Positions 1 through 64,000 of a stretch of 64,000 nt of DNA are shown here, in pieces. Under the pieces are notes generated by a model, which searched no databases, was not told where the DNA came from, and saw nothing but the letters and a program-made list of their open reading frames with translations. Origin of the DNA: Gramella sp. MT6 (GTDB taxonomy: Bacteria; Bacteroidota; Bacteroidia; Flavobacteriales; Flavobacteriaceae); assembly GCF_019357415.1 (NCBI RefSeq), contig NZ_CP048410.1, positions 3,498,501 through 3,562,500 of the forward strand, written 5' to 3'. The position numbers and the translations under genes were made by a program. Numbering within the stretch: the first letter of the stretch is position 1; the number at the start of each line of letters is the position of its first letter.

Positions 1-4
1 AGTT

Positions 5-1003
5 ATGAGTAAAGAAGTTTTAAAAGAAAAAATAGGCCTTGGCGGTGTTGCCATTGGGAACGGCTTTAAAGTATTAACAGATAAGGAAGCAGAGCAGACG
101 CTGGAAGCAGCCTGGGAAGCAGGGATAAGATATTATGATACTTCTCCCTGGTATGGATTGGGTTTAAGTGAAAGGCGTTTTGGCCATTTTTTACATAATA
201 AAAAAAGAGAAGATTATATACTTTCCACTAAAGTAGGTCGCGTATTAAAGGCTACGAATAATATCCCCGAAACCATGTGGAATGAGCCGGCTCCATTCGA
301 TTATAAATATGATTATTCGGCCGAGGCGGTAAGAAGATCTATCGAAGACAGTTTGCAACGTTTGGGAGTAGAAAGCATAGATTATGTATTTATCCATGAC
401 CTTTCACCAGACCATAATGATGAATATGAAGACGGAACAGACTGGCTGGATCATTTTGAAGTTGCCAGAAAAGGAGCTATGCCTGAACTTACCAAAATGA
501 GAGAGGAAGGCATCATTAAAGGATGGGGACTTGGAGTGAATACCATTGAACCAATTATTAAGACGCTAGAGGAAACTGATGCAGATCCAGACCTTTTCCT
601 TTCTGCGATCCAATATTCGATCGTACATCATAAAGATTCACTGGACAAATTACTCCCTGTAGTAGAAAAACATGATGTAGGATTAATTACTGCAGCACCT
701 TTTAATGCCGGTTTGCTTTCAGGAAAAGATCGATATAATTATTCTGGCGATATGCCAGACGACAAAGTTCAGAAATTGAACAAGATCAAGGAGATCGCGA
801 AAAAACATGATGTAGACCTGAGTACAGCCTCTATCCAGTTTTCTTTCGCCCCTAAGATCGTAAATACCGTTCTTGCAGGAGCAAGTAAACCAGAACAGGT
901 AAAAGAAAATGCAAAGGCATTTGATGTTAAGATCCCTAGCGAATTCTGGAAGGATCTGAAAAGCGAAGGGCTGATCGATGAGCGAGCAGAAGTGCCTTCA
1001 TAG
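5..1003 (+). CDS. Aldo/keto reductase family oxidoreductase
   Basis: This 332-residue protein belongs to the aldo/keto reductase superfamily, soluble NAD(P)H-dependent enzymes that reduce aldehydes, ketones or sugars. Family features are visible: the N-terminal GLGGVAIGNGF segment, the YYDTSPWYG segment with the catalytic Asp and Tyr near residues 46-51, the Lys of STKVGR, the His of FIHD and the C-terminal cofactor-binding region around LAGASKPEQ. It resembles the pyridoxal 4-dehydrogenase / D-threo-aldose dehydrogenase branch, but the substrate cannot be told. The ATG lies four bases inside the window, so the ribosome site and any upstream partner are not visible. The next gene converges on it from the minus strand with a 12-base gap. 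Confidence 0.9.
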   Translation: MSKEVLKEKIGLGGVAIGNGFKVLTDKEAEQTLEAAWEAGIRYYDTSPWYGLGLSERRFGHFLHNKKREDYILSTKVGRVLKATNNIPETMWNEPAPFDYKYDYSAEAVRRSIEDSLQRLGVESIDYVFIHDLSPDHNDEYEDGTDWLDHFEVARKGAMPELTKMREEGIIKGWGLGVNTIEPIIKTLEETDADPDLFLSAIQYSIVHHKDSLDKLLPVVEKHDVGLITAAPFNAGLLSGKDRYNYSGDMPDDKVQKLNKIKEIAKKHDVDLSTASIQFSFAPKIVNTVLAGASKPEQVKENAKAFDVKIPSEFWKDLKSEGLIDERAEVPS

Positions 1004-1015
1004 AAAAGCAACTAT

Positions 1016-1426
1016 TTATTTTTCTACCAGCCTTAAATACTGGTTACGGCCAAAGCTCATAAAATAAAAGATGTATCCAAAAAGGAACATCATGACCGTA
1101 GCCAGGAACAGGCTGTTATTGTCGAACTTTAAATAGATCGCAAAGTAAAGGAAGCCTGTAAAAAGGGCAATTGGCAGGATGTACTTTGAAAAAATAAATC
1201 CTTTTACCTCAATTCGCTTTTCCTCATCCTTTCCTATTTCAAAATTCATGGGTTTACTACCACACCAGTCAATTTTGGCAATTAATTGATATTTACCTTC
1301 AGGAATGGTATAAGTTAAAAGTTGCCTGTCTTTTATTTCAGCAAATTTTCTGCCGTTCAAATAAAGGTCGAAAGACCTCATTTTATTGGCCCATTCAGAA
1401 TCTCTCTTAATTATTAATTTCGACAT
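1016..1426 (-). CDS. Small two-helix membrane protein, unknown function
   Basis: This 136-residue protein is not one I recognise. The first 75 residues are soluble and predicted to be beta-rich, with a single Cys in the segment KIDWCGSKP. Two hydrophobic helices follow (about residues 83-103 and 107-126), and the tail is short and basic. It would sit in the inner membrane with the N-terminal domain on one face. A perfect Crp/Fnr-type palindrome lies 22 bases upstream of the ATG, so it is probably under redox or respiratory control. It converges with the aldo/keto reductase gene. Confidence 0.75.
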   Translation of the reverse strand: MSKLIIKRDSEWANKMRSFDLYLNGRKFAEIKDRQLLTYTIPEGKYQLIAKIDWCGSKPMNFEIGKDEEKRIEVKGFIFSKYILPIALFTGFLYFAIYLKFDNNSLFLATVMMFLFGYIFYFMSFGRNQYLRLVEK

Positions 1427-1447
1427 TTATTATTTTATAACTCCCTG

Positions 1448-1463
1448 TGTAACAAATGTTACA
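1448..1463. promoter_or_regulatory. Crp/Fnr-type palindromic operator
   Basis: TGTAACAAATGTTACA is a perfect inverted repeat with TGTAAC/GTTACA half-sites and a 4-base spacer. This is the architecture of Crp/Fnr superfamily operators. It lies just upstream of the minus-strand gene starting at 1426. Two very similar sites occur at 9383-9398 and 35716-35731 in this window, and a Crp/Fnr protein is encoded at 9406-10038. That this protein binds here is inference. Confidence 0.6.
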
Positions 1464-1552
1464 AACAATTTTTATTTAAAATTATATCTTGCGCCCCATT
1501 AAAAAAGGTTTAGATCTTTTTGCCCTAGAACAAAGTTTTTCATGATGATTTT

Positions 1553-1589
1553 AACGCCGGTCTTCCCTACAGGGCCGGCGTTATTTTTT
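1553..1589 (+). terminator. Intrinsic terminator-like hairpin
   Basis: The arms AACGCCGG (1553-1560) and CCGGCGTT (1575-1582) form a GC-rich stem, followed on the + strand by a T-run. On the minus strand it overlaps the stop codon of the nitroreductase gene and has no T-run. The + strand polarity has no obvious gene to serve, so it may end read-through or a short untranslated RNA in 1464-1550. Confidence 0.6.
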
Positions 1590-2273
1590 ATAGAATTCGC
1601 AAATTTCTCCTAAAGATTTTCTTTGAATATCGGGAACGAATGAATCATCTGCAGCATACCCAATTGGTAAAAGCAGAAAGGCCCGTTCATTCTTTGGCCT
1701 TTTTAATAAGTCTGCTAAAAAGTTCATAGGGCTTGGGGTATGTGTAAGAGTTACCAATCCCGCGTGATGAATTGCTGAAATTAGCATTCCGCAAGCAATC
1801 CCTACAGATTCATGCACATAATAATTATTCTGCTTTTCTCCAGATTCATCGATCTCGTAAGCTTGCTTAAAAACCACTATAAGCCAGGGCGCGATCTCCA
1901 GAAACTCTTTATTAGTATCAGTACCTAAAGGAGCCAGGTCTTTTAACCAGCGTTCACTCATGCGAGTATTATAATTTTCCATTTCCTCCTTTTCTGCAGC
2001 TTCTCTGATCCTAGATTTCAATTCAGGATCTGAAACAGCACAGAATTTCCAGGGTTGCTTATGCGCTCCAGACGGAGCGGTTCCTGCAGTTTTTATGATA
2101 TTTTCAATAACCTCTACAGGTATCTCCTTATCTGAAAAATGTCTAACAGATCTGCGGCTATCCATATGGTCATAGTATTCTAAAGACCTCTGTTTCATCT
2201 CTTCAATGGTATAATTTTTCCCCACGTATGCTACATGTTTAAAACCATCGATGAACTTTTCATTACGCGACAT
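1581..2273 (-). CDS. Nitroreductase family protein (FMN-dependent)
   Basis: This protein of about 230 residues belongs to the NADH/FMN nitroreductase-like superfamily. Visible features are the RRSVRHFSDKEIP motif that binds the FMN phosphate, the PSGAHKQPWKF motif near residues 75-85, and a C-terminal LLPIGYAADD segment. Such enzymes reduce nitro groups, quinones or enones; one branch dehalogenates iodotyrosine, and the APSGAHKQPW motif is close to that branch. I chose the ATG at 2273; a GTG at 2291 would add six residues. The gene stands alone on the minus strand. Confidence 0.85.
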   Translation of the reverse strand: MSRNEKFIDGFKHVAYVGKNYTIEEMKQRSLEYYDHMDSRRSVRHFSDKEIPVEVIENIIKTAGTAPSGAHKQPWKFCAVSDPELKSRIREAAEKEEMENYNTRMSERWLKDLAPLGTDTNKEFLEIAPWLIVVFKQAYEIDESGEKQNNYYVHESVGIACGMLISAIHHAGLVTLTHTPSPMNFLADLLKRPKNERAFLLLPIGYAADDSFVPDIQRKSLGEICEFYKK

Positions 2274-2334
2274 ACTCTTATTTTTATTCACTTAGATAAT
2301 AGAAAATTTAGCTTAATTAATTTAATACCGGGGA

Positions 2335-3744
2335 TCACACTTTAGTTATCCTTCCCATGAATTTAATGAGTTTCTTTTTTGCGTCTGTAAATGGTGGGTG
2401 AAGAAAGTCTGAAGCGGCAAATCGTTTCTGATGCATCACCGCGCGTTTTTTAGAGAAGGTTTTAAAGCCGTCATAACCGTGATAGTGGCCCATTCCGCTG
2501 GCTCCTACCCCACCAAAAGGCAGATTATGCTGTGCTAGGTGATAAACCGTATCGTTAATGAGCACCCCGCCAGACATGGTATGCTTCAACACCCAGTTGA
2601 TCCTTTTCTTCTTATCATCAAAATAATAGAGGGCCAGTGGTTTGGGATGGTCGTTAATATAAGATACTGCTGCTTCCACACTATCCATATTCAGCACCGG
2701 CAGAATAGGTCCGAAGATCTCTTCCTGCATGATCTGCATTTCTTCGGTAACATTAAGAACAAGTTTAGGCGTCATTAACTGTTGATCCTCAGATGACTTT
2801 TCAGAAGATAATTCTACGATCCTGGCACCCAGCTCTTCGGCATTCTTTAAAAGAGTGTTAAGTCGATCAAAGTGCTGTGCATTGATGATCTGGCTGTATT
2901 GTTCATTACTGGATATATCAGGATAAAAATTACCGACCGCTGCTTTTGCCTGGATTTCAAATTCTGAATTCAGTTCCTTCGGCAGGATGATATAATCTGG
3001 GGCCACACAGGTTTGACCACAATTAAAAAGTTTACCAGCCATGATGCGCCTGGCTGCCAGCTTTATAGAATATGAACTATGAATGATAGCTGGCGATTTC
3101 CCTCCAAGTTCCAAAGTCACGGGAGTTAAGTTGGGAGCTGCGGCAGCCATGATCAATTTCCCTATCCGGGTTGAACCGGTAAAGAAGAGATGATCAAATG
3201 GTTGAGCTGAAAAGTCTTTTGCCAATTCAGCATCACCGGTTACGCAATGGATATATTCTTTCGGAAAACTGGAATTTATGATCTCCTTTATCACCTCAGC
3301 TGAAGCGGGTGAGATTTCTGAAGGTTTCAGGATAGCATGATTTCCTGCAGCTATCGCATCAACCAGTGGGCTCAATGTGAGCAAAACCTGGTAATTCCAG
3401 GCGCCCATAATTCCTACCGCTCCTAATGGTTGAAATTGAAAGTAGGCTGTGCTGGGAAGTAAAAACCAGGATCCAGGAACAGATCTTCTTTTGGTCCAGC
3501 TCCTAAGATTCTTCATTGCGTGCCGAATCTCATCCTGTAAAGGAAAGATCTCGAGAAAAAGAGTTTCTTCCTTTGATCGAAGTCCGAAATCTTTATAAAC
3601 AGCTTCAATCAGCCTTTCCTTATTCTCCTCAACGATATCTGAAAGTTTTTTAAGGCTCGCCATCCTGGTTTCAAAAGAAGGTGGAGCTTTCCTAAAGGCC
3701 ATTTTCTGACTTTTAAGAAGTTGATTTAGTTCAGTATTAGTCAT
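2335..3744 (-). CDS. Aldehyde dehydrogenase, class 3-like
   Basis: This NAD(P)-dependent aldehyde dehydrogenase of about 469 residues oxidises aldehydes to acids. The active-site Cys lies in FNCGQTCVAPDYI and the general-base Glu in TLELGGKSP. The length and the C-terminal GASGMGHYHG segment fit the ALDH3 (fatty or aromatic aldehyde) branch. An upstream in-frame ATG at 3786 exists, but the ATG at 3744 is preceded by the purine-rich AAGGAAGG and overlaps the stop of the SDR gene by eight bases, which suggests translational coupling. With that SDR it would convert an alcohol to an aldehyde to an acid; the substrate is inferred to be lipid-like. Confidence 0.88.
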   Translation of the reverse strand: MTNTELNQLLKSQKMAFRKAPPSFETRMASLKKLSDIVEENKERLIEAVYKDFGLRSKEETLFLEIFPLQDEIRHAMKNLRSWTKRRSVPGSWFLLPSTAYFQFQPLGAVGIMGAWNYQVLLTLSPLVDAIAAGNHAILKPSEISPASAEVIKEIINSSFPKEYIHCVTGDAELAKDFSAQPFDHLFFTGSTRIGKLIMAAAAPNLTPVTLELGGKSPAIIHSSYSIKLAARRIMAGKLFNCGQTCVAPDYIILPKELNSEFEIQAKAAVGNFYPDISSNEQYSQIINAQHFDRLNTLLKNAEELGARIVELSSEKSSEDQQLMTPKLVLNVTEEMQIMQEEIFGPILPVLNMDSVEAAVSYINDHPKPLALYYFDDKKKRINWVLKHTMSGGVLINDTVYHLAQHNLPFGGVGASGMGHYHGYDGFKTFSKKRAVMHQKRFAASDFLHPPFTDAKKKLIKFMGRITKV

Positions 3745-4552
3745 TATTCCTTCCTTTAAATTCATCCATGCTATGATATATTCCAAATAGTTTGCCTATT
3801 ACCAAATCCAGCATTCGCTTAGGCAAAAGTCCTTTTACCAACGGTAAGGTATATATTATCCAGGGGGTTCTAAGAATAATTTTATTTTTCTCGATCGCTT
3901 TTATGATCTTTCCGGCTACCTTATCAGGTTTCAGGATCGGGACTACCGGGGATCTTACTCCCTTAAACATGCCAGTATCTATATAATAAGGCGTAACGGT
4001 AAGCACTTTAATACCGGTATTTCCTTTTTCCATCTCGATACGCAAAGAATCTGACCATCCGGTCATGGCCCATTTGCTTGCACAGTAAACCGACATTTTT
4101 GGATTGGATAACATACTTGCGGCTGAAGAAATATTCACGATATGCCCCTTCTTCCTCTTTATCATTTCTGGAAGCAAAGCTAAAGTTAGCTTCATAGGCG
4201 CAATGGCATTTACTCCCATGTTCCTGTCTATATCCTGAAAACTGTGATCTGCGAAATTCTTTCCCGTCACTACGCCGGCATTATTGATAAGGATATCCAC
4301 CGTTAACCCTGCTGATGCTATTTTTGATAGCGCAGCTTTTATTTCATCCTCCCTGGTAATATCTGTTTTGATGGTAAGAACGTTACAGGAAGAAGAGCTA
4401 AGATCTGCCTCGGTTTTTTTAAGGGCAGATTCATCAATATCTAAAATTATAATATTTGAAGCCCCTTTTTGGATAGAGGTCCGTGCCATGAGGTAACCAA
4501 TTCCGGAGGCTCCACCGGTGATTAGAACCGTGTTGTCCTTAAATTTTGTCAA
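3737..4552 (-). CDS. Short-chain dehydrogenase/reductase
   Basis: This 271-residue classical SDR has a Rossmann fold. It shows the cofactor motif TGGASGIG near residues 12-19, the NNAG motif, the catalytic Ser in NISSAAS and the YCASK catalytic pair near residues 156-160. The C-terminal region with a hydrophobic segment resembles SDRs acting on retinol- or sterol-like and long-chain substrates. It is the first gene of a two-gene minus-strand operon with the class 3 aldehyde dehydrogenase, whose start overlaps its stop. The order alcohol dehydrogenase then aldehyde dehydrogenase supports a two-step oxidation of a hydrophobic alcohol (inference). Confidence 0.88.
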   Translation of the reverse strand: MTKFKDNTVLITGGASGIGYLMARTSIQKGASNIIILDIDESALKKTEADLSSSSCNVLTIKTDITREDEIKAALSKIASAGLTVDILINNAGVVTGKNFADHSFQDIDRNMGVNAIAPMKLTLALLPEMIKRKKGHIVNISSAASMLSNPKMSVYCASKWAMTGWSDSLRIEMEKGNTGIKVLTVTPYYIDTGMFKGVRSPVVPILKPDKVAGKIIKAIEKNKIILRTPWIIYTLPLVKGLLPKRMLDLVIGKLFGIYHSMDEFKGRNND

Positions 4553-4692
4553 AATTCTATTTAGTTTGAATTAAAAATAGAATTTTTCAGCATTAATATC
4601 CCTAATTTAAGGTTTAACTTATTGGTAAAGGCTACTTCCAAATGCTTAGAAAGTATTATTAATGCACTTTAGCCTTTAATGTTGAACCTAAA

Positions 4693-5178
4693 TCAATTAA
4701 ATTCTGAACAATCTTCTGAAGGAACATTAACTCCTGCCGCCTGCTGATAGACAAGTTCTGCACCTAAATGACCTACATAAGCTAAAGTACCAGAACCGGC
4801 AAGCATTAAGAGTACCAGAATTACTGCCACAATCCTTGTCTTGATCAAATCTATATACCTGCTCAAAAGTTCTATAATAAGGGCAATGGTAAAGATCCAG
4901 GCCGTAGTATAGGCAAAATTCTCATGCTCTTTTAGCACGGTGGGATCACATAATTGACGGGAAACAATACCATCTGCAAGGTTACCAGTGTAAATGGAGA
5001 TCCATACGCCTATTACTCCCAGAACCAATAAAAATCTCCCCCCGTGATCCCAGGTGATCCTGGTAGACCAAAGTCCGATCATTTTAAAAACGGTCGCCAT
5101 TAATAATAAAACGATCGGAAAATGAACGGACAGAGGATGAAAAACCTCTGTCCGCCAAAAATCTGGTAATTGATCCAT
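4693..5178 (-). CDS. DUF2231-type membrane protein
   Basis: This 161-residue inner-membrane protein has about four hydrophobic helices and the N-terminal motif HPLSVHFPIVLL characteristic of DUF2231. The conserved His residues (near 15 and 19) suggest heme or metal binding, though this is not shown for the family as a whole. It follows the lipoprotein gene by two bases on the same strand and lies downstream of cydAB, so a role tied to respiration is possible. The C-terminus carries a Cys. Confidence 0.75.
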   Translation of the reverse strand: MDQLPDFWRTEVFHPLSVHFPIVLLLMATVFKMIGLWSTRITWDHGGRFLLVLGVIGVWISIYTGNLADGIVSRQLCDPTVLKEHENFAYTTAWIFTIALIIELLSRYIDLIKTRIVAVILVLLMLAGSGTLAYVGHLGAELVYQQAAGVNVPSEDCSEFN

Positions 5179-5180
5179 TA

Positions 5181-5495
5181 CTATTCCAATATTTTCACTG
5201 AAAGTGGATCCAGTCTTTTTCCATTCTTTTCAACCTCTACTTCTACTTTCTGGCCTTCCTGAAGTTCAGAGAATTCAACCTCGCTCCCATTTCTGGTAAG
5301 GCTTGTAGTTTCTGTAAAGTAAAGTTCCAACGTTTTGTTATCGTCTGTAGAAACATAAATTTCTGTCTTATCGGCTTCTACCTCTTTAATAGTTCCCTGA
5401 TAAGTTCCAGATTCAACTACATCTGTGCTTTCACCACAAGCGATAAAAAGCAGGATGGTGCTGAAAAAAAGTCCTTTTAAAATTGAAGATTTCAT
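5181..5495 (-). CDS. Small lipoprotein, OB-fold-like
   Basis: This 104-residue protein has a signal peptide ending in a lipobox (LLFIAC, Cys near 20). The mature part of about 80 residues is rich in Glu, Lys and beta-forming residues and resembles small DUF5666-like OB-fold lipoproteins. It is expected on the periplasmic face of the inner membrane or in the outer membrane. It is the first gene of a pair with the DUF2231 membrane protein. No enzymatic motif is visible. Confidence 0.7.
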   Translation of the reverse strand: MKSSILKGLFFSTILLFIACGESTDVVESGTYQGTIKEVEADKTEIYVSTDDNKTLELYFTETTSLTRNGSEVEFSELQEGQKVEVEVEKNGKRLDPLSVKILE

Positions 5496-5586
5496 ATGGT
5501 CATTGTTTTAATTAGATTTCGAACTGAAATTAACTAAAAAAGCTACTATAGCAAAGCCATCGCCTGGTTTTATAGGTTTTTTAGCA

Positions 5587-6633
5587 CTATTCACTTTCTT
5601 CTTTAGGTGATTGTGAAGGGATCCTGATCATATTGAATGATTTCATTAAATGAAATAATCCCGGTAAAATGATTCCACCTCCAATGATTAGGGAAATTCC
5701 GAGTACTTTAATTACAGAATCTGGCGCCGTCTCGTCCATCATATTTACTTCCCCGGTGCTGGTAATGATCAAATTAGGAAAATGCGTGTGCACAGCCGCG
5801 AACAATACCAGTAAGATCTGAAGCCCGGCATAAAACCTGGTAAGCAAACTATGCTGCTCTTTAATAGCCTTCCATAACGGTATCAATAATAATGCAGACA
5901 GGCTTACTGCACTAAGAGAATAGGCATTTGCAAGGAAATCCTGAACAAAGACCATTTCATTCATAAACCCATAGAACAAAAGAAGCCCACCGGTCACTAC
6001 AACTATGATCGTATAGAAGGCAGATTTCCTGCTGTAGATCTTCCTTATATCTCCCGTAGTTTCTCCTATCAATAAGGTTGAAGCCAGAAAAGCACATAAA
6101 GCTGCGTAGAACAATCCGGTAAGGAATGTAAAGATATTCAGCCATGGAGCCATAAAAATCTCCGCAAAGCCAACATCTGAATAATCCTCTGTGATCACGA
6201 TCTCTCCACTAATTAGAGCTCCGAATGACATCCCCAGGAAAATAGGTGTGATGAGGCTTGATATCCTGAACATCCTGTTATACCAGATCTGGGATTCACC
6301 TACAATAGCATCATAATGTCGGAAAATAAATGCCACACCGCGCATGGTAATCCCCAGTAAGACCAGGGTAAGCGGAATATGAAGATAGATAATGATTATA
6401 TTGAAGTAAACGGGAAATGCAATCCAGAGGATCACTATGAGAATTATAAGCCAGATGTGATTGGCTTCCCATACCGGTCCCATCACTTTATAGATGGTAT
6501 CCCGGTTTAATTTCCGGTCATTTCTGGATGAAAAAAGCTCTACTATACCGGCACCAAAATCGGCACCTCCAAGGAGCACATAGAGAAACAAAGAAAAAAA
6601 TGTAAAGAATAAAACTACGTACAGCATGATCAT
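5587..6633 (-). CDS. cydB: Cytochrome bd quinol oxidase subunit II
   Basis: This 348-residue polytopic membrane protein starts with the CydB signature LLGGADFGAGIVELF. Subunit II supports the heme-bearing subunit I in the bd oxidase, which oxidises quinol and reduces oxygen to water with high affinity. Its ATG overlaps the TGA of cydA (ATGA), so the two are translationally coupled. A second in-frame ATG two codons later is an alternative start. About eight hydrophobic helices are visible. No small cydX gene was recognised downstream. Confidence 0.95.
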   Translation of the reverse strand: MIMLYVVLFFTFFSLFLYVLLGGADFGAGIVELFSSRNDRKLNRDTIYKVMGPVWEANHIWLIILIVILWIAFPVYFNIIIIYLHIPLTLVLLGITMRGVAFIFRHYDAIVGESQIWYNRMFRISSLITPIFLGMSFGALISGEIVITEDYSDVGFAEIFMAPWLNIFTFLTGLFYAALCAFLASTLLIGETTGDIRKIYSRKSAFYTIIVVVTGGLLLFYGFMNEMVFVQDFLANAYSLSAVSLSALLLIPLWKAIKEQHSLLTRFYAGLQILLVLFAAVHTHFPNLIITSTGEVNMMDETAPDSVIKVLGISLIIGGGIILPGLFHLMKSFNMIRIPSQSPKEESE

Positions 6634-7934
6634 CCTATTGAATTATTAAGAACTTTGATCTGTCTTTTCATTAGCCAGGTCACGGTAATTGCGAGAATGA
6701 TGTAAACGGTGACATAAAGGAAAAAACTATATTTTAATCCAGGCATTGGAGTGACAGCTTCAGAAGTCTTCATGATGTTATAAACGATCCAGGGTTGTCT
6801 TCCAACCTCGGTAACTACCCATCCTGCTTCTACAGCTACAAAACCTAGCGGACTCAGCACTGCGAAAAGCCACCAGTATTTACGATTTTGCAGCCAGCTT
6901 TTTTTCTTCAGACTAATAAAGAAAATAAGGGCCGCGATCATCATTAATGATCCAATCCCCACCATGGTTTGAAATGCATAATGCACTACCGATACCGGTG
7001 GAATGACATCTTCAGGGAAATCATTTAATCCCTTTACCTCAGCATCAAAATCTCCAAAAGCAAGGAAAGACAAGGCACCGGGAATTTCAATCTTATGATT
7101 AACCTCTTTATTTTCTTCATCTACAATACCGCCTATGTAAAGGGGAGCAGATTTCTGGGTTTCATAATGCGCTTCCATAGCGGCAAGTTTTACCGGCTGC
7201 CTTTCTGCTACATCTTTTGCAGAAAGATCACCACTCAAGGGTTGAAGCAAAGCGGCTACTGCTCCAAAAAATATGGCGATCTTAAAGGCCTCTTTGTGAA
7301 GTTCAGGTTTATTATTTCTAAGAATCTGGAAAGCATGAATCCCGGCAACTGCAAAACCAGTGGCGGCAAATGCAGCAAGGGTCATATGCAGGGCCTGCGT
7401 AAACCAAGCATCGTTTAGAAATGCTGCTACAGGATCTATATTTATGAATTCTCCATTTACTACATCGAATCCAGCCGGGGAATTCATCCAAGCATTTGCT
7501 GAAACCACTAATATACCTGAGGCTACTCCAGATATTCCCACGATTATTCCAGTGATCCAGTGAAAAGTTTCTGGAAGTTTATTCCATCCATAGAGATAAA
7601 ATCCAAGGGCGATAGCCTCAACAAAAAAGGCGGCTCCTTCAAGTGAAAAAGGCATTCCTATCACAGGACCAGCGTGTTTCATAAATTCTGGCCAGAGCAT
7701 TCCCAGTTCAAAGGAAAGCGCGGTTCCGGAAACGGCACCGGTAACGAAGAAAATAGCCACTCCTTTTTGCCAGGCTTTGGTTAGTTTGAGATATACCGGC
7801 TTCTTAGTATTCAACCACTTTCTATGGGCAACGACCATAAAAAAAGGCATCACCATACCAATACATGCAAAAATAATATGAAAGCCGAGGGTAAATGCCA
7901 TTTGAAGTCTGGCGTAATCGAGATTTTCCATCAA
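6630..7934 (-). CDS. cydA: Cytochrome bd quinol oxidase subunit I
   Basis: This 434-residue protein is the heme-bearing subunit of a bd-type terminal oxidase. Visible marks are the N-terminal LGFHIIFACIG with the axial His near 19, the conserved PPVSVVHYAF quinol-loop region and the GRQPWIVYNIMKT motif near the C-terminus. It is shorter than the enterobacterial protein, as expected for the short Q-loop type. It is first in the cydAB operon. The 600-base upstream region holds no Crp/Fnr palindrome of the type seen elsewhere in the window. Confidence 0.95.
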   Translation of the reverse strand: MMENLDYARLQMAFTLGFHIIFACIGMVMPFFMVVAHRKWLNTKKPVYLKLTKAWQKGVAIFFVTGAVSGTALSFELGMLWPEFMKHAGPVIGMPFSLEGAAFFVEAIALGFYLYGWNKLPETFHWITGIIVGISGVASGILVVSANAWMNSPAGFDVVNGEFINIDPVAAFLNDAWFTQALHMTLAAFAATGFAVAGIHAFQILRNNKPELHKEAFKIAIFFGAVAALLQPLSGDLSAKDVAERQPVKLAAMEAHYETQKSAPLYIGGIVDEENKEVNHKIEIPGALSFLAFGDFDAEVKGLNDFPEDVIPPVSVVHYAFQTMVGIGSLMMIAALIFFISLKKKSWLQNRKYWWLFAVLSPLGFVAVEAGWVVTEVGRQPWIVYNIMKTSEAVTPMPGLKYSFFLYVTVYIILAITVTWLMKRQIKVLNNSIG

Positions 7935-8130
7935 GGGAATTTTTTAAGAATGAGCCCAGGAAAATTCCCGAGATTATTCTATTCTTTCGGCGAATAAATT
8001 TAAGCAAAATTAGGGCATTGACCTTAGGGAAAAGTTGCAATCTTTCAAATTTTAGCTTAGAATTAAGAAGTCTGAAATAAAGCTGAAAAATAGAAGATAC
8101 AAGAAGCTTATTTTCAGCAATCAGGAAATA

Positions 8131-8170
8131 AAAAAGGAATCCCCGACACTTACATGTCGGGGGATTTATT
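8131..8170 (-). terminator. Intrinsic terminator with CCCCGACA stem
   Basis: The arms ATCCCCGACA and TGTCGGGGGAT flank a 6-base loop. An A-run on the left gives a T-run on the minus strand, so it works for minus-strand transcripts coming from the small ORF at 8243-8350 or from the exporter gene at 8533. The right side is only weakly T-rich. Confidence 0.7.
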
Positions 8171-8242
8171 AGTTAAAGAATAAATATCCGGATCCTGAAC
8201 AGAATAACCATTCTAAAAGAAATCCATTAATACAGACTTCTG

Positions 8243-8350
8243 TCAGGGAGAAGGTTTTTTATCGGCTGCAACGCGGAGTACACGTGCACTTGTTTCCCCC
8301 CAAACCATAACTCCTGAAAAACATTGTCCAGGCATCCGGATAAATTTCAT
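8243..8350 (-). CDS. Candidate 35-residue small protein
   Basis: This small minus-strand frame starts at ATG 8348-8350 and ends at TGA 8243-8245. The peptide begins MKFIRMPGQC, contains VMVWGETSARVLRV and ends KKPSP; it has one Cys, a basic C-terminal half and no membrane segment. It sits in the 600-base space between cydA and the TauE gene, about 75 bases before a strong minus-strand terminator, so a dedicated transcript is plausible. I do not recognise the family. The coding call rests on gene-like composition and context only. Confidence 0.4.
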   Translation of the reverse strand: MKFIRMPGQCFSGVMVWGETSARVLRVAADKKPSP

Positions 8351-8532
8351 TTTAATCAGTTCATTTTACTGAAAAACCCAAAAGGATAGTCAGCAGAAAA
8401 AATTCGGCAAATAAAACTGGGGGGAATATTGGAAAAAATTCAATTTCGGAACTTAAAAATACATTAAATCAGTGAGTTAACTCGTAAAATTCCTTTTAAT
8501 TATTAACTAATAATCGCTGTTTTAACATATTA

Positions 8533-9333
8533 TTAATATAATTCACTCCATATTATATAGATACCCATTAGCAGAACGAACCAACCAAACCCTTTTTTCA
8601 GCTTTTTACCGTCTATAAATTTATTTAAATACACGCCAAGCCAGATCCCTGCAATAGAAAGTCCTGTAAATATCAGTAAGAAAGTCCATTCAATTTCCAT
8701 ATTCTCTACATCACCAATAAAACCTATTAGCGATTTTACGGCAATGATAAGTAAAGAGGTCGCTACCGCTTTCTTCATGGGTAATTTTGCCAGAAGAACC
8801 AGGGCAGGTATGATCAAAAAGCCTCCTCCTGCTCCAACGATCCCGGTTAAAAGCCCAACCACAATCCCTTCTATAATTATTAGTGGATAGTTATAAGTAA
8901 CTTTTTTTACTTCCACATTTCTACCGTTCTCCTTTTCCCTGATCATGGATATAGAAGCGACCACCATGATGATGGCGAAGAACAGCATGATACCAATGTT
9001 TTTGGTTACCGTAAAGTCAAAAACTGTGAAAATCTCCGATGGTATGGCGGGCACCAGAAATTTCCTGGTGAGATAAACCGCTATAAATGCAGGGATTGCA
9101 AAAACCACCGCAGTCCTAAAATCTATAAGTTTCTTAGGGATATTCCTTAAGGCACCTACTAGTGAGGAAGTACCTACCACAAATAATGAATAAGCGGTAG
9201 CCGTAACCGGATTCACTGCCATTAAATAAACAAGTACAGGCACAGTAAGTATTGAACCTCCGCCCCCTATTAATCCTAATACCACTCCTATTAAAAGCGC
9301 ACCAAAGTATCCCAGTATTTCTAATAATTCCAT
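8533..9333 (-). CDS. TauE/SafE-type anion exporter
   Basis: This 266-residue inner-membrane protein has two repeats of about four helices, each opening with a glycine-rich motif (GLIGGGGSILTVPVLVYL and GAGGGFLIIPALVLL). That is the signature of the TauE/SafE family, which exports sulfite, sulfoacetate or related anions. It follows the Crp/Fnr gene on the same strand with a 72-base gap that contains a Crp/Fnr-type palindrome, so it probably has its own regulated promoter. Members next to Crp/Fnr genes often serve sulfur or redox metabolism; the substrate here is inferred. Confidence 0.85.
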   Translation of the reverse strand: MELLEILGYFGALLIGVVLGLIGGGGSILTVPVLVYLMAVNPVTATAYSLFVVGTSSLVGALRNIPKKLIDFRTAVVFAIPAFIAVYLTRKFLVPAIPSEIFTVFDFTVTKNIGIMLFFAIIMVVASISMIREKENGRNVEVKKVTYNYPLIIIEGIVVGLLTGIVGAGGGFLIIPALVLLAKLPMKKAVATSLLIIAVKSLIGFIGDVENMEIEWTFLLIFTGLSIAGIWLGVYLNKFIDGKKLKKGFGWFVLLMGIYIIWSELY

Positions 9334-9382
9334 TTCTAATATTTAATTCGGTGCAAAAATACCGTCAAAGATCAGCCTTTGC

Positions 9383-9398
9383 AGTAACAAGAGTTACA
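9383..9398. promoter_or_regulatory. Crp/Fnr-type palindromic operator
   Basis: AGTAACAAGAGTTACA is a near-perfect inverted repeat (GTAAC/GTTAC half-sites, 4-base spacer) about 50 bases upstream of the TauE-type exporter start and immediately 3' of the Crp/Fnr gene. It matches the sites at 1448 and 35716. Binding by the adjacent regulator is inferred. Confidence 0.6.
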
Positions 9399-9405
9399 GA
9401 GTGAA

Positions 9406-10038
9406 TTATAGATCTATTACTTTGATCTGGTTTCGTTGCAGGGATATCTTTTTATCCAGCTCCAGCTTCTTCAGTAACCTGGAAATAACCACCCGGGATG
9501 TATGCATATCATAAGCTATTTGCTGATGAGTACTATGAATAACCTCATCGCCGTTGATCTTAGCCTTATCACGCAGATAGCGCATAAGGCGTTCATCCAT
9601 ATTCATAAAGGCGATAGCATCGATGGCATCCATCATTTCGGAAAGACGGGAATGATAGGATTCAAAAACGAAATTACGCCAGGATCTATATTTTGCGGTC
9701 CACTCCTCCATTTTTGAAATGGGGATCATTATAAAAGTGGTGTCTGTTTCGGCCACAGCACGAATCTCGCTTTTTGTTTGTCCCAGGCAGCAACTTAAGG
9801 TCATAGCGCAGGTATCGCCACGTTCCAGGAAATATAATAAAAGTTCATCACCGTCATTATCTTCCCTTAAGATCTTAATGGCGCCTTTTATTAGCAGGGG
9901 CATTCCCGTAACGTAATCACCTATTTCGATGATCTTATCTCCTGCAGCTGCAGTTTTGAGAGTTCCGTACTCTACTATCTCGTCCAGAAGCTCTTTTTCA
10001 AAAAGAAAACCATAAGCTTCTTCCAGTTCTTTACGCAT
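9406..10038 (-). CDS. Crp/Fnr family transcriptional regulator
   Basis: This 210-residue regulator has an N-terminal cyclic-nucleotide-binding-like beta-barrel (about residues 20-120), a long dimer helix (about 122-150) and a C-terminal winged helix with the recognition segment SRVVISRLLKKLE. It lacks the N-terminal Cys cluster of Fnr but has the segment CAMTLSCC, found in a Bacteroidota branch of the family, which may sense redox or metals. Three palindromes of the TGTAAC-N4-GTTACA type in this window are its likely targets (inference). The next gene on the strand is the TauE exporter. Confidence 0.88.
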   Translation of the reverse strand: MRKELEEAYGFLFEKELLDEIVEYGTLKTAAAGDKIIEIGDYVTGMPLLIKGAIKILREDNDGDELLLYFLERGDTCAMTLSCCLGQTKSEIRAVAETDTTFIMIPISKMEEWTAKYRSWRNFVFESYHSRLSEMMDAIDAIAFMNMDERLMRYLRDKAKINGDEVIHSTHQQIAYDMHTSRVVISRLLKKLELDKKISLQRNQIKVIDL

Positions 10039-10518
10039 ATAATTGAGGTTTGAGAGTAAAATTAGGAAGAATTATTAAGAATTAACCCTAGCGGAATGGT
10101 AGGTCATAGATAAGGATATCTACTAGATTAATAGGAACTAAGACCTATCGTGGCTAAATTTAAGACAGCATTAAATTGAGCTTGCCATTCAAAAGATCTA
10201 GGCAATAAAAACATATAAGGCAAAGTATTATCTGGATGGCTAGCATTTACAAAAACGCAAATTCAAAAAATGCTGAAAATTCATTGATCTCTATCATTAC
10301 CGTGTTTTAATCTTTACTTCAGTTTAGCCCAGATTTGAAAATGAAATCCTGATAAAAGGATCAGAAGAAATTCCCGGCCAGAGAAAATCCTTCAAATTTT
10401 ATTAAAACTTTAGTGAAACGGGCTTCAATCTGAAGCTATCTTAACAAGGCCTTATTACAAGAAGGTTTCTTTTCTGGTTAACTTTCCTATTCAAATTATT
10501 GCTAAAAAAAGAAAAATT
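10039..10518. other. 480-base intergenic region without a visible gene
   Basis: This space separates the divergent Crp/Fnr gene and the aldehyde dehydrogenase gene. I found no convincing coding frame. A widely spaced inverted repeat (TAGGTC at 10100, GACCTA at 10142) is present but unconvincing. It must hold promoters for both flanking genes. Confidence 0.4.
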
Positions 10519-11901
10519 ATGTCTGACGAAAAAAAGCTAAAAACCATTAATCCTGCTACCGGTAAAGCGATCAAGGAATATGATCAAATGACCGACAAGG
10601 AAATGAACAAGGCCATTGAAGATTGCCATAAAGCATTTTTAGAGTGGAAAACCAAACCGGCTGAAGAACGAGCAAAGATCATTAAGAATATTGGTAAAAA
10701 GCTCGATGAATATAAAGACGACCTGGCAGAACTCATGACCCAGGAAATGGGGAAACTGGTTAACCAGGGAAAACAGGAAGTGGAACTTTGTAGCGGCATT
10801 TGCGATTACACCGCAGCGAACGGCCCGGATAGTCTAAAGGATGAGGAAAGAGAACTACCCGAAGGAGGAAAAGGCTTTATTACTTATTCTCCGCTTGGAG
10901 TAATTTATGGGATTCAGCCGTGGAATTTTCCAAGCTACCAGGTAGTGAGATATTCTATTGCCAATTTAATGGCTGGAAATGGTGTGTTACTTAAACATGC
11001 TGAAAATGTTACAGGAAGTGCATTAATGCTAGAAAAGATCTACCTCGAGGCCGGGTTACCCGAAAACCTTTTTAAGGTATTGCTTATTTCTCACGATCAA
11101 AGTGATGCAATTATAGAAAATGACCTTGTACGCGGAGTTACTTTAACTGGTAGCCCAGGTGCCGGGAAAATTATTGGTAAGAAAGCCGGAGAAGCACTTA
11201 AGAAAACTGTGCTCGAATTGGGTAGTAATGACGCCTACCTGGTTCTGGAAGATGCCGACATAGAACTGGCGGTTGAAACCTGTGTTAAAGGAAGATTATA
11301 TAACAATGGAGAAACCTGTGTAGCTGCAAAAAGATTTGTAGTGGTAGATAAGGTTTACGATAAATTCAAAGATGCTTTTGTAAAACAGATGTCTAATATA
11401 AAAGCCGGAGATCCTACGAAAGATGATAGCGATATAGGACCTATGGCTAGAAAAGATCTTAGGGATGAATTACATGAACAGGTAGAAGAAAGCGTTAAAA
11501 AAGGAGCAAAGATCCTTTGTGGTGGTAAGATGCCAGAGGGTGACGGATATTATTATCCAGCCACAGTTCTGGGTGACCTAAAGCCAGGAATGCCGGCTTA
11601 TGACGATGAGCTTTTTGGACCTGTAGCTTCTCTGATCAAGGCTAAAGATGACGAGGATGCCATGCGCATTGCCAATGACAGTAGATTTGGACTTGGTGGA
11701 GGTATCTTCTCTAAAGATGAAGAAAGAGCTAAGGAACTGGCGAAAAATCATTTTGATACCGGAATGGTATTTATTAACTCCTTTGGCCTGGCTAAACCAA
11801 ATATGCCTTTTGGAGGAGTAAAAGATTCTGGTTATGGTAGAGAACACGGAACCTTCGGTCTACATGAATTCGTTAATGTGAAAGCGGTAATGCTCGCATA
11901 A
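10519..11901 (+). CDS. NAD(P)-dependent succinate-semialdehyde-type dehydrogenase
   Basis: This 460-residue aldehyde dehydrogenase is close to the succinate-semialdehyde dehydrogenase group (GabD/Sad). It carries the substrate-pocket motif PWNFPSYQVVRY, the Glu motif VLELGSNDAYLV and the catalytic Cys in NNGETCVAAKRF. It would oxidise an aliphatic semialdehyde to the acid in the cytoplasm. LELGSND replaces the usual LELGG motif, as in this subgroup. The gene stands alone and ends at a strong intrinsic terminator 25 bases downstream. Confidence 0.88.
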   Translation: MSDEKKLKTINPATGKAIKEYDQMTDKEMNKAIEDCHKAFLEWKTKPAEERAKIIKNIGKKLDEYKDDLAELMTQEMGKLVNQGKQEVELCSGICDYTAANGPDSLKDEERELPEGGKGFITYSPLGVIYGIQPWNFPSYQVVRYSIANLMAGNGVLLKHAENVTGSALMLEKIYLEAGLPENLFKVLLISHDQSDAIIENDLVRGVTLTGSPGAGKIIGKKAGEALKKTVLELGSNDAYLVLEDADIELAVETCVKGRLYNNGETCVAAKRFVVVDKVYDKFKDAFVKQMSNIKAGDPTKDDSDIGPMARKDLRDELHEQVEESVKKGAKILCGGKMPEGDGYYYPATVLGDLKPGMPAYDDELFGPVASLIKAKDDEDAMRIANDSRFGLGGGIFSKDEERAKELAKNHFDTGMVFINSFGLAKPNMPFGGVKDSGYGREHGTFGLHEFVNVKAVMLA

Positions 11902-11925
11902 CCTTATTTTAAATAAACTGAATTT

Positions 11926-11962
11926 AAGATCTGGAGTCTTTTTTGACTTCAGATCTTTTTTT
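11926..11962 (+). terminator. Intrinsic terminator of the dehydrogenase gene
   Basis: The arms AAGATCTGGAGTC (11926-11938) and GACTTCAGATCTT (11945-11957) pair with one mismatch and are followed by a run of seven T. It lies 25 bases after the stop codon of the aldehyde dehydrogenase gene. Confidence 0.8.
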
Positions 11963-12118
11963 ATGCATTAGGATTAACAGATCGAAACCTGGTAAAAATA
12001 AAATTCTTCATAAATATGGCAATGTACTGATTTTCAGTATATTTAAATTATGACCCGGAAATTATGATTAGGCATATTATATCCGTGGATGCATGCATTA
12101 ATTTAAAAGCTTTCGAAA

Positions 12119-12856
12119 ATGGAATTCAATCTGGCGGAAAAACTTGCAATTGTGAAGGCGATAGATAAAGTAATCCTGGCAGATGAAAAGGTTGCAAAAG
12201 GTGAAATGGTCTACCTGGGCCAGTTAATGAAATTACTCAAGTTCGATTCTGAATTTGTTGAGGAAGCCAGGAAATTTCAAATGCACCAGGCAAATTTAAT
12301 CCTGGAAGGTCTCAGCGAACCTAAAAAACATTCCCTCGGAATCATGCTACATGAAATGGCCTATGCAGATGGATACCTGGGAAAAGAAGAAGTAAAGGTG
12401 CTGTTCTCCATGTTCGAAACGGCAGGTATCAAAATAGAAGAGCCGGGAAACAATTTATCTGTTTTCGATATTTCAGATGTTTATTTCAGGTCATCTAAAC
12501 ATTTGCAGCATTATAAAGAAAAGGATATTTCCGAAGAAAAGAATGAGAAAAGAGCAATCAAAATCGAACCTCATATTGACGGAAAAAAGGGTTTTACAAT
12601 CACGACCTTCAAGCTGGATGGCTTTTTACCTTTCTGGGGAAATAAAGTAGAACTGACTCCCAAACATATGGATATTCAGGAATTAAATAAGAGCAGGAGT
12701 ATTTTAAAAGGATATATATCATTTCCTGAAACCAGTGCAGATCCCGCCGACCTGCATTCTAATTACAGCCTGAGCATTTACCATCCCGGTAATGAAATTG
12801 AAAAGATCGTTTTACATAAACTACACGAGAATATAGATATAGAATATCTTAAATAA
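12119..12856 (+). CDS. TerB-like domain protein
   Basis: The first 110 or so residues of this 245-residue cytosolic protein form two similar helical motifs (ILADEKVAKGEMVYL and AYADGYLGKEEVKVL), as in the TerB-like/DUF533 fold of acidic, possibly metal-binding repeats. The C-terminal half is beta-rich and not recognised. No signal peptide or membrane helix is seen. It stands just upstream of the recombinase but on a separate transcript, judging by a hairpin with a T-run at 12959. Confidence 0.6.
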   Translation: MEFNLAEKLAIVKAIDKVILADEKVAKGEMVYLGQLMKLLKFDSEFVEEARKFQMHQANLILEGLSEPKKHSLGIMLHEMAYADGYLGKEEVKVLFSMFETAGIKIEEPGNNLSVFDISDVYFRSSKHLQHYKEKDISEEKNEKRAIKIEPHIDGKKGFTITTFKLDGFLPFWGNKVELTPKHMDIQELNKSRSILKGYISFPETSADPADLHSNYSLSIYHPGNEIEKIVLHKLHENIDIEYLK

Positions 12857-12958
12857 TCACTTGAACCCAGGTTATTCCATCAGTTTTAATCAGACCAATA
12901 AAAACACTGACAATCAATTAGTTAAAATTTTAAATAAAACTAAATATATCGTTTTGTC

Positions 12959-12979
12959 CAGACCTAGGAGTCTGTTTTT
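12959..12979 (+). terminator. Weak terminator or attenuator before the recombinase gene
   Basis: The short stem CAGAC (12959-12963) / GTCTG (12970-12974) is followed by five T. It lies between the TerB-like gene and the recombinase start codon at 13009, so it either ends the upstream transcript or attenuates recombinase expression. Confidence 0.4.
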
Positions 12980-13008
12980 CAGCTATATTTAATTCTTATT
13001 TTAAACCG

Positions 13009-14172
13009 ATGGAGAAGATAGTTTTAGAGGACTTTGTGCATTTGAATAGTGCACAGATAGGAATTGGGTTTGGGTATGACCGGGCAATGATAGATCATTT
13101 AAAAAAGCTGGAAGGAGTATCCTGGAGCAATATCTTTGGAACATTTTATATTAAGGCGAGTAAACAAAATCTGGATAGGCTTTTTAAACATTTAAACGGC
13201 CAGGGCTTTTTTGTAGATTATTCTAACCTTGATATTTTAAGGTTACCTGAAGACGAGACCAAACTTTTTACAGTCGAAACCGAGAGACCGGAAATTCAGG
13301 ATTTCAAAAAGTATCTGTATGGGCAGCGCTATAGTGAAAGTACCATTGAAACCTATACATACTTCACTGAAAAGTTCCTTAAATACCATCGGTTCAAAAG
13401 GAATTATACCCTGGCCGATGTAGATCGTTTTGTTGAAAATGAGATCGCTTTAAAAGATTATTCGATAAGTACCCACAGGCAGTGTATTAGCGCACTCAAG
13501 CATTATTTTGAACTTACAGAGCAAGAAGCCATAGATACAGCACATCTAAAAAGGCCTGATAAAAGCAAATTCCTTCCCGGTGTTCTAAGCAAAGAAGAGG
13601 TTTTTGACCTGCTTAGGGCAACCCGAAATATAAAGCATCGCTGTATCCTGGCGCTTATTTATTCTTCTGGTCTCAGGATTGGCGAGTTGCTGAATTTACA
13701 ACTTCGCGATATAGATGTAGACCGCCGGCAAATTCTTATAAGGCAGGCTAAGGGCAGAAAGGACAGGTATGTGATGTTAGCAGAAACTATTCTGCCTTTA
13801 TTTTATAATTACCTGCAGACTTATATGCCGAAAAAGTATTTTGCTGAAGGCCAGAATGACCAGCAATATTCATCTTCTGCGGTGCGAAGTTTTCTGAAAG
13901 ATTCCTGTCGCAGAGCCAGGATAAAGAAAAGGGTTACACCGCATACTTTAAGGCACAGCTATGCCACTCACATGCTGGAAAACGGGATCGATCTCAGGTA
14001 TATTCAGGAATTACTGGGGCATTCCAGGCCCGAGACCACCATGATATACACGCATGTGACGCAGAAGGATCTTTCGCGGATCAAGAGTCCGTTAGATGTA
14101 AGCATAAAGGAACTCATGGAGCGTTCTAATGCAGACCCAAACCTGCGCTTATCCCGGAACATACTCGAATAA
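13009..14172 (+). CDS. Integron-type tyrosine recombinase (IntI/Xer-like)
   Basis: This 387-residue tyrosine recombinase has a complete catalytic set: Arg223 (GLRIGE), Lys248 (QAKGRKDR), His312 and Arg315 (TPHTLRHS), His338 (LLGHS) and Tyr347 (TTMIYTHV). A SAM-like core-binding domain spans about residues 95-175. An extra N-terminal domain of about 90 residues (with VSWSNIFGTFYI) is not found in Xer or classical IntI. The C-terminal MIYTHV...SPLD segment resembles IntI1, but Lys248 to His312 is only 64 residues, so the IntI-specific insertion between patches II and III is absent. The gene reads into the first cassette of a large attC array that starts 28 bases after its stop. Its role in cassette integration and excision is inferred from this position. 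Confidence 0.85.
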   Translation: MEKIVLEDFVHLNSAQIGIGFGYDRAMIDHLKKLEGVSWSNIFGTFYIKASKQNLDRLFKHLNGQGFFVDYSNLDILRLPEDETKLFTVETERPEIQDFKKYLYGQRYSESTIETYTYFTEKFLKYHRFKRNYTLADVDRFVENEIALKDYSISTHRQCISALKHYFELTEQEAIDTAHLKRPDKSKFLPGVLSKEEVFDLLRATRNIKHRCILALIYSSGLRIGELLNLQLRDIDVDRRQILIRQAKGRKDRYVMLAETILPLFYNYLQTYMPKKYFAEGQNDQQYSSSAVRSFLKDSCRRARIKKRVTPHTLRHSYATHMLENGIDLRYIQELLGHSRPETTMIYTHVTQKDLSRIKSPLDVSIKELMERSNADPNLRLSRNILE

Positions 14173-14189
14173 AAATGTATATTGCTGTG

Positions 14190-14206
14190 GATATAACACG
14201 TTAGGC
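14190..14206 (+). other. attI-like primary attachment site
   Basis: GTTAGGC at 14200-14206 is a perfect integron core site (G/TTRRRY), preceded by TAAC two bases upstream, giving the small dyad TAAC-AC-GTTA. It lies 28 bases after the recombinase stop codon and marks the left boundary of cassette 1. Because the cassette begins at the TT, the sequence left of it is the candidate attI. It is very short and may extend into the end of the recombinase gene. Confidence 0.65.
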
Positions 14207-14220
14207 ACCATTTAAAAACA

Positions 14221-14886
14221 ATGAAAAAATTTATTCAAGTCTTCATTCCGATTCTTATAGGTTTAATATTAATCGGATTATCAATTTGGTTTTTCTTTTT
14301 AGCTAAAAATGACAATGCTTATTTATTATTATTTGGATTAGGAACTGCCATATTCATGCCGATTTCAATTTCGCTTTTCCAATATGCTGCCTCTTATAGA
14401 AAAAGAAACGTAAACCAAAAATTGTCAGAATTATCCAAAATTGCTGATATAAAAGATTTGTTAGATAAAACTAAATCTACCGAAGAACAACTTGAGATTT
14501 TAAAAAACGAATACAAAAACTTAGAGAAGAATATTCGCTACAATAGCGAAAAAATTGCTTTAGAACTAAGAAGAGATGACCTAATAAGGAAAGCAAAAGA
14601 AACTTTGAGAGAATTAGAAAGTATTGATGAGGAACTAATACACATTAACGCAAATCTAGAAAAATATAATGTCCCTTTAGAAGTTCAACTTTTAAGAGAA
14701 AGAGTTTTCAAAAAAGAAATTGCTGTATTTCGATTCAGAGAAAAAACTTATACTTACAAAAAGTATACTGCTCCAAACTCAAATTTTTTACCTCTAGATG
14801 ATATTTTGTTTCTGACTTTTAAAACAATTGAAAGAACTCAAAAGAAAAAATTGAAAGAAGAGGTTGATGAATCTATAAATAACTAG
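14221..14886 (+). CDS. Cassette 1: membrane protein with coiled coil
   Basis: This 221-residue protein has two N-terminal hydrophobic helices (about residues 7-28 and 34-56) and a long Lys/Glu-rich coiled coil (about 70-165), with a basic tail. I do not recognise the family; the layout suggests an inner-membrane anchored cytoplasmic rod. It is the first gene of the array, 48 bases after the recombinase stop with no terminator between, so it is probably transcribed from the recombinase promoter. Its attC begins at 14901. Confidence 0.75.
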   Translation: MKKFIQVFIPILIGLILIGLSIWFFFLAKNDNAYLLLFGLGTAIFMPISISLFQYAASYRKRNVNQKLSELSKIADIKDLLDKTKSTEEQLEILKNEYKNLEKNIRYNSEKIALELRRDDLIRKAKETLRELESIDEELIHINANLEKYNVPLEVQLLRERVFKKEIAVFRFREKTYTYKKYTAPNSNFLPLDDILFLTFKTIERTQKKKLKEEVDESINN

Positions 14887-14900
14887 AACAATTAAACGGT

Positions 14901-15034
14901 GCCTAACATCGGTTCATCGCAAATAACGGGTTTAGGTCGAAAAAGTGTAATTTTAGAAACCAAGAAAGAAAACAGTTAATCCGACAAGTCCGCATCCCTA
15001 CTCCCGCAACTTGCGATAACCGTAACCGTTACCT
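14901..15034 (+). repeat. attC1 (subfamily A, 134 bp)
   Basis: It starts with R'' GCCTAAC and ends with R' GTTACCT at 15028. The arms CGGTT-C-ATCGCAA (14910-14922) and TTGCGATAACCG (15011-15022) pair fully except for one extra C in the left arm, like the extrahelical base of classical attC sites. The ten bases GGTGCCTAAC at 14898-14907 are the exact complement of the GTTAGGCACC at the start of cassette 1. Confidence 0.85.
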
Positions 15035-15056
15035 GCAAGCTCCAGAAAAATTCGTA

Positions 15057-15578
15057 ATGAAAGAAAAGCTAAATAAAATATTTGAATTAGAATCGAAGGA
15101 AAAATACAATGAAGCTTTTACAGCCTATCAAAAATTGATCTTAGAAAATCCAGAAGATTTTAAAACGTGGAAATTTTACTATTTCTTTCTCTGGAGTATG
15201 TTAGAAGTCTCAAATAAACAATTCACTAAAAAAATTGATTTAAATAAAGAGTTAGAAAAGCAATTAAATATTGGACTCAGAAAATTTTCAAACTTACCTG
15301 AATTCAATTTCATTGCAGGATATACTATTTCTATTTTTCCATATCAATTTGGAGAATATGAAGATTTAGAAAAGAAGAGTATAGAAATGCTAAAATTAGC
15401 TACAAAATCAGAACCTGAGAATTTAATTTATAAAATGGCATTTCTGGGTTCTCAGACAGGTGATTTAAATGATAAAGAGTACGTTGAAATTAGCAAAAAA
15501 GCTCAAACATCAATAAAATCAGAATATCAAGGAAAAGGATTATTAAATCATTACTTTTTGCAAGTATTAAAAAGATAA
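15057..15578 (+). CDS. Cassette 2: TPR-like protein
   Basis: This 173-residue all-helical protein has repeats resembling TPR units (for instance the segment around residues 10-40 with NEAFTAYQKLILENPED). It has no signal peptide and is probably cytosolic. TPR proteins mediate protein contacts; no partner can be named. It is the single gene of its cassette, 28 bases after the cassette boundary. The cassette start TTACCTGC is complementary to GCAGGTAA of its own attC. Codon use is strongly A/T-ended, unlike the upstream chromosomal genes. Confidence 0.75.
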   Translation: MKEKLNKIFELESKEKYNEAFTAYQKLILENPEDFKTWKFYYFFLWSMLEVSNKQFTKKIDLNKELEKQLNIGLRKFSNLPEFNFIAGYTISIFPYQFGEYEDLEKKSIEMLKLATKSEPENLIYKMAFLGSQTGDLNDKEYVEISKKAQTSIKSEYQGKGLLNHYFLQVLKR

Positions 15579-15585
15579 GAGCCAG

Positions 15586-15719
15586 CAGGTAACAACGGTT
15601 CATCGCCAATAGCCGGCAGCGTTAGGAAAAAAATAATTAACTTGACCAACAAACCAATACTAAGCCGACAAATCCGCGTCCCGCACTCCGCCAACTGGCG
15701 ATAACCACGAACCGTTGTA
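15586..15719 (+). repeat. attC2 (subfamily B, 134 bp)
   Basis: R'' AGGTAAC at 15586-15592 and R' GTTGTAC at 15713-15719 bound this site. The left arm CGGTTCATCGCCA and right arm TGGCGATAACC pair with the same extra C as in attC1. GCAGGTAAC at 15584-15592 is the exact complement of the cassette 2 start GTTACCTGC. The middle differs from attC1 and defines a second subfamily. Confidence 0.85.
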
Positions 15720-15745
15720 CACATTTTTCATAAAAAAAATTCCGA

Positions 15746-16312
15746 ATGAGAACCGAATTTGATAATGAAATTTTAGAAGAATATGATTCGTTTGTTATTT
15801 CTGAAGAATTTGAAAAAGAGCAAATAAGAAAAAATATTCGAGAGAAACTTTTAAATAATAAAGAAGAACTAAATTCTGAAAATTATCAAATATTAGGTTT
15901 ACTAGATTATGAAAGTAATGATTGGAAAAAATATTCAAATCGAATAATTGAAAATTTTACTAAATCAATTGAAAAAGATAAAACCAATTTTTTAGCTCAA
16001 TTATATTTAGGACATATTTATCAAGATATTGGAAAGTTGGAAAAAGCACTCGAAGTTTATTTAAAAGTAGATTCTAAAGCTTTGAAAAAATTTCAGTTAT
16101 GGAGATATGTAAAACTTTTAGAACAAATTGGTTATTGTACTTACAAATTAGGGAACGAATCTTCGGGAATTGTATTTTTTGAAAAAGTACTTAAATGGTA
16201 TAAACAGACACCCAAAAATGAGCATTTAGCTAGACCAACGGAACTCTTGAATTGTTTACCTGACAATCATAAAATCGTAAAAGAAATTAAACTAATTGAA
16301 GATTATTTATAA
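15746..16312 (+). CDS. Cassette 3: TPR-like protein
   Basis: This 188-residue helical protein has at least two TPR-like units (around residues 75-107, with AQLYLGHIYQDIGKLEKALE, and 108-150). It has no signal peptide. It is a different protein from the one in cassette 2, though of the same general fold. It is the sole gene of its cassette, 33 bases after the boundary. The function is unknown; scaffolding or partner binding is the only reasonable family-level statement. Confidence 0.75.
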   Translation: MRTEFDNEILEEYDSFVISEEFEKEQIRKNIREKLLNNKEELNSENYQILGLLDYESNDWKKYSNRIIENFTKSIEKDKTNFLAQLYLGHIYQDIGKLEKALEVYLKVDSKALKKFQLWRYVKLLEQIGYCTYKLGNESSGIVFFEKVLKWYKQTPKNEHLARPTELLNCLPDNHKIVKEIKLIEDYL

Positions 16313-16324
16313 CAAAAAAACGGT

Positions 16325-16459
16325 GTACAACAGCGGTTCATCTCAAATTCCGGGTATTAATGGAAAAAATGTAATTTTAGAAACCAGGAGAGAAAATGGT
16401 TAAGCCGACAAGTCCGCGTCCCTACTCCCGCAACTTGCGATAACCGCAAACCGTTAGCA
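16325..16459 (+). repeat. attC3 (subfamily A, 135 bp)
   Basis: R'' GTACAAC at 16325-16331 and R' GTTAGCA at 16453-16459 bound this site. GTGTACAAC at 16323-16331 is the exact complement of GTTGTACAC at the start of cassette 3. The body is close to attC1, with the shared block GCCGACAAGTCCGCGTCCC and right arm TTGCGATAACCG. Confidence 0.85.
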
Positions 16460-16478
16460 TCCATTTTTATAAAGTGAT

Positions 16479-17666
16479 ATGCAATTTGAATTAAACAATG
16501 ACCAAAGGAAATATTTAGGATTAGAACTTGTCTCAAAAGATTGGGAGAAAGTAATCCTAAAAGGTGATAGCTACAGGCCAGACTCAATCTTGTACTTTGA
16601 TAAAAATATTATTAGAAAGCAAATCATATCATCTGACATAAAATATTCAGAAACTCAATATTTTGAAGAAACCAATGATAAAAAGTTGCTTCTTCCAAAG
16701 ACAAATAGAGGAAAACCTAAAAAACTAACTTCAGCAACTTTAGAAACAAAAACACCAATAGGAGTATATTTTAGTTTTGATCCAAATGGCATCACCATTG
16801 GAAACCACTCAACTCAAAACACTTTTTACTCAACCCGTTTTGAAGAAATTAAGTTTAAAAATATTGAAGATCTAAAAGTATGGTTGGAAGAATGGATAGC
16901 GAACTCATCGAATGAAGATTTAAAGCAAATTCAAGATTTTTCTAACAAAAAAAGAAAACGAGTAAAACTGGAAAATGGAGATTTTTTCAGATTCAAAGTT
17001 GACAGAAGAAATTACGGATTCGGACGTTTGATTTATGATTTAAGAACACTAAGAAAAGATCAAAAATTCAAATCAAATAAAAATTATGGTATAATGAATT
17101 TAATGGCTCAGCCGTTAGTCATAAAAGTTTATCATACTATTAGTTCTACTAAAGAAGTTGACATTGATAAAATAAAGAAATCAGAAGCTTTTCCTTCTCA
17201 ATACATAATGGATAACTCCCTTTTCTATGGGGATTTTGAAGTCCTTGAAAATCAAGAATTAGAAAAATCAGAATACGATTTTCCCATTTCCTATTCAAAG
17301 AGTATTCATTTTGACAATTTTGACAAAGTATATCTTCAATATGGAATGATTTACAAGGAAACAAGTATTAAAAAATTTAATAAATATCTGACCAGGGAAA
17401 AATCAGAAAGCAATAAGGAAGAAGGTAACAATCTCTTAAATATTTATCCTTTTAGAATGGAGAGTATTGGATATGACCTGAACATTTCAAAAGAAATACT
17501 TGAAAATTCCATTAGATTAAACTCTAATGATCCGTATTGGGAATCCAATCACTATAACATAGAATCTGATTTAAGAAACCCAAAAAATAAAAAACCTAAA
17601 AAAGAAATTTTCGAACATTTCGGTCTTGATCCAACCGGAACTTACTACGAGAATTTGAACAAATAA
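16479..17666 (+). CDS. Cassette 4: hypothetical protein
   Basis: This 395-residue protein is not one I recognise. It lacks a signal peptide and membrane helices, is rich in Lys, Asn and aromatic residues, and its middle part (about 165-290, with FRFKVDRRNYGFGRLIYD) resembles immunity-type or restriction-associated proteins only in general character. It is the only gene of cassette 4, 25 bases after the boundary; its attC is split by the IS110 element downstream. It looks intact. Confidence 0.7.
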   Translation: MQFELNNDQRKYLGLELVSKDWEKVILKGDSYRPDSILYFDKNIIRKQIISSDIKYSETQYFEETNDKKLLLPKTNRGKPKKLTSATLETKTPIGVYFSFDPNGITIGNHSTQNTFYSTRFEEIKFKNIEDLKVWLEEWIANSSNEDLKQIQDFSNKKRKRVKLENGDFFRFKVDRRNYGFGRLIYDLRTLRKDQKFKSNKNYGIMNLMAQPLVIKVYHTISSTKEVDIDKIKKSEAFPSQYIMDNSLFYGDFEVLENQELEKSEYDFPISYSKSIHFDNFDKVYLQYGMIYKETSIKKFNKYLTREKSESNKEEGNNLLNIYPFRMESIGYDLNISKEILENSIRLNSNDPYWESNHYNIESDLRNPKNKKPKKEIFEHFGLDPTGTYYENLNK

Positions 17667-17673
17667 AAACGCA

Positions 17674-17684
17674 TGCTAACAAAG
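17674..17684 (+). repeat. attC4, left fragment (interrupted by IS110 element)
   Basis: TGCTAAC (17674-17680) is the R'' box of cassette 4. ATGCTAAC at 17673-17680 is complementary to the GTTAGCAT at that cassette's start. The rest of the site resumes at 18884, about 1.2 kb away. AG at 17683-17684 recurs at 18882-18883 and is the candidate insertion core. Confidence 0.75.
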
Positions 17685-17708
17685 AACTAAGGTAAAATCC
17701 AAGTACTT

Positions 17709-18713
17709 CTAAGCTAATTTCGACATATAATTTTCCTGGTAATAAGTTCCTGATTTGGCTATGGCAAAAGCCTGTTTTAGTAGCTTGTTACACACGGCAA
17801 TCAGTGCCAGTTTCTTACTCTTTCCTTGTTCCACAATGCGTTCATAAAGTTCGCTGCAGGCCTTGTTATGTTTACAAGCGGTAAAGCTACAGAGGAATAG
17901 CAGGTTTCGCAGTTTCCGGTTCCCTACTTTGCTGATTCGGCTACGCCCTCTTACACTGGTTCCGGATTGTCTGATCGTTGGTGTTAGCCCACTATAACAA
18001 CAAAGTTGCCGCGCATTCTCAAAACTGCTAAATCCATCAGTAATTACAATCAATAGCATCGCCGTCTTCTTTCCCATTCCTGGAATGCTGGTTAACTGCT
18101 CCAGTTGATCCTTTTGAGTTTCGCTGACTAATGATTCCAACTTTGATTCCAGCTGGGTTAATTCCTTCTCTAATTGCTTCAGCATTCGGGTAAGCGATCT
18201 ACTTACAGTCTTTGAGGGGATTCCCAGGGCTTTCTCTCCATGGATCTTGTTCTTCACAGCAGTGCGTTGTTTTAGGTAAAGATCCTGAAGACTCAGAAGC
18301 TGCAAACATTCTGCCTGAACAGAATTTCTAGCCGTATATAAAGGAACTTTATTGGCTTGGGCATATTCACAGATCGCTCTGGCATCACTTTTATCGGTCT
18401 TGACCTTGGAGAGCTTCATCTGAATAAAACGCTTCACCGAAAGTGGATTCACAACCGACACCGTTATACCTTTCTCATACAGATACTGAGCTAATCTGTA
18501 ATGATAATAACCAGTGGCTTCCATAACTACCAAACTGTCTTTCTTAATAAACTTCAGCAAGCATTTAAAGCCTTTTACATCATTAGAGAACTGATCATGC
18601 TTTCCATCCTGATCAATTACATCAAAGAACGATTTACTAATGTCTACTCCGTAAAAATGTTTAATTTTATTCATATAAGAATGATTGGAAAGAACAGCTA
18701 CTTTGGTTTTCAT
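17709..18713 (-). CDS. IS110-family transposase (DEDD recombinase)
   Basis: This 334-residue transposase has an N-terminal RuvC-like DEDD domain with Asp24 (YGVDIS), Glu65 (VMEATG), Asp107 and Asp110 (KTDKSDARAI), a central coiled coil (about 150-205) and a C-terminal Tnp20 domain (SIPGMGKKTA to KLLKQAFAIA). Members of this family are guided by a structured bridge RNA made from a non-coding end of the element. A second ATG at residue 14 is an alternative start. The gene is intact, so the element may be active. It is the only transposase seen in the window. Confidence 0.9.
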   Translation of the reverse strand: MKTKVAVLSNHSYMNKIKHFYGVDISKSFFDVIDQDGKHDQFSNDVKGFKCLLKFIKKDSLVVMEATGYYHYRLAQYLYEKGITVSVVNPLSVKRFIQMKLSKVKTDKSDARAICEYAQANKVPLYTARNSVQAECLQLLSLQDLYLKQRTAVKNKIHGEKALGIPSKTVSRSLTRMLKQLEKELTQLESKLESLVSETQKDQLEQLTSIPGMGKKTAMLLIVITDGFSSFENARQLCCYSGLTPTIRQSGTSVRGRSRISKVGNRKLRNLLFLCSFTACKHNKACSELYERIVEQGKSKKLALIAVCNKLLKQAFAIAKSGTYYQENYMSKLA

Positions 18714-18724
18714 CGACTTTAAAA

Positions 18725-18840
18725 CGAGATCCAGGTCTCACAGAACTAAACGAAATTAAAGTAGAAAAGAGAGGGGATTATCATTGTTGACGGAATCTCT
18801 AGTTCCCACGGTTCATGTAATCTTATTCCTCTCTTTTGTT
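18725..18840 (-). ncRNA. Candidate IS110 bridge RNA
   Basis: This is the non-coding region upstream of the transposase, on the minus strand. A perfect 10-base inverted repeat (AAAAGAGAGG 18765-18774, CCTCTCTTTT 18828-18837) encloses a 53-base loop. The loop holds ACGGTTCAT (18808-18816), identical to the attC arm at the right junction (18884-18892), and TTGTTG (18784-18789), similar to the other flank read on the minus strand (TTGTTAGC), with a small hairpin between them (GGAA/TTCC). Closer to the gene, AGAACTAA (18742-18749) is identical to the element's left end (17683-17690). This matches the target- and donor-loop layout of bridge RNAs; the exact boundaries are inferred. Confidence 0.55.
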
Positions 18841-18883
18841 CTTTCTGGTTATAACATCAAAATTTAGAGAAATTAAACTTAAG

Positions 18884-19007
18884 ACGGTTCATCGTCAACA
18901 GACAGTAGCGTTAGAAAGAAAATAATTAACTTTAGTAACTAATGCTAAGCCGGCAAATCCGTGTCCCTTTCTCCGCCAACTGGCGATAACCTAGACCGCC
19001 GTTAGCA
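18884..19007 (+). repeat. attC4, right part (subfamily B)
   Basis: This continues the site broken by the IS110 element: left arm CGGTTCATCG at 18885, conserved block AAGCCGGCAAATCCGTGTCCC, cut here to GCCGGCAAATCC, right arm TGGCGATAACC at 18981-18991, and R' GTTAGCA at 19001-19007. It belongs with attC2, attC9 and attC10. Confidence 0.8.
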
Positions 19008-19046
19008 ACAAGAAAAAAATTGTGCTGAAATTAAAAATTCTGTAAA

Positions 19047-19424
19047 ATGACAAAAGTTATTTCTAGTCCTAATTGTGGAAACTCACCGAAAATGGAGTTT
19101 CTAAAAGAATTTAATATTGCCTTTGCAAAGGGAAACGTGGAATTTATTACGGAAAGTGTGACAGATGAAATTGTTTGGAATATAATTGGGAATAAAAAAA
19201 TTGAGGGAAAAGAAAAATTTAAAGAGGAGTTGGAAATAATGAAATCCGAAAAGGCGACAGAATTGATAATTGACCAAATCTTATCGCACGGAAAAGAAGG
19301 AGCAACAAACGGAATTATGAAAATGAAAAACGGAAAAAAATATGCCTTCTCAGACTTTTACAAATTTAAAGGAGCAAAAGGTGCGAAAATAAAATCGATA
19401 ACATCATACGTAATCGCATTTTAG
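19047..19424 (+). CDS. Cassette 5: SnoaL/NTF2-like domain protein
   Basis: This 125-residue protein has the layout of SnoaL-like (NTF2 fold) proteins: two N-terminal helices (LKEFNIAFAKGNVEFI), a strand with DEIVWNIIG, a helix and three C-terminal strands ending ITSYVIAF. The fold forms a small pocket used by isomerases, hydrolases or binding proteins; no catalytic residue can be assigned. It is soluble and the only gene of its cassette, 45 bases after the boundary. The cassette start and its R'' box pair at eight of nine positions. Confidence 0.75.
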   Translation: MTKVISSPNCGNSPKMEFLKEFNIAFAKGNVEFITESVTDEIVWNIIGNKKIEGKEKFKEELEIMKSEKATELIIDQILSHGKEGATNGIMKMKNGKKYAFSDFYKFKGAKGAKIKSITSYVIAF

Positions 19425-19436
19425 GAAAAAGCCAGT

Positions 19437-19570
19437 TGCCAACAGCGGTTCATCTCGAATTACAGGTATTTTTGGAAAAAGTGTAATTTTAATAACCAAA
19501 AAAGAAAATAATTAAGCCGACAAATCCGCGTCCCTTTCTGCGCCAACTGGCGATAGCCGAGATCTTAGGT
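19437..19570 (+). repeat. attC5 (mixed subfamily, 134 bp)
   Basis: R'' TGCCAAC at 19437-19443 and a degenerate R' CTTAGGT at 19564-19570 bound this site. The left half follows subfamily A (CATCTCGAATTACAGGTATT) and the right half subfamily B (CGCCAACTGGCGATAGCC), so the site looks like a recombinant of the two. Confidence 0.75.
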
Positions 19571-19623
19571 TGCAATGTTCGAAAAAATTAAATTGAAAAT
19601 AATTAGTTTTTAAAATATTGAAT

Positions 19624-19998
19624 GTGAATACAACACCAGAACATGATAATAGAATTGCAAAAATGACTTTTGCATCCGTTTATCCACACTATGTGACAAA
19701 AATTGAGAAAAAAGGTAGAACAGAAAAGGAATTAATTACTGCAATTGAATGGTTAACAGGATATGATAAAAAGCAGATACAAGATCAGATCGATAAAAAA
19801 GTAACTTTTGAAAAATTCTTTGACAATGCTAAATTAAATGAAAATGCTCATTTGATTAAGGGTATGATTTGCGGATATAGAATTGAAGATATTGAAACAC
19901 CTTTAACTAAAAAGGTCAGATATCTAGACAAATTGGTCGATGAATTGGCAAAAGGTAAAAAACTGGAAAAAATTTTAAGGACAAGTTCTAATTCATAG
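19624..19998 (+). CDS. Cassette 6: DUF2200 family protein
   Basis: This small soluble protein of about 124 residues strongly matches the DUF2200 pattern: [21 protein letters not shown] at the start (a family hallmark), [20 protein letters not shown], and the C-terminal [14 protein letters not shown] and [18 protein letters not shown] blocks. The family is widespread and of unknown function. I prefer the GTG at 19624; a TTG two codons earlier is possible. It is the only gene in its cassette, about 60 bases after the boundary. Confidence 0.8.
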
Positions 19999-20012
19999 GT
20001 CAGTAACACTGC

Positions 20013-20145
20013 AATCAACATCTGTTCATTGCTAATAAGCAGCACCGCTAATAAGAAAATAAATAACTCAACCAACGAACCAATACTAAGCCGACAAACC
20101 CGGATCACCTACTCCGCCAACTGGCGATTACCGAGACCGTAGTGT
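20013..20145 (+). repeat. attC6 (subfamily B, 133 bp, degenerate ends)
   Basis: R'' AATCAAC (20013-20019) and R' GTAGTGT (20139-20145) are degenerate. The body is clear: ACCAACGAACCAATACTAAG, then GCCGACAAACCCGGATCACC and the right arm TGGCGATTACC. The left arm has decayed to CTGTTCATTGCTAA. Confidence 0.7.
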
Positions 20146-20226
20146 GCATTTTTTTATTAAGATTTCAACTTCTATACTTTTTAGATTATTAAAATGTTTT
20201 AAGTTTAGTAATTCAAAAAATAATAG

Positions 20227-20841
20227 ATGAACGAAATTGTAACTACTATTCTTTTTTTAATTGCTGTTATCGATCCATTAGGCTCTGTACCAGTATATTT
20301 AGAAGCAACTAAACAATTAGATAAAACCTATAGAAAACGAGTAGCAGTTAGAGCATCTGTAATTGCATTTTTGATCCTTTTATTATTTATCGTAGTTGGA
20401 CAAATAGTCTTGGATGGAATGGAGGTTTCTTTGGATGCCTTCCAGATATCAGGCGGAGTAATCCTATTCTTGTTTGCTCTAACTATGATATTTGGGGATG
20501 GCAAACCAGAATCAGAAAAGCATTTAATTAAGGATTATAAACACGTAACCATTTTTCCTGTTGCGATTCCATCAATAGCATCCCCAGGGGCGATTATGGC
20601 TGTTGTTTTAATGACAGATAATAATTTATACACAATACAACAACAAGCTATCACAACATTTCTAGTATTTATTGTAATTGCAGTTACATGTTTATTATTA
20701 CTTGTCGCAAACAAAGTGAAAGAAAGGGTTGGTGAATATGGAATTACTGTAGTCAGTAAAATAATGGGACTAATTTTAGCATCATATGCAGTTCAGAGTA
20801 TTTTATCTGGCCTTAGAGATTTCTTTGTGGTTTTAAAGTGA
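20227..20841 (+). CDS. Cassette 7: MarC family membrane protein
   Basis: This 204-residue protein has about six hydrophobic helices and the N-terminal signature AVIDPLGSVPVYLEAT of the MarC/UPF0056 family, with a second-half motif PSIASPGAIMAV. MarC proteins are inner-membrane proteins of unsettled function; a link to multiple antibiotic resistance was proposed and later doubted. It is the only gene of its cassette, 88 bases after the boundary, long enough for its own promoter. Confidence 0.85.
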   Translation: MNEIVTTILFLIAVIDPLGSVPVYLEATKQLDKTYRKRVAVRASVIAFLILLLFIVVGQIVLDGMEVSLDAFQISGGVILFLFALTMIFGDGKPESEKHLIKDYKHVTIFPVAIPSIASPGAIMAVVLMTDNNLYTIQQQAITTFLVFIVIAVTCLLLLVANKVKERVGEYGITVVSKIMGLILASYAVQSILSGLRDFFVVLK

Positions 20842-20850
20842 TATAACAAC

Positions 20851-20971
20851 TCACAACAATGGTTAATCACTATGAAGCAGCACCGTTAGTAAGAAACTAA
20901 CTAACATTACCTAAAGCCTACGACGCCGTGTACTTTATTCCGTGAACTGGCGATGACTGAAACTATTGTAT
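20851..20971 (+). repeat. attC7 (subfamily B, degenerate, 121 bp)
   Basis: R'' TCACAAC (20851-20857) and R' ATTGTAT (20965-20971) bound this site. Recognisable parts are GGTTAATCAC (left arm), AGCAGCACCGTTAGTAAG, GACGCCGTGT and AACTGGCGATGACTG (right arm). It is about 12 bases shorter than its relatives. Confidence 0.65.
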
Positions 20972-21017
20972 TCAATTTTTTAAAACTTCTTCAATTAACC
21001 AAATTGAAATTTTCAAA

Positions 21018-21887
21018 TTATCTTTTATAGATATTTTTAAATTCTAAGGGTGATGTGCCGGTTTTCGATTTAAAATATCTTGAGAAATAAGCATAATCGG
21101 AAAATCCCAAATCTTCAGCAATTCCGGATAAGGAATCATTTGATTGCACAATTAATCTCTTAGCTTCCAGAATAACCCTTTCAGAAATTAGTTCGGAAGT
21201 GGTTTTATCAAGTGATTCCTTTACAACACGATTCAAATGCTTAGGAGTAATATTCAATAAACTGGCATAATACTTCGGCAGTTTTTCTTTTTCAAAATCT
21301 GAATTGATCGCATTTTCTAACTTTTCGAGAATTCTAAAATATCCCGAGTTTGAATAATTAGTAAAATTAATGTCTGAGGTGTAGCGCCTGGTTAAACTGA
21401 TATAAATATCATTGATGCAGCTCAAAATCTTCAATTCTCTTAGAAGTTTAGTACTGGAATATTCTTCATAAAGGTGCTGAAAGACCAACTCTATTTCAGG
21501 CTTTATGCCAATATCCAAAATCGGAACATTCTGATGAGAATAATAAAATGGAAAAACACTTAATCTATGCATAAGAGAATACATCTCGTAAAATTCTTTG
21601 GAATGAAAAAAGATATATCCTTCAGGAGATGTATCAAACTTCCAGAAATGCGTTTGACCAGGTTTTAAGAAGAATACTTTGCCAGGCTTTATTTCATAGC
21701 TATTAAAATCTATTTCGTGAGTTCCGGCACCTTTGGTAAAGAATACACATAAATAGAAATTATGACTATGAGGTCTACTAATCAAGCCTTTGTTATTTTT
21801 CAGGTGATCTGAAAATATATTAACATAGACTTTATCTGTAAGTTCAGAGTTCTTGAACTGATCTATATTAAGAACGGGTGTTTTCAT
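21018..21887 (-). CDS. AraC family transcriptional regulator
   Basis: This 289-residue regulator has an N-terminal cupin-like sensor (about residues 20-130, with HSHNFYLCVFFTKGAGTHEI) and a C-terminal double helix-turn-helix (about 190-285, ending LGFSDYAYFSRYFKSKTGTSPLEFK). Such proteins sense a small ligand and activate neighbouring genes. It is on the minus strand, opposite to the normal cassette direction, and divergent from the DUF983 gene, which is a likely target. It sits in the oversized cassette 8. Confidence 0.85.
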   Translation of the reverse strand: MKTPVLNIDQFKNSELTDKVYVNIFSDHLKNNKGLISRPHSHNFYLCVFFTKGAGTHEIDFNSYEIKPGKVFFLKPGQTHFWKFDTSPEGYIFFHSKEFYEMYSLMHRLSVFPFYYSHQNVPILDIGIKPEIELVFQHLYEEYSSTKLLRELKILSCINDIYISLTRRYTSDINFTNYSNSGYFRILEKLENAINSDFEKEKLPKYYASLLNITPKHLNRVVKESLDKTTSELISERVILEAKRLIVQSNDSLSGIAEDLGFSDYAYFSRYFKSKTGTSPLEFKNIYKR

Positions 21888-21979
21888 AGCGATGTCCTAA
21901 AAGTACAAAAACGAGGGTATATTTTGTATGTATTTAAATGCTAACCTGTTTTAATTTTGCAGTTCAAATCATAAATGAA

Positions 21980-22324
21980 ATGAACAAGATTCTTGGAATT
22001 TTTAAGGGAAAATGTCCTAATTGTCAAAAGGGGGATATTTTTAAAAGCAAAGGCAATATTTTTCTTTTTCGTATACCAAAAATGAATGAAAGATGTCCTA
22101 ATTGCAATCTAAAATTTGAAAAAGAAACAGGCTTCTTTTTCGGCGCCATGTTTGTAAGCTACGCTCTTGCAGTTACGGAAATGATTGCATGCCTTGTCTT
22201 ATTTTGGGTAATGATAGATCTTTCCCCTTTATACGTTTTTCTAATTGTTGTATTCATTGCATTTCTAACCAGCACCTTTAATTTTCGATTATCCCGAACC
22301 ATATGGATCTATTTGTTTAATTAA
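21980..22324 (+). CDS. DUF983 family membrane protein
   Basis: This protein of about 114 residues has two CPNC motifs (KCPNCQKGDIF near residue 10 and RCPNCNLKFEKETG near 38), forming a zinc-ribbon-like pair, then GFFFGAMFVSYAL and two hydrophobic helices. This is the DUF983 layout. It would be an inner-membrane protein of unknown function. I prefer the ATG at 21980 over an upstream in-frame ATG at 21938. It is divergent from the AraC-type regulator. Confidence 0.75.
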   Translation: MNKILGIFKGKCPNCQKGDIFKSKGNIFLFRIPKMNERCPNCNLKFEKETGFFFGAMFVSYALAVTEMIACLVLFWVMIDLSPLYVFLIVVFIAFLTSTFNFRLSRTIWIYLFN

Positions 22325-22426
22325 ATTTCTTTGATGAGAGATATTGATCTATTCTTTTAGAAGGCAAAATTCTTGTACTAAATTTTAGAAACTCAAATAA
22401 GTCCAGGTTGAAATGGAACAAAAAAT

Positions 22427-22453
22427 AGGGATAAAAGATATCCCTAATTTTTT
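22427..22453. terminator. Bidirectional intrinsic terminator
   Basis: The arms AGGGATA (22427-22433) and TATCCCT (22439-22445) have a 5-base loop, with A-rich DNA to the left and six T to the right. It lies between the converging DUF983 gene (+) and DsbA-family gene (-) and can serve both. Confidence 0.75.
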
Positions 22454-22487
22454 ATAGAATGCATGTGCCAAATAAATTAGCCGGTCT

Positions 22488-23135
22488 TTAGGATTGAGAA
22501 GCTAAAGCACCTTTTGCATGCTCTAGATTATGCTCTATTTTCTCTAAAGTTGCAACACCACCATCAATTTTAATCATGTCTTTGCCATTTTGTAGCAACA
22601 ACGTGGGATAGCTATTTATCCCTGTTTCCTGAACTATATTAAATAGTTCCTTCGCGACTTCTAAAGCTTTATCTGTAGAATAATACTCCATGACATCTTG
22701 AGCATCCAGACCAAAATTTTGTGCGATTTCTCCGAATGTTTCAGGTTTACTTAAGCTTTTTCCTTCTTGATAAAATAACTTCATCATCGCATTGGCTATA
22801 TCATATTGTTTAGTTGGAGTAAAATGCCTTAACGCCACAAAACCTCTTGCTGCATCTTCAGAGTTCAACACAAAGCTGCCTTCTTCCAAAAGCCTGTTGT
22901 ACGGCTCACCAAATTCAACTCCTGTTAATTGAGTAATACGCTGATTTGCTCCGAGGATGTGAGAATAATGGGAAATAGTCAGCGTTTTATCCCCCGTAAA
23001 TAAACCACCCGGCAAAACAGTAACTGGCAGTTCCGGATGGTTTTTAACAAACTTAGTCAGCTCTTTTGAAAAACCAAAGCACCAACCGCAATAGCCATCC
23101 CAAATATATATCAGGTTAAAATTTTCAGTTTTCAT
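22488..23135 (-). CDS. DsbA family thiol oxidoreductase-like protein
   Basis: This 215-residue protein has a thioredoxin fold with the active-site motif CGWC near residues 16-19 (YIWDGYCGWCFGF) and a helical insertion, as in the FrnE/DsbA-like group. No signal peptide is seen, so it is likely cytosolic and acts as a thiol-disulfide oxidoreductase or isomerase. The cis-Pro region is visible in GINSYPTLLLQNG. It precedes the broken NAD(P)-binding gene in the oversized cassette 8 and points against the cassette direction. Confidence 0.8.
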   Translation of the reverse strand: MKTENFNLIYIWDGYCGWCFGFSKELTKFVKNHPELPVTVLPGGLFTGDKTLTISHYSHILGANQRITQLTGVEFGEPYNRLLEEGSFVLNSEDAARGFVALRHFTPTKQYDIANAMMKLFYQEGKSLSKPETFGEIAQNFGLDAQDVMEYYSTDKALEVAKELFNIVQETGINSYPTLLLQNGKDMIKIDGGVATLEKIEHNLEHAKGALASQS

Positions 23136-23164
23136 AGCATATTTAATTTAGTATTACTGAATTT

Positions 23165-23815
23165 TTAATATCCGGCAGTAAATTGTTGCTGGTGATGTTT
23201 CGGGTGTTCTACTTCATCAGCGATCACCACGGCCACATCTTCTACAGATATTCTATTATTTCCGGCATCGTCGAAGACAGGTTGATTAGTACCTAAGCGA
23301 TAATTCCCGGTTCTTCCAGTTGAAATTTCCGGATTCATCTCCAGTGCCGGACTAAAATAAACCTAGTCAAGGTCTTCTTCTTTTTTGATAATTTCGAAGT
23401 AATCTCGCGCCGCTTTTGCCTTCGGAATAAATGTTAGATCCTGCGGCAAGGTGTCAACAATTTGCCTACCCTCATCATTAAGTAAACTTCCTGCTCCTCC
23501 AATAATGATCAATTTTCTAACTCCAGATTGTTTAACGGCCTGCTGAATGGCCTTCGACCCTTTTAGGAAATCCTCGATCAAATTTGGCTGATCAGCGGCA
23601 GGACTAAATGCGCTAATAACTACATCAGAACCTTTTATTACAGTTGCCAAATTTTCAACCTCATTAATATTTACGCCAGCATAAGACAGATTATCTCTAT
23701 CTGACTGTTGTTTATTTCTTGAAATGCCAGTTACCTCAAAATTTCTTCTTACTAATTCGTTAATAAGCTGACTGCCAACAAAACCTGTGGCACCAATAAC
23801 TACTACTTTTTTCAT
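23165..23815 (-). pseudogene. NAD(P)H-binding (NmrA/YwnB-like) protein with in-frame stop
   Basis: The full reading frame of about 216 residues is intact except for one TAG at 23363-23365. The first 150 residues show the Rossmann motif GATGFVGSQLINEL and the family segment GGAGSLLNDEGRQIVDTL. After the stop the same frame continues for about 65 residues (VYFSPALEMNPEIS... to FTAGY) to a normal TAA at 23165. In relatives this point is usually a Trp (LDW followed by an aromatic and SPA), so TGG to TAG is the likely change. The gene is divergent from an HxlR regulator, a common pairing. It may be inactive, or truncated at the substrate side. Confidence 0.8.
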
Positions 23816-23884
23816 TGCATTTTAATTTTATAATTCTATCGCAAAGTTAGATATTACAGTTACTTAACTGGCCACTCTTACCTT

Positions 23885-23902
23885 TTGGTAACTACTTACC
23901 AA
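23885..23902. promoter_or_regulatory. Palindromic operator, likely HxlR site
   Basis: TTGGTAACTACTTACCAA is a perfect 7-base inverted repeat with a 4-base spacer. It lies between the divergent NAD(P)-binding gene and the HxlR-type regulator; more GTAACT-like half-sites surround it (23855 and 23906). HxlR regulators commonly repress such divergent reductase genes. Confidence 0.6.
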
Positions 23903-23951
23903 TTAGTAACTAGCTTTAATTTTAGTGATTAGTTTTTATAAATTTGTTATT

Positions 23952-24317
23952 ATGAAAAATGATAAGTCTAACATCTCAAAACCCTGCCAGCTGTATGTAA
24001 AGGGAGTGAAGGATACTCAGGATTTGATGAGTGGAAAATGGAAAACTGTAATTATTGCCGCATTGTATAATACCGGGAAATTCAGGTTTATGGAGCTTGT
24101 GCGACATATTGATGGGATCTCACCAAAAATGTTATCTCAAGAACTCAAAGATCTTGAAGCAAATAATCTCATTGAACGAAAAGTTTTGGACACTATGCCT
24201 ATCGCTGTGGAATATGAACTAACTCCTTATGGAAAAAGCCTTGGCAACGTCGTGGATGCGATGAGCGACTGGGGAAGGAAATATCGCAAAGCGGTTGTAG
24301 AAAATACATCTCAATAA
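23952..24317 (+). CDS. HxlR family transcriptional regulator
   Basis: This protein of about 121 residues has the winged-helix HxlR fold. Near the N-terminus is the conserved Cys (KPCQLYVKGV), then DLMSGKWKTVIIAALYNTGKFRFMEL, of which GKWKTVIIAALYNTGKFRF is typical, and ISPKMLSQELKDLEANNLI as the recognition region. The Cys suggests sensing of electrophiles, aldehydes or disulfide stress. I chose ATG 23952. It is divergent from the broken NAD(P)-binding gene across a palindromic operator and is the last gene of cassette 8, in cassette orientation. Confidence 0.88.
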   Translation: MKNDKSNISKPCQLYVKGVKDTQDLMSGKWKTVIIAALYNTGKFRFMELVRHIDGISPKMLSQELKDLEANNLIERKVLDTMPIAVEYELTPYGKSLGNVVDAMSDWGRKYRKAVVENTSQ

Positions 24318-24336
24318 ATTACAGGAAAAACACAGC

Positions 24337-24480
24337 ACATAACACCCGTTCATTGTCGATAGACGGGAACGTTAGAAAAAAATAATTATATTGACCAACA
24401 AACCAATACTAAGCCGACTCCCGAAGCATCAGAACCGCGTCCCCTACTCCGCCATTTGGCGATAACCGAGACTGTTGGTA
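24337..24480 (+). repeat. attC8 (subfamily B with internal insertion, 144 bp)
   Basis: R'' ACATAAC (24337-24343) and R' GTTGGTA (24474-24480) bound this site. The body is subfamily B with about 11 extra bases (TCCCGAAGCATC) after GCCGAC, as also seen in attC10. The right arm is TTGGCGATAACCG. Confidence 0.8.
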
Positions 24481-24489
24481 ATAATAATT

Positions 24490-25131
24490 ATGAGAAAGAT
24501 AATTCCCGTCATATTAGCGGTTCTAATTTATGGATGTAATACCCAAAAGGATATAATTGGAAATTATTGTAGCAGTTTCAACGGAGGATTTGATTCAAGT
24601 TGTTATTATTTCAAAGAAAATCAAACCTTTGAATATGAAACTGTTGGTGATCTTGGAACCTATATAAAAGGAAGTGGGAAATATGAAGTGGGAAACAAAA
24701 AAATAAAACTAGTTTTCAATTCAGAACCTACCATTCCAAAAACTCAAATTAGTAAAGTAGATATACCTGAAAAAAGTAAAGATTCTATTAATTTGAGGTT
24801 TGTAATTAAGGATGAAACTGGAAATAAACAATATGGAGCAATGGTTCTTCTTGCATCACAAGATTATAAAAACAAAAATTATTATTCTCCTGATGAAGAT
24901 TTGATAATAAATAAAGAAAGAAGTGATCAGTTTGAGAAAATTAAGATTATCAATGTTTTTTACGAACCTTTTACTTTTACTCAGAAATTGAATAAAAGTC
25001 AAGAAATAGAAATTATTCAAATTCCTGAACAACCGCATATTGTTTCTGACACAATAAGGTACTTAGATTTTAAAAAGCAAAATTCAAAAATAGTGTTGGA
25101 AAGCGGTAATATTGAGTTTAGTAAATCATAA
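24490..25131 (+). CDS. Cassette 9: lipoprotein of unknown function
   Basis: This protein of about 213 residues has a short signal peptide and lipobox (VLIYGC, Cys near 16), so it is probably an outer-membrane or periplasmic lipoprotein. The mature part is beta-rich, with a segment FKENQTFEYETVGDLGTYIKGS typical of small lipocalin-like or META-like beta proteins. No enzymatic motif is visible. It is the only gene of its cassette; ATG 24490 is preferred over a TTG at the boundary. The cassette start pairs with its own R'' at nine of eleven positions. Confidence 0.75.
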   Translation: MRKIIPVILAVLIYGCNTQKDIIGNYCSSFNGGFDSSCYYFKENQTFEYETVGDLGTYIKGSGKYEVGNKKIKLVFNSEPTIPKTQISKVDIPEKSKDSINLRFVIKDETGNKQYGAMVLLASQDYKNKNYYSPDEDLIINKERSDQFEKIKIINVFYEPFTFTQKLNKSQEIEIIQIPEQPHIVSDTIRYLDFKKQNSKIVLESGNIEFSKS

Positions 25132-25135
25132 CTAT

Positions 25136-25268
25136 TTCCAACAACAGTTCATCCCCAATAGACGGCAGCGTTAGAACGAAAACAATTAACTCGACCAATA
25201 AACTAATCCTAAGCCGACAAATCCGTGTCACCTAATCCACCAATTGGCGATAATCGGGACCGTTAGCT
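25136..25268 (+). repeat. attC9 (subfamily B, 133 bp)
   Basis: R'' TTCCAAC (25136-25142) and R' GTTAGCT (25262-25268) bound this site. The left half has CAATAGACGGCAGCGTTAG, then AACTCGACCAATAAACTAAT and the right arm TTGGCGATAATCGGG. Confidence 0.8.
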
Positions 25269-25292
25269 GTAATAATTCATAAAGTGGTAGAT

Positions 25293-25844
25293 ATGTACAA
25301 GGTCTTTATTCTTATATTCCTCTTGACAAGCATAAATTGTATTGCTCAAAAGGATTACCAGTTAAAATTGAAGGTGAGTGGAAATATGCCTGAATTTGAA
25401 TATATTTTTAATATTTATAGAAATAGTCAAAATACTAAAATCTGTTTTTCAGAATATACTGGGAAGGAAAAGTTTAGTAAAGCTGATAAGGAAAAAATAG
25501 AAGAATTGCGTAATAAAAAGGATCGTAAAGCATCTGATATGAAGGAATTAATGAATTTATACGATAATTCAAAAATCTTTACAAAAGAATGTTTTAATTA
25601 CTCAGTAGATGATTCAATTATTAAAATTAGCGATTCAATTATTCAATCAAAAGAAGATATCCTTTCAGAAATTAAAAGGAATAAAAATCGAGTTGTTCTT
25701 GATGCAATTCAATTTGAAGTCACTATGAGAAATAAAAATGGAGTTGAATATTCATATCATATTCATGCTCCAGATAACGAACATTACAAGTTATTCAGCC
25801 AATTTGTAAAGGAAAGTTCTAAAGAATTTGAGGTATTTCAATAG
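25293..25844 (+). CDS. Cassette 10: secreted protein of unknown function
   Basis: This protein of about 183 residues has a cleavable signal peptide (hydrophobic 5-16, ending near NCIAQ). The mature region is charged, partly helical (LRNKKDRKASDMKELMNLYDN) and unrecognised. A periplasmic or surface location is expected. I chose ATG 25293 over an in-frame GTG at 25284. It is the single gene of the cassette, which starts TTAGCTGTA; its R'' (25878) is complementary at most positions. Confidence 0.7.
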   Translation: MYKVFILIFLLTSINCIAQKDYQLKLKVSGNMPEFEYIFNIYRNSQNTKICFSEYTGKEKFSKADKEKIEELRNKKDRKASDMKELMNLYDNSKIFTKECFNYSVDDSIIKISDSIIQSKEDILSEIKRNKNRVVLDAIQFEVTMRNKNGVEYSYHIHAPDNEHYKLFSQFVKESSKEFEVFQ

Positions 25845-25877
25845 CAAGGAAAAATTTAGCATCGAATAAAATACTAC

Positions 25878-26022
25878 AGCCAATAACAGTTAACCGTCAA
25901 TAGACGGCAGCGTTAGAACGAAAACAATTAACTCGACCAACAAACCAATACCAAGCCGACTCCCGAAGCATCGCGACCTCATCCCCTACTCCGCCAACTG
26001 GCGATAACCGCGACTGTTGTAG
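25878..26022 (+). repeat. attC10 (subfamily B with internal insertion, 145 bp)
   Basis: R'' AGCCAAT (25878-25884) and R' GTTGTAG (26016-26022) bound this site. It shares TCAATAGACGGCAGCGTTAG with attC9 and the 11-base insertion with attC8. The right arm is TGGCGATAACCG. Confidence 0.8.
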
Positions 26023-26186
26023 TGCATTTTAAACAAAAAATCTCGGTTCAATAACTTAATCCAACAAATCATAACGTAGAAAGTTCTAAGACGCGAAGAA
26101 TACGAATGAAATATGCTGCTAATATTTTTATCAATATTTTAAAGCAACCTTTTAGGAAAAATTGAATCTTCTATAAAAGGAAAGCT

Positions 26187-26677
26187 ATGAAAAAAAGACT
26201 TACTATTTTACTGATAGGAATTTTAATTTCAAGCTGTTCTAACAATGATGATGACGGAATTGACTGCTCAATTTTTGACCCAGCAATTCTTGAATTGTAT
26301 ATTAGATTAGTTGATGAAAATGGTGATAATTTAATTGAAAATGGAACAATTGACCCTGAAAATATAACTGTTGAAGGAGACTTTTCAAATCCAGGCTTTC
26401 GATATATTCCGCCTAATGAGTTTGCAGAACCCGATGCGGACATTAGAAAGTACGATAATACTCTTTTTCTGTTTATTCCTAACCAACCAAAATTTGAATA
26501 CACAATATTTTTGAAAACTCGGCTTCGATCATTTTGGACTTTGATGCAAGGTTCGCTGAACTTCCTTGTGAAATATCTTATTTTATTCCGACTCAACTGA
26601 CTTATAATAACCAAAACGTGGAATCAGAAAATGCAGAAACTGATGAACTTATATTTTTGGCAGAAATTGAAATATAA
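26187..26677 (+). pseudogene. Cassette 11: lipoprotein gene with a frameshift
   Basis: The gene starts with a lipoprotein signal (MKKRLTILLIGILISSC, Cys near 17) and an Asp/Asn-rich linker (SNNDDDGIDC). Frame 1 keeps good composition to about FEYTIF at 26510; then a second frame continues with ENSASIILDFDARFAELP and ends at TAA 26675-26677. The break lies in a run of five T at 26508-26512; one more T would restore a single frame of about 163 residues. This may be genuine decay or a sequencing error in a homopolymer. As written, translation ends at 26600 with an altered tail. Unknown family. Confidence 0.75.
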
Positions 26678-26684
26678 AAACGCA

Positions 26685-26741
26685 CTACAACAAATCTGCG
26701 TCACCTATTCCGCCAACTTGCGATAATCGAGACCGTTCTAT
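26685..26741 (+). repeat. attC11 (truncated, 57 bp)
   Basis: R'' CTACAAC (26685-26691) is followed directly by AAATCTGCGTCACC and the right arm TTGCGATAATCG to R' GTTCTAT (26735-26741). The entire left arm and centre are missing. GCACTACAAC at 26682-26691 is still the exact complement of the cassette 11 start GTTGTAGTGC. Confidence 0.75.
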
Positions 26742-26753
26742 ATAAATTAAAAA

Positions 26754-27848
26754 ATGAATAAATTGAAACTTATATACCTGTTCTTAATATCATCTCTTTT
26801 GGTATTAAATAGTTGTTCTAAAGAAGATAACTCTACGGAAATAAATCATCCATTAGGTCTAACCTCATGGGAGCTGATTACAGAAATTGAAGGAGTAAAT
26901 ATCGATAAGGCTTTTCGGCTTCACATTGATGAAGACAAAGTACTTTGGGTAGGTACTTTCGGTAATGGGTTGATAAAAATTGAAGGTGATAATGTAACTC
27001 AATTGACAACGGAAAACTCTACAATACCTGATGACATAATCTATGCTATAGATTCAGATAATGACGGATTTGTTTGGGGAGGAACCGGAAATGGTTTATT
27101 TAAATACAAGGAAGATTTAACTGTATATAATTCAACTAACTCAGATATGATCCTGGACCATGCTCTCTGTATTGCTCTAGACAAAGCTAACAATGTATGG
27201 TTTGCAAACGGCAATTCTGAGGAGGGCGGTCTTATGAAATTTGATCAAACAGAAAATAATTGGCATCTATATACTCCTGACAATAGTGATATTCCTAATG
27301 GAATTGTAAAAGATGTTCATATTACCGAAGATGGAACAGTCTGGACTGCACACGGAATGGCAAATGGTGTAGGTGGAATCTGGAAAAAAAGTACTGATGG
27401 GCAGGAAAAGGTCTATAATACAGATAATTCTAATTTAAATTATAATTGGATAACAACCATAAAACATGATGAAGAAGGTAATATATGGGCGGGTACTGAT
27501 GCTGCTGTCTATTTGAATGGTGTAGATCTTCATGGAGGAATACAAATTTTAATGAACGACGAATTCATTGACCATAATCCCGCAAACTCAGGCGGAACAA
27601 CAAACAGAGTTACCGCTATGGAGTTTGATTGTAATGGGAATCTTTGGGTCGCCACCTCTGTGGATGCACCAACATTTAATTTAGAACATGAATTATCTGT
27701 TTACAATGGAGAGAAATGGTTTGTACTATCCAATGAAATTGAAAATTTTCCTAATTTATACATTAGTGATATAGAAGTTGACGGAGATACAGTATGGATT
27801 TCTGCACCCGATTATGGTCTTATAAAAATAAGCTTAGAATGTGATTGA
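26754..27848 (+). CDS. Cassette 12: two-component-regulator-propeller-like lipoprotein
   Basis: This 364-residue protein has a lipobox (LVLNSC, Cys near 21) and five or more repeats of about 45-50 residues with W-[VA]-G-T/G-x-G-x-G-L motifs (LWVGTFGNGLIKIEG, VWGGTGNGLFKYKE, IWAGTDAAVYLNG, LWVATSVD). These are seven-bladed beta-propeller repeats of the ligand-sensing type found in hybrid two-component systems. Here no membrane helix or kinase domain follows, so it is a free surface or periplasmic propeller, possibly glycan-binding. It is the only gene of its cassette. Confidence 0.8.
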   Translation: MNKLKLIYLFLISSLLVLNSCSKEDNSTEINHPLGLTSWELITEIEGVNIDKAFRLHIDEDKVLWVGTFGNGLIKIEGDNVTQLTTENSTIPDDIIYAIDSDNDGFVWGGTGNGLFKYKEDLTVYNSTNSDMILDHALCIALDKANNVWFANGNSEEGGLMKFDQTENNWHLYTPDNSDIPNGIVKDVHITEDGTVWTAHGMANGVGGIWKKSTDGQEKVYNTDNSNLNYNWITTIKHDEEGNIWAGTDAAVYLNGVDLHGGIQILMNDEFIDHNPANSGGTTNRVTAMEFDCNGNLWVATSVDAPTFNLEHELSVYNGEKWFVLSNEIENFPNLYISDIEVDGDTVWISAPDYGLIKISLECD

Positions 27849-27856
27849 AGATCTAC

Positions 27857-27989
27857 AGAGAACAACGATACATCGCAAATAACGGGTATTGCAGAAAAAG
27901 CGTAAATTTAGATATTAAGATGGAAAATGGTTAAGCAGACAAGTCCGCGTCCCTACTCTTGCAAATTGCAATAACCGCAACCGTTAGGC
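27857..27989 (+). repeat. attC12 (subfamily A, 133 bp)
   Basis: R'' AGAGAAC (27857-27863) and R' GTTAGGC (27983-27989) bound this site. The left arm reads CGATACATCGCAA and the right arm TTGCAATAACCG, slightly decayed. The R' is identical to the attI-like GTTAGGC at 14200. Confidence 0.8.
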
Positions 27990-28009
27990 ACAATTAAAAA
28001 CAGCGTATT

Positions 28010-28918
28010 ATGAATAGGACCATTCTTGTCGTACTTGCTTTCTCATTACAGTTGTCGCTTGCATTCTCTCAGACTAAAATTATTGACATGCACGTTCATT
28101 CTTATTCAGAAAATGATTTTGGTGAGCGTGAACCAACAAACGATTACTATGGAATAAAAGGCTCTGCAAGTGCAGAAGCACATCGGGCCGAGACTTTTGC
28201 AGCATTTAAAAAATGGAATATTGTGAAGGCTATGGTAAGTGGCAATCCTCAAAGTGTGGAAGAATGGGCCGCAAAGGATAGCGCTAATCGAGTAATAAGG
28301 GGAATCTTAATTTTTTCTCCCGATGATTATGGCTTGGACAGTAGTAAGTTTGAGCAAATGGTAAAGGACAAAAAAATTGAAGTCTTTGGAGAAGTTGGGC
28401 CATATTATAGTGGTACAACACTTAGCGATTCTATTTGGCAGCCCTATTTACGTATTTGTGAAAAGTATGATATTCCTGTTGCCGTTCATACAGGTGGAGG
28501 CGACCCAGGTGGAACATATTCATGGGCTCCTAAAGCAAGGTTGAAATTGGGTGACCCCTATTTGATTGAAGATGTTTTGGTAAAATACCCAAAACTAAGA
28601 ATTTATTTGATGCATAACGGTGGGGAAGAATGGCACGAACATACTTTGCGACTCATGGCTTATTATCCCCAATTATACACTGATATAGCTGTTATGCTAT
28701 GGGTTGAGCCAAATACCCAGCGAACTGTAACAGAATTTCTGAAGAACGCAAAACACGCAGGTTATTTAGACAGAGTGATGTTTGGGTCAGACCAAATGGT
28801 TTGGCCATATGCTATTGAAAAATCAATTACTTTTCTTAATAGTCTGGATTTTCTTACTGATAAAGAAAGGGAAGGTATCTTCTATGACAATGCTGCAAGA
28901 TTTTTAAAATTGAATTAA
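28010..28918 (+). CDS. Cassette 13: secreted amidohydrolase-2 family protein
   Basis: This 302-residue protein has a signal peptide (cleavage near residue 20, AFS-QT) and an amidohydrolase-2 TIM-barrel. Metal ligands are visible: His28 and His30 (DMHVH), the His in VAVHTGGGDPGG, the His in LMHNGGEEWHEH, and the C-terminal Asp in FGSDQMVWP. The family hydrolyses or decarboxylates lactones and aromatic acids. The export signal and the cassette location suggest a periplasmic accessory enzyme; the substrate is unknown. It is longer than most cassette genes here and looks intact. Confidence 0.82.
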   Translation: MNRTILVVLAFSLQLSLAFSQTKIIDMHVHSYSENDFGEREPTNDYYGIKGSASAEAHRAETFAAFKKWNIVKAMVSGNPQSVEEWAAKDSANRVIRGILIFSPDDYGLDSSKFEQMVKDKKIEVFGEVGPYYSGTTLSDSIWQPYLRICEKYDIPVAVHTGGGDPGGTYSWAPKARLKLGDPYLIEDVLVKYPKLRIYLMHNGGEEWHEHTLRLMAYYPQLYTDIAVMLWVEPNTQRTVTEFLKNAKHAGYLDRVMFGSDQMVWPYAIEKSITFLNSLDFLTDKEREGIFYDNAARFLKLN

Positions 28919-28922
28919 CTGT

Positions 28923-29048
28923 ACCTTAGAGCAATTCATCTCAAAATCAGGGTATAGTAGAAAAAGTGTAATTTTATTAATCAAGAAAGAAATGGTTAAT
29001 CCAACAAGTCCACATCCCTACTCCTCGACTTTTAAATAACCTTAGCTT
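28923..29048 (+). repeat. attC13 (subfamily A, decaying)
   Basis: ACCTTAG (28923-28929) stands for R'' and CTTAGCT (29042-29048) for R'. The body keeps AATTCATCTCAAAATCAGGG and AAAAGTGTAATTTTATTAA, but the right arm has changed to CGACTTTTAAATAACC and no longer pairs. Confidence 0.7.
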
Positions 29049-29077
29049 CTGGAAAAACTTCAAATGAAATTTTATCA

Positions 29078-29938
29078 ATGAAATTTAACCCTCTAATAGT
29101 TCTCTTAATTTTAGTATTTAATCAAAAATGTTATTCTCAAGCAAATAGAACTTCAGATTCAAAAGAATTCTTTTATAACATAAGTATCGGTGCAGTAATT
29201 GGAACTATAGGGGCAATAATTAATAAAGAACCTGATCAAGGATTTGGAAAAACTTTACTTAAGGGATCTTCCCAAGGAGCTTTAGGAGGTTATATTACAT
29301 TTGAAAGTAAAAGACTAATTCGCCTAGCACAAAGACAAGAAGATTGGAAAATATATTGGGCTGCAAAATTGATAAATGCTGGTGGTGTTTCCATTAAAGA
29401 AAATGCAGCCTTAAACAAAGATTTTTGGAAAAAATGGCATATAAATATTGGTTTTAGTAGAATTGAATTTGATTTAGAGAATAAATTTAAAGTTCAATAT
29501 AAAGTTATGCCTGTTGCATTGGTGTATACAATTGGAATTGCTTCTCAAACAAAATTTGAATTTGAGAAAACATTAAAAACAGGTGAATTTATATTTTCGA
29601 GTGACACCGATAGATTTGTAGAAACTAATTCAGTAGGAATTGCTTTTCCTGGGAATATAGTTATGTACGAACCTAATAAAGATAGTTTTAGCACTTTATC
29701 TCATGAAATAATACATCTTTATCAATACAATGATTTCTCTCAGTTAGAAGTTCTTTTAGATAAACCACTGAATAGGATTAATTCAAGAAACAATCTATTT
29801 AGTGAGATTAATAAGTATATACATTATGATTTACGCTATATACCAAATAATATAGTTTATTGGATCGAAATGAATAATTCAGATTATTATGCGAATTTTT
29901 TAGAAAGAGAAGCAGGATATTATGCTGACAGTTTCTGA
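29078..29938 (+). CDS. Cassette 14: secreted protein with HEIIH metalloprotease motif
   Basis: This 286-residue protein has a signal peptide (cleavage near residue 20, CYS-QA) and a motif SHEIIHLYQY near residue 210, an HExxH zinc-site pattern. A glycine-rich segment (GAVIGTIGAII) lies near residue 32. I do not recognise the family; the third zinc ligand may be the Glu in FLEREAGYYAD near the C-terminus, a pattern also seen in conserved Bacteroidota beta-barrel-like proteins. It is the only gene in its cassette. Peptidase activity is inference only. Confidence 0.65.
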   Translation: MKFNPLIVLLILVFNQKCYSQANRTSDSKEFFYNISIGAVIGTIGAIINKEPDQGFGKTLLKGSSQGALGGYITFESKRLIRLAQRQEDWKIYWAAKLINAGGVSIKENAALNKDFWKKWHINIGFSRIEFDLENKFKVQYKVMPVALVYTIGIASQTKFEFEKTLKTGEFIFSSDTDRFVETNSVGIAFPGNIVMYEPNKDSFSTLSHEIIHLYQYNDFSQLEVLLDKPLNRINSRNNLFSEINKYIHYDLRYIPNNIVYWIEMNNSDYYANFLEREAGYYADSF

Positions 29939-29964
29939 AGCGATTATTTGAGGTAGAGATCATT

Positions 29965-30096
29965 TACCAAGAGCAATTCATCTCAAATTACGGGTATTGA
30001 AGAATAGTGTAATTTTAGAAACCAAGTAAGAAAGTAGTAATACTGACAAGTCCAGATCCATACTCCGCCTACTGCCTATAACCGGGACCATTGACC
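29965..30096 (+). repeat. attC14 (subfamily A, decaying)
   Basis: TACCAAG (29965-29971) stands for R'' and ATTGACC (30090-30096) for R'. The body keeps CAATTCATCTCAAATTACGG, GTGTAATTTTAGAAACCAAG and the ACTCCGCCTACTGCCTATAA stretch, which still resembles the right arm. Confidence 0.7.
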
Positions 30097-30119
30097 AAAA
30101 CTTTCATAAAAATTAGAAT

Positions 30120-30842
30120 ATGAATGAAATAATAGATTTAAGTCAGGAAATATATGAAGGTATGCCAGTTTATAAAGACCTTCCTCAGGTTAAAATGACC
30201 ATTCATAATTCTCATGAAGAATGGAATAGAATTAAAAACCCTACAACTATAACGCCTGCAGTCCATAAATTAGAATTAGGAGAACATACAGGAACTCATG
30301 TAGATGCCATTAACCATATGGAGATCCAGCATAAAGGAAAATCCATCGAAAAAATGCCTCTCTCTATGTTCTATACGGAAGGCGTATGTCTCGATTTTTC
30401 AAATAAAAGCCTAAGAGAATTAATTGAACCTGAGGAAATAGAACTTGCTTGCTTAAAAGCCAATTTGGAAATAAAAGAAGGTGATACTGTTTTACTTTAT
30501 ACAGATCATTACCGAAAACACTTTAACACAGAGAACTGGGGAAATGGACCTGGAATATCAATTTCGTGTGCAAGATGGTTAGGAGAAAAGAAAATAGCTG
30601 GATTTGGAGTAGAAACAATGTCTCCCGGAGTTTCAGGAATATCAAATAGAGAGGTCCATCATATTTGTGGAGAGATGAATTTTACTCACTACGAAAATTT
30701 GATAAATCTTCATAGTTTGATAGGAAGGGGTAGATTTCGATTTATAGGATTACCGCTCAAAATTCGTGGAGGTACCGGTTACCCCTGTGAGAGCTGTTGC
30801 GGTTTTCGAAAACAAGTAAAAAATTTGGGGCAATACGTTTAA
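30120..30842 (+). CDS. Cassette 15: cyclase / kynurenine formamidase-like hydrolase
   Basis: This 240-residue protein of the cyclase superfamily opens with IDLSQEIYEGMPVY and carries the zinc motif HTGTHVDAINHM (HxGTHxD) near residue 59, as in kynurenine formamidases and isatin hydrolases. It has no signal peptide. The C-terminus ends in a Cys cluster (YPCESCCGF), which is unusual. The reaction is probably metal-dependent hydrolysis of an amide or lactam; the substrate is unknown. It is the last cassette gene with a recognisable upstream attC. Confidence 0.8.
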   Translation: MNEIIDLSQEIYEGMPVYKDLPQVKMTIHNSHEEWNRIKNPTTITPAVHKLELGEHTGTHVDAINHMEIQHKGKSIEKMPLSMFYTEGVCLDFSNKSLRELIEPEEIELACLKANLEIKEGDTVLLYTDHYRKHFNTENWGNGPGISISCARWLGEKKIAGFGVETMSPGVSGISNREVHHICGEMNFTHYENLINLHSLIGRGRFRFIGLPLKIRGGTGYPCESCCGFRKQVKNLGQYV

Positions 30843-30843
30843 C

Positions 30844-30890
30844 CTATAACAGGCGGCACAGTTAGATAGAAGATAATTAACTTGAAAGTC
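30844..30890 (+). repeat. attC15 remnant (subfamily B)
   Basis: CTATAACAGGCGGCACAGTT and AGATAGAAGATAATTAACTT match the left half of subfamily B (AATAGACGGCAGCGTTAG, AAAACAATTAACTCGA). No clear right arm follows, though 30905-30970 keeps weak similarity. It marks the degraded distal end of the array. Confidence 0.6.
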
Positions 30891-30972
30891 GAAGCAGGTC
30901 TTAAAACGTTGACGAAGTTTCGGGATTGCACGACCCATTATGGCAATTGCAATACAGGCTATGATCCTTACT

Positions 30973-31598
30973 ATGAAAATAGCACCTATAATAACTTTAC
31001 TCATTTCAGTTAATTTTTTAAGCGGACAAAATCTGCAAGGAAAATGGCTTTTGATTAAGCTTGGAAATACCTATTCTATTCCTACGAATATGATAATGGA
31101 GATTAAGAATGATTCCCATATCTACTATAACTTTGATAAGGAATATAGTGCCCGGGAAATAAAAATAAATCCCGATAAGACATTATCTGGTTCCAGTTCT
31201 ATTAAGGAAATCAGTTTTATAAATCAGAATAGATTAAAGTTAACCAGAAACGGGATTAGGAATGGAAAAGATTTAGTTTTCCATGAAGAAAATGTGCGAC
31301 TAATACAAACAAATACAGAACTCTCGTCTGGTGAAATTGAAAATATCAGATTTAAATTTGACTATAATAATAATCGGTTAAAAGTAAAGTTTAATGAAGA
31401 ACTAACAGATCTAAAGATCTTGAAAAAGGTCGGGAAAGAATGTTACTGGAAAAAATTGATTCGACCTATTTTGTATCTATTTATAAGGCAGGAGCAAGAA
31501 AAAATATTATTCCTATTGAAAAGGTACCTGAAAATACGATGGTTCTATATGGAACTCCAGAAAAACCAAATAAAATACATGGAAGTAGAATTGACTAA
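30973..31598 (+). pseudogene. Secreted hypothetical protein gene with a frameshift
   Basis: The ATG at 30973 starts a signal peptide (MKIAPIITLLISVNFLSGQ). The mature part begins NLQGKWLLIKLGNTYSI, similar in character to lipocalin-like secreted proteins. The composition is good until about 31420; then another frame carries EKIDSTYFVSIYKAGARKN and ends at TAA 31596-31598. The break is near a run of five A at 31423-31427; one more A would restore a protein of about 208 residues. As written, the frame runs on to 31629 with an atypical tail. True decay or a homopolymer error are both possible. It lies just past the last attC remnant. Confidence 0.65.
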
Positions 31599-31620
31599 AA
31601 ACCTACCAGAACTCTTATTT

Positions 31621-31659
31621 ATCCTGTGATTTGATTGGTTCAAATCACAGGATTTTTTA
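31621..31659 (+). terminator. Strong intrinsic terminator at the array end
   Basis: The arms CCTGTGATTTGA (31623-31634) and TCAAATCACAGG (31640-31651) pair perfectly over 12 bases with a 5-base loop, followed by a run of six T. It ends + strand transcription leaving the cassette region before the convergent dsbD operon. Confidence 0.88.
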
Positions 31660-31698
31660 CATCATTCATTATCAATAAATCTTGATCTCAATCTATCT

Positions 31699-33723
31699 CT
31701 AATCTGATTTTTGATGATCCTTAAATCTTTTTAAACCCTCATCTAGAAATTGTACAAATCTATCCACATTAAGGTCATAGGCCTTTGGGGAATTTAGCAA
31801 TGCTCCTTGGTTATCAAGAAGAGTATAATAAGGCTGAGCATTGGCATCCAGTTTCTGGATCATAAAATCCAGATTTTGAGATCCAATCGTCTTTTTTATG
31901 CGATTATCGTTTGAGCTCACATACCACATGCTCTCTGGAAGTTCTTGCTTTTCATCTACGTAAAGTGCTACTACAACGTAGTCTTCCTTTAACCTCCTTA
32001 AAACCTTTGGATCTGACCATACGCTTGCTTCCATTTCACGACAATTCACGCATCCATGCCCTGTAAAATCTATGAAAAGTGGCTTATTCTTCTTTTTAGC
32101 ACATTTTAAAGCCTGTTCATAATCAAAGTAACCATCTAATCCATGAGGCAGTTCAAGTAAGTTGCCATATTTAGGAGTTCCACATTCCTCATCAGGCTCC
32201 TCCTTTTTACTCATAACTGGAGTATTTGCAGATAGCTCCATGAGGTTAAATTCCTGAGAACTCATAGGAGGCAAGTAGCCCGCCAGTGGTTTTAAAGGAG
32301 CTCCTAACAGGCCGGGTATGAGATATATTACGAAACTAAATACCATTAAGGCAGCTATGATTCTTCCTACTGAAACTGAATTTTTTTTCTCTTCATGCGG
32401 AAAAGTGATCTTCCCTAAAAGATAAAGTCCCAGAAAAGAAAAAATAGCTATCCATAAAATAAGAAAGAGATCCCGGCTTAATAGATCCCAGTGATATACC
32501 TGATCTACAATACTCAGAAACTTAAATGCCAGGGCAAGTTCAAGAAACCCAAGAGAAACCTTGACAGTATTAAGCCAACCTCCACTTTTTGGTAATGATC
32601 TTAACCAGTTTGGAAAGATAGCAAACAACGTGAATGGTAAAGCAAAGGCTAGTGAAAACCCAAGCATTCCAATCAAAGGCTTTAGCATTTCACCTCCAGC
32701 AGCTTCTAAAAGAATTGTCCCTACAATGGGACCTGTACAGCTAAATCCAACCAGCACTAAGGTTATGGCCATAAAAAAAATACCAAACACTCCCCCTCTG
32801 TTCGATTTCTCATCCATCTTATTTATCAAGCGATTTGGTAGTCGAATCTCAAAGACTCCAAAGAATGATAAAGCGAATAGGACAAATACCGCAAAGAACA
32901 ATAAATTCGGGATCCAATGGGTACTTAGAAAATTTGCAAAAGCAGCTCCAAATAAAACTGAAAATAAGGTCCCAATAAGGGTGTAAATCAAAATTATTGA
33001 AACACCATACATCAAAGCTTCAAATATCCCTTTCCTGCGATCGCGGTTTGATTTTGTGAAATATGAAACCGTCATAGGGATCATGGGAAATACACATGGC
33101 GTTAATAAAGCTGCCAGTCCTGCACCAAATGACAAAAGAAAAAATGATAAAAGGAAAGAAAACCCCTTCTGCTTTTTACTCTGAGATTTAAACTCATTTT
33201 CGAACGGCTGCATCCTAAGGGTTTCTGCCTCTTTTTGTTCTTCTTGAAAACCTTGATTATTTCCAGCCACCTGGATTTCACTGGTAAATGGGATACATTG
33301 TCCGTTTATATCTGAACAGATCTGGTAAGAAGCAACCGCATTTATAACCGGGTTCTCTTCTAAAACTAATAACCTCTGCGTGAATATTGCTTTATTCGTA
33401 AAATAGGTATAGTCGCCCTCAAAAATTTGATCGTATTTCCTTTTTGCACCAATAGGTTTTATAGATCCTAAGATCTTAAATCCGGGATCTTTCTTAAAAT
33501 TTATCTCGGTTACGGTAGGGCCCAGGTTTGGATCAAAATCACTTGAATACATATACCATTCCTCAGGAATTTCCGAAGTAAATTCTACCGTAATAGTATC
33601 TCCCGGCCTAAAGGATCTTTCTTGAATTTCAGCATTCCATTCAGGAGCTTTTGTAACCTGGCCATATGATGAAAACCCGATAGCCAGCATTACAAAAACC
33701 ACTGTTAACTTTAAATTGTTCAT
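31699..33723 (-). CDS. dsbD: DsbD-type thiol:disulfide interchange protein
   Basis: This 674-residue protein has three parts. A periplasmic N-terminal domain (about 20-150) carries the Cys pair of CSDINGQCIPF. A central domain of eight or so helices has the conserved Cys of LTPCVFPMIP and GFSCTGPIVG. A C-terminal thioredoxin domain has the CVNC active site in GHGCVNCREME. It passes electrons from cytosolic thioredoxin to periplasmic thiol proteins, including cytochrome maturation factors. It is the last gene of a minus-strand operon with TlpA-like, DsrE-like and DoxX-like genes; it starts 23 bases after the TlpA-like gene. Confidence 0.92.
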   Translation of the reverse strand: MNNLKLTVVFVMLAIGFSSYGQVTKAPEWNAEIQERSFRPGDTITVEFTSEIPEEWYMYSSDFDPNLGPTVTEINFKKDPGFKILGSIKPIGAKRKYDQIFEGDYTYFTNKAIFTQRLLVLEENPVINAVASYQICSDINGQCIPFTSEIQVAGNNQGFQEEQKEAETLRMQPFENEFKSQSKKQKGFSFLLSFFLLSFGAGLAALLTPCVFPMIPMTVSYFTKSNRDRRKGIFEALMYGVSIILIYTLIGTLFSVLFGAAFANFLSTHWIPNLLFFAVFVLFALSFFGVFEIRLPNRLINKMDEKSNRGGVFGIFFMAITLVLVGFSCTGPIVGTILLEAAGGEMLKPLIGMLGFSLAFALPFTLFAIFPNWLRSLPKSGGWLNTVKVSLGFLELALAFKFLSIVDQVYHWDLLSRDLFLILWIAIFSFLGLYLLGKITFPHEEKKNSVSVGRIIAALMVFSFVIYLIPGLLGAPLKPLAGYLPPMSSQEFNLMELSANTPVMSKKEEPDEECGTPKYGNLLELPHGLDGYFDYEQALKCAKKKNKPLFIDFTGHGCVNCREMEASVWSDPKVLRRLKEDYVVVALYVDEKQELPESMWYVSSNDNRIKKTIGSQNLDFMIQKLDANAQPYYTLLDNQGALLNSPKAYDLNVDRFVQFLDEGLKRFKDHQKSD

Positions 33724-33746
33724 AGCTTATTTTAGAATTAGCAAAT

Positions 33747-34382
33747 CTATTTCAAGCTTTTCAGGAAGTCTTTGAACTCATCCGTATTATAGTCGGCCAT
33801 TCCTTTGTGAGTTAGGGCCAGGTTCCCATCGGCATCTATCACGAAGGTGGTAGGAATTGCTGAAGACCGATACATATCTGGTAAAGGTCCTGCCAGTTGG
33901 TAGATTGGTAAATCATAACCCTTTCGTTTATTAAATGAAATAGCTTTATTAAAATCCTGGTCCATAGACAACATGACGAAAGCAATTTCACCCCCCATTT
34001 TTTCGTGGAGCTGGTCTATGGAAGGCATTTCTGCAACACAAGGAGGACACCAGGTAGCCCAGAAATTTAAAAAAATAACCTTCCCTTTTAATTCTGATAG
34101 AGAAATGATCTCCCCTTTTTCATTCTTTAGGTTCATATTGAAATTAGCTTTTGGGTCTTTCCTGAACGTCTCCAAAGATGTGGAATCATCACTTTCTATT
34201 CTGGCTATAATCTTTTCCTCCTTTACATCAGGATTCATCAAACCGGTCATAAGCAGTCCTCTTTGGGCAAACCCTATAACCTCTGTGTGTAAACCGGTAG
34301 CATATAATGTCAAAGCAATTATTGCAAACACAGCATACTGTATCCAGCCGCGCTTTATATCTTTTTTATTCTTATTCATCAT
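33747..34382 (-). CDS. TlpA-like membrane-anchored thioredoxin
   Basis: This 211-residue protein has an N-terminal membrane anchor (about residues 14-32) and a periplasmic TlpA/ResA-like thioredoxin domain with active-site WCPPC (FWATWCPPCVAEMP) and the cis-Pro loop SAIPTTFVID. Such proteins reduce periplasmic disulfides, often in heme attachment or copper-center assembly. DsbD, encoded just downstream, is its likely electron donor. It belongs to the same minus-strand operon. Confidence 0.9.
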   Translation of the reverse strand: MMNKNKKDIKRGWIQYAVFAIIALTLYATGLHTEVIGFAQRGLLMTGLMNPDVKEEKIIARIESDDSTSLETFRKDPKANFNMNLKNEKGEIISLSELKGKVIFLNFWATWCPPCVAEMPSIDQLHEKMGGEIAFVMLSMDQDFNKAISFNKRKGYDLPIYQLAGPLPDMYRSSAIPTTFVIDADGNLALTHKGMADYNTDEFKDFLKSLK

Positions 34383-34418
34383 CTTATAATTATAAATTAA
34401 AGGTGTATATATTGAGAT

Positions 34419-34841
34419 CTAAAGGCTTAAACTTAAAAAGCCCATTTTCTGTAATTGAAAATTGTAAAGAATTCCGTTCTCTACTATTTTGATGCCTGCA
34501 GGAACAGATGTATGATCTACTTTAAATTTGTTAAGAGAGAATCCACAGGCGACAAGCTGAACTCCTAACCTATCAGCTTCGTGAATGAATTTTTCAATTT
34601 TTGAAGGATCGGTAATATCGGCAATTTCTTTCCCACAGAAGATTATTTCAAATTTGCCGAAATTTTCTCCGTCCTCCTCTTTCAACTTTTTGGCGGTAAT
34701 CAAAATGGGTTTCAATTGAGGGACCTTTTTATTAAGAACCACATAGTTATTTGGTAGATTTTGGTGAGTTTGTCCGTTCACCTTTGTGGTACTGAAGATG
34801 GTAAGCATTAATAAAATGCTGATATAAAAAATGAATTTCAT
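34419..34841 (-). CDS. DsrE-like secreted protein
   Basis: This protein of about 140 residues has a signal peptide (hydrophobic 3-17, cleavage near VNG-QT) and a DsrE-like fold: the segment FEIIFCGKEIADI and the late motif GVQLVACGFSLNKF with the conserved Cys. DsrE proteins handle sulfur relay in the cytosol; exported relatives near DsbD are common in Bacteroidota and of unknown role. I chose ATG 34841, which follows the stop of the DoxX-like gene by one base. The operon context suggests periplasmic sulfur or thiol chemistry. Confidence 0.75.
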   Translation of the reverse strand: MKFIFYISILLMLTIFSTTKVNGQTHQNLPNNYVVLNKKVPQLKPILITAKKLKEEDGENFGKFEIIFCGKEIADITDPSKIEKFIHEADRLGVQLVACGFSLNKFKVDHTSVPAGIKIVENGILYNFQLQKMGFLSLSL

Positions 34842-34842
34842 T

Positions 34843-35247
34843 TTATTTGATTTTAAAGAGTTTATCGGTGTCATTTATTAGAAAAAACAAAAGGGCCCCA
34901 AGAATCGCTATATTCTTAAAAAGCGGACCAAGTGTATTGATCTGTCCAACCTGAACAGATAGTGTAATTGGTATTAAAATGAGTATTAATATGATTGCCG
35001 CCCACCTAGTCTTATATCCTATTAAGAATAAAAATCCAGCTGCCAGCATTACGATTCCAGATAGAATGACAAGCCATTCCGGATCACCAAAAAAATAGGC
35101 GATACCTTTAAAACTGGCCTGTTCCAGACGTCGGACTGTTTTGGTGGTATTGAGCAAATGATTGCCTCCTGCCACAAGAAAAATTCCGCTTACCAGGACT
35201 CGCAATAACTGGATGGAACGACGACTTACTTCAACGTTTCTCGTCAT
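34843..35247 (-). CDS. DoxX-like membrane protein
   Basis: This 134-residue protein has four hydrophobic helices and resembles the DoxX-like family (LRVLVSGIFLVAGGNHLL at the start, VMLAAGFLFLIGYKTRWAA in the middle). Family members are quinone- or thiosulfate-linked, and this operon position next to a DsrE-like protein supports a sulfur or redox role. It precedes the DsrE-like gene by one base. The first gene of the unit is the small secreted protein at 35322. Confidence 0.75.
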   Translation of the reverse strand: MTRNVEVSRRSIQLLRVLVSGIFLVAGGNHLLNTTKTVRRLEQASFKGIAYFFGDPEWLVILSGIVMLAAGFLFLIGYKTRWAAIILILILIPITLSVQVGQINTLGPLFKNIAILGALLFFLINDTDKLFKIK

Positions 35248-35321
35248 TATGCATGTTATTGTAATTGATAATTAGATCTGAACCGTAAGAATCACAGATT
35301 CAAAAATTTTCTAGGTTTCAA

Positions 35322-35681
35322 TTACACTCGCTTTGGAGGAGGGGATTTGCTATCGAGATAACGATAACTTAAGTTTGAAGTGAAAGATTTTTCCCTGACA
35401 TTCAACACCTCTGAAAACAAAGGTTCCCAGGTATGAACATCGAATTTAAACTGGGTAGTGCAAAAACTGCTTAATTGAAGACTGGAGTCTTCAGAATCTA
35501 CATGTTCATGAAAATTGAAAGGCCTGGATGATTTTTTGATCGAATGCTTTTTGATGCAATCAGGTTTCACGAAGCTTATATCTCCTTGAAAGATTACCTC
35601 AACCGCATTTGCATCAACGATAAAAAGCTTTCCCATAAACAGGAACACTAATATCAATGAAATAAAGCTTTTCAATCTCAT
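35322..35681 (-). CDS. Small secreted protein, unknown function
   Basis: This 119-residue protein has a signal peptide (residues 1-22) and a mature part with two Cys and the segment FNFHEHVDSED, which may bind a metal. The C-terminus ends KSPPPKRV; a similar tail (QPPRV) ends the small secreted protein at 46242. It leads the minus-strand DoxX/DsrE/TlpA/DsbD run, 74 bases upstream. A Crp/Fnr-type palindrome lies 35 bases before its ATG, so the whole unit may be controlled by that regulator. I do not recognise the family. Confidence 0.7.
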   Translation of the reverse strand: MRLKSFISLILVFLFMGKLFIVDANAVEVIFQGDISFVKPDCIKKHSIKKSSRPFNFHEHVDSEDSSLQLSSFCTTQFKFDVHTWEPLFSEVLNVREKSFTSNLSYRYLDSKSPPPKRV

Positions 35682-35715
35682 GGAGCCAAATATAATTATT
35701 CAATTACTATGCGTT

Positions 35716-35731
35716 TGTAACATAGGTTACA
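35716..35731. promoter_or_regulatory. Crp/Fnr-type palindromic operator
   Basis: TGTAACATAGGTTACA is a perfect inverted repeat (TGTAAC/GTTACA, spacer ATAG) between the divergent small secreted protein gene (start 35681) and the CDF-type transporter gene (35829). It is the third copy of this motif in the window. Confidence 0.65.
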
Positions 35732-35828
35732 TGAAACTTTACTTAAAAAGGTATAATTGGAATTGAATATGATGAAGCATAACATATAAACCAAATCTCT
35801 AGTTCAATTACATAATTTATCTTGCAAC

Positions 35829-36644
35829 ATGAGGCAAATAAAAATGGGAATGAAAAAATCAATTTTCGAAATTTCAAAGATGGATTGCCCTTCCGAAGAA
35901 AATCTAATACGGGTAAAATTAGATGGCCATTCGAATATCCAGAATCTTGATTTTGATATTCCCAATAGAAAACTAACGGTTTTTCACACTGGAGAAATAG
36001 ATCAAATAGAGAAATCGCTCCTGAATTTGAACCTGGGAAGTAAAAAGATTATTACAGAACAGACCGACCAAACAGATTTTAATGAAAACTCGAATCAAAA
36101 GAAACTCCTCTGGTCTGTACTGGTTATAAATTTTGCGTTTTTCATCATTGAAATGACTACTGGCTTAATTTCAAAATCAATGGGATTGGTTGCGGACAGT
36201 TTAGATATGTTAGCCGATTCATTTGTTTATGGGATAAGTCTTTTTGCAGTAGGTGGATCTGTAATTAGAAAGAAGAAAATCGCAAAATTAGCCGGATATT
36301 TTCAAATCCTTCTCGCCGTAATTGGGTTTGCAGAAGTTCTGAGAAGGTTCTTTGGCAACGAAAAACTTCCAGATTTCTCCACCATGATTATCATTTCGAT
36401 CCTTGCTTTAATTGCAAATGGAATTTGCCTTTACCTCTTACAGAAATCCAAGAGCAAAAAAGAAGCCCACATGAAGGCAAGTATGATCTTCACTTCTAAT
36501 GACGTAATTATAAATTTAGGAGTTATCGTAGCCGCACTACTTGTAAACTGGTTGAAATCAGGCAAACCAGACCTGATTATTGGAACTATAGTTTTTATCC
36601 TGGTGATTCAGGGGGCTGTAAGAATATTGAAATTAGGTAAATAA
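35829..36644 (+). CDS. Cation diffusion facilitator family transporter
   Basis: This 271-residue protein has a short N-terminal HMA-like domain (EISKMDCPSEE, about residues 14-24) and a five- to six-helix CDF domain (about 90-270). ADSLDMLADS contains the Asp metal ligands of helix 2 and TSNDVIINLG those of helix 5. It would export divalent metal from the cytosol by proton exchange; the His usually found in zinc carriers is absent in helix 2, so the metal is uncertain. An ATG eight codons later is an alternative start. It is divergent from the thiol operon across the Crp/Fnr-type site. Confidence 0.85.
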   Translation: MRQIKMGMKKSIFEISKMDCPSEENLIRVKLDGHSNIQNLDFDIPNRKLTVFHTGEIDQIEKSLLNLNLGSKKIITEQTDQTDFNENSNQKKLLWSVLVINFAFFIIEMTTGLISKSMGLVADSLDMLADSFVYGISLFAVGGSVIRKKKIAKLAGYFQILLAVIGFAEVLRRFFGNEKLPDFSTMIIISILALIANGICLYLLQKSKSKKEAHMKASMIFTSNDVIINLGVIVAALLVNWLKSGKPDLIIGTIVFILVIQGAVRILKLGK

Positions 36645-36655
36645 TTTTGCGCAAT

Positions 36656-36678
36656 ACAGAAATACTCTTTCTGTTTTT
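36656..36678 (+). terminator. Intrinsic terminator after the CDF gene
   Basis: The stem ACAGAAA (36656-36662) / TTTCTGT (36668-36674) has a 5-base loop and is followed by T-rich DNA. It lies 11 bases after the stop codon of the transporter gene and just before the end of the convergent lipoprotein gene. Confidence 0.65.
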
Positions 36679-36686
36679 AGTGAACA

Positions 36687-37352
36687 CTATTGGTCTAATC
36701 TACCATCTTGAAACGATTGAACTCTTAGTTTAAAATGTCCATTCTTTACATCGATAAATTTAGAGGGATCATCCCAGTTAAATAAACGAGCCTCGAATTC
36801 ACCTGTAACTACTTGTCCAAAATTGAAATACCCCGAAGTGATCTCCTTATTATCTGGTTGAGACTGAGTGATCCTTACGTAGCTTGAAGCCGGTTGCTCT
36901 CCAATCGAAGAAGTGTAATGGGTGGATGTATCTGTAAAATCCATTGAAATATTTATATAAATTCCCTTTTCGTAATCATTTGTGGTGAGCTTATAAGAAC
37001 CTGTTTGATATGAATCATTAAACCGAACGTTCTCCTCATAACCCGCACAATTTCCATCATTGAAATTGGTGAAATAGACACTGGCTGCCGGCATGGATTC
37101 ATCTGCAGGAATAAAACCAGGCCCCGGGCTATGCGAGCATCCGCTTCTGCAAAAGCACATCGTAGGGCCATAACCCTCGTCTTGATTGTTAAGTTCAATT
37201 CCTATGCTATAATCCTGATCATTGGTGGTCCAGACTATATAATAATCATATTCAACAGCTAAATTTTCTTCAGGGTTGCTGTCATCACTTTTACTACATG
37301 AGATTAAGGTAATCAGAATAAAAACAAGAAATTTTGAACATAACGATCTCAT
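36687..37352 (-). CDS. Lipoprotein of unknown function
   Basis: This 221-residue protein has a lipobox (LITLISC, Cys near 19) and a linker SKSDDSNPEE typical of Bacteroidota surface lipoproteins. The mature part is beta-rich, with three Cys in a cluster (MCFCRSGC, near residue 93) and one more at DGNCAGYEE. No enzymatic motif is visible. It stands alone on the minus strand, with 238 bases upstream before the next gene. Confidence 0.7.
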   Translation of the reverse strand: MRSLCSKFLVFILITLISCSKSDDSNPEENLAVEYDYYIVWTTNDQDYSIGIELNNQDEGYGPTMCFCRSGCSHSPGPGFIPADESMPAASVYFTNFNDGNCAGYEENVRFNDSYQTGSYKLTTNDYEKGIYINISMDFTDTSTHYTSSIGEQPASSYVRITQSQPDNKEITSGYFNFGQVVTGEFEARLFNWDDPSKFIDVKNGHFKLRVQSFQDGRLDQ

Positions 37353-37590
37353 ATCATACTATTTATGATTAATAATAAAATTTTGATATTATCGTAGGGG
37401 ATATTTAAACTTACTATATTTTTCCCAATTCTATTCAATTAATTTTTCAGATAAAAAGGAATTAGGTCCAGTATCAAAGCCCAAAGGCTTTAAAAAAAAT
37501 TATTATATTCCGCATCTGAACAAGAATCTTGTGTGACTTGCTATTCAATAGTCATTTAAATAATCCCTCACAAAATAATTAGTTTAGTTC

Positions 37591-38226
37591 GTGAAAAATT
37601 TACTTTGGTTCCTTTTAATTGTTTTTTCCTTCAAATGTTACGGTCAGCATAAAGCCTATAAATTCTACCATGAAAAAGGATTTGAGATAAGCAGAAAGGA
37701 GTTTTACGAAATAAGAAATAATCCAGATTATCTTCCCCTCTATTTGGAAAATGATACTGCAAGGTATGGAGTTATATTTTACAGAGAGAAATACGGGCTT
37801 CTAAAAGATTCTGAATTTCAGAACCTGAAAGATTACCTGAATTCTTTAAAAAGCGATGGGATTGCTGCTGATGATGTAATAGTGATCAATTACCTCACTG
37901 GAGTTTCAGAAGCTGAACAAAATAAAAATTCAAGAACCAACTGGAACATTTTTGATCGAAACTATGTGAGGAAATTAAAGAAAATAACGGATGTCTCCCA
38001 TTTCTGGATCTCACCAGTAGACAAAGAAAAGCTGAAATACTTTTACAGCAACCGGGTTAACTGGCAAAAGGATAATGAAAACCTTGTTAAAGAATTGTTC
38101 TTCCCATTTGAACTATCCTATGGATATTTTATCATTATAAAACCTGACGGCACTTACTATTATTGCTTAGGGGAATACAGTAAATACTATGTTTGGGAAA
38201 AGACAGAAGAAATGCTGACATTATGA
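37591..38226 (+). CDS. Secreted hypothetical protein
   Basis: This 211-residue protein starts at GTG and has a signal peptide (LLWFLLIVFSFKCYG, cleavage near residue 18). The mature region is mixed alpha/beta, rich in Tyr and Lys, with no recognised domain. A periplasmic location is likely. The GTG start is supported by the signal peptide beginning immediately there. It stands alone. Confidence 0.65.
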   Translation: MKNLLWFLLIVFSFKCYGQHKAYKFYHEKGFEISRKEFYEIRNNPDYLPLYLENDTARYGVIFYREKYGLLKDSEFQNLKDYLNSLKSDGIAADDVIVINYLTGVSEAEQNKNSRTNWNIFDRNYVRKLKKITDVSHFWISPVDKEKLKYFYSNRVNWQKDNENLVKELFFPFELSYGYFIIIKPDGTYYYCLGEYSKYYVWEKTEEMLTL

Positions 38227-38431
38227 TAATTTAGACATTCTATTCCTAGTATTCTGGGATTCGAAATTCAGGATAAATAATTAGAAAAATTCGCTATATA
38301 GATTCTGGTGAACTATTTCCCTGCAAGGACCACCAAGGCCAAATAGCTAGTTAAATCCAGTAATTAATAGCCTTAACCGATAATTTCCTATCTTCACCCC
38401 CAGATTATTATTCCCCCCCGAAAATTAAATT

Positions 38432-39235
38432 ATGAAGAAATTAGTCCTGCTACTTTTAACTCTAACCTCTATAAATTCTTACTGCCAGAAAAATATTGCT
38501 CCACCAGAGAATCAAATTTCAGAAAGGTTCTATGAAAAACTGGATGCAATGCTAGTTAAATATGATTTAGAGGACCTAAGAGAAAGTGAAGAAAAGGCAA
38601 TCAGGATCTGGAAGAACAATGAGATCATTTTACTAAACGAAAATCCACTTTATACTTTTTATTCAAAAACCAATAATGAGGTTATTACCAAAGAAAAAGA
38701 TCTGGAGAACGTAAGCGATATCGATTCTAAATTCCAATCGATCAAAAATAACCTGGACTGGCAAGATAAAAATGATGTCTTGGTAATTGATGCCTCTCCT
38801 ATCACCATCGAATTAAACTCTAAAGAAAATTATCGCATCATTTCATTTTATAAAAATGATCAATTAATGGAGATCATTCGGGCAATTAGAAAGGAGAATT
38901 CAATTGATGAATTGCGAAAAAATATTATAAGAAATCTTTCTCCTGGAAATTATGCTTTAGGAATGACTTCAATAAAAGTAGATCATCTTCCTCAGGGAGA
39001 AAAAACCGATTTCTATGCACAGTTATCCCAGCAATTAAAGGAAGAGCTCAACATAGATAAAGATTCAGATCCAACGAAAATGCCACTTGTCTTAATAGAT
39101 AATAAACCTGGTACGCTCAGGAAATTAAATGAATTGGAATTGAAGGATGTGTCGGAATATAAAATACTGAAAGATGCCCAGGCGTTTTATGGAAGTAATG
39201 CCAGGCATGGTGTTATACAGGTATATACTAAATAA
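38432..39235 (+). CDS. Secreted protein with TonB-plug-like C-terminus
   Basis: This 267-residue protein has a signal peptide (1-18, SYC-QK). The main part is unrecognised. The last 50 residues (PLVLIDNKPGTLRKLNELE to YGSNARHGVIQVYTK) resemble the plug-domain end of SusC/TonB-dependent receptors, where an ILKDA-x-YGS-x-A-x-x-G-VI pattern is typical. This suggests a detached plug or a receptor-associated periplasmic protein. Confidence 0.6.
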   Translation: MKKLVLLLLTLTSINSYCQKNIAPPENQISERFYEKLDAMLVKYDLEDLRESEEKAIRIWKNNEIILLNENPLYTFYSKTNNEVITKEKDLENVSDIDSKFQSIKNNLDWQDKNDVLVIDASPITIELNSKENYRIISFYKNDQLMEIIRAIRKENSIDELRKNIIRNLSPGNYALGMTSIKVDHLPQGEKTDFYAQLSQQLKEELNIDKDSDPTKMPLVLIDNKPGTLRKLNELELKDVSEYKILKDAQAFYGSNARHGVIQVYTK

Positions 39236-39402
39236 GATCTCTAAAAGTATATCAAACAGATTCCCATATCTACATTATTAAAAATAAAACAAACTCCTTC
39301 TTAATTTTCTAGTCTTTCATCAATTTTCCATAATTTTTTAGTAAATTCTCAAAAGGAGACTGTGGTACAAGTTTCCTTTTGAGAACCTAAACACATAAAT
39401 AA

Positions 39403-40614
39403 ATGACCCTGCAAACCACAACCCCGTTAATGTATAGATCGGGAAATTTTCACTCTTCTTTAAAAAGGTCATTTTTAATAGGTGTACTCCTTTTATTACC
39501 AGTATTAGGCTTCTCACAAGAATCTGACAGTTTGAATAAAGCTCTAATCCCATCTGATAAAATTGAACTCCTAAAAAATATCGATATCACTTTTGATATG
39601 CGGGCAGAGTTTCAGGCTTACATGTTTAGAGGTGGTGATAATTATTACAACGGATTGCAGTTTGAAAATGGATTTACAGCTCTCGGAATTTCAGCAAAAA
39701 TTAATGACAGATTAAGTTTTCGCTTTAGAAACAGGTTTAATAATACTGCTGATGTGCAAAGCCTGGATCGCCTGGGAAGTAATATTGAATTGGCATATAT
39801 CAACTATAAAGCAAGTCCAAAACTTGACCTGGTAATAGGAAAAATGTTCGCTTATTATGGAGGTTATGAATACGAGTTCAGTGCTTTGGAAATTCTTGAG
39901 TATAATGATATTTATGGAAATGCTCTGGCTTATGTTACCGGTGCAGGTATTAAATATAACCCGGTGGAGGATCATCAATTTGGTTTCCAGGTTTTAAATT
40001 CACGTACCGTACATTATGATGACCTTTACGGAGACTCGGCGGCAGAAGGAATTGAGGAACCAGATTGGCCGGTAGCGGTAGTTGGAAACTGGCGGGGAAG
40101 CTTTTTTGACGGAAAGCTCCAAACGATCTATAGTGCCAGTCATTCTATAGAGGTGAAAGACAAGGGAACCACTTTCTTTACTTTAGGACACAAGTATGAG
40201 AATAACAATTTGACATTGATGTATGATTTTCGGTATAGCTATGAAGAAATTGACACTAAAGGTGTAGTCACTGGAATAATCGGTGATGGGAATGTTGCAG
40301 GAAATGCATCCTATATAGAGAACTGGTTAAGGGCAGAATATCGATTTAGTCCCAGGTTCAAAGGATTACTCACCTTAATGACCAATGGTGCTATAGGTGA
40401 TTTCGAAACCGGGAATGAGCGTCTAAGAACTAGTTATGGTTGGATCCCAACCTTATATTATAGCCCTTTCGACAAAGTAGACTTCCGCTTTTATATTGCC
40501 TATATAGGCCGATATTATGATTATTCAGATTATGCTTTAGAAAATTTCGATGTTTCAAGTTATAATAAAAATGAATTTAGGATCGGTATAATTACGCCCC
40601 TGTTGCTATTATAA
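39403..40614 (+). CDS. Outer-membrane beta-barrel (porin-like) protein
   Basis: This 403-residue protein has an N-terminal signal segment (SFLIGVLLLLPVLGFSQ, residues 23-39; an ATG at 39430 would give a more normal leader). The mature part has repeated amphipathic strands rich in Tyr, Phe and Asp and ends in a hydrophobic strand (EFRIGIITPLLLL), as in OprO/P-like porins. It is probably an outer-membrane channel; the substrate is unknown. It converges on the metal-efflux operon. Confidence 0.75.
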   Translation: MTLQTTTPLMYRSGNFHSSLKRSFLIGVLLLLPVLGFSQESDSLNKALIPSDKIELLKNIDITFDMRAEFQAYMFRGGDNYYNGLQFENGFTALGISAKINDRLSFRFRNRFNNTADVQSLDRLGSNIELAYINYKASPKLDLVIGKMFAYYGGYEYEFSALEILEYNDIYGNALAYVTGAGIKYNPVEDHQFGFQVLNSRTVHYDDLYGDSAAEGIEEPDWPVAVVGNWRGSFFDGKLQTIYSASHSIEVKDKGTTFFTLGHKYENNNLTLMYDFRYSYEEIDTKGVVTGIIGDGNVAGNASYIENWLRAEYRFSPRFKGLLTLMTNGAIGDFETGNERLRTSYGWIPTLYYSPFDKVDFRFYIAYIGRYYDYSDYALENFDVSSYNKNEFRIGIITPLLLL

Positions 40615-40648
40615 AAATCAACGTATTTTAGTTCGTATTTAATAGTAT

Positions 40649-41818
40649 TTAGTGATTATGTCCTCCCTCGCCTTTATTCAATTCGGCCATAAGATAATAG
40701 GCATTGTTAAAAGCATATTTCATATTCTCAGGCACCTTTTCCATAAAGTTCACAGTGGTCCATTTATTTTCAGTAACTCCGGTGGTGATTTCAACTGGTT
40801 TAAAACTCCATTGTTCACCTTCCCTTTCTGCGGAAAAAATATAAAACCTATCGCCATTCTTAGCGATCGCGCCTTCAGGAAATGATAATGTCTTATTATC
40901 TTCTATAACAATTCTACCTTTTACATACATCCCTGGCACCAATTGGCCAGACCGGTTGTCAATTTCAGCATGCACGTGCAGCGCTTTGGGATCCTGTTCA
41001 AAATTCTTGCTAATAGAAAGTATCTCTGCAACCATCTCTTTTCCCGGCTGCGAAGAGGTGCTAAAAAATACTTTCTGACCTTTTTTCACCTTCGGAACAT
41101 CTTTCTCAAAAACCATCAAATCTACATGCACATCGTCTGTATTAATAATTTCAAACATATTTGTTTGGGATTGCACAAATTGCCCCGTTTTTATATTCAC
41201 CGCCTGCACAGCTCCTTTTATTGGGCTTAGAACAGGTACCTGCTGTTGAATATCTCCATTTTTAATCTGTTCTGGATTAATATGAAGCTGCCTTAACTGA
41301 GCTTTCATACCGTTTAAATGTGCCCTGGCACCTTCCAGTTCATATTCTACTTTCTGAAAGGTTTCGCCAGAACCTACGCCCTCTTCATATAGCCTTTTCT
41401 GCCTGGCATAATCCTTTTCAAGGAATTTCAGTCTGTTTGCCGTGTTTACATAATCGATCTGAACTTTGATGATATCGGGATGACTTAGATAAGCCAGCAC
41501 ACTCCCGCGTTCAACTTCAGCACCCTCGATCACTTTTATGGAACTGATATTCCCGCCAATTACCGGAGTTACCGTAGCTTCACTCTGAGGCGGTACCTCC
41601 AGGTGTCCGTTTGCCTCAACAAATCCGCTCATAAGCTTAGAAGTCAGCGTATCAATTTTCATATCCAGAGCTTCAAATTGCTGCTGGGTGAGCATTACAT
41701 CTTTCGCAGTAGGTGCCTGAGCTGTATTATTTTTTTCTTCGGAAACCTGTTTATTGTTTTCTCCACAGGAAGCCAGGAGAATGGCTGTACTTGCTAATAT
41801 GATCTTTATAATTCTCAT
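40649..41818 (-). CDS. RND efflux periplasmic adaptor (lipoprotein)
   Basis: This membrane-fusion protein of about 389 residues starts with a lipoprotein signal (MRIIKIILASTAILLASC), so I chose ATG 41818 rather than a longer frame. It shows the biotinyl-lipoyl-like halves (TVTPVIGGNISSIKVIEGAEV and VLSPIKGAVQAVNIKTGQ), a helical hairpin between them, and a beta-barrel domain. It bridges the inner-membrane pump and the outer channel, both encoded just upstream in one fused gene. The C-terminus ends GEGGHNH, a possible metal-binding tail. The substrate is probably a heavy metal (Cu, Zn, Co). Confidence 0.88.
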   Translation of the reverse strand: MRIIKIILASTAILLASCGENNKQVSEEKNNTAQAPTAKDVMLTQQQFEALDMKIDTLTSKLMSGFVEANGHLEVPPQSEATVTPVIGGNISSIKVIEGAEVERGSVLAYLSHPDIIKVQIDYVNTANRLKFLEKDYARQKRLYEEGVGSGETFQKVEYELEGARAHLNGMKAQLRQLHINPEQIKNGDIQQQVPVLSPIKGAVQAVNIKTGQFVQSQTNMFEIINTDDVHVDLMVFEKDVPKVKKGQKVFFSTSSQPGKEMVAEILSISKNFEQDPKALHVHAEIDNRSGQLVPGMYVKGRIVIEDNKTLSFPEGAIAKNGDRFYIFSAEREGEQWSFKPVEITTGVTENKWTTVNFMEKVPENMKYAFNNAYYLMAELNKGEGGHNH

Positions 41819-41822
41819 TTCT

Positions 41823-44800
41823 TTATTTTCTTTTAAGATAAAATTCAATTTCGGCCAGAGCGAACTGGTAATTTTTATAAGCTTCGATCGCCCGAAGTTC
41901 AGATTGGATGGCATTATCCAGATTCTGGATCATTTCAGTATAATCTATCGCTCCTTCATTAAATGCCAGTAAAGTTCCCTGCCGCTGCTCTTCAAGTAGC
42001 GGAACCACCTCGGTGCGATAAAATTCCCAGGAAGATCTCCACTTTTTGAAATTCTCCAGGGCCGATTGATATTGGGTAGAAATTTGCGTTGTTCTGAATC
42101 TCAGATTTTCTTCGGCAATTTCCTTTTCAATTTTTGCGGTTTTCACATCGGCATGTTCTTTCCCTGAAAAAACTGGAATTGAAATTCCTACCTGATAATT
42201 GTAAAATCCGGTGGCTCCGTTCACCTCCTGTAAGCCATACTGAAGATTAAAAGCCGGAAGAAAATCAGTTTTTTCAGCCTTTACCCTGGAATCTGCCACC
42301 TGTACTTTTTCTTCGGAAATCTGAAGTAGAGGATGTTGTCCAACCTTTTCTGGAAGCAACTCAGTTTCCGGATCAGGATTGCTTATAGGTTCTCCTGAAA
42401 CACCAAAATTTTCCTCACCAAGCCATAAATTTAGTTCCCTAATTGAGTTTTGATAATCACTTGCCACCTGATTTTTCTGAATTTCTATCTCCCTGATCCT
42501 GTTTTTAGCGGCGAGCATTTCCAGTCTGGAAATAGCTTCAGTTTCATATCTCAGATCAACCGCCTTTTCTAAACGGGTATACAGAGAGTCCAGGCTGTCA
42601 AAAAGTTTCAGCTTTAATTTTGCCGAATAAGCCGAACTCCACACTTTCTTCACCTCACGGCTAACCTGTAATCTGGACAATTCAAGGTCACTTTCAGCCA
42701 TATCTATGCGGTCATTATAAAGCCTATTCTTACTTGCTATTCCAAAAAGGTCTATCCCCTGCTGCTGAAAACCTACAGTAGTATATATGCCACCTGCATC
42801 ACCAATTTCTTCCCCGCCAGTAAATACAGTGGTTTTTCCAAAATCCCATGCCAAAGCCTTCATGGCGTTTTCCTTGTCTACCTCACGGGCCTTATTTTTT
42901 AAAACCGGATAATTTTCCAGCGCTTTTTCAACTGCTTCTTGCTGGGAAATCTCCGCCATTCCATTTGTTTCCTGCGCCCTCAAATTATTGCTAAACCCTG
43001 CGACTACGATCAAGGCCAGAACACCAGCTAATTTTGGATTCATTTTATTGAAATTTTTTCTAGTTTCCATCCAGCGATAAAGAACAGGCAGGATGAATAA
43101 GGTTAAGAAAGTTGAAGTAATTAGTCCGCCAATCACCACGGTCGCTAGAGGCCTTTGTACTTCAGCCCCGGCCGAAGATGAAATTGCCATAGGCAGAAAC
43201 CCTAAAACATCGGTTAGTGCCGTTAATAAAATTGGCCTTATCCTTCGCTTTGTTCCAAGTTTGATACGCTCGGAAATATCTAGTACTCCCTCATCCTTCA
43301 GTTCATTAAAGCCACTTATAAGAACAAGTCCGTTTAATACCGCTACACCGAACAACACGATAAAGCCAACTCCGGCTGATATGCTAAAGGGCATTCCTCT
43401 TAACCATAAAGAATAGACCCCACCAATAGCAGCTAATGGAATAGCCATGTAGATCATGGTGGTTTGTTTGAAAGATTTCAAGGCAAAATAGATCAGGATA
43501 AAGATCAGGAATAAGGCAATTGGAACTACAATTTGCAGTTTTTTCCTGGCACGTTCGAAATTTTCAAAAGCTCCACCATACCGAATATAATAACCCGGGG
43601 GAAGACTCAATTCTTCATCTAATTTATTCTGAATATCCTCCACCACAGATTTTACATCTCGATTTCTGATATTCACTCCCACATAGGTTCTGCGGTTAGT
43701 ATTATCCCTGCTTATCTGCATGGGACCAGATTTATAGCTGATGTCTGCAACTTCCTTTAGCGGGATTTGCTCCCCGGAAGGTATATTCACATACAAATTC
43801 TGGATATTACCGATGTTTCTCCTGTTTTCGGGCTGAAGACGAACTACCAGATCGAATCGTTTTTCCCCTTCAAAAATAACTCCCGCTTTTCCTCCTGCAA
43901 ATGCCGACTGGATTTGCGAATTCAGATCATCGATCTGGAGGCCATACTGAGCGATCTTATTCCGGTCATACACTACAGTGATCTGAGGTAATCCCGTGGT
44001 CGCTTCAACTTTCATATCGGCTACGCCATCAATATTGCCAATAAGATTACTAATTTCCTGTGCTTTCGTCGCAAGGAGATCAAGGTCCTCTCCATATATC
44101 TTTACTGCAATATCCTCCCTAACACCCGTTAATAGTTCATTGAAACGCATTTCTACCGGTTGGGTGAATTCATAACTCAGCCCGGGAATAACACTAAGGC
44201 TTTGCTTTATTTTTGAAATAAGCTCTTCCTTGCTCTCTGCAGACGTCCATTCAGATTTATCTTTTAAGATGATAAAACTGTCCCCAATGTCCATAGGCAT
44301 GGGATCTGTTGGAACATCAGACACACCAAAACGGGTAACCACCTGTTCAATTTCAGGATACTCCTCCAGCAACATGTTTTCTATTCTTGTGGAGGTCTGT
44401 ATCCCCTCATCAAGGGAACTACCTGGTTGAAGGATAACATGAAACGCAATATCTCCTTCGTCCAGCTGCGGAATGAATTCGCCACCCATTCTGGTAAATA
44501 GAAATATAGCCAGAGCAAAGAGTCCCACTGTAAAAACAATAACAAGTTTGCTCTTTTTCAATGCGTTTTGAAGAAGAGGTTCATACTTAAGCTGCAACCA
44601 GGTAACGAAGCGATCTCCCCAGGTGTTTTTCTTCTTTTTTGGTAGTTTTAGAAAAACCGAAGATATCATCGGTACATAAGTCAGGCATAGTATCATAGCA
44701 CCAAGCATGGCGAAAATAAAAGTAAGGGCCATGGGTTTGAACATTTTGCCCTCCACTCCTTCTAAAGCCAGTATTGGTAGAAATACAATAAGTATGATCA

Positions 44801-46160
44801 ACTGACCAAAAAATGCCGAATTCATCATTTTCTTGGAAGAGGATGCCACGATCTTATCCTTTTCTTTTTGAACATCATGCTGATTCTTTCCAATTCTCTG
44901 GTAAAGAATAAAGACAGTACTTTCAACGATTATTACAGCGCCATCCACAATAATTCCGAAGTCGATAGCGCCGAGGCTCATTAGATTAGCCCAGACGTCG
45001 AACGTATTCATCAATATAAATGCGAATAATAAGGATAAGGGAATAGTTGAAGCTACAATGAGTCCTCCCCTCCAGTTACCTAGCAGCAGAACCAGGACAA
45101 AGATCACGATAAGTCCACCTTCGATCAAATTGCCTTTTACTGTAGAAGTTGTATTGGCAATTAGCTCACTGCGATCCAGGAACGATTTGATACTTACTCC
45201 TTCCGGTAATGACTTCTGGATTTGCTCTATCCGGTCTTTTACATTTTCTACGACCTCATTAGAATTCGCGCCCTTCAGCATCATCACCATTCCGCCTACA
45301 GTTTCGCCCTCTCCATTCCTTGTAAGTGCTCCATAGCGTACCGCGCTTCCTATTCCAACTTCGGCGACGTCACCAATAGTAATAGGAATCCCTTTAGAGT
45401 TAGTAATTACAATCTTCTGAAGATCTTTAATACTTCTGGCAAGGCCTTCGCCACGAATAAAATTAGCCTGATGATTTTTTTCAATATAGGCACCTCCAGT
45501 ATTCTGGTTATTATTTTCCAGGGCCTCAAACACATCAGAAATGGATAGGCCGATAGCGCGCAGTTCATCAGGATCTACTGCTACCTCATATTGTTTGATC
45601 CTTCCGCCCACGCCATTCACTTCTACCACACCAGGAACCATAGCCATCTGGCGACGGACGATCCAGTCCTGAATAGTCCTAAGTTCGGTTGGTGAATACT
45701 CGTTCTTATGCGCTTCATCTACCTCCAGTGTATACTGAAATATTTCCCCTAACCCGGTAGAAATAGGGCCCATTGAAGGTTTCCCAAATCCCTCAGGAAT
45801 TTCTTCTTTGACCTGTCCAAGCTTTTCAGCTACAAGTTGTCGGGGAAGATAGGTTCCCATATCATCCTCAAAAACTATAGTAACAACTGACAGACCAAAA
45901 CGGGAAACAGAGCGTATTTCCTGTACTCCTGGTAGATTACTCATGGCAATTTCCACTGGGTAAGTAACAAATTGTTCTATATCCTGTGTTCCCAGATTTG
46001 GCGCCTGGGTAATTACCTGCACCTGGTTATTGGTAATATCGGGTTGCGCATCGATGGGCACCTGGGTCATACTCCAGATACCAGCACCAATAAGTACTAC
46101 AGTGAACAACCCAATAATAAATTTATTATTGATTGAAAAATCAATGATCTTATTAATCAT
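41823..46160 (-). CDS. CusA/CzcA-type RND pump fused to an outer-membrane channel
   Basis: This fusion of about 1445 residues starts (ATG 46160) with the RND pump: MINKIIDFSINNKFIIGLF, the CusA/CzcA motif QAPNLGTQDIEQFVTYP, helices with GAIDFGIIVDGAVI (Asp for proton relay), and a second RND half. The pump ends near residue 1035 (PVLYRWME). A hydrophobic segment (LAGVLALIVVAGFSNNLRAQ) then leads into a TolC/CzcC-like channel domain of about 380 residues (ISQQEAVEKALENYP to IEFYLKRK). The fused layout is known in Bacteroidota. The adaptor gene follows by four bases. It expels heavy metal across both membranes. Confidence 0.9.
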   Translation of the reverse strand: MINKIIDFSINNKFIIGLFTVVLIGAGIWSMTQVPIDAQPDITNNQVQVITQAPNLGTQDIEQFVTYPVEIAMSNLPGVQEIRSVSRFGLSVVTIVFEDDMGTYLPRQLVAEKLGQVKEEIPEGFGKPSMGPISTGLGEIFQYTLEVDEAHKNEYSPTELRTIQDWIVRRQMAMVPGVVEVNGVGGRIKQYEVAVDPDELRAIGLSISDVFEALENNNQNTGGAYIEKNHQANFIRGEGLARSIKDLQKIVITNSKGIPITIGDVAEVGIGSAVRYGALTRNGEGETVGGMVMMLKGANSNEVVENVKDRIEQIQKSLPEGVSIKSFLDRSELIANTTSTVKGNLIEGGLIVIFVLVLLLGNWRGGLIVASTIPLSLLFAFILMNTFDVWANLMSLGAIDFGIIVDGAVIIVESTVFILYQRIGKNQHDVQKEKDKIVASSSKKMMNSAFFGQLIILIVFLPILALEGVEGKMFKPMALTFIFAMLGAMILCLTYVPMISSVFLKLPKKKKNTWGDRFVTWLQLKYEPLLQNALKKSKLVIVFTVGLFALAIFLFTRMGGEFIPQLDEGDIAFHVILQPGSSLDEGIQTSTRIENMLLEEYPEIEQVVTRFGVSDVPTDPMPMDIGDSFIILKDKSEWTSAESKEELISKIKQSLSVIPGLSYEFTQPVEMRFNELLTGVREDIAVKIYGEDLDLLATKAQEISNLIGNIDGVADMKVEATTGLPQITVVYDRNKIAQYGLQIDDLNSQIQSAFAGGKAGVIFEGEKRFDLVVRLQPENRRNIGNIQNLYVNIPSGEQIPLKEVADISYKSGPMQISRDNTNRRTYVGVNIRNRDVKSVVEDIQNKLDEELSLPPGYYIRYGGAFENFERARKKLQIVVPIALFLIFILIYFALKSFKQTTMIYMAIPLAAIGGVYSLWLRGMPFSISAGVGFIVLFGVAVLNGLVLISGFNELKDEGVLDISERIKLGTKRRIRPILLTALTDVLGFLPMAISSSAGAEVQRPLATVVIGGLITSTFLTLFILPVLYRWMETRKNFNKMNPKLAGVLALIVVAGFSNNLRAQETNGMAEISQQEAVEKALENYPVLKNKAREVDKENAMKALAWDFGKTTVFTGGEEIGDAGGIYTTVGFQQQGIDLFGIASKNRLYNDRIDMAESDLELSRLQVSREVKKVWSSAYSAKLKLKLFDSLDSLYTRLEKAVDLRYETEAISRLEMLAAKNRIREIEIQKNQVASDYQNSIRELNLWLGEENFGVSGEPISNPDPETELLPEKVGQHPLLQISEEKVQVADSRVKAEKTDFLPAFNLQYGLQEVNGATGFYNYQVGISIPVFSGKEHADVKTAKIEKEIAEENLRFRTTQISTQYQSALENFKKWRSSWEFYRTEVVPLLEEQRQGTLLAFNEGAIDYTEMIQNLDNAIQSELRAIEAYKNYQFALAEIEFYLKRK

Positions 46161-46241
46161 GAATAATATGTTTAATTCAGTGAAAATTGAATTTGGCCCA
46201 AACAATTAGTGTCGTTTGGACGTAGGTATCCCAAAACTGAA

Positions 46242-46550
46242 TTAAACCCTGGGTGGTTGGAAAAAAGATCCGGGGATATCGTCTCCCAGCTGGTAGTTCA
46301 TTTCCGGGGTTTCCGAGGAAATTTCTAGAGAAATTAGCTCCTGATCTGAAGAGTTAAAACTTAACATATGAACATGACAGCAATGACACTGGCAGAAAGG
46401 ACTGCAATCATCTACCGAAGATTGTGACGAATGAGAACTCTCCACCTGATGAAATTCAGTATTTGCATCCTGAGAAATCACCTCATCCTCGCAAGGCATT
46501 AAGGTTAATCCCAGAAAATAAATGGAAAATATGACTGCCAAAAATTTCAT
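46242..46550 (-). CDS. Small Cys/His-rich secreted protein (DUF6660-like)
   Basis: This 102-residue protein has a signal peptide (MKFLAVIFSIYFLGL) and a mature part with the cluster CSPFCQCHCCHVHM near residue 58, an obvious metal-binding sequence. It ends FQPPRV. It leads the minus-strand metal-efflux operon and resembles small proteins placed before CusA-type pumps in this group (DUF6660-like, from memory). A periplasmic metal chaperone or sensor role is plausible but unproven. Confidence 0.7.
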   Translation of the reverse strand: MKFLAVIFSIYFLGLTLMPCEDEVISQDANTEFHQVESSHSSQSSVDDCSPFCQCHCCHVHMLSFNSSDQELISLEISSETPEMNYQLGDDIPGSFFQPPRV

Positions 46551-46914
46551 AATACAAAAGTAACTATAAAAAAATGCAATGCAATTGCAAGATTGTAGAT
46601 TTGAATGGCAATTCCAGATGGATAGGTTTAAGTTGTGTACCAGATTAAAGATTTTCTCAAAATTCCATTTCTGGAGGTTAGGCTATCTTCTATAAATATA
46701 TCCAGTTGTTTCCAGCTAAAATTGAAGATTAGGTCTAATGAAAAAAGCTCGACGGAAGCAACAGGAACAGGTAGTAATGGAATTGGGTCAAAATTTCAGG
46801 CCAACAGCTGATATAAGAATACTAGCGGCATTTTCTCTGTAAAAATTTTAAGATAAATTCTGTTTTTTAACATTTCTTTTTATATCTCAATGGTTTATTC
46901 GTAAATTATCCGCT
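46551..46914. other. Intergenic region without a visible gene
   Basis: This 364-base space lies between the divergent metal-efflux and MltF genes. It is AT-rich and contains a self-complementary TGCAATTGCA stretch near 46577-46592. I found no convincing gene (a 34-codon frame at 46738-46842 was rejected). It should carry promoters for both neighbours. Confidence 0.4.
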
Positions 46915-48399
46915 ATGGATTCAAAATTGAAATCATTTTTTTTCGCTCTTTCAATAATTTTATCAAGCTGCTCTCAGGGGAACGGAATTTCAGAAGAAAA
47001 TGCCGAATTGTATAATTCAGGTAAGGAAAAACCACCCTATAAAGTCTCTAAAGATCTTGAGGCTATCAAAAAAGATGGAGTATTACATGCCATAACAATT
47101 TACAATTCCACGAGTTATTTTTTATACAAAGGAATACCCATGGGTTTTGAATATGAGCTATTATCTCGCTTAGCAGAGGATTTAGAACTTGAACTTAAGA
47201 TTACAGTTGCAGATGATATAGATGACCTCTTTGATATGCTTAATAATGGTGAAGCAGATTTGATTGCTTATGGTTTGACTATAACTGAACCCAGAAAAAA
47301 GCTGGTTAGTTTTACAGAGAATCATTATGTAACCCACCAGACCTTAGTTCAGCGTATGCCTGATAACTGGCGATCCCTGCCCGGATACAAGATCGATAAA
47401 GAGTTAATTTCAAACACTTTAGAATTAATAAATGATACCGTGTGGGTCCGGGAAAATTCTTCTTATGCCGAACGCATAAAAAATTTACAGGATGAGATAG
47501 GCGATGAAATTCCGATTGCACACATTGAAGGAAATATTACTACCGATGAGATCATCAGAATGGTAGTGGATGGTGAAATTGAAAGAACAATTGCAGATTA
47601 TAATATCGCTGCAATCAATAAAACATTTTATCCTATTCTCGATATTGACACGCGCATATCTTTCTCTCAACGGATAGCCTGGGCTGTCAGACAAAATTCT
47701 CCGGAATTGTTAAAAGCAATAAATAAATGGATAACAAAAGAGAAAAAAATGGATGATTATTATGTCATCTACAATAAGTATTTCAAAAATAAAAAGTCCT
47801 ACAGGGGAAGGATCCAAAGTGATTTTTACAGTAAAAATGGTAACAGGATTAGTAAATATGATGATATTATTAAAGAAAATGCCTCCAAAATAGGATGGGA
47901 TTGGCGCCTGCTTTGTTCACAGGTATACCAGGAATCAAGGTTTGATCCTAAATCAGAATCCTGGGCAGGAGCAAAAGGGCTGATTCAATTAATGCCGGAA
48001 ACGGCTAAAGAACTGGGTGTGAATAACAGTTATAATCCGGAACAGAATGTTAGCGGTGGGGTAAAATACCTGAATAAAATTCGCGATAGATTTGAGGCTG
48101 TAGAAGATTCTATCCAAAAAGTGAAGTTCACCTTAGCTGCTTTCAACTGTGGCCCTGGACATGTATTGGATGCTATGCGCCTGGCAGAAAAGAATGGCAA
48201 AGATCCCAATATCTGGGATGATAATGTAGAGACCTATTTATTGAAACTTGCTCAAAAGAAATACTATCTGGATGATGTAGTTAGGCATGGCTTTGTAAGA
48301 GGATCAGAACCCTACAATTATGTTCGGGATATCTTTACTCGCTATGAGCAATACAAGCAATTTATAGAACCACAAACCGCAATTGGGATGGTTGATTAA
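46915..48399 (+). CDS. mltF: Membrane-bound lytic murein transglycosylase, MltF type
   Basis: This 494-residue lipoprotein (ILSSC, Cys near 19) has an N-terminal type 3 solute-binding domain (about 50-275, with GFEYELLSRLAEDLELEL and GLTITEPRKKLVSF) and a C-terminal SLT domain (about 320-480). The catalytic Glu lies in QVYQESRFDPKSESWAGAKG, followed by LIQLMPETAKELG and TLAAFNCGPGHV. It cleaves peptidoglycan glycan strands without hydrolysis. The two-domain order matches MltF. It stands alone. Confidence 0.9.
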   Translation: MDSKLKSFFFALSIILSSCSQGNGISEENAELYNSGKEKPPYKVSKDLEAIKKDGVLHAITIYNSTSYFLYKGIPMGFEYELLSRLAEDLELELKITVADDIDDLFDMLNNGEADLIAYGLTITEPRKKLVSFTENHYVTHQTLVQRMPDNWRSLPGYKIDKELISNTLELINDTVWVRENSSYAERIKNLQDEIGDEIPIAHIEGNITTDEIIRMVVDGEIERTIADYNIAAINKTFYPILDIDTRISFSQRIAWAVRQNSPELLKAINKWITKEKKMDDYYVIYNKYFKNKKSYRGRIQSDFYSKNGNRISKYDDIIKENASKIGWDWRLLCSQVYQESRFDPKSESWAGAKGLIQLMPETAKELGVNNSYNPEQNVSGGVKYLNKIRDRFEAVEDSIQKVKFTLAAFNCGPGHVLDAMRLAEKNGKDPNIWDDNVETYLLKLAQKKYYLDDVVRHGFVRGSEPYNYVRDIFTRYEQYKQFIEPQTAIGMVD

Positions 48400-48466
48400 A
48401 ACTCTTTTTTGGAATAACTCTTCCCAAAATTTTAATTGACTTCTGCTGAACTTGTAAAGTTAAGTT

Positions 48467-51400
48467 TTACTTTAAAGTTGCTCCAATCCCTATTTTCCCC
48501 AGTAAATATGGATTATGATCAATGATCAAAATATCATTTTGTTCACCGAGTTTCTTTAATATCGCATACAAAAGATCTATATCAGCATAGTGTAATCCCG
48601 TACTTGGTTCATCTAAAATATAAAGCTCATCTTTAGCCTGATCATTCAGCCAGTTCAACAACAATAATCGTTGCTTCTCTCCTGAAGAAAGTGATTGCAC
48701 CGGTTGATCCAGTCTAAGATGTGACAAACCGATCTCATTTAACTGATCAAGGAACTGGAATATTGAAGCAGGTGCCTTTACCTCATTCAACCATTCTTTT
48801 AATTCTGTAATATTCAATGCAAGTACCTCAGCAATGTTCTTCGACTGAACAGTATGCTCCAGTATATGTGGCTGGTAGCGCTGTCCCTTACATACTTCAC
48901 ATTTTTCAATCGCATTCGCAGCTACATCAAGGCTGGTTTCAGTAAATCCCCTGCCTTTGCAGTTGGGACACTGACTGGTTTTTGTTTTATATGAAAAGTC
49001 CCGAGCCTTCAGATCTGATTCGGCTGCGAAAATCTTACTTATATCCTTCAACAGATCCAGATATGAAACCAATAAGGTTTTCGCGTGAGATCGAAGTTTT
49101 TTGGTTTCAAAATAATGGGCTCCTTCATATTTCCCCGGAAATTTTATGCTTTCACAATTGACCGGCCTGCCGGTTTGAATGCTGGGTATCAGGATCTCTT
49201 TTACTAAGGTAGTTTTCCCGATTCCTGATTTACCGCTAATGGCTGTGATCCCGCCAACAGGTACTTCCAGCCCATCCTTCACCAGTGTGTGTTTCGACAA
49301 TTTCTTAATGGCTATATGATCCTTCCCTGCTTTCAACTCAACCTTTTTTGATGGCGCCTTCAGAAATGGATGACATTCTGGTTGTTTCAGGAAATCCTGA
49401 GGACTTCCCTCATAAGAAATATAACCTCCCAGCTTGCCGGCCAGAGGTCCGAGTTCCACCAGTCGGTCAGCCGAAAGAATGATCTCTTTGTTATGCTCGA
49501 TCACCAGCACCGTATTGCCTTTTTCAATAAGTTCTTTCAGAATATTGATCAGGTCCGGGATATTGTCATTAGATAATCCTGCCGAAGGTTCATCTAAAAG
49601 ATAGGTAATACCCTTCAGCGGACTGTTCAACTGTTTGATCAGTGCTACCCGCTGGTTCTCTCCTCCGGAAAGAGTGGTTGATTTTCTGTTGAGTTGCAGG
49701 TGATCAATATGCAATTGTTTTGCTCTTTTGATGGTATTGATCAAATAAGGCTGAATTTTGCAAATGAGTTTTTGATCGATCTCTTCATACTTATCAACAT
49801 TTGAAAGCCATTCTTCCAAAGTTTTAAAATCCATGCCCTTTATTTCATGGATGGAGTTTCCTCCAATTTTAAAGGCTAATCGTTCCGGCTTTAATCCACT
49901 TCCCTCACAATGACTGCATTCCGCAGGAGAGAAAAGTGCTTTGAGCTTATCGATATGCTTATTTTTACGAGTCTTATAGTATTCTTCCTTTAAGTAATGA
50001 AAAAGCCCTTCCCATTTCATACTTACTTCTTGAATACCTTCCCTGGTTTTAGTTTTGAATAGCCAATCTGCTTTCCAGACCTTATCCCCTGCTCCCTGAA
50101 AAAGGATCTCTTTTTGTTGGTCATCCAGCTGCTTAAAAGGCGTTTTCAGGTCAAATCCATACGTAGCCCCCAGTTCTTTTACGATCGCCATATACTGGCT
50201 CCCTGCTTGCCCATAATAGGCCAGCGCCTTATTATGTTCAAAGAGACCTTCTGCAATACTCTTTTCCTTATCAAGTACAATTTTATTAAGATCTGGCAGC
50301 AATTCCTCACCTATGCCATCGCAAATGGCACATTTTCCTAATTCGTGATTATTGGAAAAATGGCTAGCAGATAATTCCTTTCCTTCAAATTGCGCTTTTC
50401 TGGAAAAGACAAAGCGTAAGATCTTATCTATTCCCGTTTGTTTGGCAATATCTGAACGCTCTGTAAAACTCCTTTCCTTTCTGGTAACACAGATCGTTGG
50501 ACTTAGCCCTTCAATATTTTCAACTTCAAACTGAAAATTCACTCCTGCCCTGGATTGCTGATAAGATGAAAACTGTTTGGTCATTTCCTGCAGTCCGTAG
50601 CCGTGCAGGGTATCTATCACCAAAGAAGATTTTCCAGAACCCGAAATTCCGGTAAAAACAGTCAACTGGTTTTTAGGCAATTCAATATCCAGATCCTTAA
50701 GATAATGAGTTCGGGCACCTTTAATAGATATTTTATCAATATCCTGTTCTGTTAGATCTTTGAGATCTATTGGCTCAGCTTTAATGGTATTATCCACCCA
50801 CCTGTCGCAAGAAGATTGAAAAAGCGGATGATTCTCAAAGCAAATAATTCCCGCGGTTTGTGCTTTAAGCTGGTGCAAGGCTTTAAGCAACTGTCTCAAA
50901 TTCTGCTGATGCAAACCAATACTGGGTTCTTCCAGTATTAGCAGCGTCTTTTTTGATTGTTTTGCAAAATGCTTGGTAAGCTTGATACGTTGCGCCTCAC
51001 CGCCAGATAAAGTATTGGAAGGCTGCCCCAGTTTGATATAACCCAGCCCCAGTTGCAGCATCAAAGAAAGAATTTTGGTGAGCTGCTTTTCATCACTAAA
51101 GAAATCGTAAGCCTCCTCTATGCTCAAGTTATATATATCTGCAATATTCTTATTGTTCCAATGCACTTCCAGAACCTCATCCTTAAAACGCTTCCCGTTA
51201 CAGCTGGGACAAACTTGGTTAATAGTTCCCATCACGTTCATGGATAAAGTGATCACACCGGCCCCCTCGCAGGTTTCACATCTTCCCCGCTTATTATTAA
51301 ACGAAAAAGCTCCTTTACCTAATTTCTGGGCTTTAGCTTCCAGTGATTTAGCTAACAGATCACGGATCTTATCCGCTAAACCGGTATAAGTAGCCGGATT

Positions 51401-52957
51401 ACTTCTGGGAGTTTTACCTATGGGCTGATCGGAAACTGTAAGAAGGTTCAGATCCTCTTTTTCACCATATGCGGATAGCCTATTTTGTATTTCAGGAGTA
51501 TTTCTGCTCACCACGCACAACTCGCCTGATTGCGGCTGAAATGAATCTGCTGATTCTCGTTTATGTTTATTCTTAGAAGTTGTGGCTGAATCGTGTAATT
51601 CATTTAAGGTGGGACTGTTCAGGTTTTCGGCATTCAAAAATTCCTGGATCGGGCCATTAAAGATCACTTCTCCTCCATGTATTCCTGCTTCGGGACCTAA
51701 TTCTACGATCCAGTCTGCTGAACGAATAAAATTTAAATCATGCTCTACAACCATTACCGTATTTCCGCGACTTATCAACCGATTCAGAATATGCCTTAAA
51801 TAGCGCTGATAATCTTCAGCTAAGCCTATGGAAGGTTCATCAAACACATATAGAATGCCTTGCAGATTGCTGTTTACCTGCCCTATCAATTTGATACGTT
51901 GGGCATCTCCAGAAGAAATATCACTGCTGGGAGTGCTTAACTTGTAATCTTCCATCCCTAATCTTATAAGATCAATCAATTGAATACAGATCTTATCAAC
52001 CAGCACATTTTCTCCTTCGACCAGCTCCTGTTTCTTAAGCCTGTCATACAGATCGTTTAGCGAAAGATCCATCCATTCCTGGAAGTTCAGTCCTTTCCAT
52101 TTAAATTTCAGATGTTCAGCTTTTATACGTGCACCATTACAACTGGGACAAATACTGGAGCTCACGAATTTCAGAATGTTCTTATTTCGATCCCGTTTTA
52201 AAATATCGGTCATGATCGGTAGTATCCCTTTATAATAACCTTCTTCGCGAGGCTTCGCTTTAAAGCCTTCCCATCTTAACCGTGACTCCAAAGTATGTTT
52301 GCCATAAAACACTTTTATGCGGTCGCTACCATTTAGAATGACATCCTTTTGCTCCTCTGAAAGTTCCTTCCAGGGCACATCCACATTAAAACCATGAACT
52401 TTACATACCTTATTTAATTCCTCCACCGTTACCTGAGAATAAACGATATAACCGTTAGGCAAGGTAGTGGTGATAGCTCCTTCTTTAAGTGTCTTACTCT
52501 CATCTCCTACTAATTTATTGATATCGATATATTCTGCATGTCCAATTCCATGACAGCGCTCGCAAGCTCCTTTGGGATGATTAAAGGAAAAGATTGATTT
52601 ACTCATGGTTTCCTTTGCGGAATATCGAGCAAATAAGATCCTGAATACAGCTGTAAGCTCTGAGAGTGTGCCGAAAGTGGCATTAATAGACTGAAAGCGT
52701 TTTGATTGCCCTACCTTGATCACTGGCGGGAGTGCTTCAATTTCATCTACCTCAGCCGTGGGTATAAGCTGTGCATTTTGCTGGTTATATGCCGGGAGGC
52801 TCTCTAAAAAATAACGATAACCCTCATTTGCGATCACATCCATGGCCAGAGATGATTTCCCGGAACCCGATAAACCGGTCACTACGATCAATTGATTTTC
52901 AGGGATGCTTAGATCAATATTTTTCAGATTATTTTGGTGGGCATTAATGATACGCAT
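48467..52957 (-). CDS. Tandem UvrA-like ATPase (four ABC halves)
   Basis: This 1496-residue protein holds two consecutive UvrA-like copies, against about 940 residues for normal UvrA. Walker A motifs occur near residue 28 (GLSGSGKS), 775 (GISGSGKSS) and 1235 (GKSGIGKTT); the second half has none. ABC signatures and Walker B motifs occur four times (SSGDAQR/FDEPSIGL, LSGGEAQR/LEEPSIGL, LSGGENQR/LDEPSAGL, LSSGEKQR/LDEPSTGL). CxxC zinc modules are repeated. Half 2 has LEEP in place of LDEP, so it is probably inactive. The UvrB-binding region is not obvious. Some UvrA-like relatives act in drug tolerance; repair is not assured. Confidence 0.82.
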   Translation of the reverse strand: MRIINAHQNNLKNIDLSIPENQLIVVTGLSGSGKSSLAMDVIANEGYRYFLESLPAYNQQNAQLIPTAEVDEIEALPPVIKVGQSKRFQSINATFGTLSELTAVFRILFARYSAKETMSKSIFSFNHPKGACERCHGIGHAEYIDINKLVGDESKTLKEGAITTTLPNGYIVYSQVTVEELNKVCKVHGFNVDVPWKELSEEQKDVILNGSDRIKVFYGKHTLESRLRWEGFKAKPREEGYYKGILPIMTDILKRDRNKNILKFVSSSICPSCNGARIKAEHLKFKWKGLNFQEWMDLSLNDLYDRLKKQELVEGENVLVDKICIQLIDLIRLGMEDYKLSTPSSDISSGDAQRIKLIGQVNSNLQGILYVFDEPSIGLAEDYQRYLRHILNRLISRGNTVMVVEHDLNFIRSADWIVELGPEAGIHGGEVIFNGPIQEFLNAENLNSPTLNELHDSATTSKNKHKRESADSFQPQSGELCVVSRNTPEIQNRLSAYGEKEDLNLLTVSDQPIGKTPRSNPATYTGLADKIRDLLAKSLEAKAQKLGKGAFSFNNKRGRCETCEGAGVITLSMNVMGTINQVCPSCNGKRFKDEVLEVHWNNKNIADIYNLSIEEAYDFFSDEKQLTKILSLMLQLGLGYIKLGQPSNTLSGGEAQRIKLTKHFAKQSKKTLLILEEPSIGLHQQNLRQLLKALHQLKAQTAGIICFENHPLFQSSCDRWVDNTIKAEPIDLKDLTEQDIDKISIKGARTHYLKDLDIELPKNQLTVFTGISGSGKSSLVIDTLHGYGLQEMTKQFSSYQQSRAGVNFQFEVENIEGLSPTICVTRKERSFTERSDIAKQTGIDKILRFVFSRKAQFEGKELSASHFSNNHELGKCAICDGIGEELLPDLNKIVLDKEKSIAEGLFEHNKALAYYGQAGSQYMAIVKELGATYGFDLKTPFKQLDDQQKEILFQGAGDKVWKADWLFKTKTREGIQEVSMKWEGLFHYLKEEYYKTRKNKHIDKLKALFSPAECSHCEGSGLKPERLAFKIGGNSIHEIKGMDFKTLEEWLSNVDKYEEIDQKLICKIQPYLINTIKRAKQLHIDHLQLNRKSTTLSGGENQRVALIKQLNSPLKGITYLLDEPSAGLSNDNIPDLINILKELIEKGNTVLVIEHNKEIILSADRLVELGPLAGKLGGYISYEGSPQDFLKQPECHPFLKAPSKKVELKAGKDHIAIKKLSKHTLVKDGLEVPVGGITAISGKSGIGKTTLVKEILIPSIQTGRPVNCESIKFPGKYEGAHYFETKKLRSHAKTLLVSYLDLLKDISKIFAAESDLKARDFSYKTKTSQCPNCKGRGFTETSLDVAANAIEKCEVCKGQRYQPHILEHTVQSKNIAEVLALNITELKEWLNEVKAPASIFQFLDQLNEIGLSHLRLDQPVQSLSSGEKQRLLLLNWLNDQAKDELYILDEPSTGLHYADIDLLYAILKKLGEQNDILIIDHNPYLLGKIGIGATLK

Positions 52958-53078
52958 ACAGGGCTATGGTTTCTATTTTGAAAAAGATAAAGATAGAAAG
53001 ATTAAAACGGCTCAAATAAAGAATTCAGGAAAGGAGATAGTGAAAATTTCTAAATGCAAAGCAGGATAATTCTTTTAG

Positions 53079-53183
53079 TTCCAACAACTAGAAAGAAAAT
53101 AGTTAACTTCACAGGAAAGAAGGTTCTAGCTTTCTGAAATTGAAAAATAATTTCTGAATCTTTAACAACCCAGACCGTTATTA
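53079..53183 (+). repeat. Orphan attC remnant
   Basis: TTCCAAC (53079-53085) followed by CTAGAAAGAAAATAGTTAAC matches subfamily B (R'', then GTTAGAAAGAAAATAATTAAC in attC4), and CAGACCGTTATTA at 53171-53183 matches the R' end. The left arm and most of the right arm are lost. It lies 22 kb from the end of the array and directly precedes a lipoprotein gene. Confidence 0.5.
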
Positions 53184-53194
53184 ATATAAGGTAT

Positions 53195-53701
53195 ATGAGA
53201 CCACAAGCTTTAATTTTAATGATCTTGCTACTAATTCTAAGTTGCCAAAATTCAAAAAGATCAGAATTAGAAAAGGAAAATGATGTTTTTGAACAATCAT
53301 TTTCAGACTACAAGGAATTAGCTATTTTAAAGGACTATCAAAAGGTCACAGATACTTCCTATATCAAAAATGGCATGGAACCAACTCATCGCATTACTCA
53401 TTTCAGAAAAAATGAGAAAAATCTAATTCTCCTTTCCAGTATTACTTTTGATGATAATTACCAGGAGGTTTTATTGCCACTTGACACTCTCAAGATTCCG
53501 AATCTTGAGCAAGATACCTATATTACAATAGGATACTGTGAAATGAGCAATATGCTTCCGGAAGAAATTATAGCTATTGTTGAAAAGACGGATAGAGATA
53601 CCATTCAAAAAGTAATGAGAGCCTGGAAGGCTGATTATTCAAAAAGTGAAATAGAAGAAATCCAGGATATTGAGGATATCATTTGTCTTAATCAAGGTTA
53701 A
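53195..53701 (+). CDS. Small lipoprotein of unknown function
   Basis: This 168-residue protein has a lipobox (LLLILSC, Cys near 17) and a charged mature part without recognised motifs. Its ATG lies 12 bases after the R'-like end of an orphan attC remnant, so it may be a stranded cassette gene, comparable to the lipoproteins of cassettes 9 and 11. No matching downstream attC was found. Confidence 0.65.
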   Translation: MRPQALILMILLLILSCQNSKRSELEKENDVFEQSFSDYKELAILKDYQKVTDTSYIKNGMEPTHRITHFRKNEKNLILLSSITFDDNYQEVLLPLDTLKIPNLEQDTYITIGYCEMSNMLPEEIIAIVEKTDRDTIQKVMRAWKADYSKSEIEEIQDIEDIICLNQG

Positions 53702-53816
53702 AACTGAATTAATTTTAATCAACTATCCAGAAAAGAATTAAATTCATCTTCTGGAGAATCCCAGGATTTTATTCCTTAAAATATTATAGAATAGTGCTTT
53801 TAAATCAATATAGAAT

Positions 53817-54533
53817 ATGAAGAAATCATACGCGATCATTATTTTTTTAATTTCATTTATCACTAGTGCTCAAAATGTTAAAACCTCGAATACTCTGGAA
53901 GTGGTGGGATTTGCAAAAGTTGCTATTACTCCAGATATCGGAATTCTGAATATCAATATCACTAATATCGACAGTCTTTTTAGTCAATCTATAAATGGTC
54001 TGAATCAAAAATCCACAGCGATCAGTGATCAACTTTCTGAAATTGGATTCCAGCGCTCTTCGATTAGAACAAATAATTTTGAGGTTCATAAAAATACGGT
54101 ATACAGAGATAACAAAAATGTTGATAGTGGCTACATAGCAAGCCAGCAGATACAGCTAGAATTTAAAAATGATAAGGATAATATTTCCAGGATCCTGAAA
54201 CAATTTTCAGGTAGTAGATCTCAAGTTGACCTCAATTTCAATTTTAAACTATCAGATACCTTAAAAAGAAGTGTTCAAAAGGAAATAATTAAACTTGCAA
54301 CTAAAGATGCCTTCGATAAAGCTAAATTAATTAGCGAAGCTTCTGAAATAGAGAAGGGACAGGTTGTGAAAATTAATTATGGGAATAACTTTAACGGCGG
54401 AATGAGATTGTACAATAACGATCAGGGTTTGAATGAAATAGTAATTAGAGGAAAAAGTGATCTTTCTAATGGTTTCACCCCCAGTGATGTGGTTTATACC
54501 GATAATATACTGGTTACCTGGGACCTGAAATAG
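53817..54533 (+). CDS. SIMPL domain (DUF541) periplasmic protein
   Basis: This 238-residue protein has a signal peptide (residues 1-18, TSA-QN) and a SIMPL/DUF541 domain: LEVVGFAKVAITPDIGILNI at the start, a middle LKQFSGSRSQVDLNFNFKLSD and the final VTWDLK. SIMPL proteins form oligomeric periplasmic or surface assemblies of poorly known function. It stands alone, after the lipoprotein gene with 115 bases between. Confidence 0.85.
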   Translation: MKKSYAIIIFLISFITSAQNVKTSNTLEVVGFAKVAITPDIGILNINITNIDSLFSQSINGLNQKSTAISDQLSEIGFQRSSIRTNNFEVHKNTVYRDNKNVDSGYIASQQIQLEFKNDKDNISRILKQFSGSRSQVDLNFNFKLSDTLKRSVQKEIIKLATKDAFDKAKLISEASEIEKGQVVKINYGNNFNGGMRLYNNDQGLNEIVIRGKSDLSNGFTPSDVVYTDNILVTWDLK

Positions 54534-54686
54534 CTATATTAAGATCACTACCTAATCGACATAAGATCATTAAGTTTTATTTCACTTTGAAGATATTTTT
54601 TTGATTTTGTAATTAATCTAGCGCCTAAATCTATTAGGACTGGAACGGAATTTTAGTATTAACTTGAATACTCTAAATACATTATT

Positions 54687-55076
54687 ATGAAAAGAGTATT
54701 AATTTCGAACGGAAATCCATTAGAAGATATAATCGGGTTCAGTAGGGCGGTAAAAGTGGGACCTTATATCACAGTTGGAGGAACAGCACCTGTAGATAAA
54801 AACGGAAAAACCGTGGGAGCTGGTGACATAAAAGTACAGACCAGAAAATGTATCGAAATTATACAGGCAGCTCTGAAACAAGCGGGATCTGGATTAGATG
54901 ATGTAGTGCGAACAAGAATTCTTCTAACAGACATAAATGATTGGAAAGCCGCTATAGAAGTTAGATCTGAATTTTTCAGGAAGATCAAACCGGTGGATAC
55001 GATTATGCAGGTAAGCAGATTCGTTAATCCGGAATGGTTGATAGAGATCGAAGCAGACGCGATTATAGATAATTAA
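54687..55076 (+). CDS. RidA family enamine/imine deaminase
   Basis: This 129-residue protein of the RidA (YjgF/UK114) family shows the N-terminal SNGNPLEDIIGFSRAVKVG, the trimer-interface motif VRTRILLTDINDW with the Arg near 73, and the C-terminal EIEADAII with the conserved Glu. RidA hydrolyses reactive 2-aminoacrylate-like enamines. Some residues of the typical motif (such as PMQVSRF) differ, so it may be a Rid2/Rid-like branch. It stands alone. Confidence 0.85.
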   Translation: MKRVLISNGNPLEDIIGFSRAVKVGPYITVGGTAPVDKNGKTVGAGDIKVQTRKCIEIIQAALKQAGSGLDDVVRTRILLTDINDWKAAIEVRSEFFRKIKPVDTIMQVSRFVNPEWLIEIEADAIIDN

Positions 55077-55164
55077 AAAATAATAATCAGAAAGAAGAAC
55101 GCATTTAAGTCTTTCAACTTTCTTTTCAAAATAGGTAAGCATTTCAAACTTTTATTACCAAAAT

Positions 55165-55542
55165 ATGTTCCCTAAAGAATTATATGAATTTTTAGCTAAG
55201 CATACCCTTATCGAAATAAAGGGAGGCATAACCAGAGATAGCTTTTTAAAGATCTGGATGGTAGAGGTAGACAAAAGGCTTTTTGCAAGAAGCTGGAATA
55301 AAAGTGAAAAAAGCTGGTTCACTGAATTTCAGAGAACGGGTGTAGGAGAAATTAAATATGGTGAGGAAGTAATCAGGGTCCAGGGTGAAAAAATTGATGC
55401 CGAAAACCCGATCAACCACAAAATTAGCCAGGCCTATATTAAAAAATATAACCAGCCCGAAAATCTTAAATATTCACAAGGAATATCACAACCTGAGTAT
55501 TTTGACTATACAATGGAATTTTCTTTGTATGATAATCCATAG
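55165..55542 (+). CDS. DUF2255 family protein
   Basis: This 125-residue soluble protein fits the DUF2255 pattern: KRLFARSWNKSEKSWFTEF with the Arg-Ser-Trp block, then GVGEIKYGEEVIRVQG and a C-terminal YIKKYNQPENLKY. The family has a split-barrel-like layout seen in deazaflavin-dependent nitroreductase relatives, but no activity is established. It stands alone. Confidence 0.65.
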   Translation: MFPKELYEFLAKHTLIEIKGGITRDSFLKIWMVEVDKRLFARSWNKSEKSWFTEFQRTGVGEIKYGEEVIRVQGEKIDAENPINHKISQAYIKKYNQPENLKYSQGISQPEYFDYTMEFSLYDNP

Positions 55543-55624
55543 CTCAGTACTTCACTTCCCAATTTTAAAAAGTGATTTCTTAATTGCTTGATAACCCAAA
55601 AGTTAACACAATATGTGATTGCAG

Positions 55625-55762
55625 TTAAACTGAAGGTCTATCATTACTATCCTGTACAATTTCCTTTTGAGCTTTAAGAATAGTCTGATCAAAATAGACA
55701 CCATCGCTATGCATATCGGCAAGCACAAAACTCTCTCTGAAGTTTTTTTGATTTGTTTCCAT
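55625..55762 (-). CDS. Candidate 45-residue small protein
   Basis: ATG 55760-55762 starts a 45-residue minus-strand frame (METNQKNFRESF, LADMHSDGVYFDQTILKAQK) ending at TAA 55625. The composition is gene-like and no membrane helix is present. A 10-base perfect inverted repeat lies 11 bases upstream, as expected for a regulated promoter or operator. I do not recognise the family. Confidence 0.45.
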   Translation of the reverse strand: METNQKNFRESFVLADMHSDGVYFDQTILKAQKEIVQDSNDRPSV

Positions 55763-55772
55763 TTTTTATTTT

Positions 55773-55797
55773 AAATATAAACATTTTGTTTATATTT
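55773..55797. promoter_or_regulatory. Perfect palindrome upstream of the small ORF
   Basis: The arms AAATATAAAC (55773-55782) and GTTTATATTT (55788-55797) flank ATTTT. This is a candidate repressor operator next to the start of the small minus-strand ORF at 55762, in the 450-base space before the amidohydrolase gene. Confidence 0.5.
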
Positions 55798-56002
55798 TTA
55801 ATGAATTAATTAAACAAAATAATTGCTTTTAACATATTTTTCATTTGTAATTTATTGAAGATCAATAAATACTACTTCAAAAAAGAATTTAAAATGAATA
55901 TCCATAGAGTTATTTCAATGATCCTAAGGTTAATAAAAAATCGCTTCTTATATTTAACATGCTGATTTACAGTTCACAGCAAGCATTTTAAATACCGTGA
56001 TT

Positions 56003-57709
56003 ATGAAAATTACCTTAGCCTTTTTAGCTCTTCTAGTTTATTGCTTGCCATTTCTGAACTTACTCAATGCTCAGGAGTCAAACACTCGAGTCACAATATT
56101 TCATAGTGGAGATATTATAACTATGGCTGGTGATCTGCCTTCATACGCAGAAGCGCTCGTCATTAATGGTGAAATCATTACTTATGTAGGTAATTTAAAT
56201 GGAGCTAAAGAGAATGCCGGTAATGATTTCCTGGAGGTCGATCTAAAAGGTAAAACTTTGCTTCCGGGGCTAATCGATGGTCATGCACATTTCAGCAATT
56301 TTGCTTCACAGGCGATTGGTGCCATACTCCTACCCTCTCCAGATGCCGATGCCGACAATATCCCGAAGATCATAGAAATTCTAAAAAAATGGGATACTCC
56401 TGAAAACAGGGAATTGACCGGTTGGATTTTCGGTACCGGCTTCGACGATTCCGTATTAGAAGAAAAGCGTTTTCCAACCAAACATGACCTTGATAAAGTT
56501 ACTACCGAATACCCGATTATGATCACTCATATTTCGGGACATTTTGCTGTTGTAAATTCTAAAGGACTGGAAAAATTAGGCATCACTGCAGCTACCGAAA
56601 ATCCCGAAGGAGGCCTGATAAGGCGTGAAAAAGATTCCAATGAGCCTAACGGGGTATTAGAGGAACTTGCTGCCATCCCCTTTATGCTGGATGCTATAGC
56701 TCCAAAATCTCCAGAGGCCAATTTTAAATTTTTTGAGGCAGGCCAGGAAATGGCCCTTTCATATGGATATACCACTGCCCAGGAAGGAAGAACTATGCAG
56801 AATGCAGATTACTTAATAGAGATGGCTGAAGCCGGAAACCTGAAACTGGATGTTGTAAGTTATGTAGATTATCTATTTACAGATAAATATCTAACAACGA
56901 AATGGTATGACAGGGACTATAATAATCATTTCAGATTCGGGGGTATGAAGCTAACTCTTGATGGTTCACCCCAGGGAAGAACGGCCTGGAGAACAGAACC
57001 ATATTTAATTCCACCAGACGGAGCTGAAAAAGATTATTCAGGATATCCTGCAATTCCAAATGATGAAGACGTAAGCACTCTCTATAGAAAAGCCCTTGAA
57101 AATAACTGGCAAACACTTACCCATGCTAATGGAGATGCTGCTATGGATCAAATGATTCGAACGTTAAAACCGCTTCTTAAAGAATATGGTAATGAAGAAA
57201 GAAGGTTTGTGCTCATACACGGGCAGTACGTTCGTGATGACCAGCTTGATGACTTTAGCGAAATGAGAGTAATAGGATCTTTATTCCCGCTTCATACTTT
57301 TTATTGGGGTGACTGGCACAAGCAAATTATTGGGAATGAACTTGGTAATAAAATAAGCCCAATGAGAACTGCCCTGGATAAAGGCATGAAGGTTACAGTA
57401 CATTCTGATGCCCCAGTAGCTCTGCCTAATTTAATGCGGGTAGTATGGACTGCGGTGGAACGTACTTCCAGATCTGGAACTATCATTGGGGAAAATGAGC
57501 GTCTAACCCCTTATGAAGCATTAAAAGCAATTACCGCCTGGAGTGCATACCAGCATTTTGAAGAAGATAGAAAAGGTACTTTGGAAGTAGGAAAACTTGC
57601 CGACCTGGTCATTCTGGATAATAATCCGCTTAAGGTCCAGAAGGATAAAATAAAAGATATCGTGGTTTTAGAAACCATCAAAAATGGGGTTTCAGTATAT
57701 CAAAAATAA
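56003..57709 (+). CDS. Secreted amidohydrolase (YtcJ-like, amidohydrolase-3)
   Basis: This protein of about 568 residues has a signal peptide (ATG 56003; residues 1-23, LNA-QE) and an amidohydrolase-3 domain. Visible ligands are DGHAHFS (HxH), the His in LIHGQYVRDDQ, ANGDAA, and the late Asp in VTVHSDAPVAL. The C-terminal segment GTLEVGKLADLVILDNNPL is characteristic of this family. It would hydrolyse an amide or related C-N bond outside the cytosol; the substrate is unknown. Confidence 0.85.
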   Translation: MKITLAFLALLVYCLPFLNLLNAQESNTRVTIFHSGDIITMAGDLPSYAEALVINGEIITYVGNLNGAKENAGNDFLEVDLKGKTLLPGLIDGHAHFSNFASQAIGAILLPSPDADADNIPKIIEILKKWDTPENRELTGWIFGTGFDDSVLEEKRFPTKHDLDKVTTEYPIMITHISGHFAVVNSKGLEKLGITAATENPEGGLIRREKDSNEPNGVLEELAAIPFMLDAIAPKSPEANFKFFEAGQEMALSYGYTTAQEGRTMQNADYLIEMAEAGNLKLDVVSYVDYLFTDKYLTTKWYDRDYNNHFRFGGMKLTLDGSPQGRTAWRTEPYLIPPDGAEKDYSGYPAIPNDEDVSTLYRKALENNWQTLTHANGDAAMDQMIRTLKPLLKEYGNEERRFVLIHGQYVRDDQLDDFSEMRVIGSLFPLHTFYWGDWHKQIIGNELGNKISPMRTALDKGMKVTVHSDAPVALPNLMRVVWTAVERTSRSGTIIGENERLTPYEALKAITAWSAYQHFEEDRKGTLEVGKLADLVILDNNPLKVQKDKIKDIVVLETIKNGVSVYQK

Positions 57710-57773
57710 GTTGAAATAAAATTTTATATCTTTAAGAAAGGAATAACTCCTTCATTTTCAAATATTTTAAAAT

Positions 57774-58067
57774 ATGTCTGTTGAAAGGGGGCCAAAAAGC
57801 CTTCATGAACATAACAAATCTTTGCTGTATTCCAATCGACCAAAGTTTAAGGAAGATATAAGGGAAAATATCTATCTGGATAAAATTAGAAATGATGGAA
57901 TTGGGATTGATAGGATCGATGAAAATCAGCTTAAGAAAGTAATAACCCAAATAAGGCTTAATGCGAAAAAGGAGTTATATCGACAATATAAAATGCTCAC
58001 TGTTTCAATTTTTATTGCCATAGTTATTATGATCTTTCTCAAAGATTACCTGGATCAACGATTTTAA
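57774..58067 (+). CDS. Small tail-anchored membrane protein
   Basis: This 97-residue protein has a charged N-terminal part (residues 1-70, with RIDENQLKKVITQIRLN) and one C-terminal hydrophobic helix (about 75-92, VSIFIAIVIMIFL). It is a likely inner-membrane tail-anchored protein. I do not recognise the family. It follows the amidohydrolase gene by 64 bases and may share its transcript. Confidence 0.55.
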   Translation: MSVERGPKSLHEHNKSLLYSNRPKFKEDIRENIYLDKIRNDGIGIDRIDENQLKKVITQIRLNAKKELYRQYKMLTVSIFIAIVIMIFLKDYLDQRF

Positions 58068-58308
58068 CCAAAAAAATACTTTTAACCATTCTCTCTCCAT
58101 TTTTGGATAAAACCTGCCCTTCTTATTCCCTTCATGTTCTTGCAGAACATTTCTATATTTTACTTTTCTAACATGGCCTATCGATGTATTTATTTCAATA
58201 ATAAATGAATTTTTATTCCTCTATTTTCATTTATAAAAAAATAAAAGTCAAGTAATTAAAACCTAAATCGTTAAATTTAAGACAGTTAAGTCAATAAATC
58301 AAAAAGAT

Positions 58309-58719
58309 ATGAAAATGAGATATTTACTGTTGTTCGTTTTTTTTATTTCTATGTCGGGATATTCCCAGGATGAATCATGGAAGAAGGTTGGGGAAAAGTT
58401 AGTGGCTTTTAAAAGCGAAAAAGATAATGTACAATTAACCGGAAATGAGCGCAATATAGACAAGATCAAGATAAAATGTGTTCAGGGCACCCTGCAATTA
58501 AAAAAAGTTACCATAGTAATGGACAATGGTGAAAAAAAGGAATATGATGCCAGGGGTATTGGGATACTGACCAAGGGAATGTCTTCCTCAAATTTCGCTG
58601 TTCCTAACAAAAACGAAAAAGTAAAAAGACTGGAACTGGAATATGATTCCAAAGGGGCCATGGTAGTGAACAAAAGAGCGAAAGTTGAGATTTGGGGTAA
58701 AAAAGATAAAGATGATTGA
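58309..58719 (+). CDS. DUF2541-like secreted protein
   Basis: This 136-residue protein has a signal peptide (1-19, GYS-QD) and a beta-rich domain matching the DUF2541 pattern: IDKIKIKCVQGTLQLKKVTI, then GIGILTKGMSSS and the final KVEIWGKK. The family is periplasmic and of unknown function. It precedes the AtoE gene by 41 bases and may be cotranscribed. Confidence 0.7.
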   Translation: MKMRYLLLFVFFISMSGYSQDESWKKVGEKLVAFKSEKDNVQLTGNERNIDKIKIKCVQGTLQLKKVTIVMDNGEKKEYDARGIGILTKGMSSSNFAVPNKNEKVKRLELEYDSKGAMVVNKRAKVEIWGKKDKDD

Positions 58720-58760
58720 AAGTTAGATCAAACCGCCAACTTTAATTTTATAACCTCAAA

Positions 58761-60158
58761 ATGATCGAAAAACTTGGAGAAAAGTTAACGTACATATATT
58801 TGAAATATATGCCAAATGCGTTTGTCTTTGCTATTCTCCTCACGCTTATCACAGGTATTGGAGCCTATTTATGGCTAGAAGTTACTGCATTGGACATTAT
58901 CATATCCTGGTATGACGGCTTTTTTGACCTTCTAGCCTTCGCGATGCAAATAGTTTTAATTGTAATTACAGGTTATAGTATAGCCCTTTCTCCTGTCATT
59001 AAAAAAGGGATCGACTCCCTGTCCAGGCATATTAATTCACCCAGTCAGGTTTATTTTATCGTAGTTTTTATTGGATTATTATTTACTCTTATCAGTTTTG
59101 GATGGATAGTTATTACCTGCGTTCTGGCCAGGGAACTGGCTCTTCGTGTAAAAGGGGTTAATTATCCATTCCTTACTGCCTGCGTTTATTTTTCAGCGAA
59201 TACCTGGGTTTCAGGTTTTAGCAGTTCTATTCCATTATTGCTGAATACTGAAAATAATTTTTTAATCCAGTCTGGTATTCTGGATAAAGTGATCCCAACT
59301 TCCTACACGCTGGGTTCTACTTTAAATATTACAATGATCTTTACTTTACTAATCCTTGCTCCTCTTGCAATTCTAATTTTAAGACCGAAAAATACCAGAG
59401 ATAAAGAAATTAGTGACCTAATGATTTCGAAAGAGACTTCGAATAATCTGACCATTAAAGAGGAGGCCCAGAGCCTGAAATTGCCTTTCAGGTCCTATTC
59501 AGATAAAATGAATAACAGTTACGTTCTTCAAATGATCATAGTAATAATGGGGCTGTCATATATTGTTTATCATTTTAGCTCAAAGGGGTTCGATCTTAAT
59601 TTTAATATCATGATTTTCATTTTCATTATAACTGGCTTATTGCTGCATAAAACACCTATGCGCTATGTAATTTCCATGAAAAGATCCAGTAGTAATGTTT
59701 CAGGAATATTATTTCAGTATCCTTTCTATGCTGGTATTATGGGGATTATGCTATATACAGGATTAGGAGAAAAGCTGGGGCAATTAATGGCCTCTCAGGC
59801 AAACATAGACTCCTATCCTTTTTATGCTTATTTGACCGGTGGGCTCGTGAATTTTGCCATACCTTCGGCTGGTGGAGAATTCGCTGTGGTTGGCCCCAGT
59901 ATCATCAATGCGGTGAAAGAAATTGGTATTGGATTACCTGCCGAGCAAGTTACAGAGATAATTTCACGGGCTTCGCTGGCCGTTGCCTATGGTGAAAGCC
60001 TAAGCAATCTTCTGCAGCCATTTTATTTACTTTTAGTATTGCCTATAATGGCTGCTGGAATTAAAATCCAGGCCAGGGACATCATGGGTTACCTGGTCCT
60101 ACCCTTTATAATATTTTTTATTATCCAGTCCCTACTCGTACTCTATTGTCCCATGTGA
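58761..60158 (+). CDS. AtoE-type short-chain fatty acid transporter
   Basis: This 465-residue protein has about twelve hydrophobic helices and resembles the AtoE family (TIGR00366): LGEKLTYIYLKYMPNAFVFA at the start, NFAIPSAGGEFAVVGPSI near residue 370, and QVTEIISRASLAVAYGESLSNL. It would carry short-chain fatty acids such as butyrate or acetoacetate across the inner membrane. No partner transferase gene is adjacent. Confidence 0.85.
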   Translation: MIEKLGEKLTYIYLKYMPNAFVFAILLTLITGIGAYLWLEVTALDIIISWYDGFFDLLAFAMQIVLIVITGYSIALSPVIKKGIDSLSRHINSPSQVYFIVVFIGLLFTLISFGWIVITCVLARELALRVKGVNYPFLTACVYFSANTWVSGFSSSIPLLLNTENNFLIQSGILDKVIPTSYTLGSTLNITMIFTLLILAPLAILILRPKNTRDKEISDLMISKETSNNLTIKEEAQSLKLPFRSYSDKMNNSYVLQMIIVIMGLSYIVYHFSSKGFDLNFNIMIFIFIITGLLLHKTPMRYVISMKRSSSNVSGILFQYPFYAGIMGIMLYTGLGEKLGQLMASQANIDSYPFYAYLTGGLVNFAIPSAGGEFAVVGPSIINAVKEIGIGLPAEQVTEIISRASLAVAYGESLSNLLQPFYLLLVLPIMAAGIKIQARDIMGYLVLPFIIFFIIQSLLVLYCPM

Positions 60159-60289
60159 AAAATTAAAACTTCTGAAGTCCTGCTGGTAAAAAAATATAAT
60201 TACATCTGAATTAAGATTCTTTCAGAAAAGAATAGAAAAATCCAAAAGAAGACTTAATTTACTGGTGTCCAAAGGATAAAATATAAATT

Positions 60290-61270
60290 ATGAAAGCATT
60301 ACAAATAATTAAATACGGAGAAATCAAAGATGGGCTTGCTATAAAAGAGGTGAAAAAACCAACCATAAAATCCAAGGATATTCTAGTGAAAGTAAAAGCA
60401 GCGGCTTTGAATCCCATAGATTATAAAATAGTGCAGGGTCATTTAAAAGATATGGTACCACTGGATCTACCATGCACTATAGGTTTTGATGTAAGTGGCG
60501 TAGTGATCGAAAAAGGTGATGAAGTTGAAGATTTTGAAGTTGGAGATGAGATCTTTTCCAGGGTCCCACAAGAACAAATGGGTACCGTAGCTGAATTCGT
60601 AACAATAAAAAGTGAGCTGGTTGCCAAGAAACCTACTAATATATCTTTCGAAAAAGCATCTGGCTTACCTCTAACAGGACTTACAGCTATGCAGGCACTG
60701 GAAAATGTTGGAATTAAAAAAGATGACAGAATTTTGATACATGCTGGCTCTGGGGGTGTAGGAAGTCTGGCTATCCAATATGCGAAAAAGAAAGGAGCTA
60801 TTGTCTACACCACTACCAGTACCAAAAATGTAGATTGGGTCAAAGCCTTAGGAGCAGACCGTGTTATAGATTATACCAAGGAAGATTATAAAGAAGTTGC
60901 AAAAAACCTGGATATAGTCTTCGATACCATTGGTGATGAGCATACTTTTGATGCTTTTAAAATAATAAAAGATGGCGGAAAAGTATCTACCATAGTGGGT
61001 CCGCCAGATGAAGAAACAGCCAGGCAAATGGGTATTAAGGATTACGAATTGCCAGAGAAACTGGCCAAGCTCATTGAAAAAAAATCTGCCGTATATAAAC
61101 TTACCTGGATGCAACCCAATGCAGAGCAGCTGAAGGAGATCAAAGCAATGGTTGAAAATGGAGATATTAAACCAATTGTAGATCTTATCTACTCGTTTGA
61201 AGATGCAGTTGATGCCTACGAATACCTGGCTAAAGGTAAAGCAAGAGGGAAAGTGATCGTATCTATCTAA
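60290..61270 (+). CDS. NADP-dependent quinone oxidoreductase (MDR family)
   Basis: This 326-residue zinc-free medium-chain dehydrogenase/reductase has a GroES-like domain (ALNPIDYKIVQGHLKD, GFDVSGVVIEKGDEV) and a Rossmann domain with HAGSGGVGSLAIQYAKKKGA. It reduces quinones or enones with NADPH. The tail (YEYLAKGKARGKVIVSI) is typical of the family. It precedes the VOC gene by 32 bases on the same strand. Confidence 0.88.
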   Translation: MKALQIIKYGEIKDGLAIKEVKKPTIKSKDILVKVKAAALNPIDYKIVQGHLKDMVPLDLPCTIGFDVSGVVIEKGDEVEDFEVGDEIFSRVPQEQMGTVAEFVTIKSELVAKKPTNISFEKASGLPLTGLTAMQALENVGIKKDDRILIHAGSGGVGSLAIQYAKKKGAIVYTTTSTKNVDWVKALGADRVIDYTKEDYKEVAKNLDIVFDTIGDEHTFDAFKIIKDGGKVSTIVGPPDEETARQMGIKDYELPEKLAKLIEKKSAVYKLTWMQPNAEQLKEIKAMVENGDIKPIVDLIYSFEDAVDAYEYLAKGKARGKVIVSI

Positions 61271-61302
61271 TATTAAGACTTTGAATTTTAAAAGAATACA
61301 TT

Positions 61303-61812
61303 ATGAATAGTCCAAGGTATCCTAAGTCTTTTTCCCATATAGGGATTACCGTCCCAGATATTAAAAAGGCAGTGAAGTTCTATAAAGAAGTAATGGGCTG
61401 GTATATTATCATGCAACCTTCCGTCGTGAGAAAAGAAAAAGATACCGCAATTGGCCAAATGTGTATCGATGTATTTGGTGAAGATTGGACCAGGTTTGAG
61501 ATTGCTCATATGTCTACCTCAGATGGTATTGGAATTGAGCTTTTCTCTTTTCCGAATGGAAAAAAAGAGGCTCCAGAATTTAATCCATTTAATACAGGGT
61601 TATTCCACTTTTGCGTCCAGGACCCGGATATAGAAGGTCTAATTGAAAAGATAGTTTCGTCTGGCGGAAAACAGCGTATGCCAATTAGAGAGTATTACCC
61701 TAATGAAAAACCCTATCGAATGTGTTATGTAGAAGATCCTTTTGGCATCGTATTCGAAATTTATACCCATAGCTATGAGCTTACCTATTCCGCCGGGGCA
61801 TATAGTGATTAA
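61303..61812 (+). CDS. VOC family (glyoxalase-like) protein
   Basis: This 169-residue protein has two beta-alpha-beta-beta-beta modules. The first opens SHIGITVPDIKKAVKFYKEVMGW (shortened here to ITVPDIKKAVKFYKEV); the second ends MCYVEDPFGIVFEIYTHS. The His near residue 9 and the final Glu near residue 149 are likely metal ligands. It may be a lactoylglutathione lyase-like or dioxygenase-like enzyme; the substrate is unknown. It is likely in one transcript with the quinone oxidoreductase. Confidence 0.82.
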   Translation: MNSPRYPKSFSHIGITVPDIKKAVKFYKEVMGWYIIMQPSVVRKEKDTAIGQMCIDVFGEDWTRFEIAHMSTSDGIGIELFSFPNGKKEAPEFNPFNTGLFHFCVQDPDIEGLIEKIVSSGGKQRMPIREYYPNEKPYRMCYVEDPFGIVFEIYTHSYELTYSAGAYSD

Positions 61813-62115
61813 GTTGATTTAGAATTATAATACCTAAACCCTCCAGTTTTTTCAATAATTAAACTCTGAACAACCCATGTATACTGATTATCAGTTTTTT
61901 ACATATATTTACTATAATTAAAAATTGTTAGCAGATATTTCCCTATCTGTCCTTTTATATTCCGATCTAACTCATTGCTTTTTGACTCTAAGACCCGTTG
62001 ATTCTGTTATATAATAGGTGCTTAAAGGGAAATAATCGTTAAAAACTGAACACTAACTTCCTCTGTAATAGATCAAATTAAAGTTTGAGATATTTCAGGT
62101 TCTAACTTTTATGAT
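61813..62115. other. Intergenic region without a visible gene
   Basis: This 303-base space between two VOC genes holds no convincing reading frame. A tight dyad ACTGATTATCAGT followed by T-rich DNA near 61887-61906 could be a weak terminator, but its loop is too short to be sure. Confidence 0.35.
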
Positions 62116-62487
62116 ATGTCAGATTCAAACAACTTCTCTCACTCGGCAGCAATTTTTCCGGTTAGTGATCTTTCCAAATCCATAGAATTCTATACCAATA
62201 AGCTGGGGTTTGAAAAAACCTTTGAATGGGGTGAACCTATGTATTATGCGGTTGTAAAAAAAGGTGGAGTCGGAATTCATCTTACTAAGCGGTCTGATGG
62301 TGGAAGACCTTCAAAATATCATCGTGCACTTTATATTTTTGTGAACAATATTGATGATGTCTATAAGCATTGCAAAGATGAAAAGATCAAAATCGTCAAC
62401 GATATTGAAGACAGGGATTACAAAATGAAAGATTTTGATATTGAAGATCCGGACGGTTTTATAATAACCTTCGGAAATGGTGATTAA
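62116..62487 (+). CDS. VOC family (glyoxalase/bleomycin-resistance-like) protein
   Basis: This 123-residue single-module-pair VOC protein shows AAIFPVSDLSKSIEFYTNKL at the start, GVGIHLTKRSDGG in the middle and the final DIEDPDGFIITFGNGD. The His and Glu metal ligands of other VOC enzymes are partly conserved (His in GIHLT). It may bind or detoxify a small molecule. Its stop overlaps by four bases the stop region of the convergent cyclase gene. Confidence 0.8.
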   Translation: MSDSNNFSHSAAIFPVSDLSKSIEFYTNKLGFEKTFEWGEPMYYAVVKKGGVGIHLTKRSDGGRPSKYHRALYIFVNNIDDVYKHCKDEKIKIVNDIEDRDYKMKDFDIEDPDGFIITFGNGD

Positions 62488-63812
62488 TTGGTGTATTTCT
62501 TCATTTCGTCGGTCACATAGACTAATACCTGTTCCCAGGCTGAAATAAGATCTGGAGTACTATGTTCTCCAAGTTCCTCTCGTATGGTTTCTATCATAGA
62601 GCTGAGAACTACAGGGTAATGTTCTTCTGTAACTCCATATTTGGCATGGCTTTTACCCAGAAAGGCAAGTCCGGATTCCAGGTGTTCAGGTCTGCTCATT
62701 GAATAAACTATACCTCCAAGCATATGGGTAAGTAATCTTCCCTGGTCCCTCATATTCTTTTTAAAAAGATCCCTGGCTTGAGGCGCTTTTTCAAATACTC
62801 GTTCATAGAATTTCGCGGCAAACCTTTCTTTATTTGAAAATATGTAATCTAATGATTTCTGAAGTTCCAGCTGAGTATCCATTTTTTTGAATCCCTTTAA
62901 CTCATATAACTGACTTTCATGTTCGTGTCCTGCAAACCTGGTTATAAACTCCTCTCCTATTTCAAAGGTATCTTCGGGAACACTTTTATAAACTGAATGG
63001 GAAATAAGTATCCTTGAATTAACCTCTTTATTAAATGACTGAATTCTACTCGCAGTATTGATAGGATCACCAACAATCGCGAGCTGCTTATGCTTGGGAT
63101 GCCCAAGATGACCAATATACGCTCGGCCAAAATTGATCCCGATACCTGTTTTAATCTTAAGATCAAAATCTACAAGTTCCATATGATTCAAATGCTCAAT
63201 GGCATAATACATCCCTAAAGCAGCCCTGGCAGCATCACGACAGTTCTTCTCCCGTGTACCTCCCGAAATTCCGAATAATCCCACGATCTCATCCCCTATG
63301 TACTGATAAATCACACCATTGTTCAATAGAATAGGATCTCCTATAATCGTATAAAACCTGTTCAGGACGTGCGCAATATCGAAGGTGTTATTTTCAAAGG
63401 CCATTTTTGTAAAATTCCTGATATCACAAAATAGAATTGCGATCGCACGTTCTTCAGCCTCTCCATCGGGAACTGTTTCTAATTGAAGCTTATTAACTTC
63501 TGAACTTGTCCATACAAGTCTTTGAATATCTACATCTCCTTTCACATAACACTGGCAGGCAAGCCTGATGGAGGGATCCCATCGCCTGAATTCGGCCATT
63601 TGTTGTTCTTTCAATGTACGCGGAGTCAAATTTGTAGAACCCTGGATAACCCTGATCCTGCAGGTAGAACATCTTCCGTTTCCACCACACTCATGTAAAT
63701 GTGGAATCTGGTTACTTATGGAGCAATCCAGAATAGTAGAATCGGGATCATCATAAGTTACCTTTTGGTCGATGCCTGTATAGGTAATTATTGGTTTTCT
63801 AATCGCTGGCAT
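62484..63812 (-). CDS. Ferredoxin-class III cyclase-globin fusion
   Basis: This protein of about 442 residues is numbered here from an upstream frame start at 63869; ATG 63812 is preferred. It has three parts. A plant-type 2Fe-2S domain has Cys61, Cys67, Cys70 and Cys105. A class III nucleotidyl cyclase domain (about 140-325) has metal Asp149 (FCDIRNFT) and Asp193 (IGDEIVG) and transition-state residues Asn271 and Arg275. A globin-like domain (about 335-460) has proximal-His candidate His408 (GKSHAKYGV). It probably makes cAMP in response to redox state or a heme-bound gas. The three-domain combination is unusual. No partner gene is adjacent. Confidence 0.85.
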   Translation of the reverse strand: MPAIRKPIITYTGIDQKVTYDDPDSTILDCSISNQIPHLHECGGNGRCSTCRIRVIQGSTNLTPRTLKEQQMAEFRRWDPSIRLACQCYVKGDVDIQRLVWTSSEVNKLQLETVPDGEAEERAIAILFCDIRNFTKMAFENNTFDIAHVLNRFYTIIGDPILLNNGVIYQYIGDEIVGLFGISGGTREKNCRDAARAALGMYYAIEHLNHMELVDFDLKIKTGIGINFGRAYIGHLGHPKHKQLAIVGDPINTASRIQSFNKEVNSRILISHSVYKSVPEDTFEIGEEFITRFAGHEHESQLYELKGFKKMDTQLELQKSLDYIFSNKERFAAKFYERVFEKAPQARDLFKKNMRDQGRLLTHMLGGIVYSMSRPEHLESGLAFLGKSHAKYGVTEEHYPVVLSSMIETIREELGEHSTPDLISAWEQVLVYVTDEMKKYTN

Positions 63813-64000
63813 TACCAAATTATTTATTAATAGAAATTTACGATATTTTTCTAAATAACTGTAATTCAATTCAGTGTCTCAATTTCAATTTATTGGTTTT
63901 AGATCTCTAACTTTAAAAAAACATGATTAGGCTTTTAAAAAATTAAGTACATTTAAAAGTAATAATATCGTTTGCTGGCATTATTTCGCAATTATGTATG

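What the first reader, a model, noticed from the sequence alone, without database searches (positions are those of the whole stretch)
13009..30890. Integron-like cassette array with its own recombinase in a Bacteroidota-type genome
A tyrosine recombinase with a full catalytic set is followed at 28 bases by about 15 tandem gene cassettes, each ending in an attC-like imperfect palindrome (usually 121-145 bp) bounded by RYYYAAC and GTTRRRY boxes. The genes are unrelated, A/T-rich and nearly all face away from the recombinase. This is the layout of a sedentary chromosomal integron. Integrons are classically described mainly in Gammaproteobacteria and a few other phyla; a well-preserved array in this lineage would be of high interest.
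Basis: partly seen in the sequence, partly recalled or inferred. Interest (0 to 1): 0.95.

Follow-up and report, generated by a model that had tools for sequence, protein, structure and literature searches.

The report
Integron-like gene-collecting array, different recombinase
A marine Bacteroidota bacterium carries a gene-collecting array that looks as if it works like an integron but is run by a different recombinase family, and the same design appears to underlie gut bacterial immunity arrays whose assembly mechanism is unknown.

Summary
In this Christiangramia chromosome a tyrosine recombinase (13009-14172) is followed by a conserved attI-like site (GTT at 14200) and about 15 cassettes ending in attC-like palindromes. 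Each cassette's first bases are complementary to its own last bases, not to its neighbours' (window: 5.0 of 7 against 2.26; 274 cassettes in 17 arrays: 6.0 against 2.6), the signature of integron cassettes. Matching runs to about position 16, weakly at 10 and almost never at 11: A·C on the top strand, a T·G wobble on the bottom. The bottom strand folds better in 150 of 150 rebuilt sites. Cassettes turn over almost completely between species beside a mostly conserved upstream flank; a few are 93-97% identical where a flank gene is about 76%. Arrays reach 63 sites. The recombinase is not IntI: the IntI-specific insert is absent in 44 of 44 relatives and the integron-integrase cut-off is missed. 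Relatives occur in 145 of 295 sampled Bacteroidia genomes; arrays were tested in few. Gut rAID arrays show the same rule (3 loci, weaker data). It works like an integron but is not an IntI integron. Activity is inferred, not seen.

The parts
13009..14172 (+). Tyrosine recombinase, 387 aa: N-terminal domain (residues 1-77), SAM-like core-binding domain, catalytic domain; no IntI-specific insert
14178..14202 (+). attI-like site TATATT-N6-GATATAAC-AC-GTT; bases after GTT belong to the first cassette
   Evidence: ATATAAC exact in 20 of 23 loci read and with one difference in one more, at a near-constant distance from the recombinase stop
14200..15027 (+). Cassette 1 (ORF 14221-14886, unknown); own ends GTTAGGCACC / GGTGCCTAAC
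   Evidence: 7 of 7
14896..15035 (+). attC-like site 1
15028..15713 (+). Cassette 2 (ORF 15057-15578)
   Evidence: 6 of 7
15583..15721 (+). attC-like site 2
15714..16452 (+). Cassette 3 (TPR protein 15746-16312)
   Evidence: 6 of 7
16320..16458 (+). attC-like site 3
16453..19000 (+). Cassette 4 (Imm26-domain protein 16479-17666) with its site interrupted by an IS110 element
   Evidence: 6 of 7
17682..18873 (-). IS110-family element inserted between the R'' box (AAC) and the L'' arm of site 4
18884..19004 (+). 3' part of attC-like site 4
19001..19564 (+). Cassette 5 (SnoaL-like protein 19047-19424, below the Pfam cut-off)
   Evidence: 5 of 7
19433..19573 (+). attC-like site 5
19565..20138 (+). 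Cassette 6 (DUF2200 protein 19618-19998)
   Evidence: 6 of 7
20008..20147 (+). attC-like site 6
20139..20964 (+). Cassette 7 (MarC protein 20227-20841)
   Evidence: 4 of 7
20846..20973 (+). attC-like site 7, degenerate
20974..24331 (.). 3.4-kb stretch with five genes on both strands (AraC, DUF983, DsbA-like, NmrA-like, HxlR); not a clean cassette
   Evidence: 3 of 7
24332..24480 (+). attC-like site 8
24474..25261 (+). Cassette 9 (ORF 24475-25131)
   Evidence: 6 of 7
25130..25269 (+). attC-like site 9
25262..26015 (+). Cassette 10 (ORF 25284-25844)
   Evidence: scored 2 of 7 with the start taken at 25263, one base out of register
25874..26022 (+). attC-like site 10
26016..26734 (+). Cassette 11 (ORF 26187-26600)
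   Evidence: not scored, its site has lost the 5' half
26689..26740 (+). attC-like site 11, 3' half only
26735..27982 (+). Cassette 12 (regulator-propeller protein 26754-27848)
   Evidence: 5 of 7
27852..27991 (+). attC-like site 12
27983..29047 (+). Cassette 13 (amidohydrolase 28010-28918)
   Evidence: 6 of 7
28917..29053 (+). attC-like site 13
29048..30089 (+). Cassette 14 (ORF 29078-29938)
   Evidence: 5 of 7
29960..30096 (+). attC-like site 14
30090..30884 (+). Last cassette (arylformamidase-like 30120-30842, below the NCBIfam cut-off) and 5' half-site at 30835-30884; end of the array
   Evidence: 3 of 7

Best explanation
A cassette-collecting system that works like an integron but uses its own recombinase family. 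Shown by sequence: (1) the recombinase gene is followed by a conserved attI-like site; (2) downstream lie tandem cassettes, each beginning at about GTT and ending in a palindromic site whose outer box is complementary to the same cassette's first ~16 bases; (3) cassettes differ between species at a mostly conserved locus, and a few are shared at far higher identity than a flanking gene. Inferred: a cassette exists as a circle in which its two end boxes meet and complete a long hairpin. The recombinase acts on the folded bottom strand, whose T·G pair at position 11 is an A·C mismatch on the top strand, cuts at G^TT and joins the cassette to attI or to another site. A single-strand fold explains why each cassette's ends match each other while sequences differ among cassettes. 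The N-terminal domain may take the structural role that the IntI-specific insert has in IntI; this last point is a guess.
For: Own-end complementarity: window (0 of 10000 permutations); 17 arrays (274 own pairs mean 6.01 of 7, 287 same-site 2.69, 8119 other 2.61). Position 11: A at 278 of 283 starts, C at 277 of 289 ends, A/C in 233 of the 246 own pairs that match at 5 or more of positions 4-9. Arm covariation on 28 sites: 30 cells changed on both sides against 9.2±2.2 in shuffles, 0 of 500; pairs with such a change 7 against 4.7, 18 of 500. Folding of 150 of 238 rebuilt sites: bottom -26.8, top -22.4 kcal/mol, bottom better in 150 of 150; as linear sites bottom -19.5, better than top in 144 of 150; 60 composition shuffles bottom -11.4, with a strand difference of -1.1 against -4.5 observed. 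attI-like motif in 21 of 23 loci, one of these with one difference. Turnover: 223 families among 273 cassette ORFs, 197 singletons, 1 of 236 adjacencies shared. Transfer: cassettes at 96.4, 97.3 and 93.2% DNA identity where the ALDH gene is 75.8, 75.9 and 75.8%. Outside Christiangramia: chains of two or more cassettes in 20 of 38 stretches; longest chain in 190 shuffled controls 1; 0 pairs in seven upstream flanks (about 64 kb) and in 42 kb of the window.
Against: No recombination was observed; no strains of one species could be compared. Own complementarity is weak in several distal window cassettes. 18 of 38 stretches outside Christiangramia gave fewer than two linked cassettes; several of these are continuations past an array and two are Thermococcus, but not every recombinase relative has a detectable array. 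The expected decay with distance from attI is mixed: site score against rank is significant in the window, G005 and G001, not in the other five; own complementarity only in G005 and marginally G008. The upstream flank is not conserved everywhere: in G002 the ALDH match is 24.5% only. Folding energies are predictions, one of four single window sites folds no better than shuffles, and the profile was seeded with this window's sites.
Confidence: 0.9

Rival explanations
1. It is an ordinary integron with a divergent IntI: the recombinase descends from IntI and lost the insert.
For: Same logic of attI and attC; a C-terminal SPL shared with IntI4. In the quick tree IntI and these recombinases lie together on one side of a starred branch, Xer and Thermococcus rows on the other.
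Against: 44 of 44 relatives lack the insert (span 59-62 aa against 102 in 16 of 16 IntI); TIGR02249 197.9 bits against 265, PRK15417 142 against 435, NF040815 (XerA-like) 221 against 220; IntI is a separate clade, 100/100, though the cassette clade itself has only 76/64; the boxes differ, and no position-11 rule was seen at IntI loci (where chains at the strictest setting came from two of ten loci).
Confidence: 0.12
2. The system is the already described rAID (recombinase-associated interbacterial defence) in a new host.
For: Related recombinase (the three rAID rows join two cassette recombinases, 97/80), co-oriented genes, repeated intergenic motifs; one window cassette has an Imm26 domain.
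Against: Most annotated window cassettes are not immunity genes (MarC, amidohydrolase, DUF2200, propeller, TPR). rAID sites are about 34-43 nt with an ATT core, here about 140 nt with GTT.
Confidence: 0.15
3. Repeats are dispersed hairpin elements (REP or MITE-like) that happen to lie between genes beside an unrelated integrase.
For: Repeats also occur in clusters away from the recombinase.
Against: A dispersed element has ends that match each other within one copy; here same-site ends match no better than random ones while own-cassette ends do. All sites in all 17 arrays lie on the recombinase's strand.
Confidence: 0.02
4. Cassettes move as double-stranded circles at a Xer/dif-like site, without hairpin folding.
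For: The recombinase is closest to XerA-like proteins.
Against: A double-strand site needs an identical core, not variable boxes complementary within each cassette; arm stems covary and the bottom strand folds better in 150 of 150 rebuilt sites.
Confidence: 0.06

Closest known systems
IntI-type sedentary chromosomal integrons (Vibrio, Xanthomonas; in Bacteroidetes Salinibacter ruber, PMC9024848, passages)
   Same: Recombinase plus attI, tandem cassettes with attC hairpins, own-end complementarity, insertion at G^TT, co-oriented genes, bottom-strand bias, IS elements that target the sites (IntI details recalled)
   Different: No IntI-specific insert; N-terminal domain instead; recombinase co-oriented with the array; complementarity to about 16 nt with a fixed position-11 mismatch; boxes GTTRN5 rather than GTTRRRY
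rAID, recombinase-associated acquired interbacterial defence (PMC12247911, passages; Ross 2019, not read)
   Same: Related recombinase without insert and with N-terminal extension; co-oriented array; own-end complementarity over three loci taken together
   Different: Immunity-gene content; short sites with ATT core; by eye most pairs do not show the position-11 rule
XerA/XerC/XerD chromosome-dimer recombinases
   Same: Catalytic and core-binding domains; NF040815 just over cut-off
   Different: N-terminal domain, attI and cassette array; XerC and XerD models far below their cut-offs

Membership tests
IntI-type integron | Integrase with the IntI-specific additional domain near patch III | tested here: not met
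   insert absent in the window protein and in 44 of 44 rows; below TIGR02249 and PRK15417 cut-offs
IntI-type integron | attI site next to the integrase gene | tested here: met
   conserved motif in 21 of 23 loci, sequences diverge after GTT; use as an insertion site not tested
IntI-type integron | Cassettes with attC: each cassette's own ends complementary | tested here: met
IntI-type integron | Canonical 7-bp boxes RYYYAAC/GTTRRRY | tested here: not met
   GTT/AAC nearly fixed, next position G/C in 70%, then variable; longer box with position-11 rule
IntI-type integron | Structure-dependent attC with unpaired bases and bottom-strand preference | tested here: inconclusive
   fit (covariation, predicted folding); use of the folded strand needs experiment; one of four single sites folds poorly
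IntI-type integron | Cassette promoter Pc | not tested
   no promoter analysis was run
IntI-type integron | Integrase-catalysed excision and integration | not testable with these tools
   needs experiment; comparative support
rAID | Predicted tyrosine recombinase of the rAID group | tested here: inconclusive
   same side of the tree (48 rows together 66/36), not the rAID branch itself
rAID | Co-oriented gene array with conserved intergenic motifs | tested here: met
rAID | Orphan T6SS immunity gene content | tested here: not met
   one Imm26 protein; the other annotated cassettes are not immunity families, several have no annotation
XerC/XerD | NCBIfam equivalog cut-offs | tested here: not met
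   XerD 176 of 330, XerC 169 of 335 bits

The most novel reading that the evidence does not exclude
A second class of integrons, distinct from IntI integrons and widespread in Bacteroidia, in which a XerA-like recombinase with a mismatch-sensing N-terminal domain recombines bottom-strand hairpins marked by a fixed T·G pair; gut rAID immunity arrays are one specialised branch of it. IntI integrons may be its sister or its offshoot.
Probability: 0.6. Interest if true: 0.93.

Novelty: new variant of a known kind. Interest (0 to 1): 0.87.

Why it matters
Integrons are defined by IntI. Bacteroidota are on the list of phyla with integrons (PMC8618304, passage), but the IntegronFinder 2.0 survey, which searches for integrase profiles and attC models, names in Bacteroidetes proper one complete integron, in Salinibacter (PMC9024848, passages). 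A parallel cassette system whose recombinase family is present in about half of sampled Bacteroidia genomes would be a large uncounted route of gene exchange in marine and gut bacteria. It would also give rAID, whose assembly is called an area of active research (PMC12247911, passages), a concrete mechanism to test. And it offers a natural comparison for how a recombinase can use hairpin DNA without the IntI domain.

Tried and rejected

Literature: the paper search and paper reading failed by timeout and later worked. What I say about print rests only on the listings and passages of six papers; listings were capped (one search showed 20 of 52). Ross 2019 is not held; it may already compare rAID with integrons.
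Full report
WHERE IT IS. The window lies at 3498501-3562500 of a closed 3.77-Mb chromosome; the nearest named relatives are Christiangramia, formerly Gramella. Orthologs of the recombinase occur in all 17 other genomes of the genus examined (17 of 17, 54-84% identity) and, in named genomes, in Gillisia, Salinimicrobium, Salegentibacter, Bizionia and Xanthomarina.

THE RECOMBINASE. 387 aa, Phage_integrase domain. Of the NCBIfam models matched it passes only NF040815, a XerA-like model (221 bits, cut-off 220); the integron-integrase models TIGR02249 and PRK15417 are matched in two stretches and below cut-off (197.9 of 265; 142 of 435). Against IntI4 (2a3v) the alignment breaks where IntI has its own insert. 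Counted on an alignment, the span 253-312 is 59-62 aa in 44 of 44 rows (the window protein and relatives, not each shown to head an array), 102 in 16 of 16 IntI of other Bacteroidota classes, 65-68 in 10 Xer and 62 in 3 Thermococcus proteins. Ahead of the core it has an N-terminal extension: 45-175 aa in the 44 rows, 41 of them 70-121; 0-30 aa in 14 of 16 IntI and 10 of 10 Xer rows. This part is predicted as a small alpha/beta domain (pLDDT 88).

THE SITES AND CASSETTES. Fourteen sites on one strand plus a half-site. In an integron the end boxes of one cassette pair with each other because they meet in the excised circle, whereas the two ends of a site in the array come from different cassettes. 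Exactly this is seen: window; over 17 arrays, own 6.01 of 7 (n=274), same-site 2.69 (287), other 2.61 (8119). Agreement runs to about position 16 (0.71 there, 0.84-0.97 at most earlier positions), is partial at position 10 (0.57) and fails at position 11 (0.01). At position 11 the start has A in 278 of 283 and the end has C in 277 of 289. On the bottom strand this is a T·G wobble. Rebuilding the circular site for 150 of 238 cassettes gave a bottom strand more stable than the top in 150 of 150; as linear sites in 144 of 150. The inner arm GGTT-C-ATCGC / GCGAT-AACC keeps pairing through changes on both sides and leaves one base outside the helix, as attC does (recalled). Single linear sites are less striking: of four folded alone, one is no better than shuffles on either strand.

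attI. Downstream of the stop codon 20 of 23 loci read carry TATATT, a short spacer, ATATAAC, two bases and GTT; one more (L023) differs by one base; L032 and L036 lack it. After GTT the sequences diverge (two loci share the first 12 bases).

TURNOVER AND TRANSFER. Upstream genes are conserved among Christiangramia: of 29 named loci, ALDH is found in 7 (L009-L015), the TerB-like gene in 8, the Crp-like gene in 9, all in loci titled Christiangramia or Gramella. In the arrays 294 inter-site stretches give 273 ORFs of 50 aa or more, 248 on the recombinase strand, in 223 families of which 197 are singletons and 22 occur in more than one array; 1 of 236 adjacencies recurs. Cassettes shared between species at 96.4, 97.3 and 93.2% DNA identity contrast with 75.8, 75.9 and 75.8% for the ALDH gene of the same pairs. 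Two other pairs have closer baselines: 98.1% against 88.6% (G007/G008) and 94.7% against 83.3% (G006/G011). The shared cassette 4 matches with G009, G011 and G012 are the IS110 element. Within the stretches fetched the first runs hold 63 (G006), 56 (G008), 50 (G001), 45 (G007), 45 (G005), 43 (G002), 20 (G009) and 14 (window) sites.

ELSEWHERE IN THIS GENOME. The covariance model R1 gives 39 matches at E 0.01 or less: 14 in the window array, 8 at 3264-3274 kb, 8 at 2611-2624 kb, 3 at 1421-1423 kb, 2 at 817 kb, 1 at 669 kb and three weak ones. The window's is the only recombinase match better than E 1e-30 in the genome: the other clusters resemble CALINs.

HOW FAR IT REACHES. 145 of 295 sampled Bacteroidia genomes hold a relative at E 1e-45 or less; this counts recombinases, not arrays. 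Of 41 loci or stretches taken up, 3 were too short; 20 of the remaining 38 gave chains of two or more cassettes, while 190 shuffled controls never exceeded one. Site sequences differ between lineages but the ends keep the same form; in profile-free chains at distant loci position 11 is A/C in 42 of 61. True IntI (TIGR02249 over cut-off) is found in 84 of 296 Bacteroidota genomes; of the 86 genomes with a match, 85 are outside the window's class. At ten IntI loci, read on both strands, the same method shows no position-11 rule (A/C 3 of 28 at the strictest setting, from two loci).

rAID. [quoted passage not shown] Three rAID-like loci together obey the own-end rule: own 6.39 of 8 (n=18) against 4.72 (133), p 1.6e-4, after a first attempt with wrong site ends had shown little. 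Here the core is mostly ATT on one side and AAC on the other, and sites are about 34-43 nt. rAID recombinases lack the IntI insert and fall among the cassette recombinases.

SITE-SPECIFIC IS110. All 4 copies of the element in this genome lie in site clusters, each at the same point between AAC and the L'' arm. In the array stretches held, 15 matches were found; all 15 have the same left junction after AACA, and 14 show the right junction (the fifteenth alignment is cut). That search covered array stretches only, so it shows the insertion point, not absence elsewhere in those genomes. In Salinimicrobium the right-hand sequence is different, so the junction follows the site's place more than its letters.

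CONCLUSION. It works like an integron (confidence 0.9 as a mechanism inferred from anatomy and comparison) and fails the defining test for membership in the IntI family. Nothing here shows recombination happening today.

Noticed in passing
window 17682-18873 and 14 further matches in related arrays: IS110-family element inserted at one fixed point of attC-like sites: 4 of 4 copies in the own genome, 15 of 15 left junctions in array stretches. A parallel to IS1111-attC elements (recalled).
   Followed up: yes
window 20974-24331: Five genes on both strands inside the array without a clean cassette boundary; perhaps a chromosomal insertion or several decayed cassettes.
   Followed up: partly
own genome 3264-3274, 2611-2624, 1421-1423, 817 and 669 kb: Clusters (at 669 kb a single copy) of the same sites without a close recombinase (CALIN-like).
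   Followed up: partly
L165, L172, L174, L175 and several hits: Draft contigs often end about 100-130 bp or a few hundred bp past the recombinase, as expected if repeated sites break assemblies; arrays may therefore be undercounted in drafts.
   Followed up: no
L231 (Chryseobacterium plasmid): Plasmid-borne recombinase of this group with some matching cassette ends downstream and an IS110 transposase gene: the system may also travel on plasmids.
   Followed up: partly
L024 11204-12585: Two neighbouring cassettes with identical ends and length (571 bp) in Salinimicrobium sediminis, as after a duplication or repeated insertion.
   Followed up: no
window 13009-13239 (recombinase residues 1-77): N-terminal domain with a weak fold resemblance to the XPB N-terminal domain and to SMARCAL1 HARP.
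   Followed up: partly
L037-L039: Thermococcus recombinases at about 40% identity without the N-terminal domain; no array seen in the two tested (L038, L039).
   Followed up: partly
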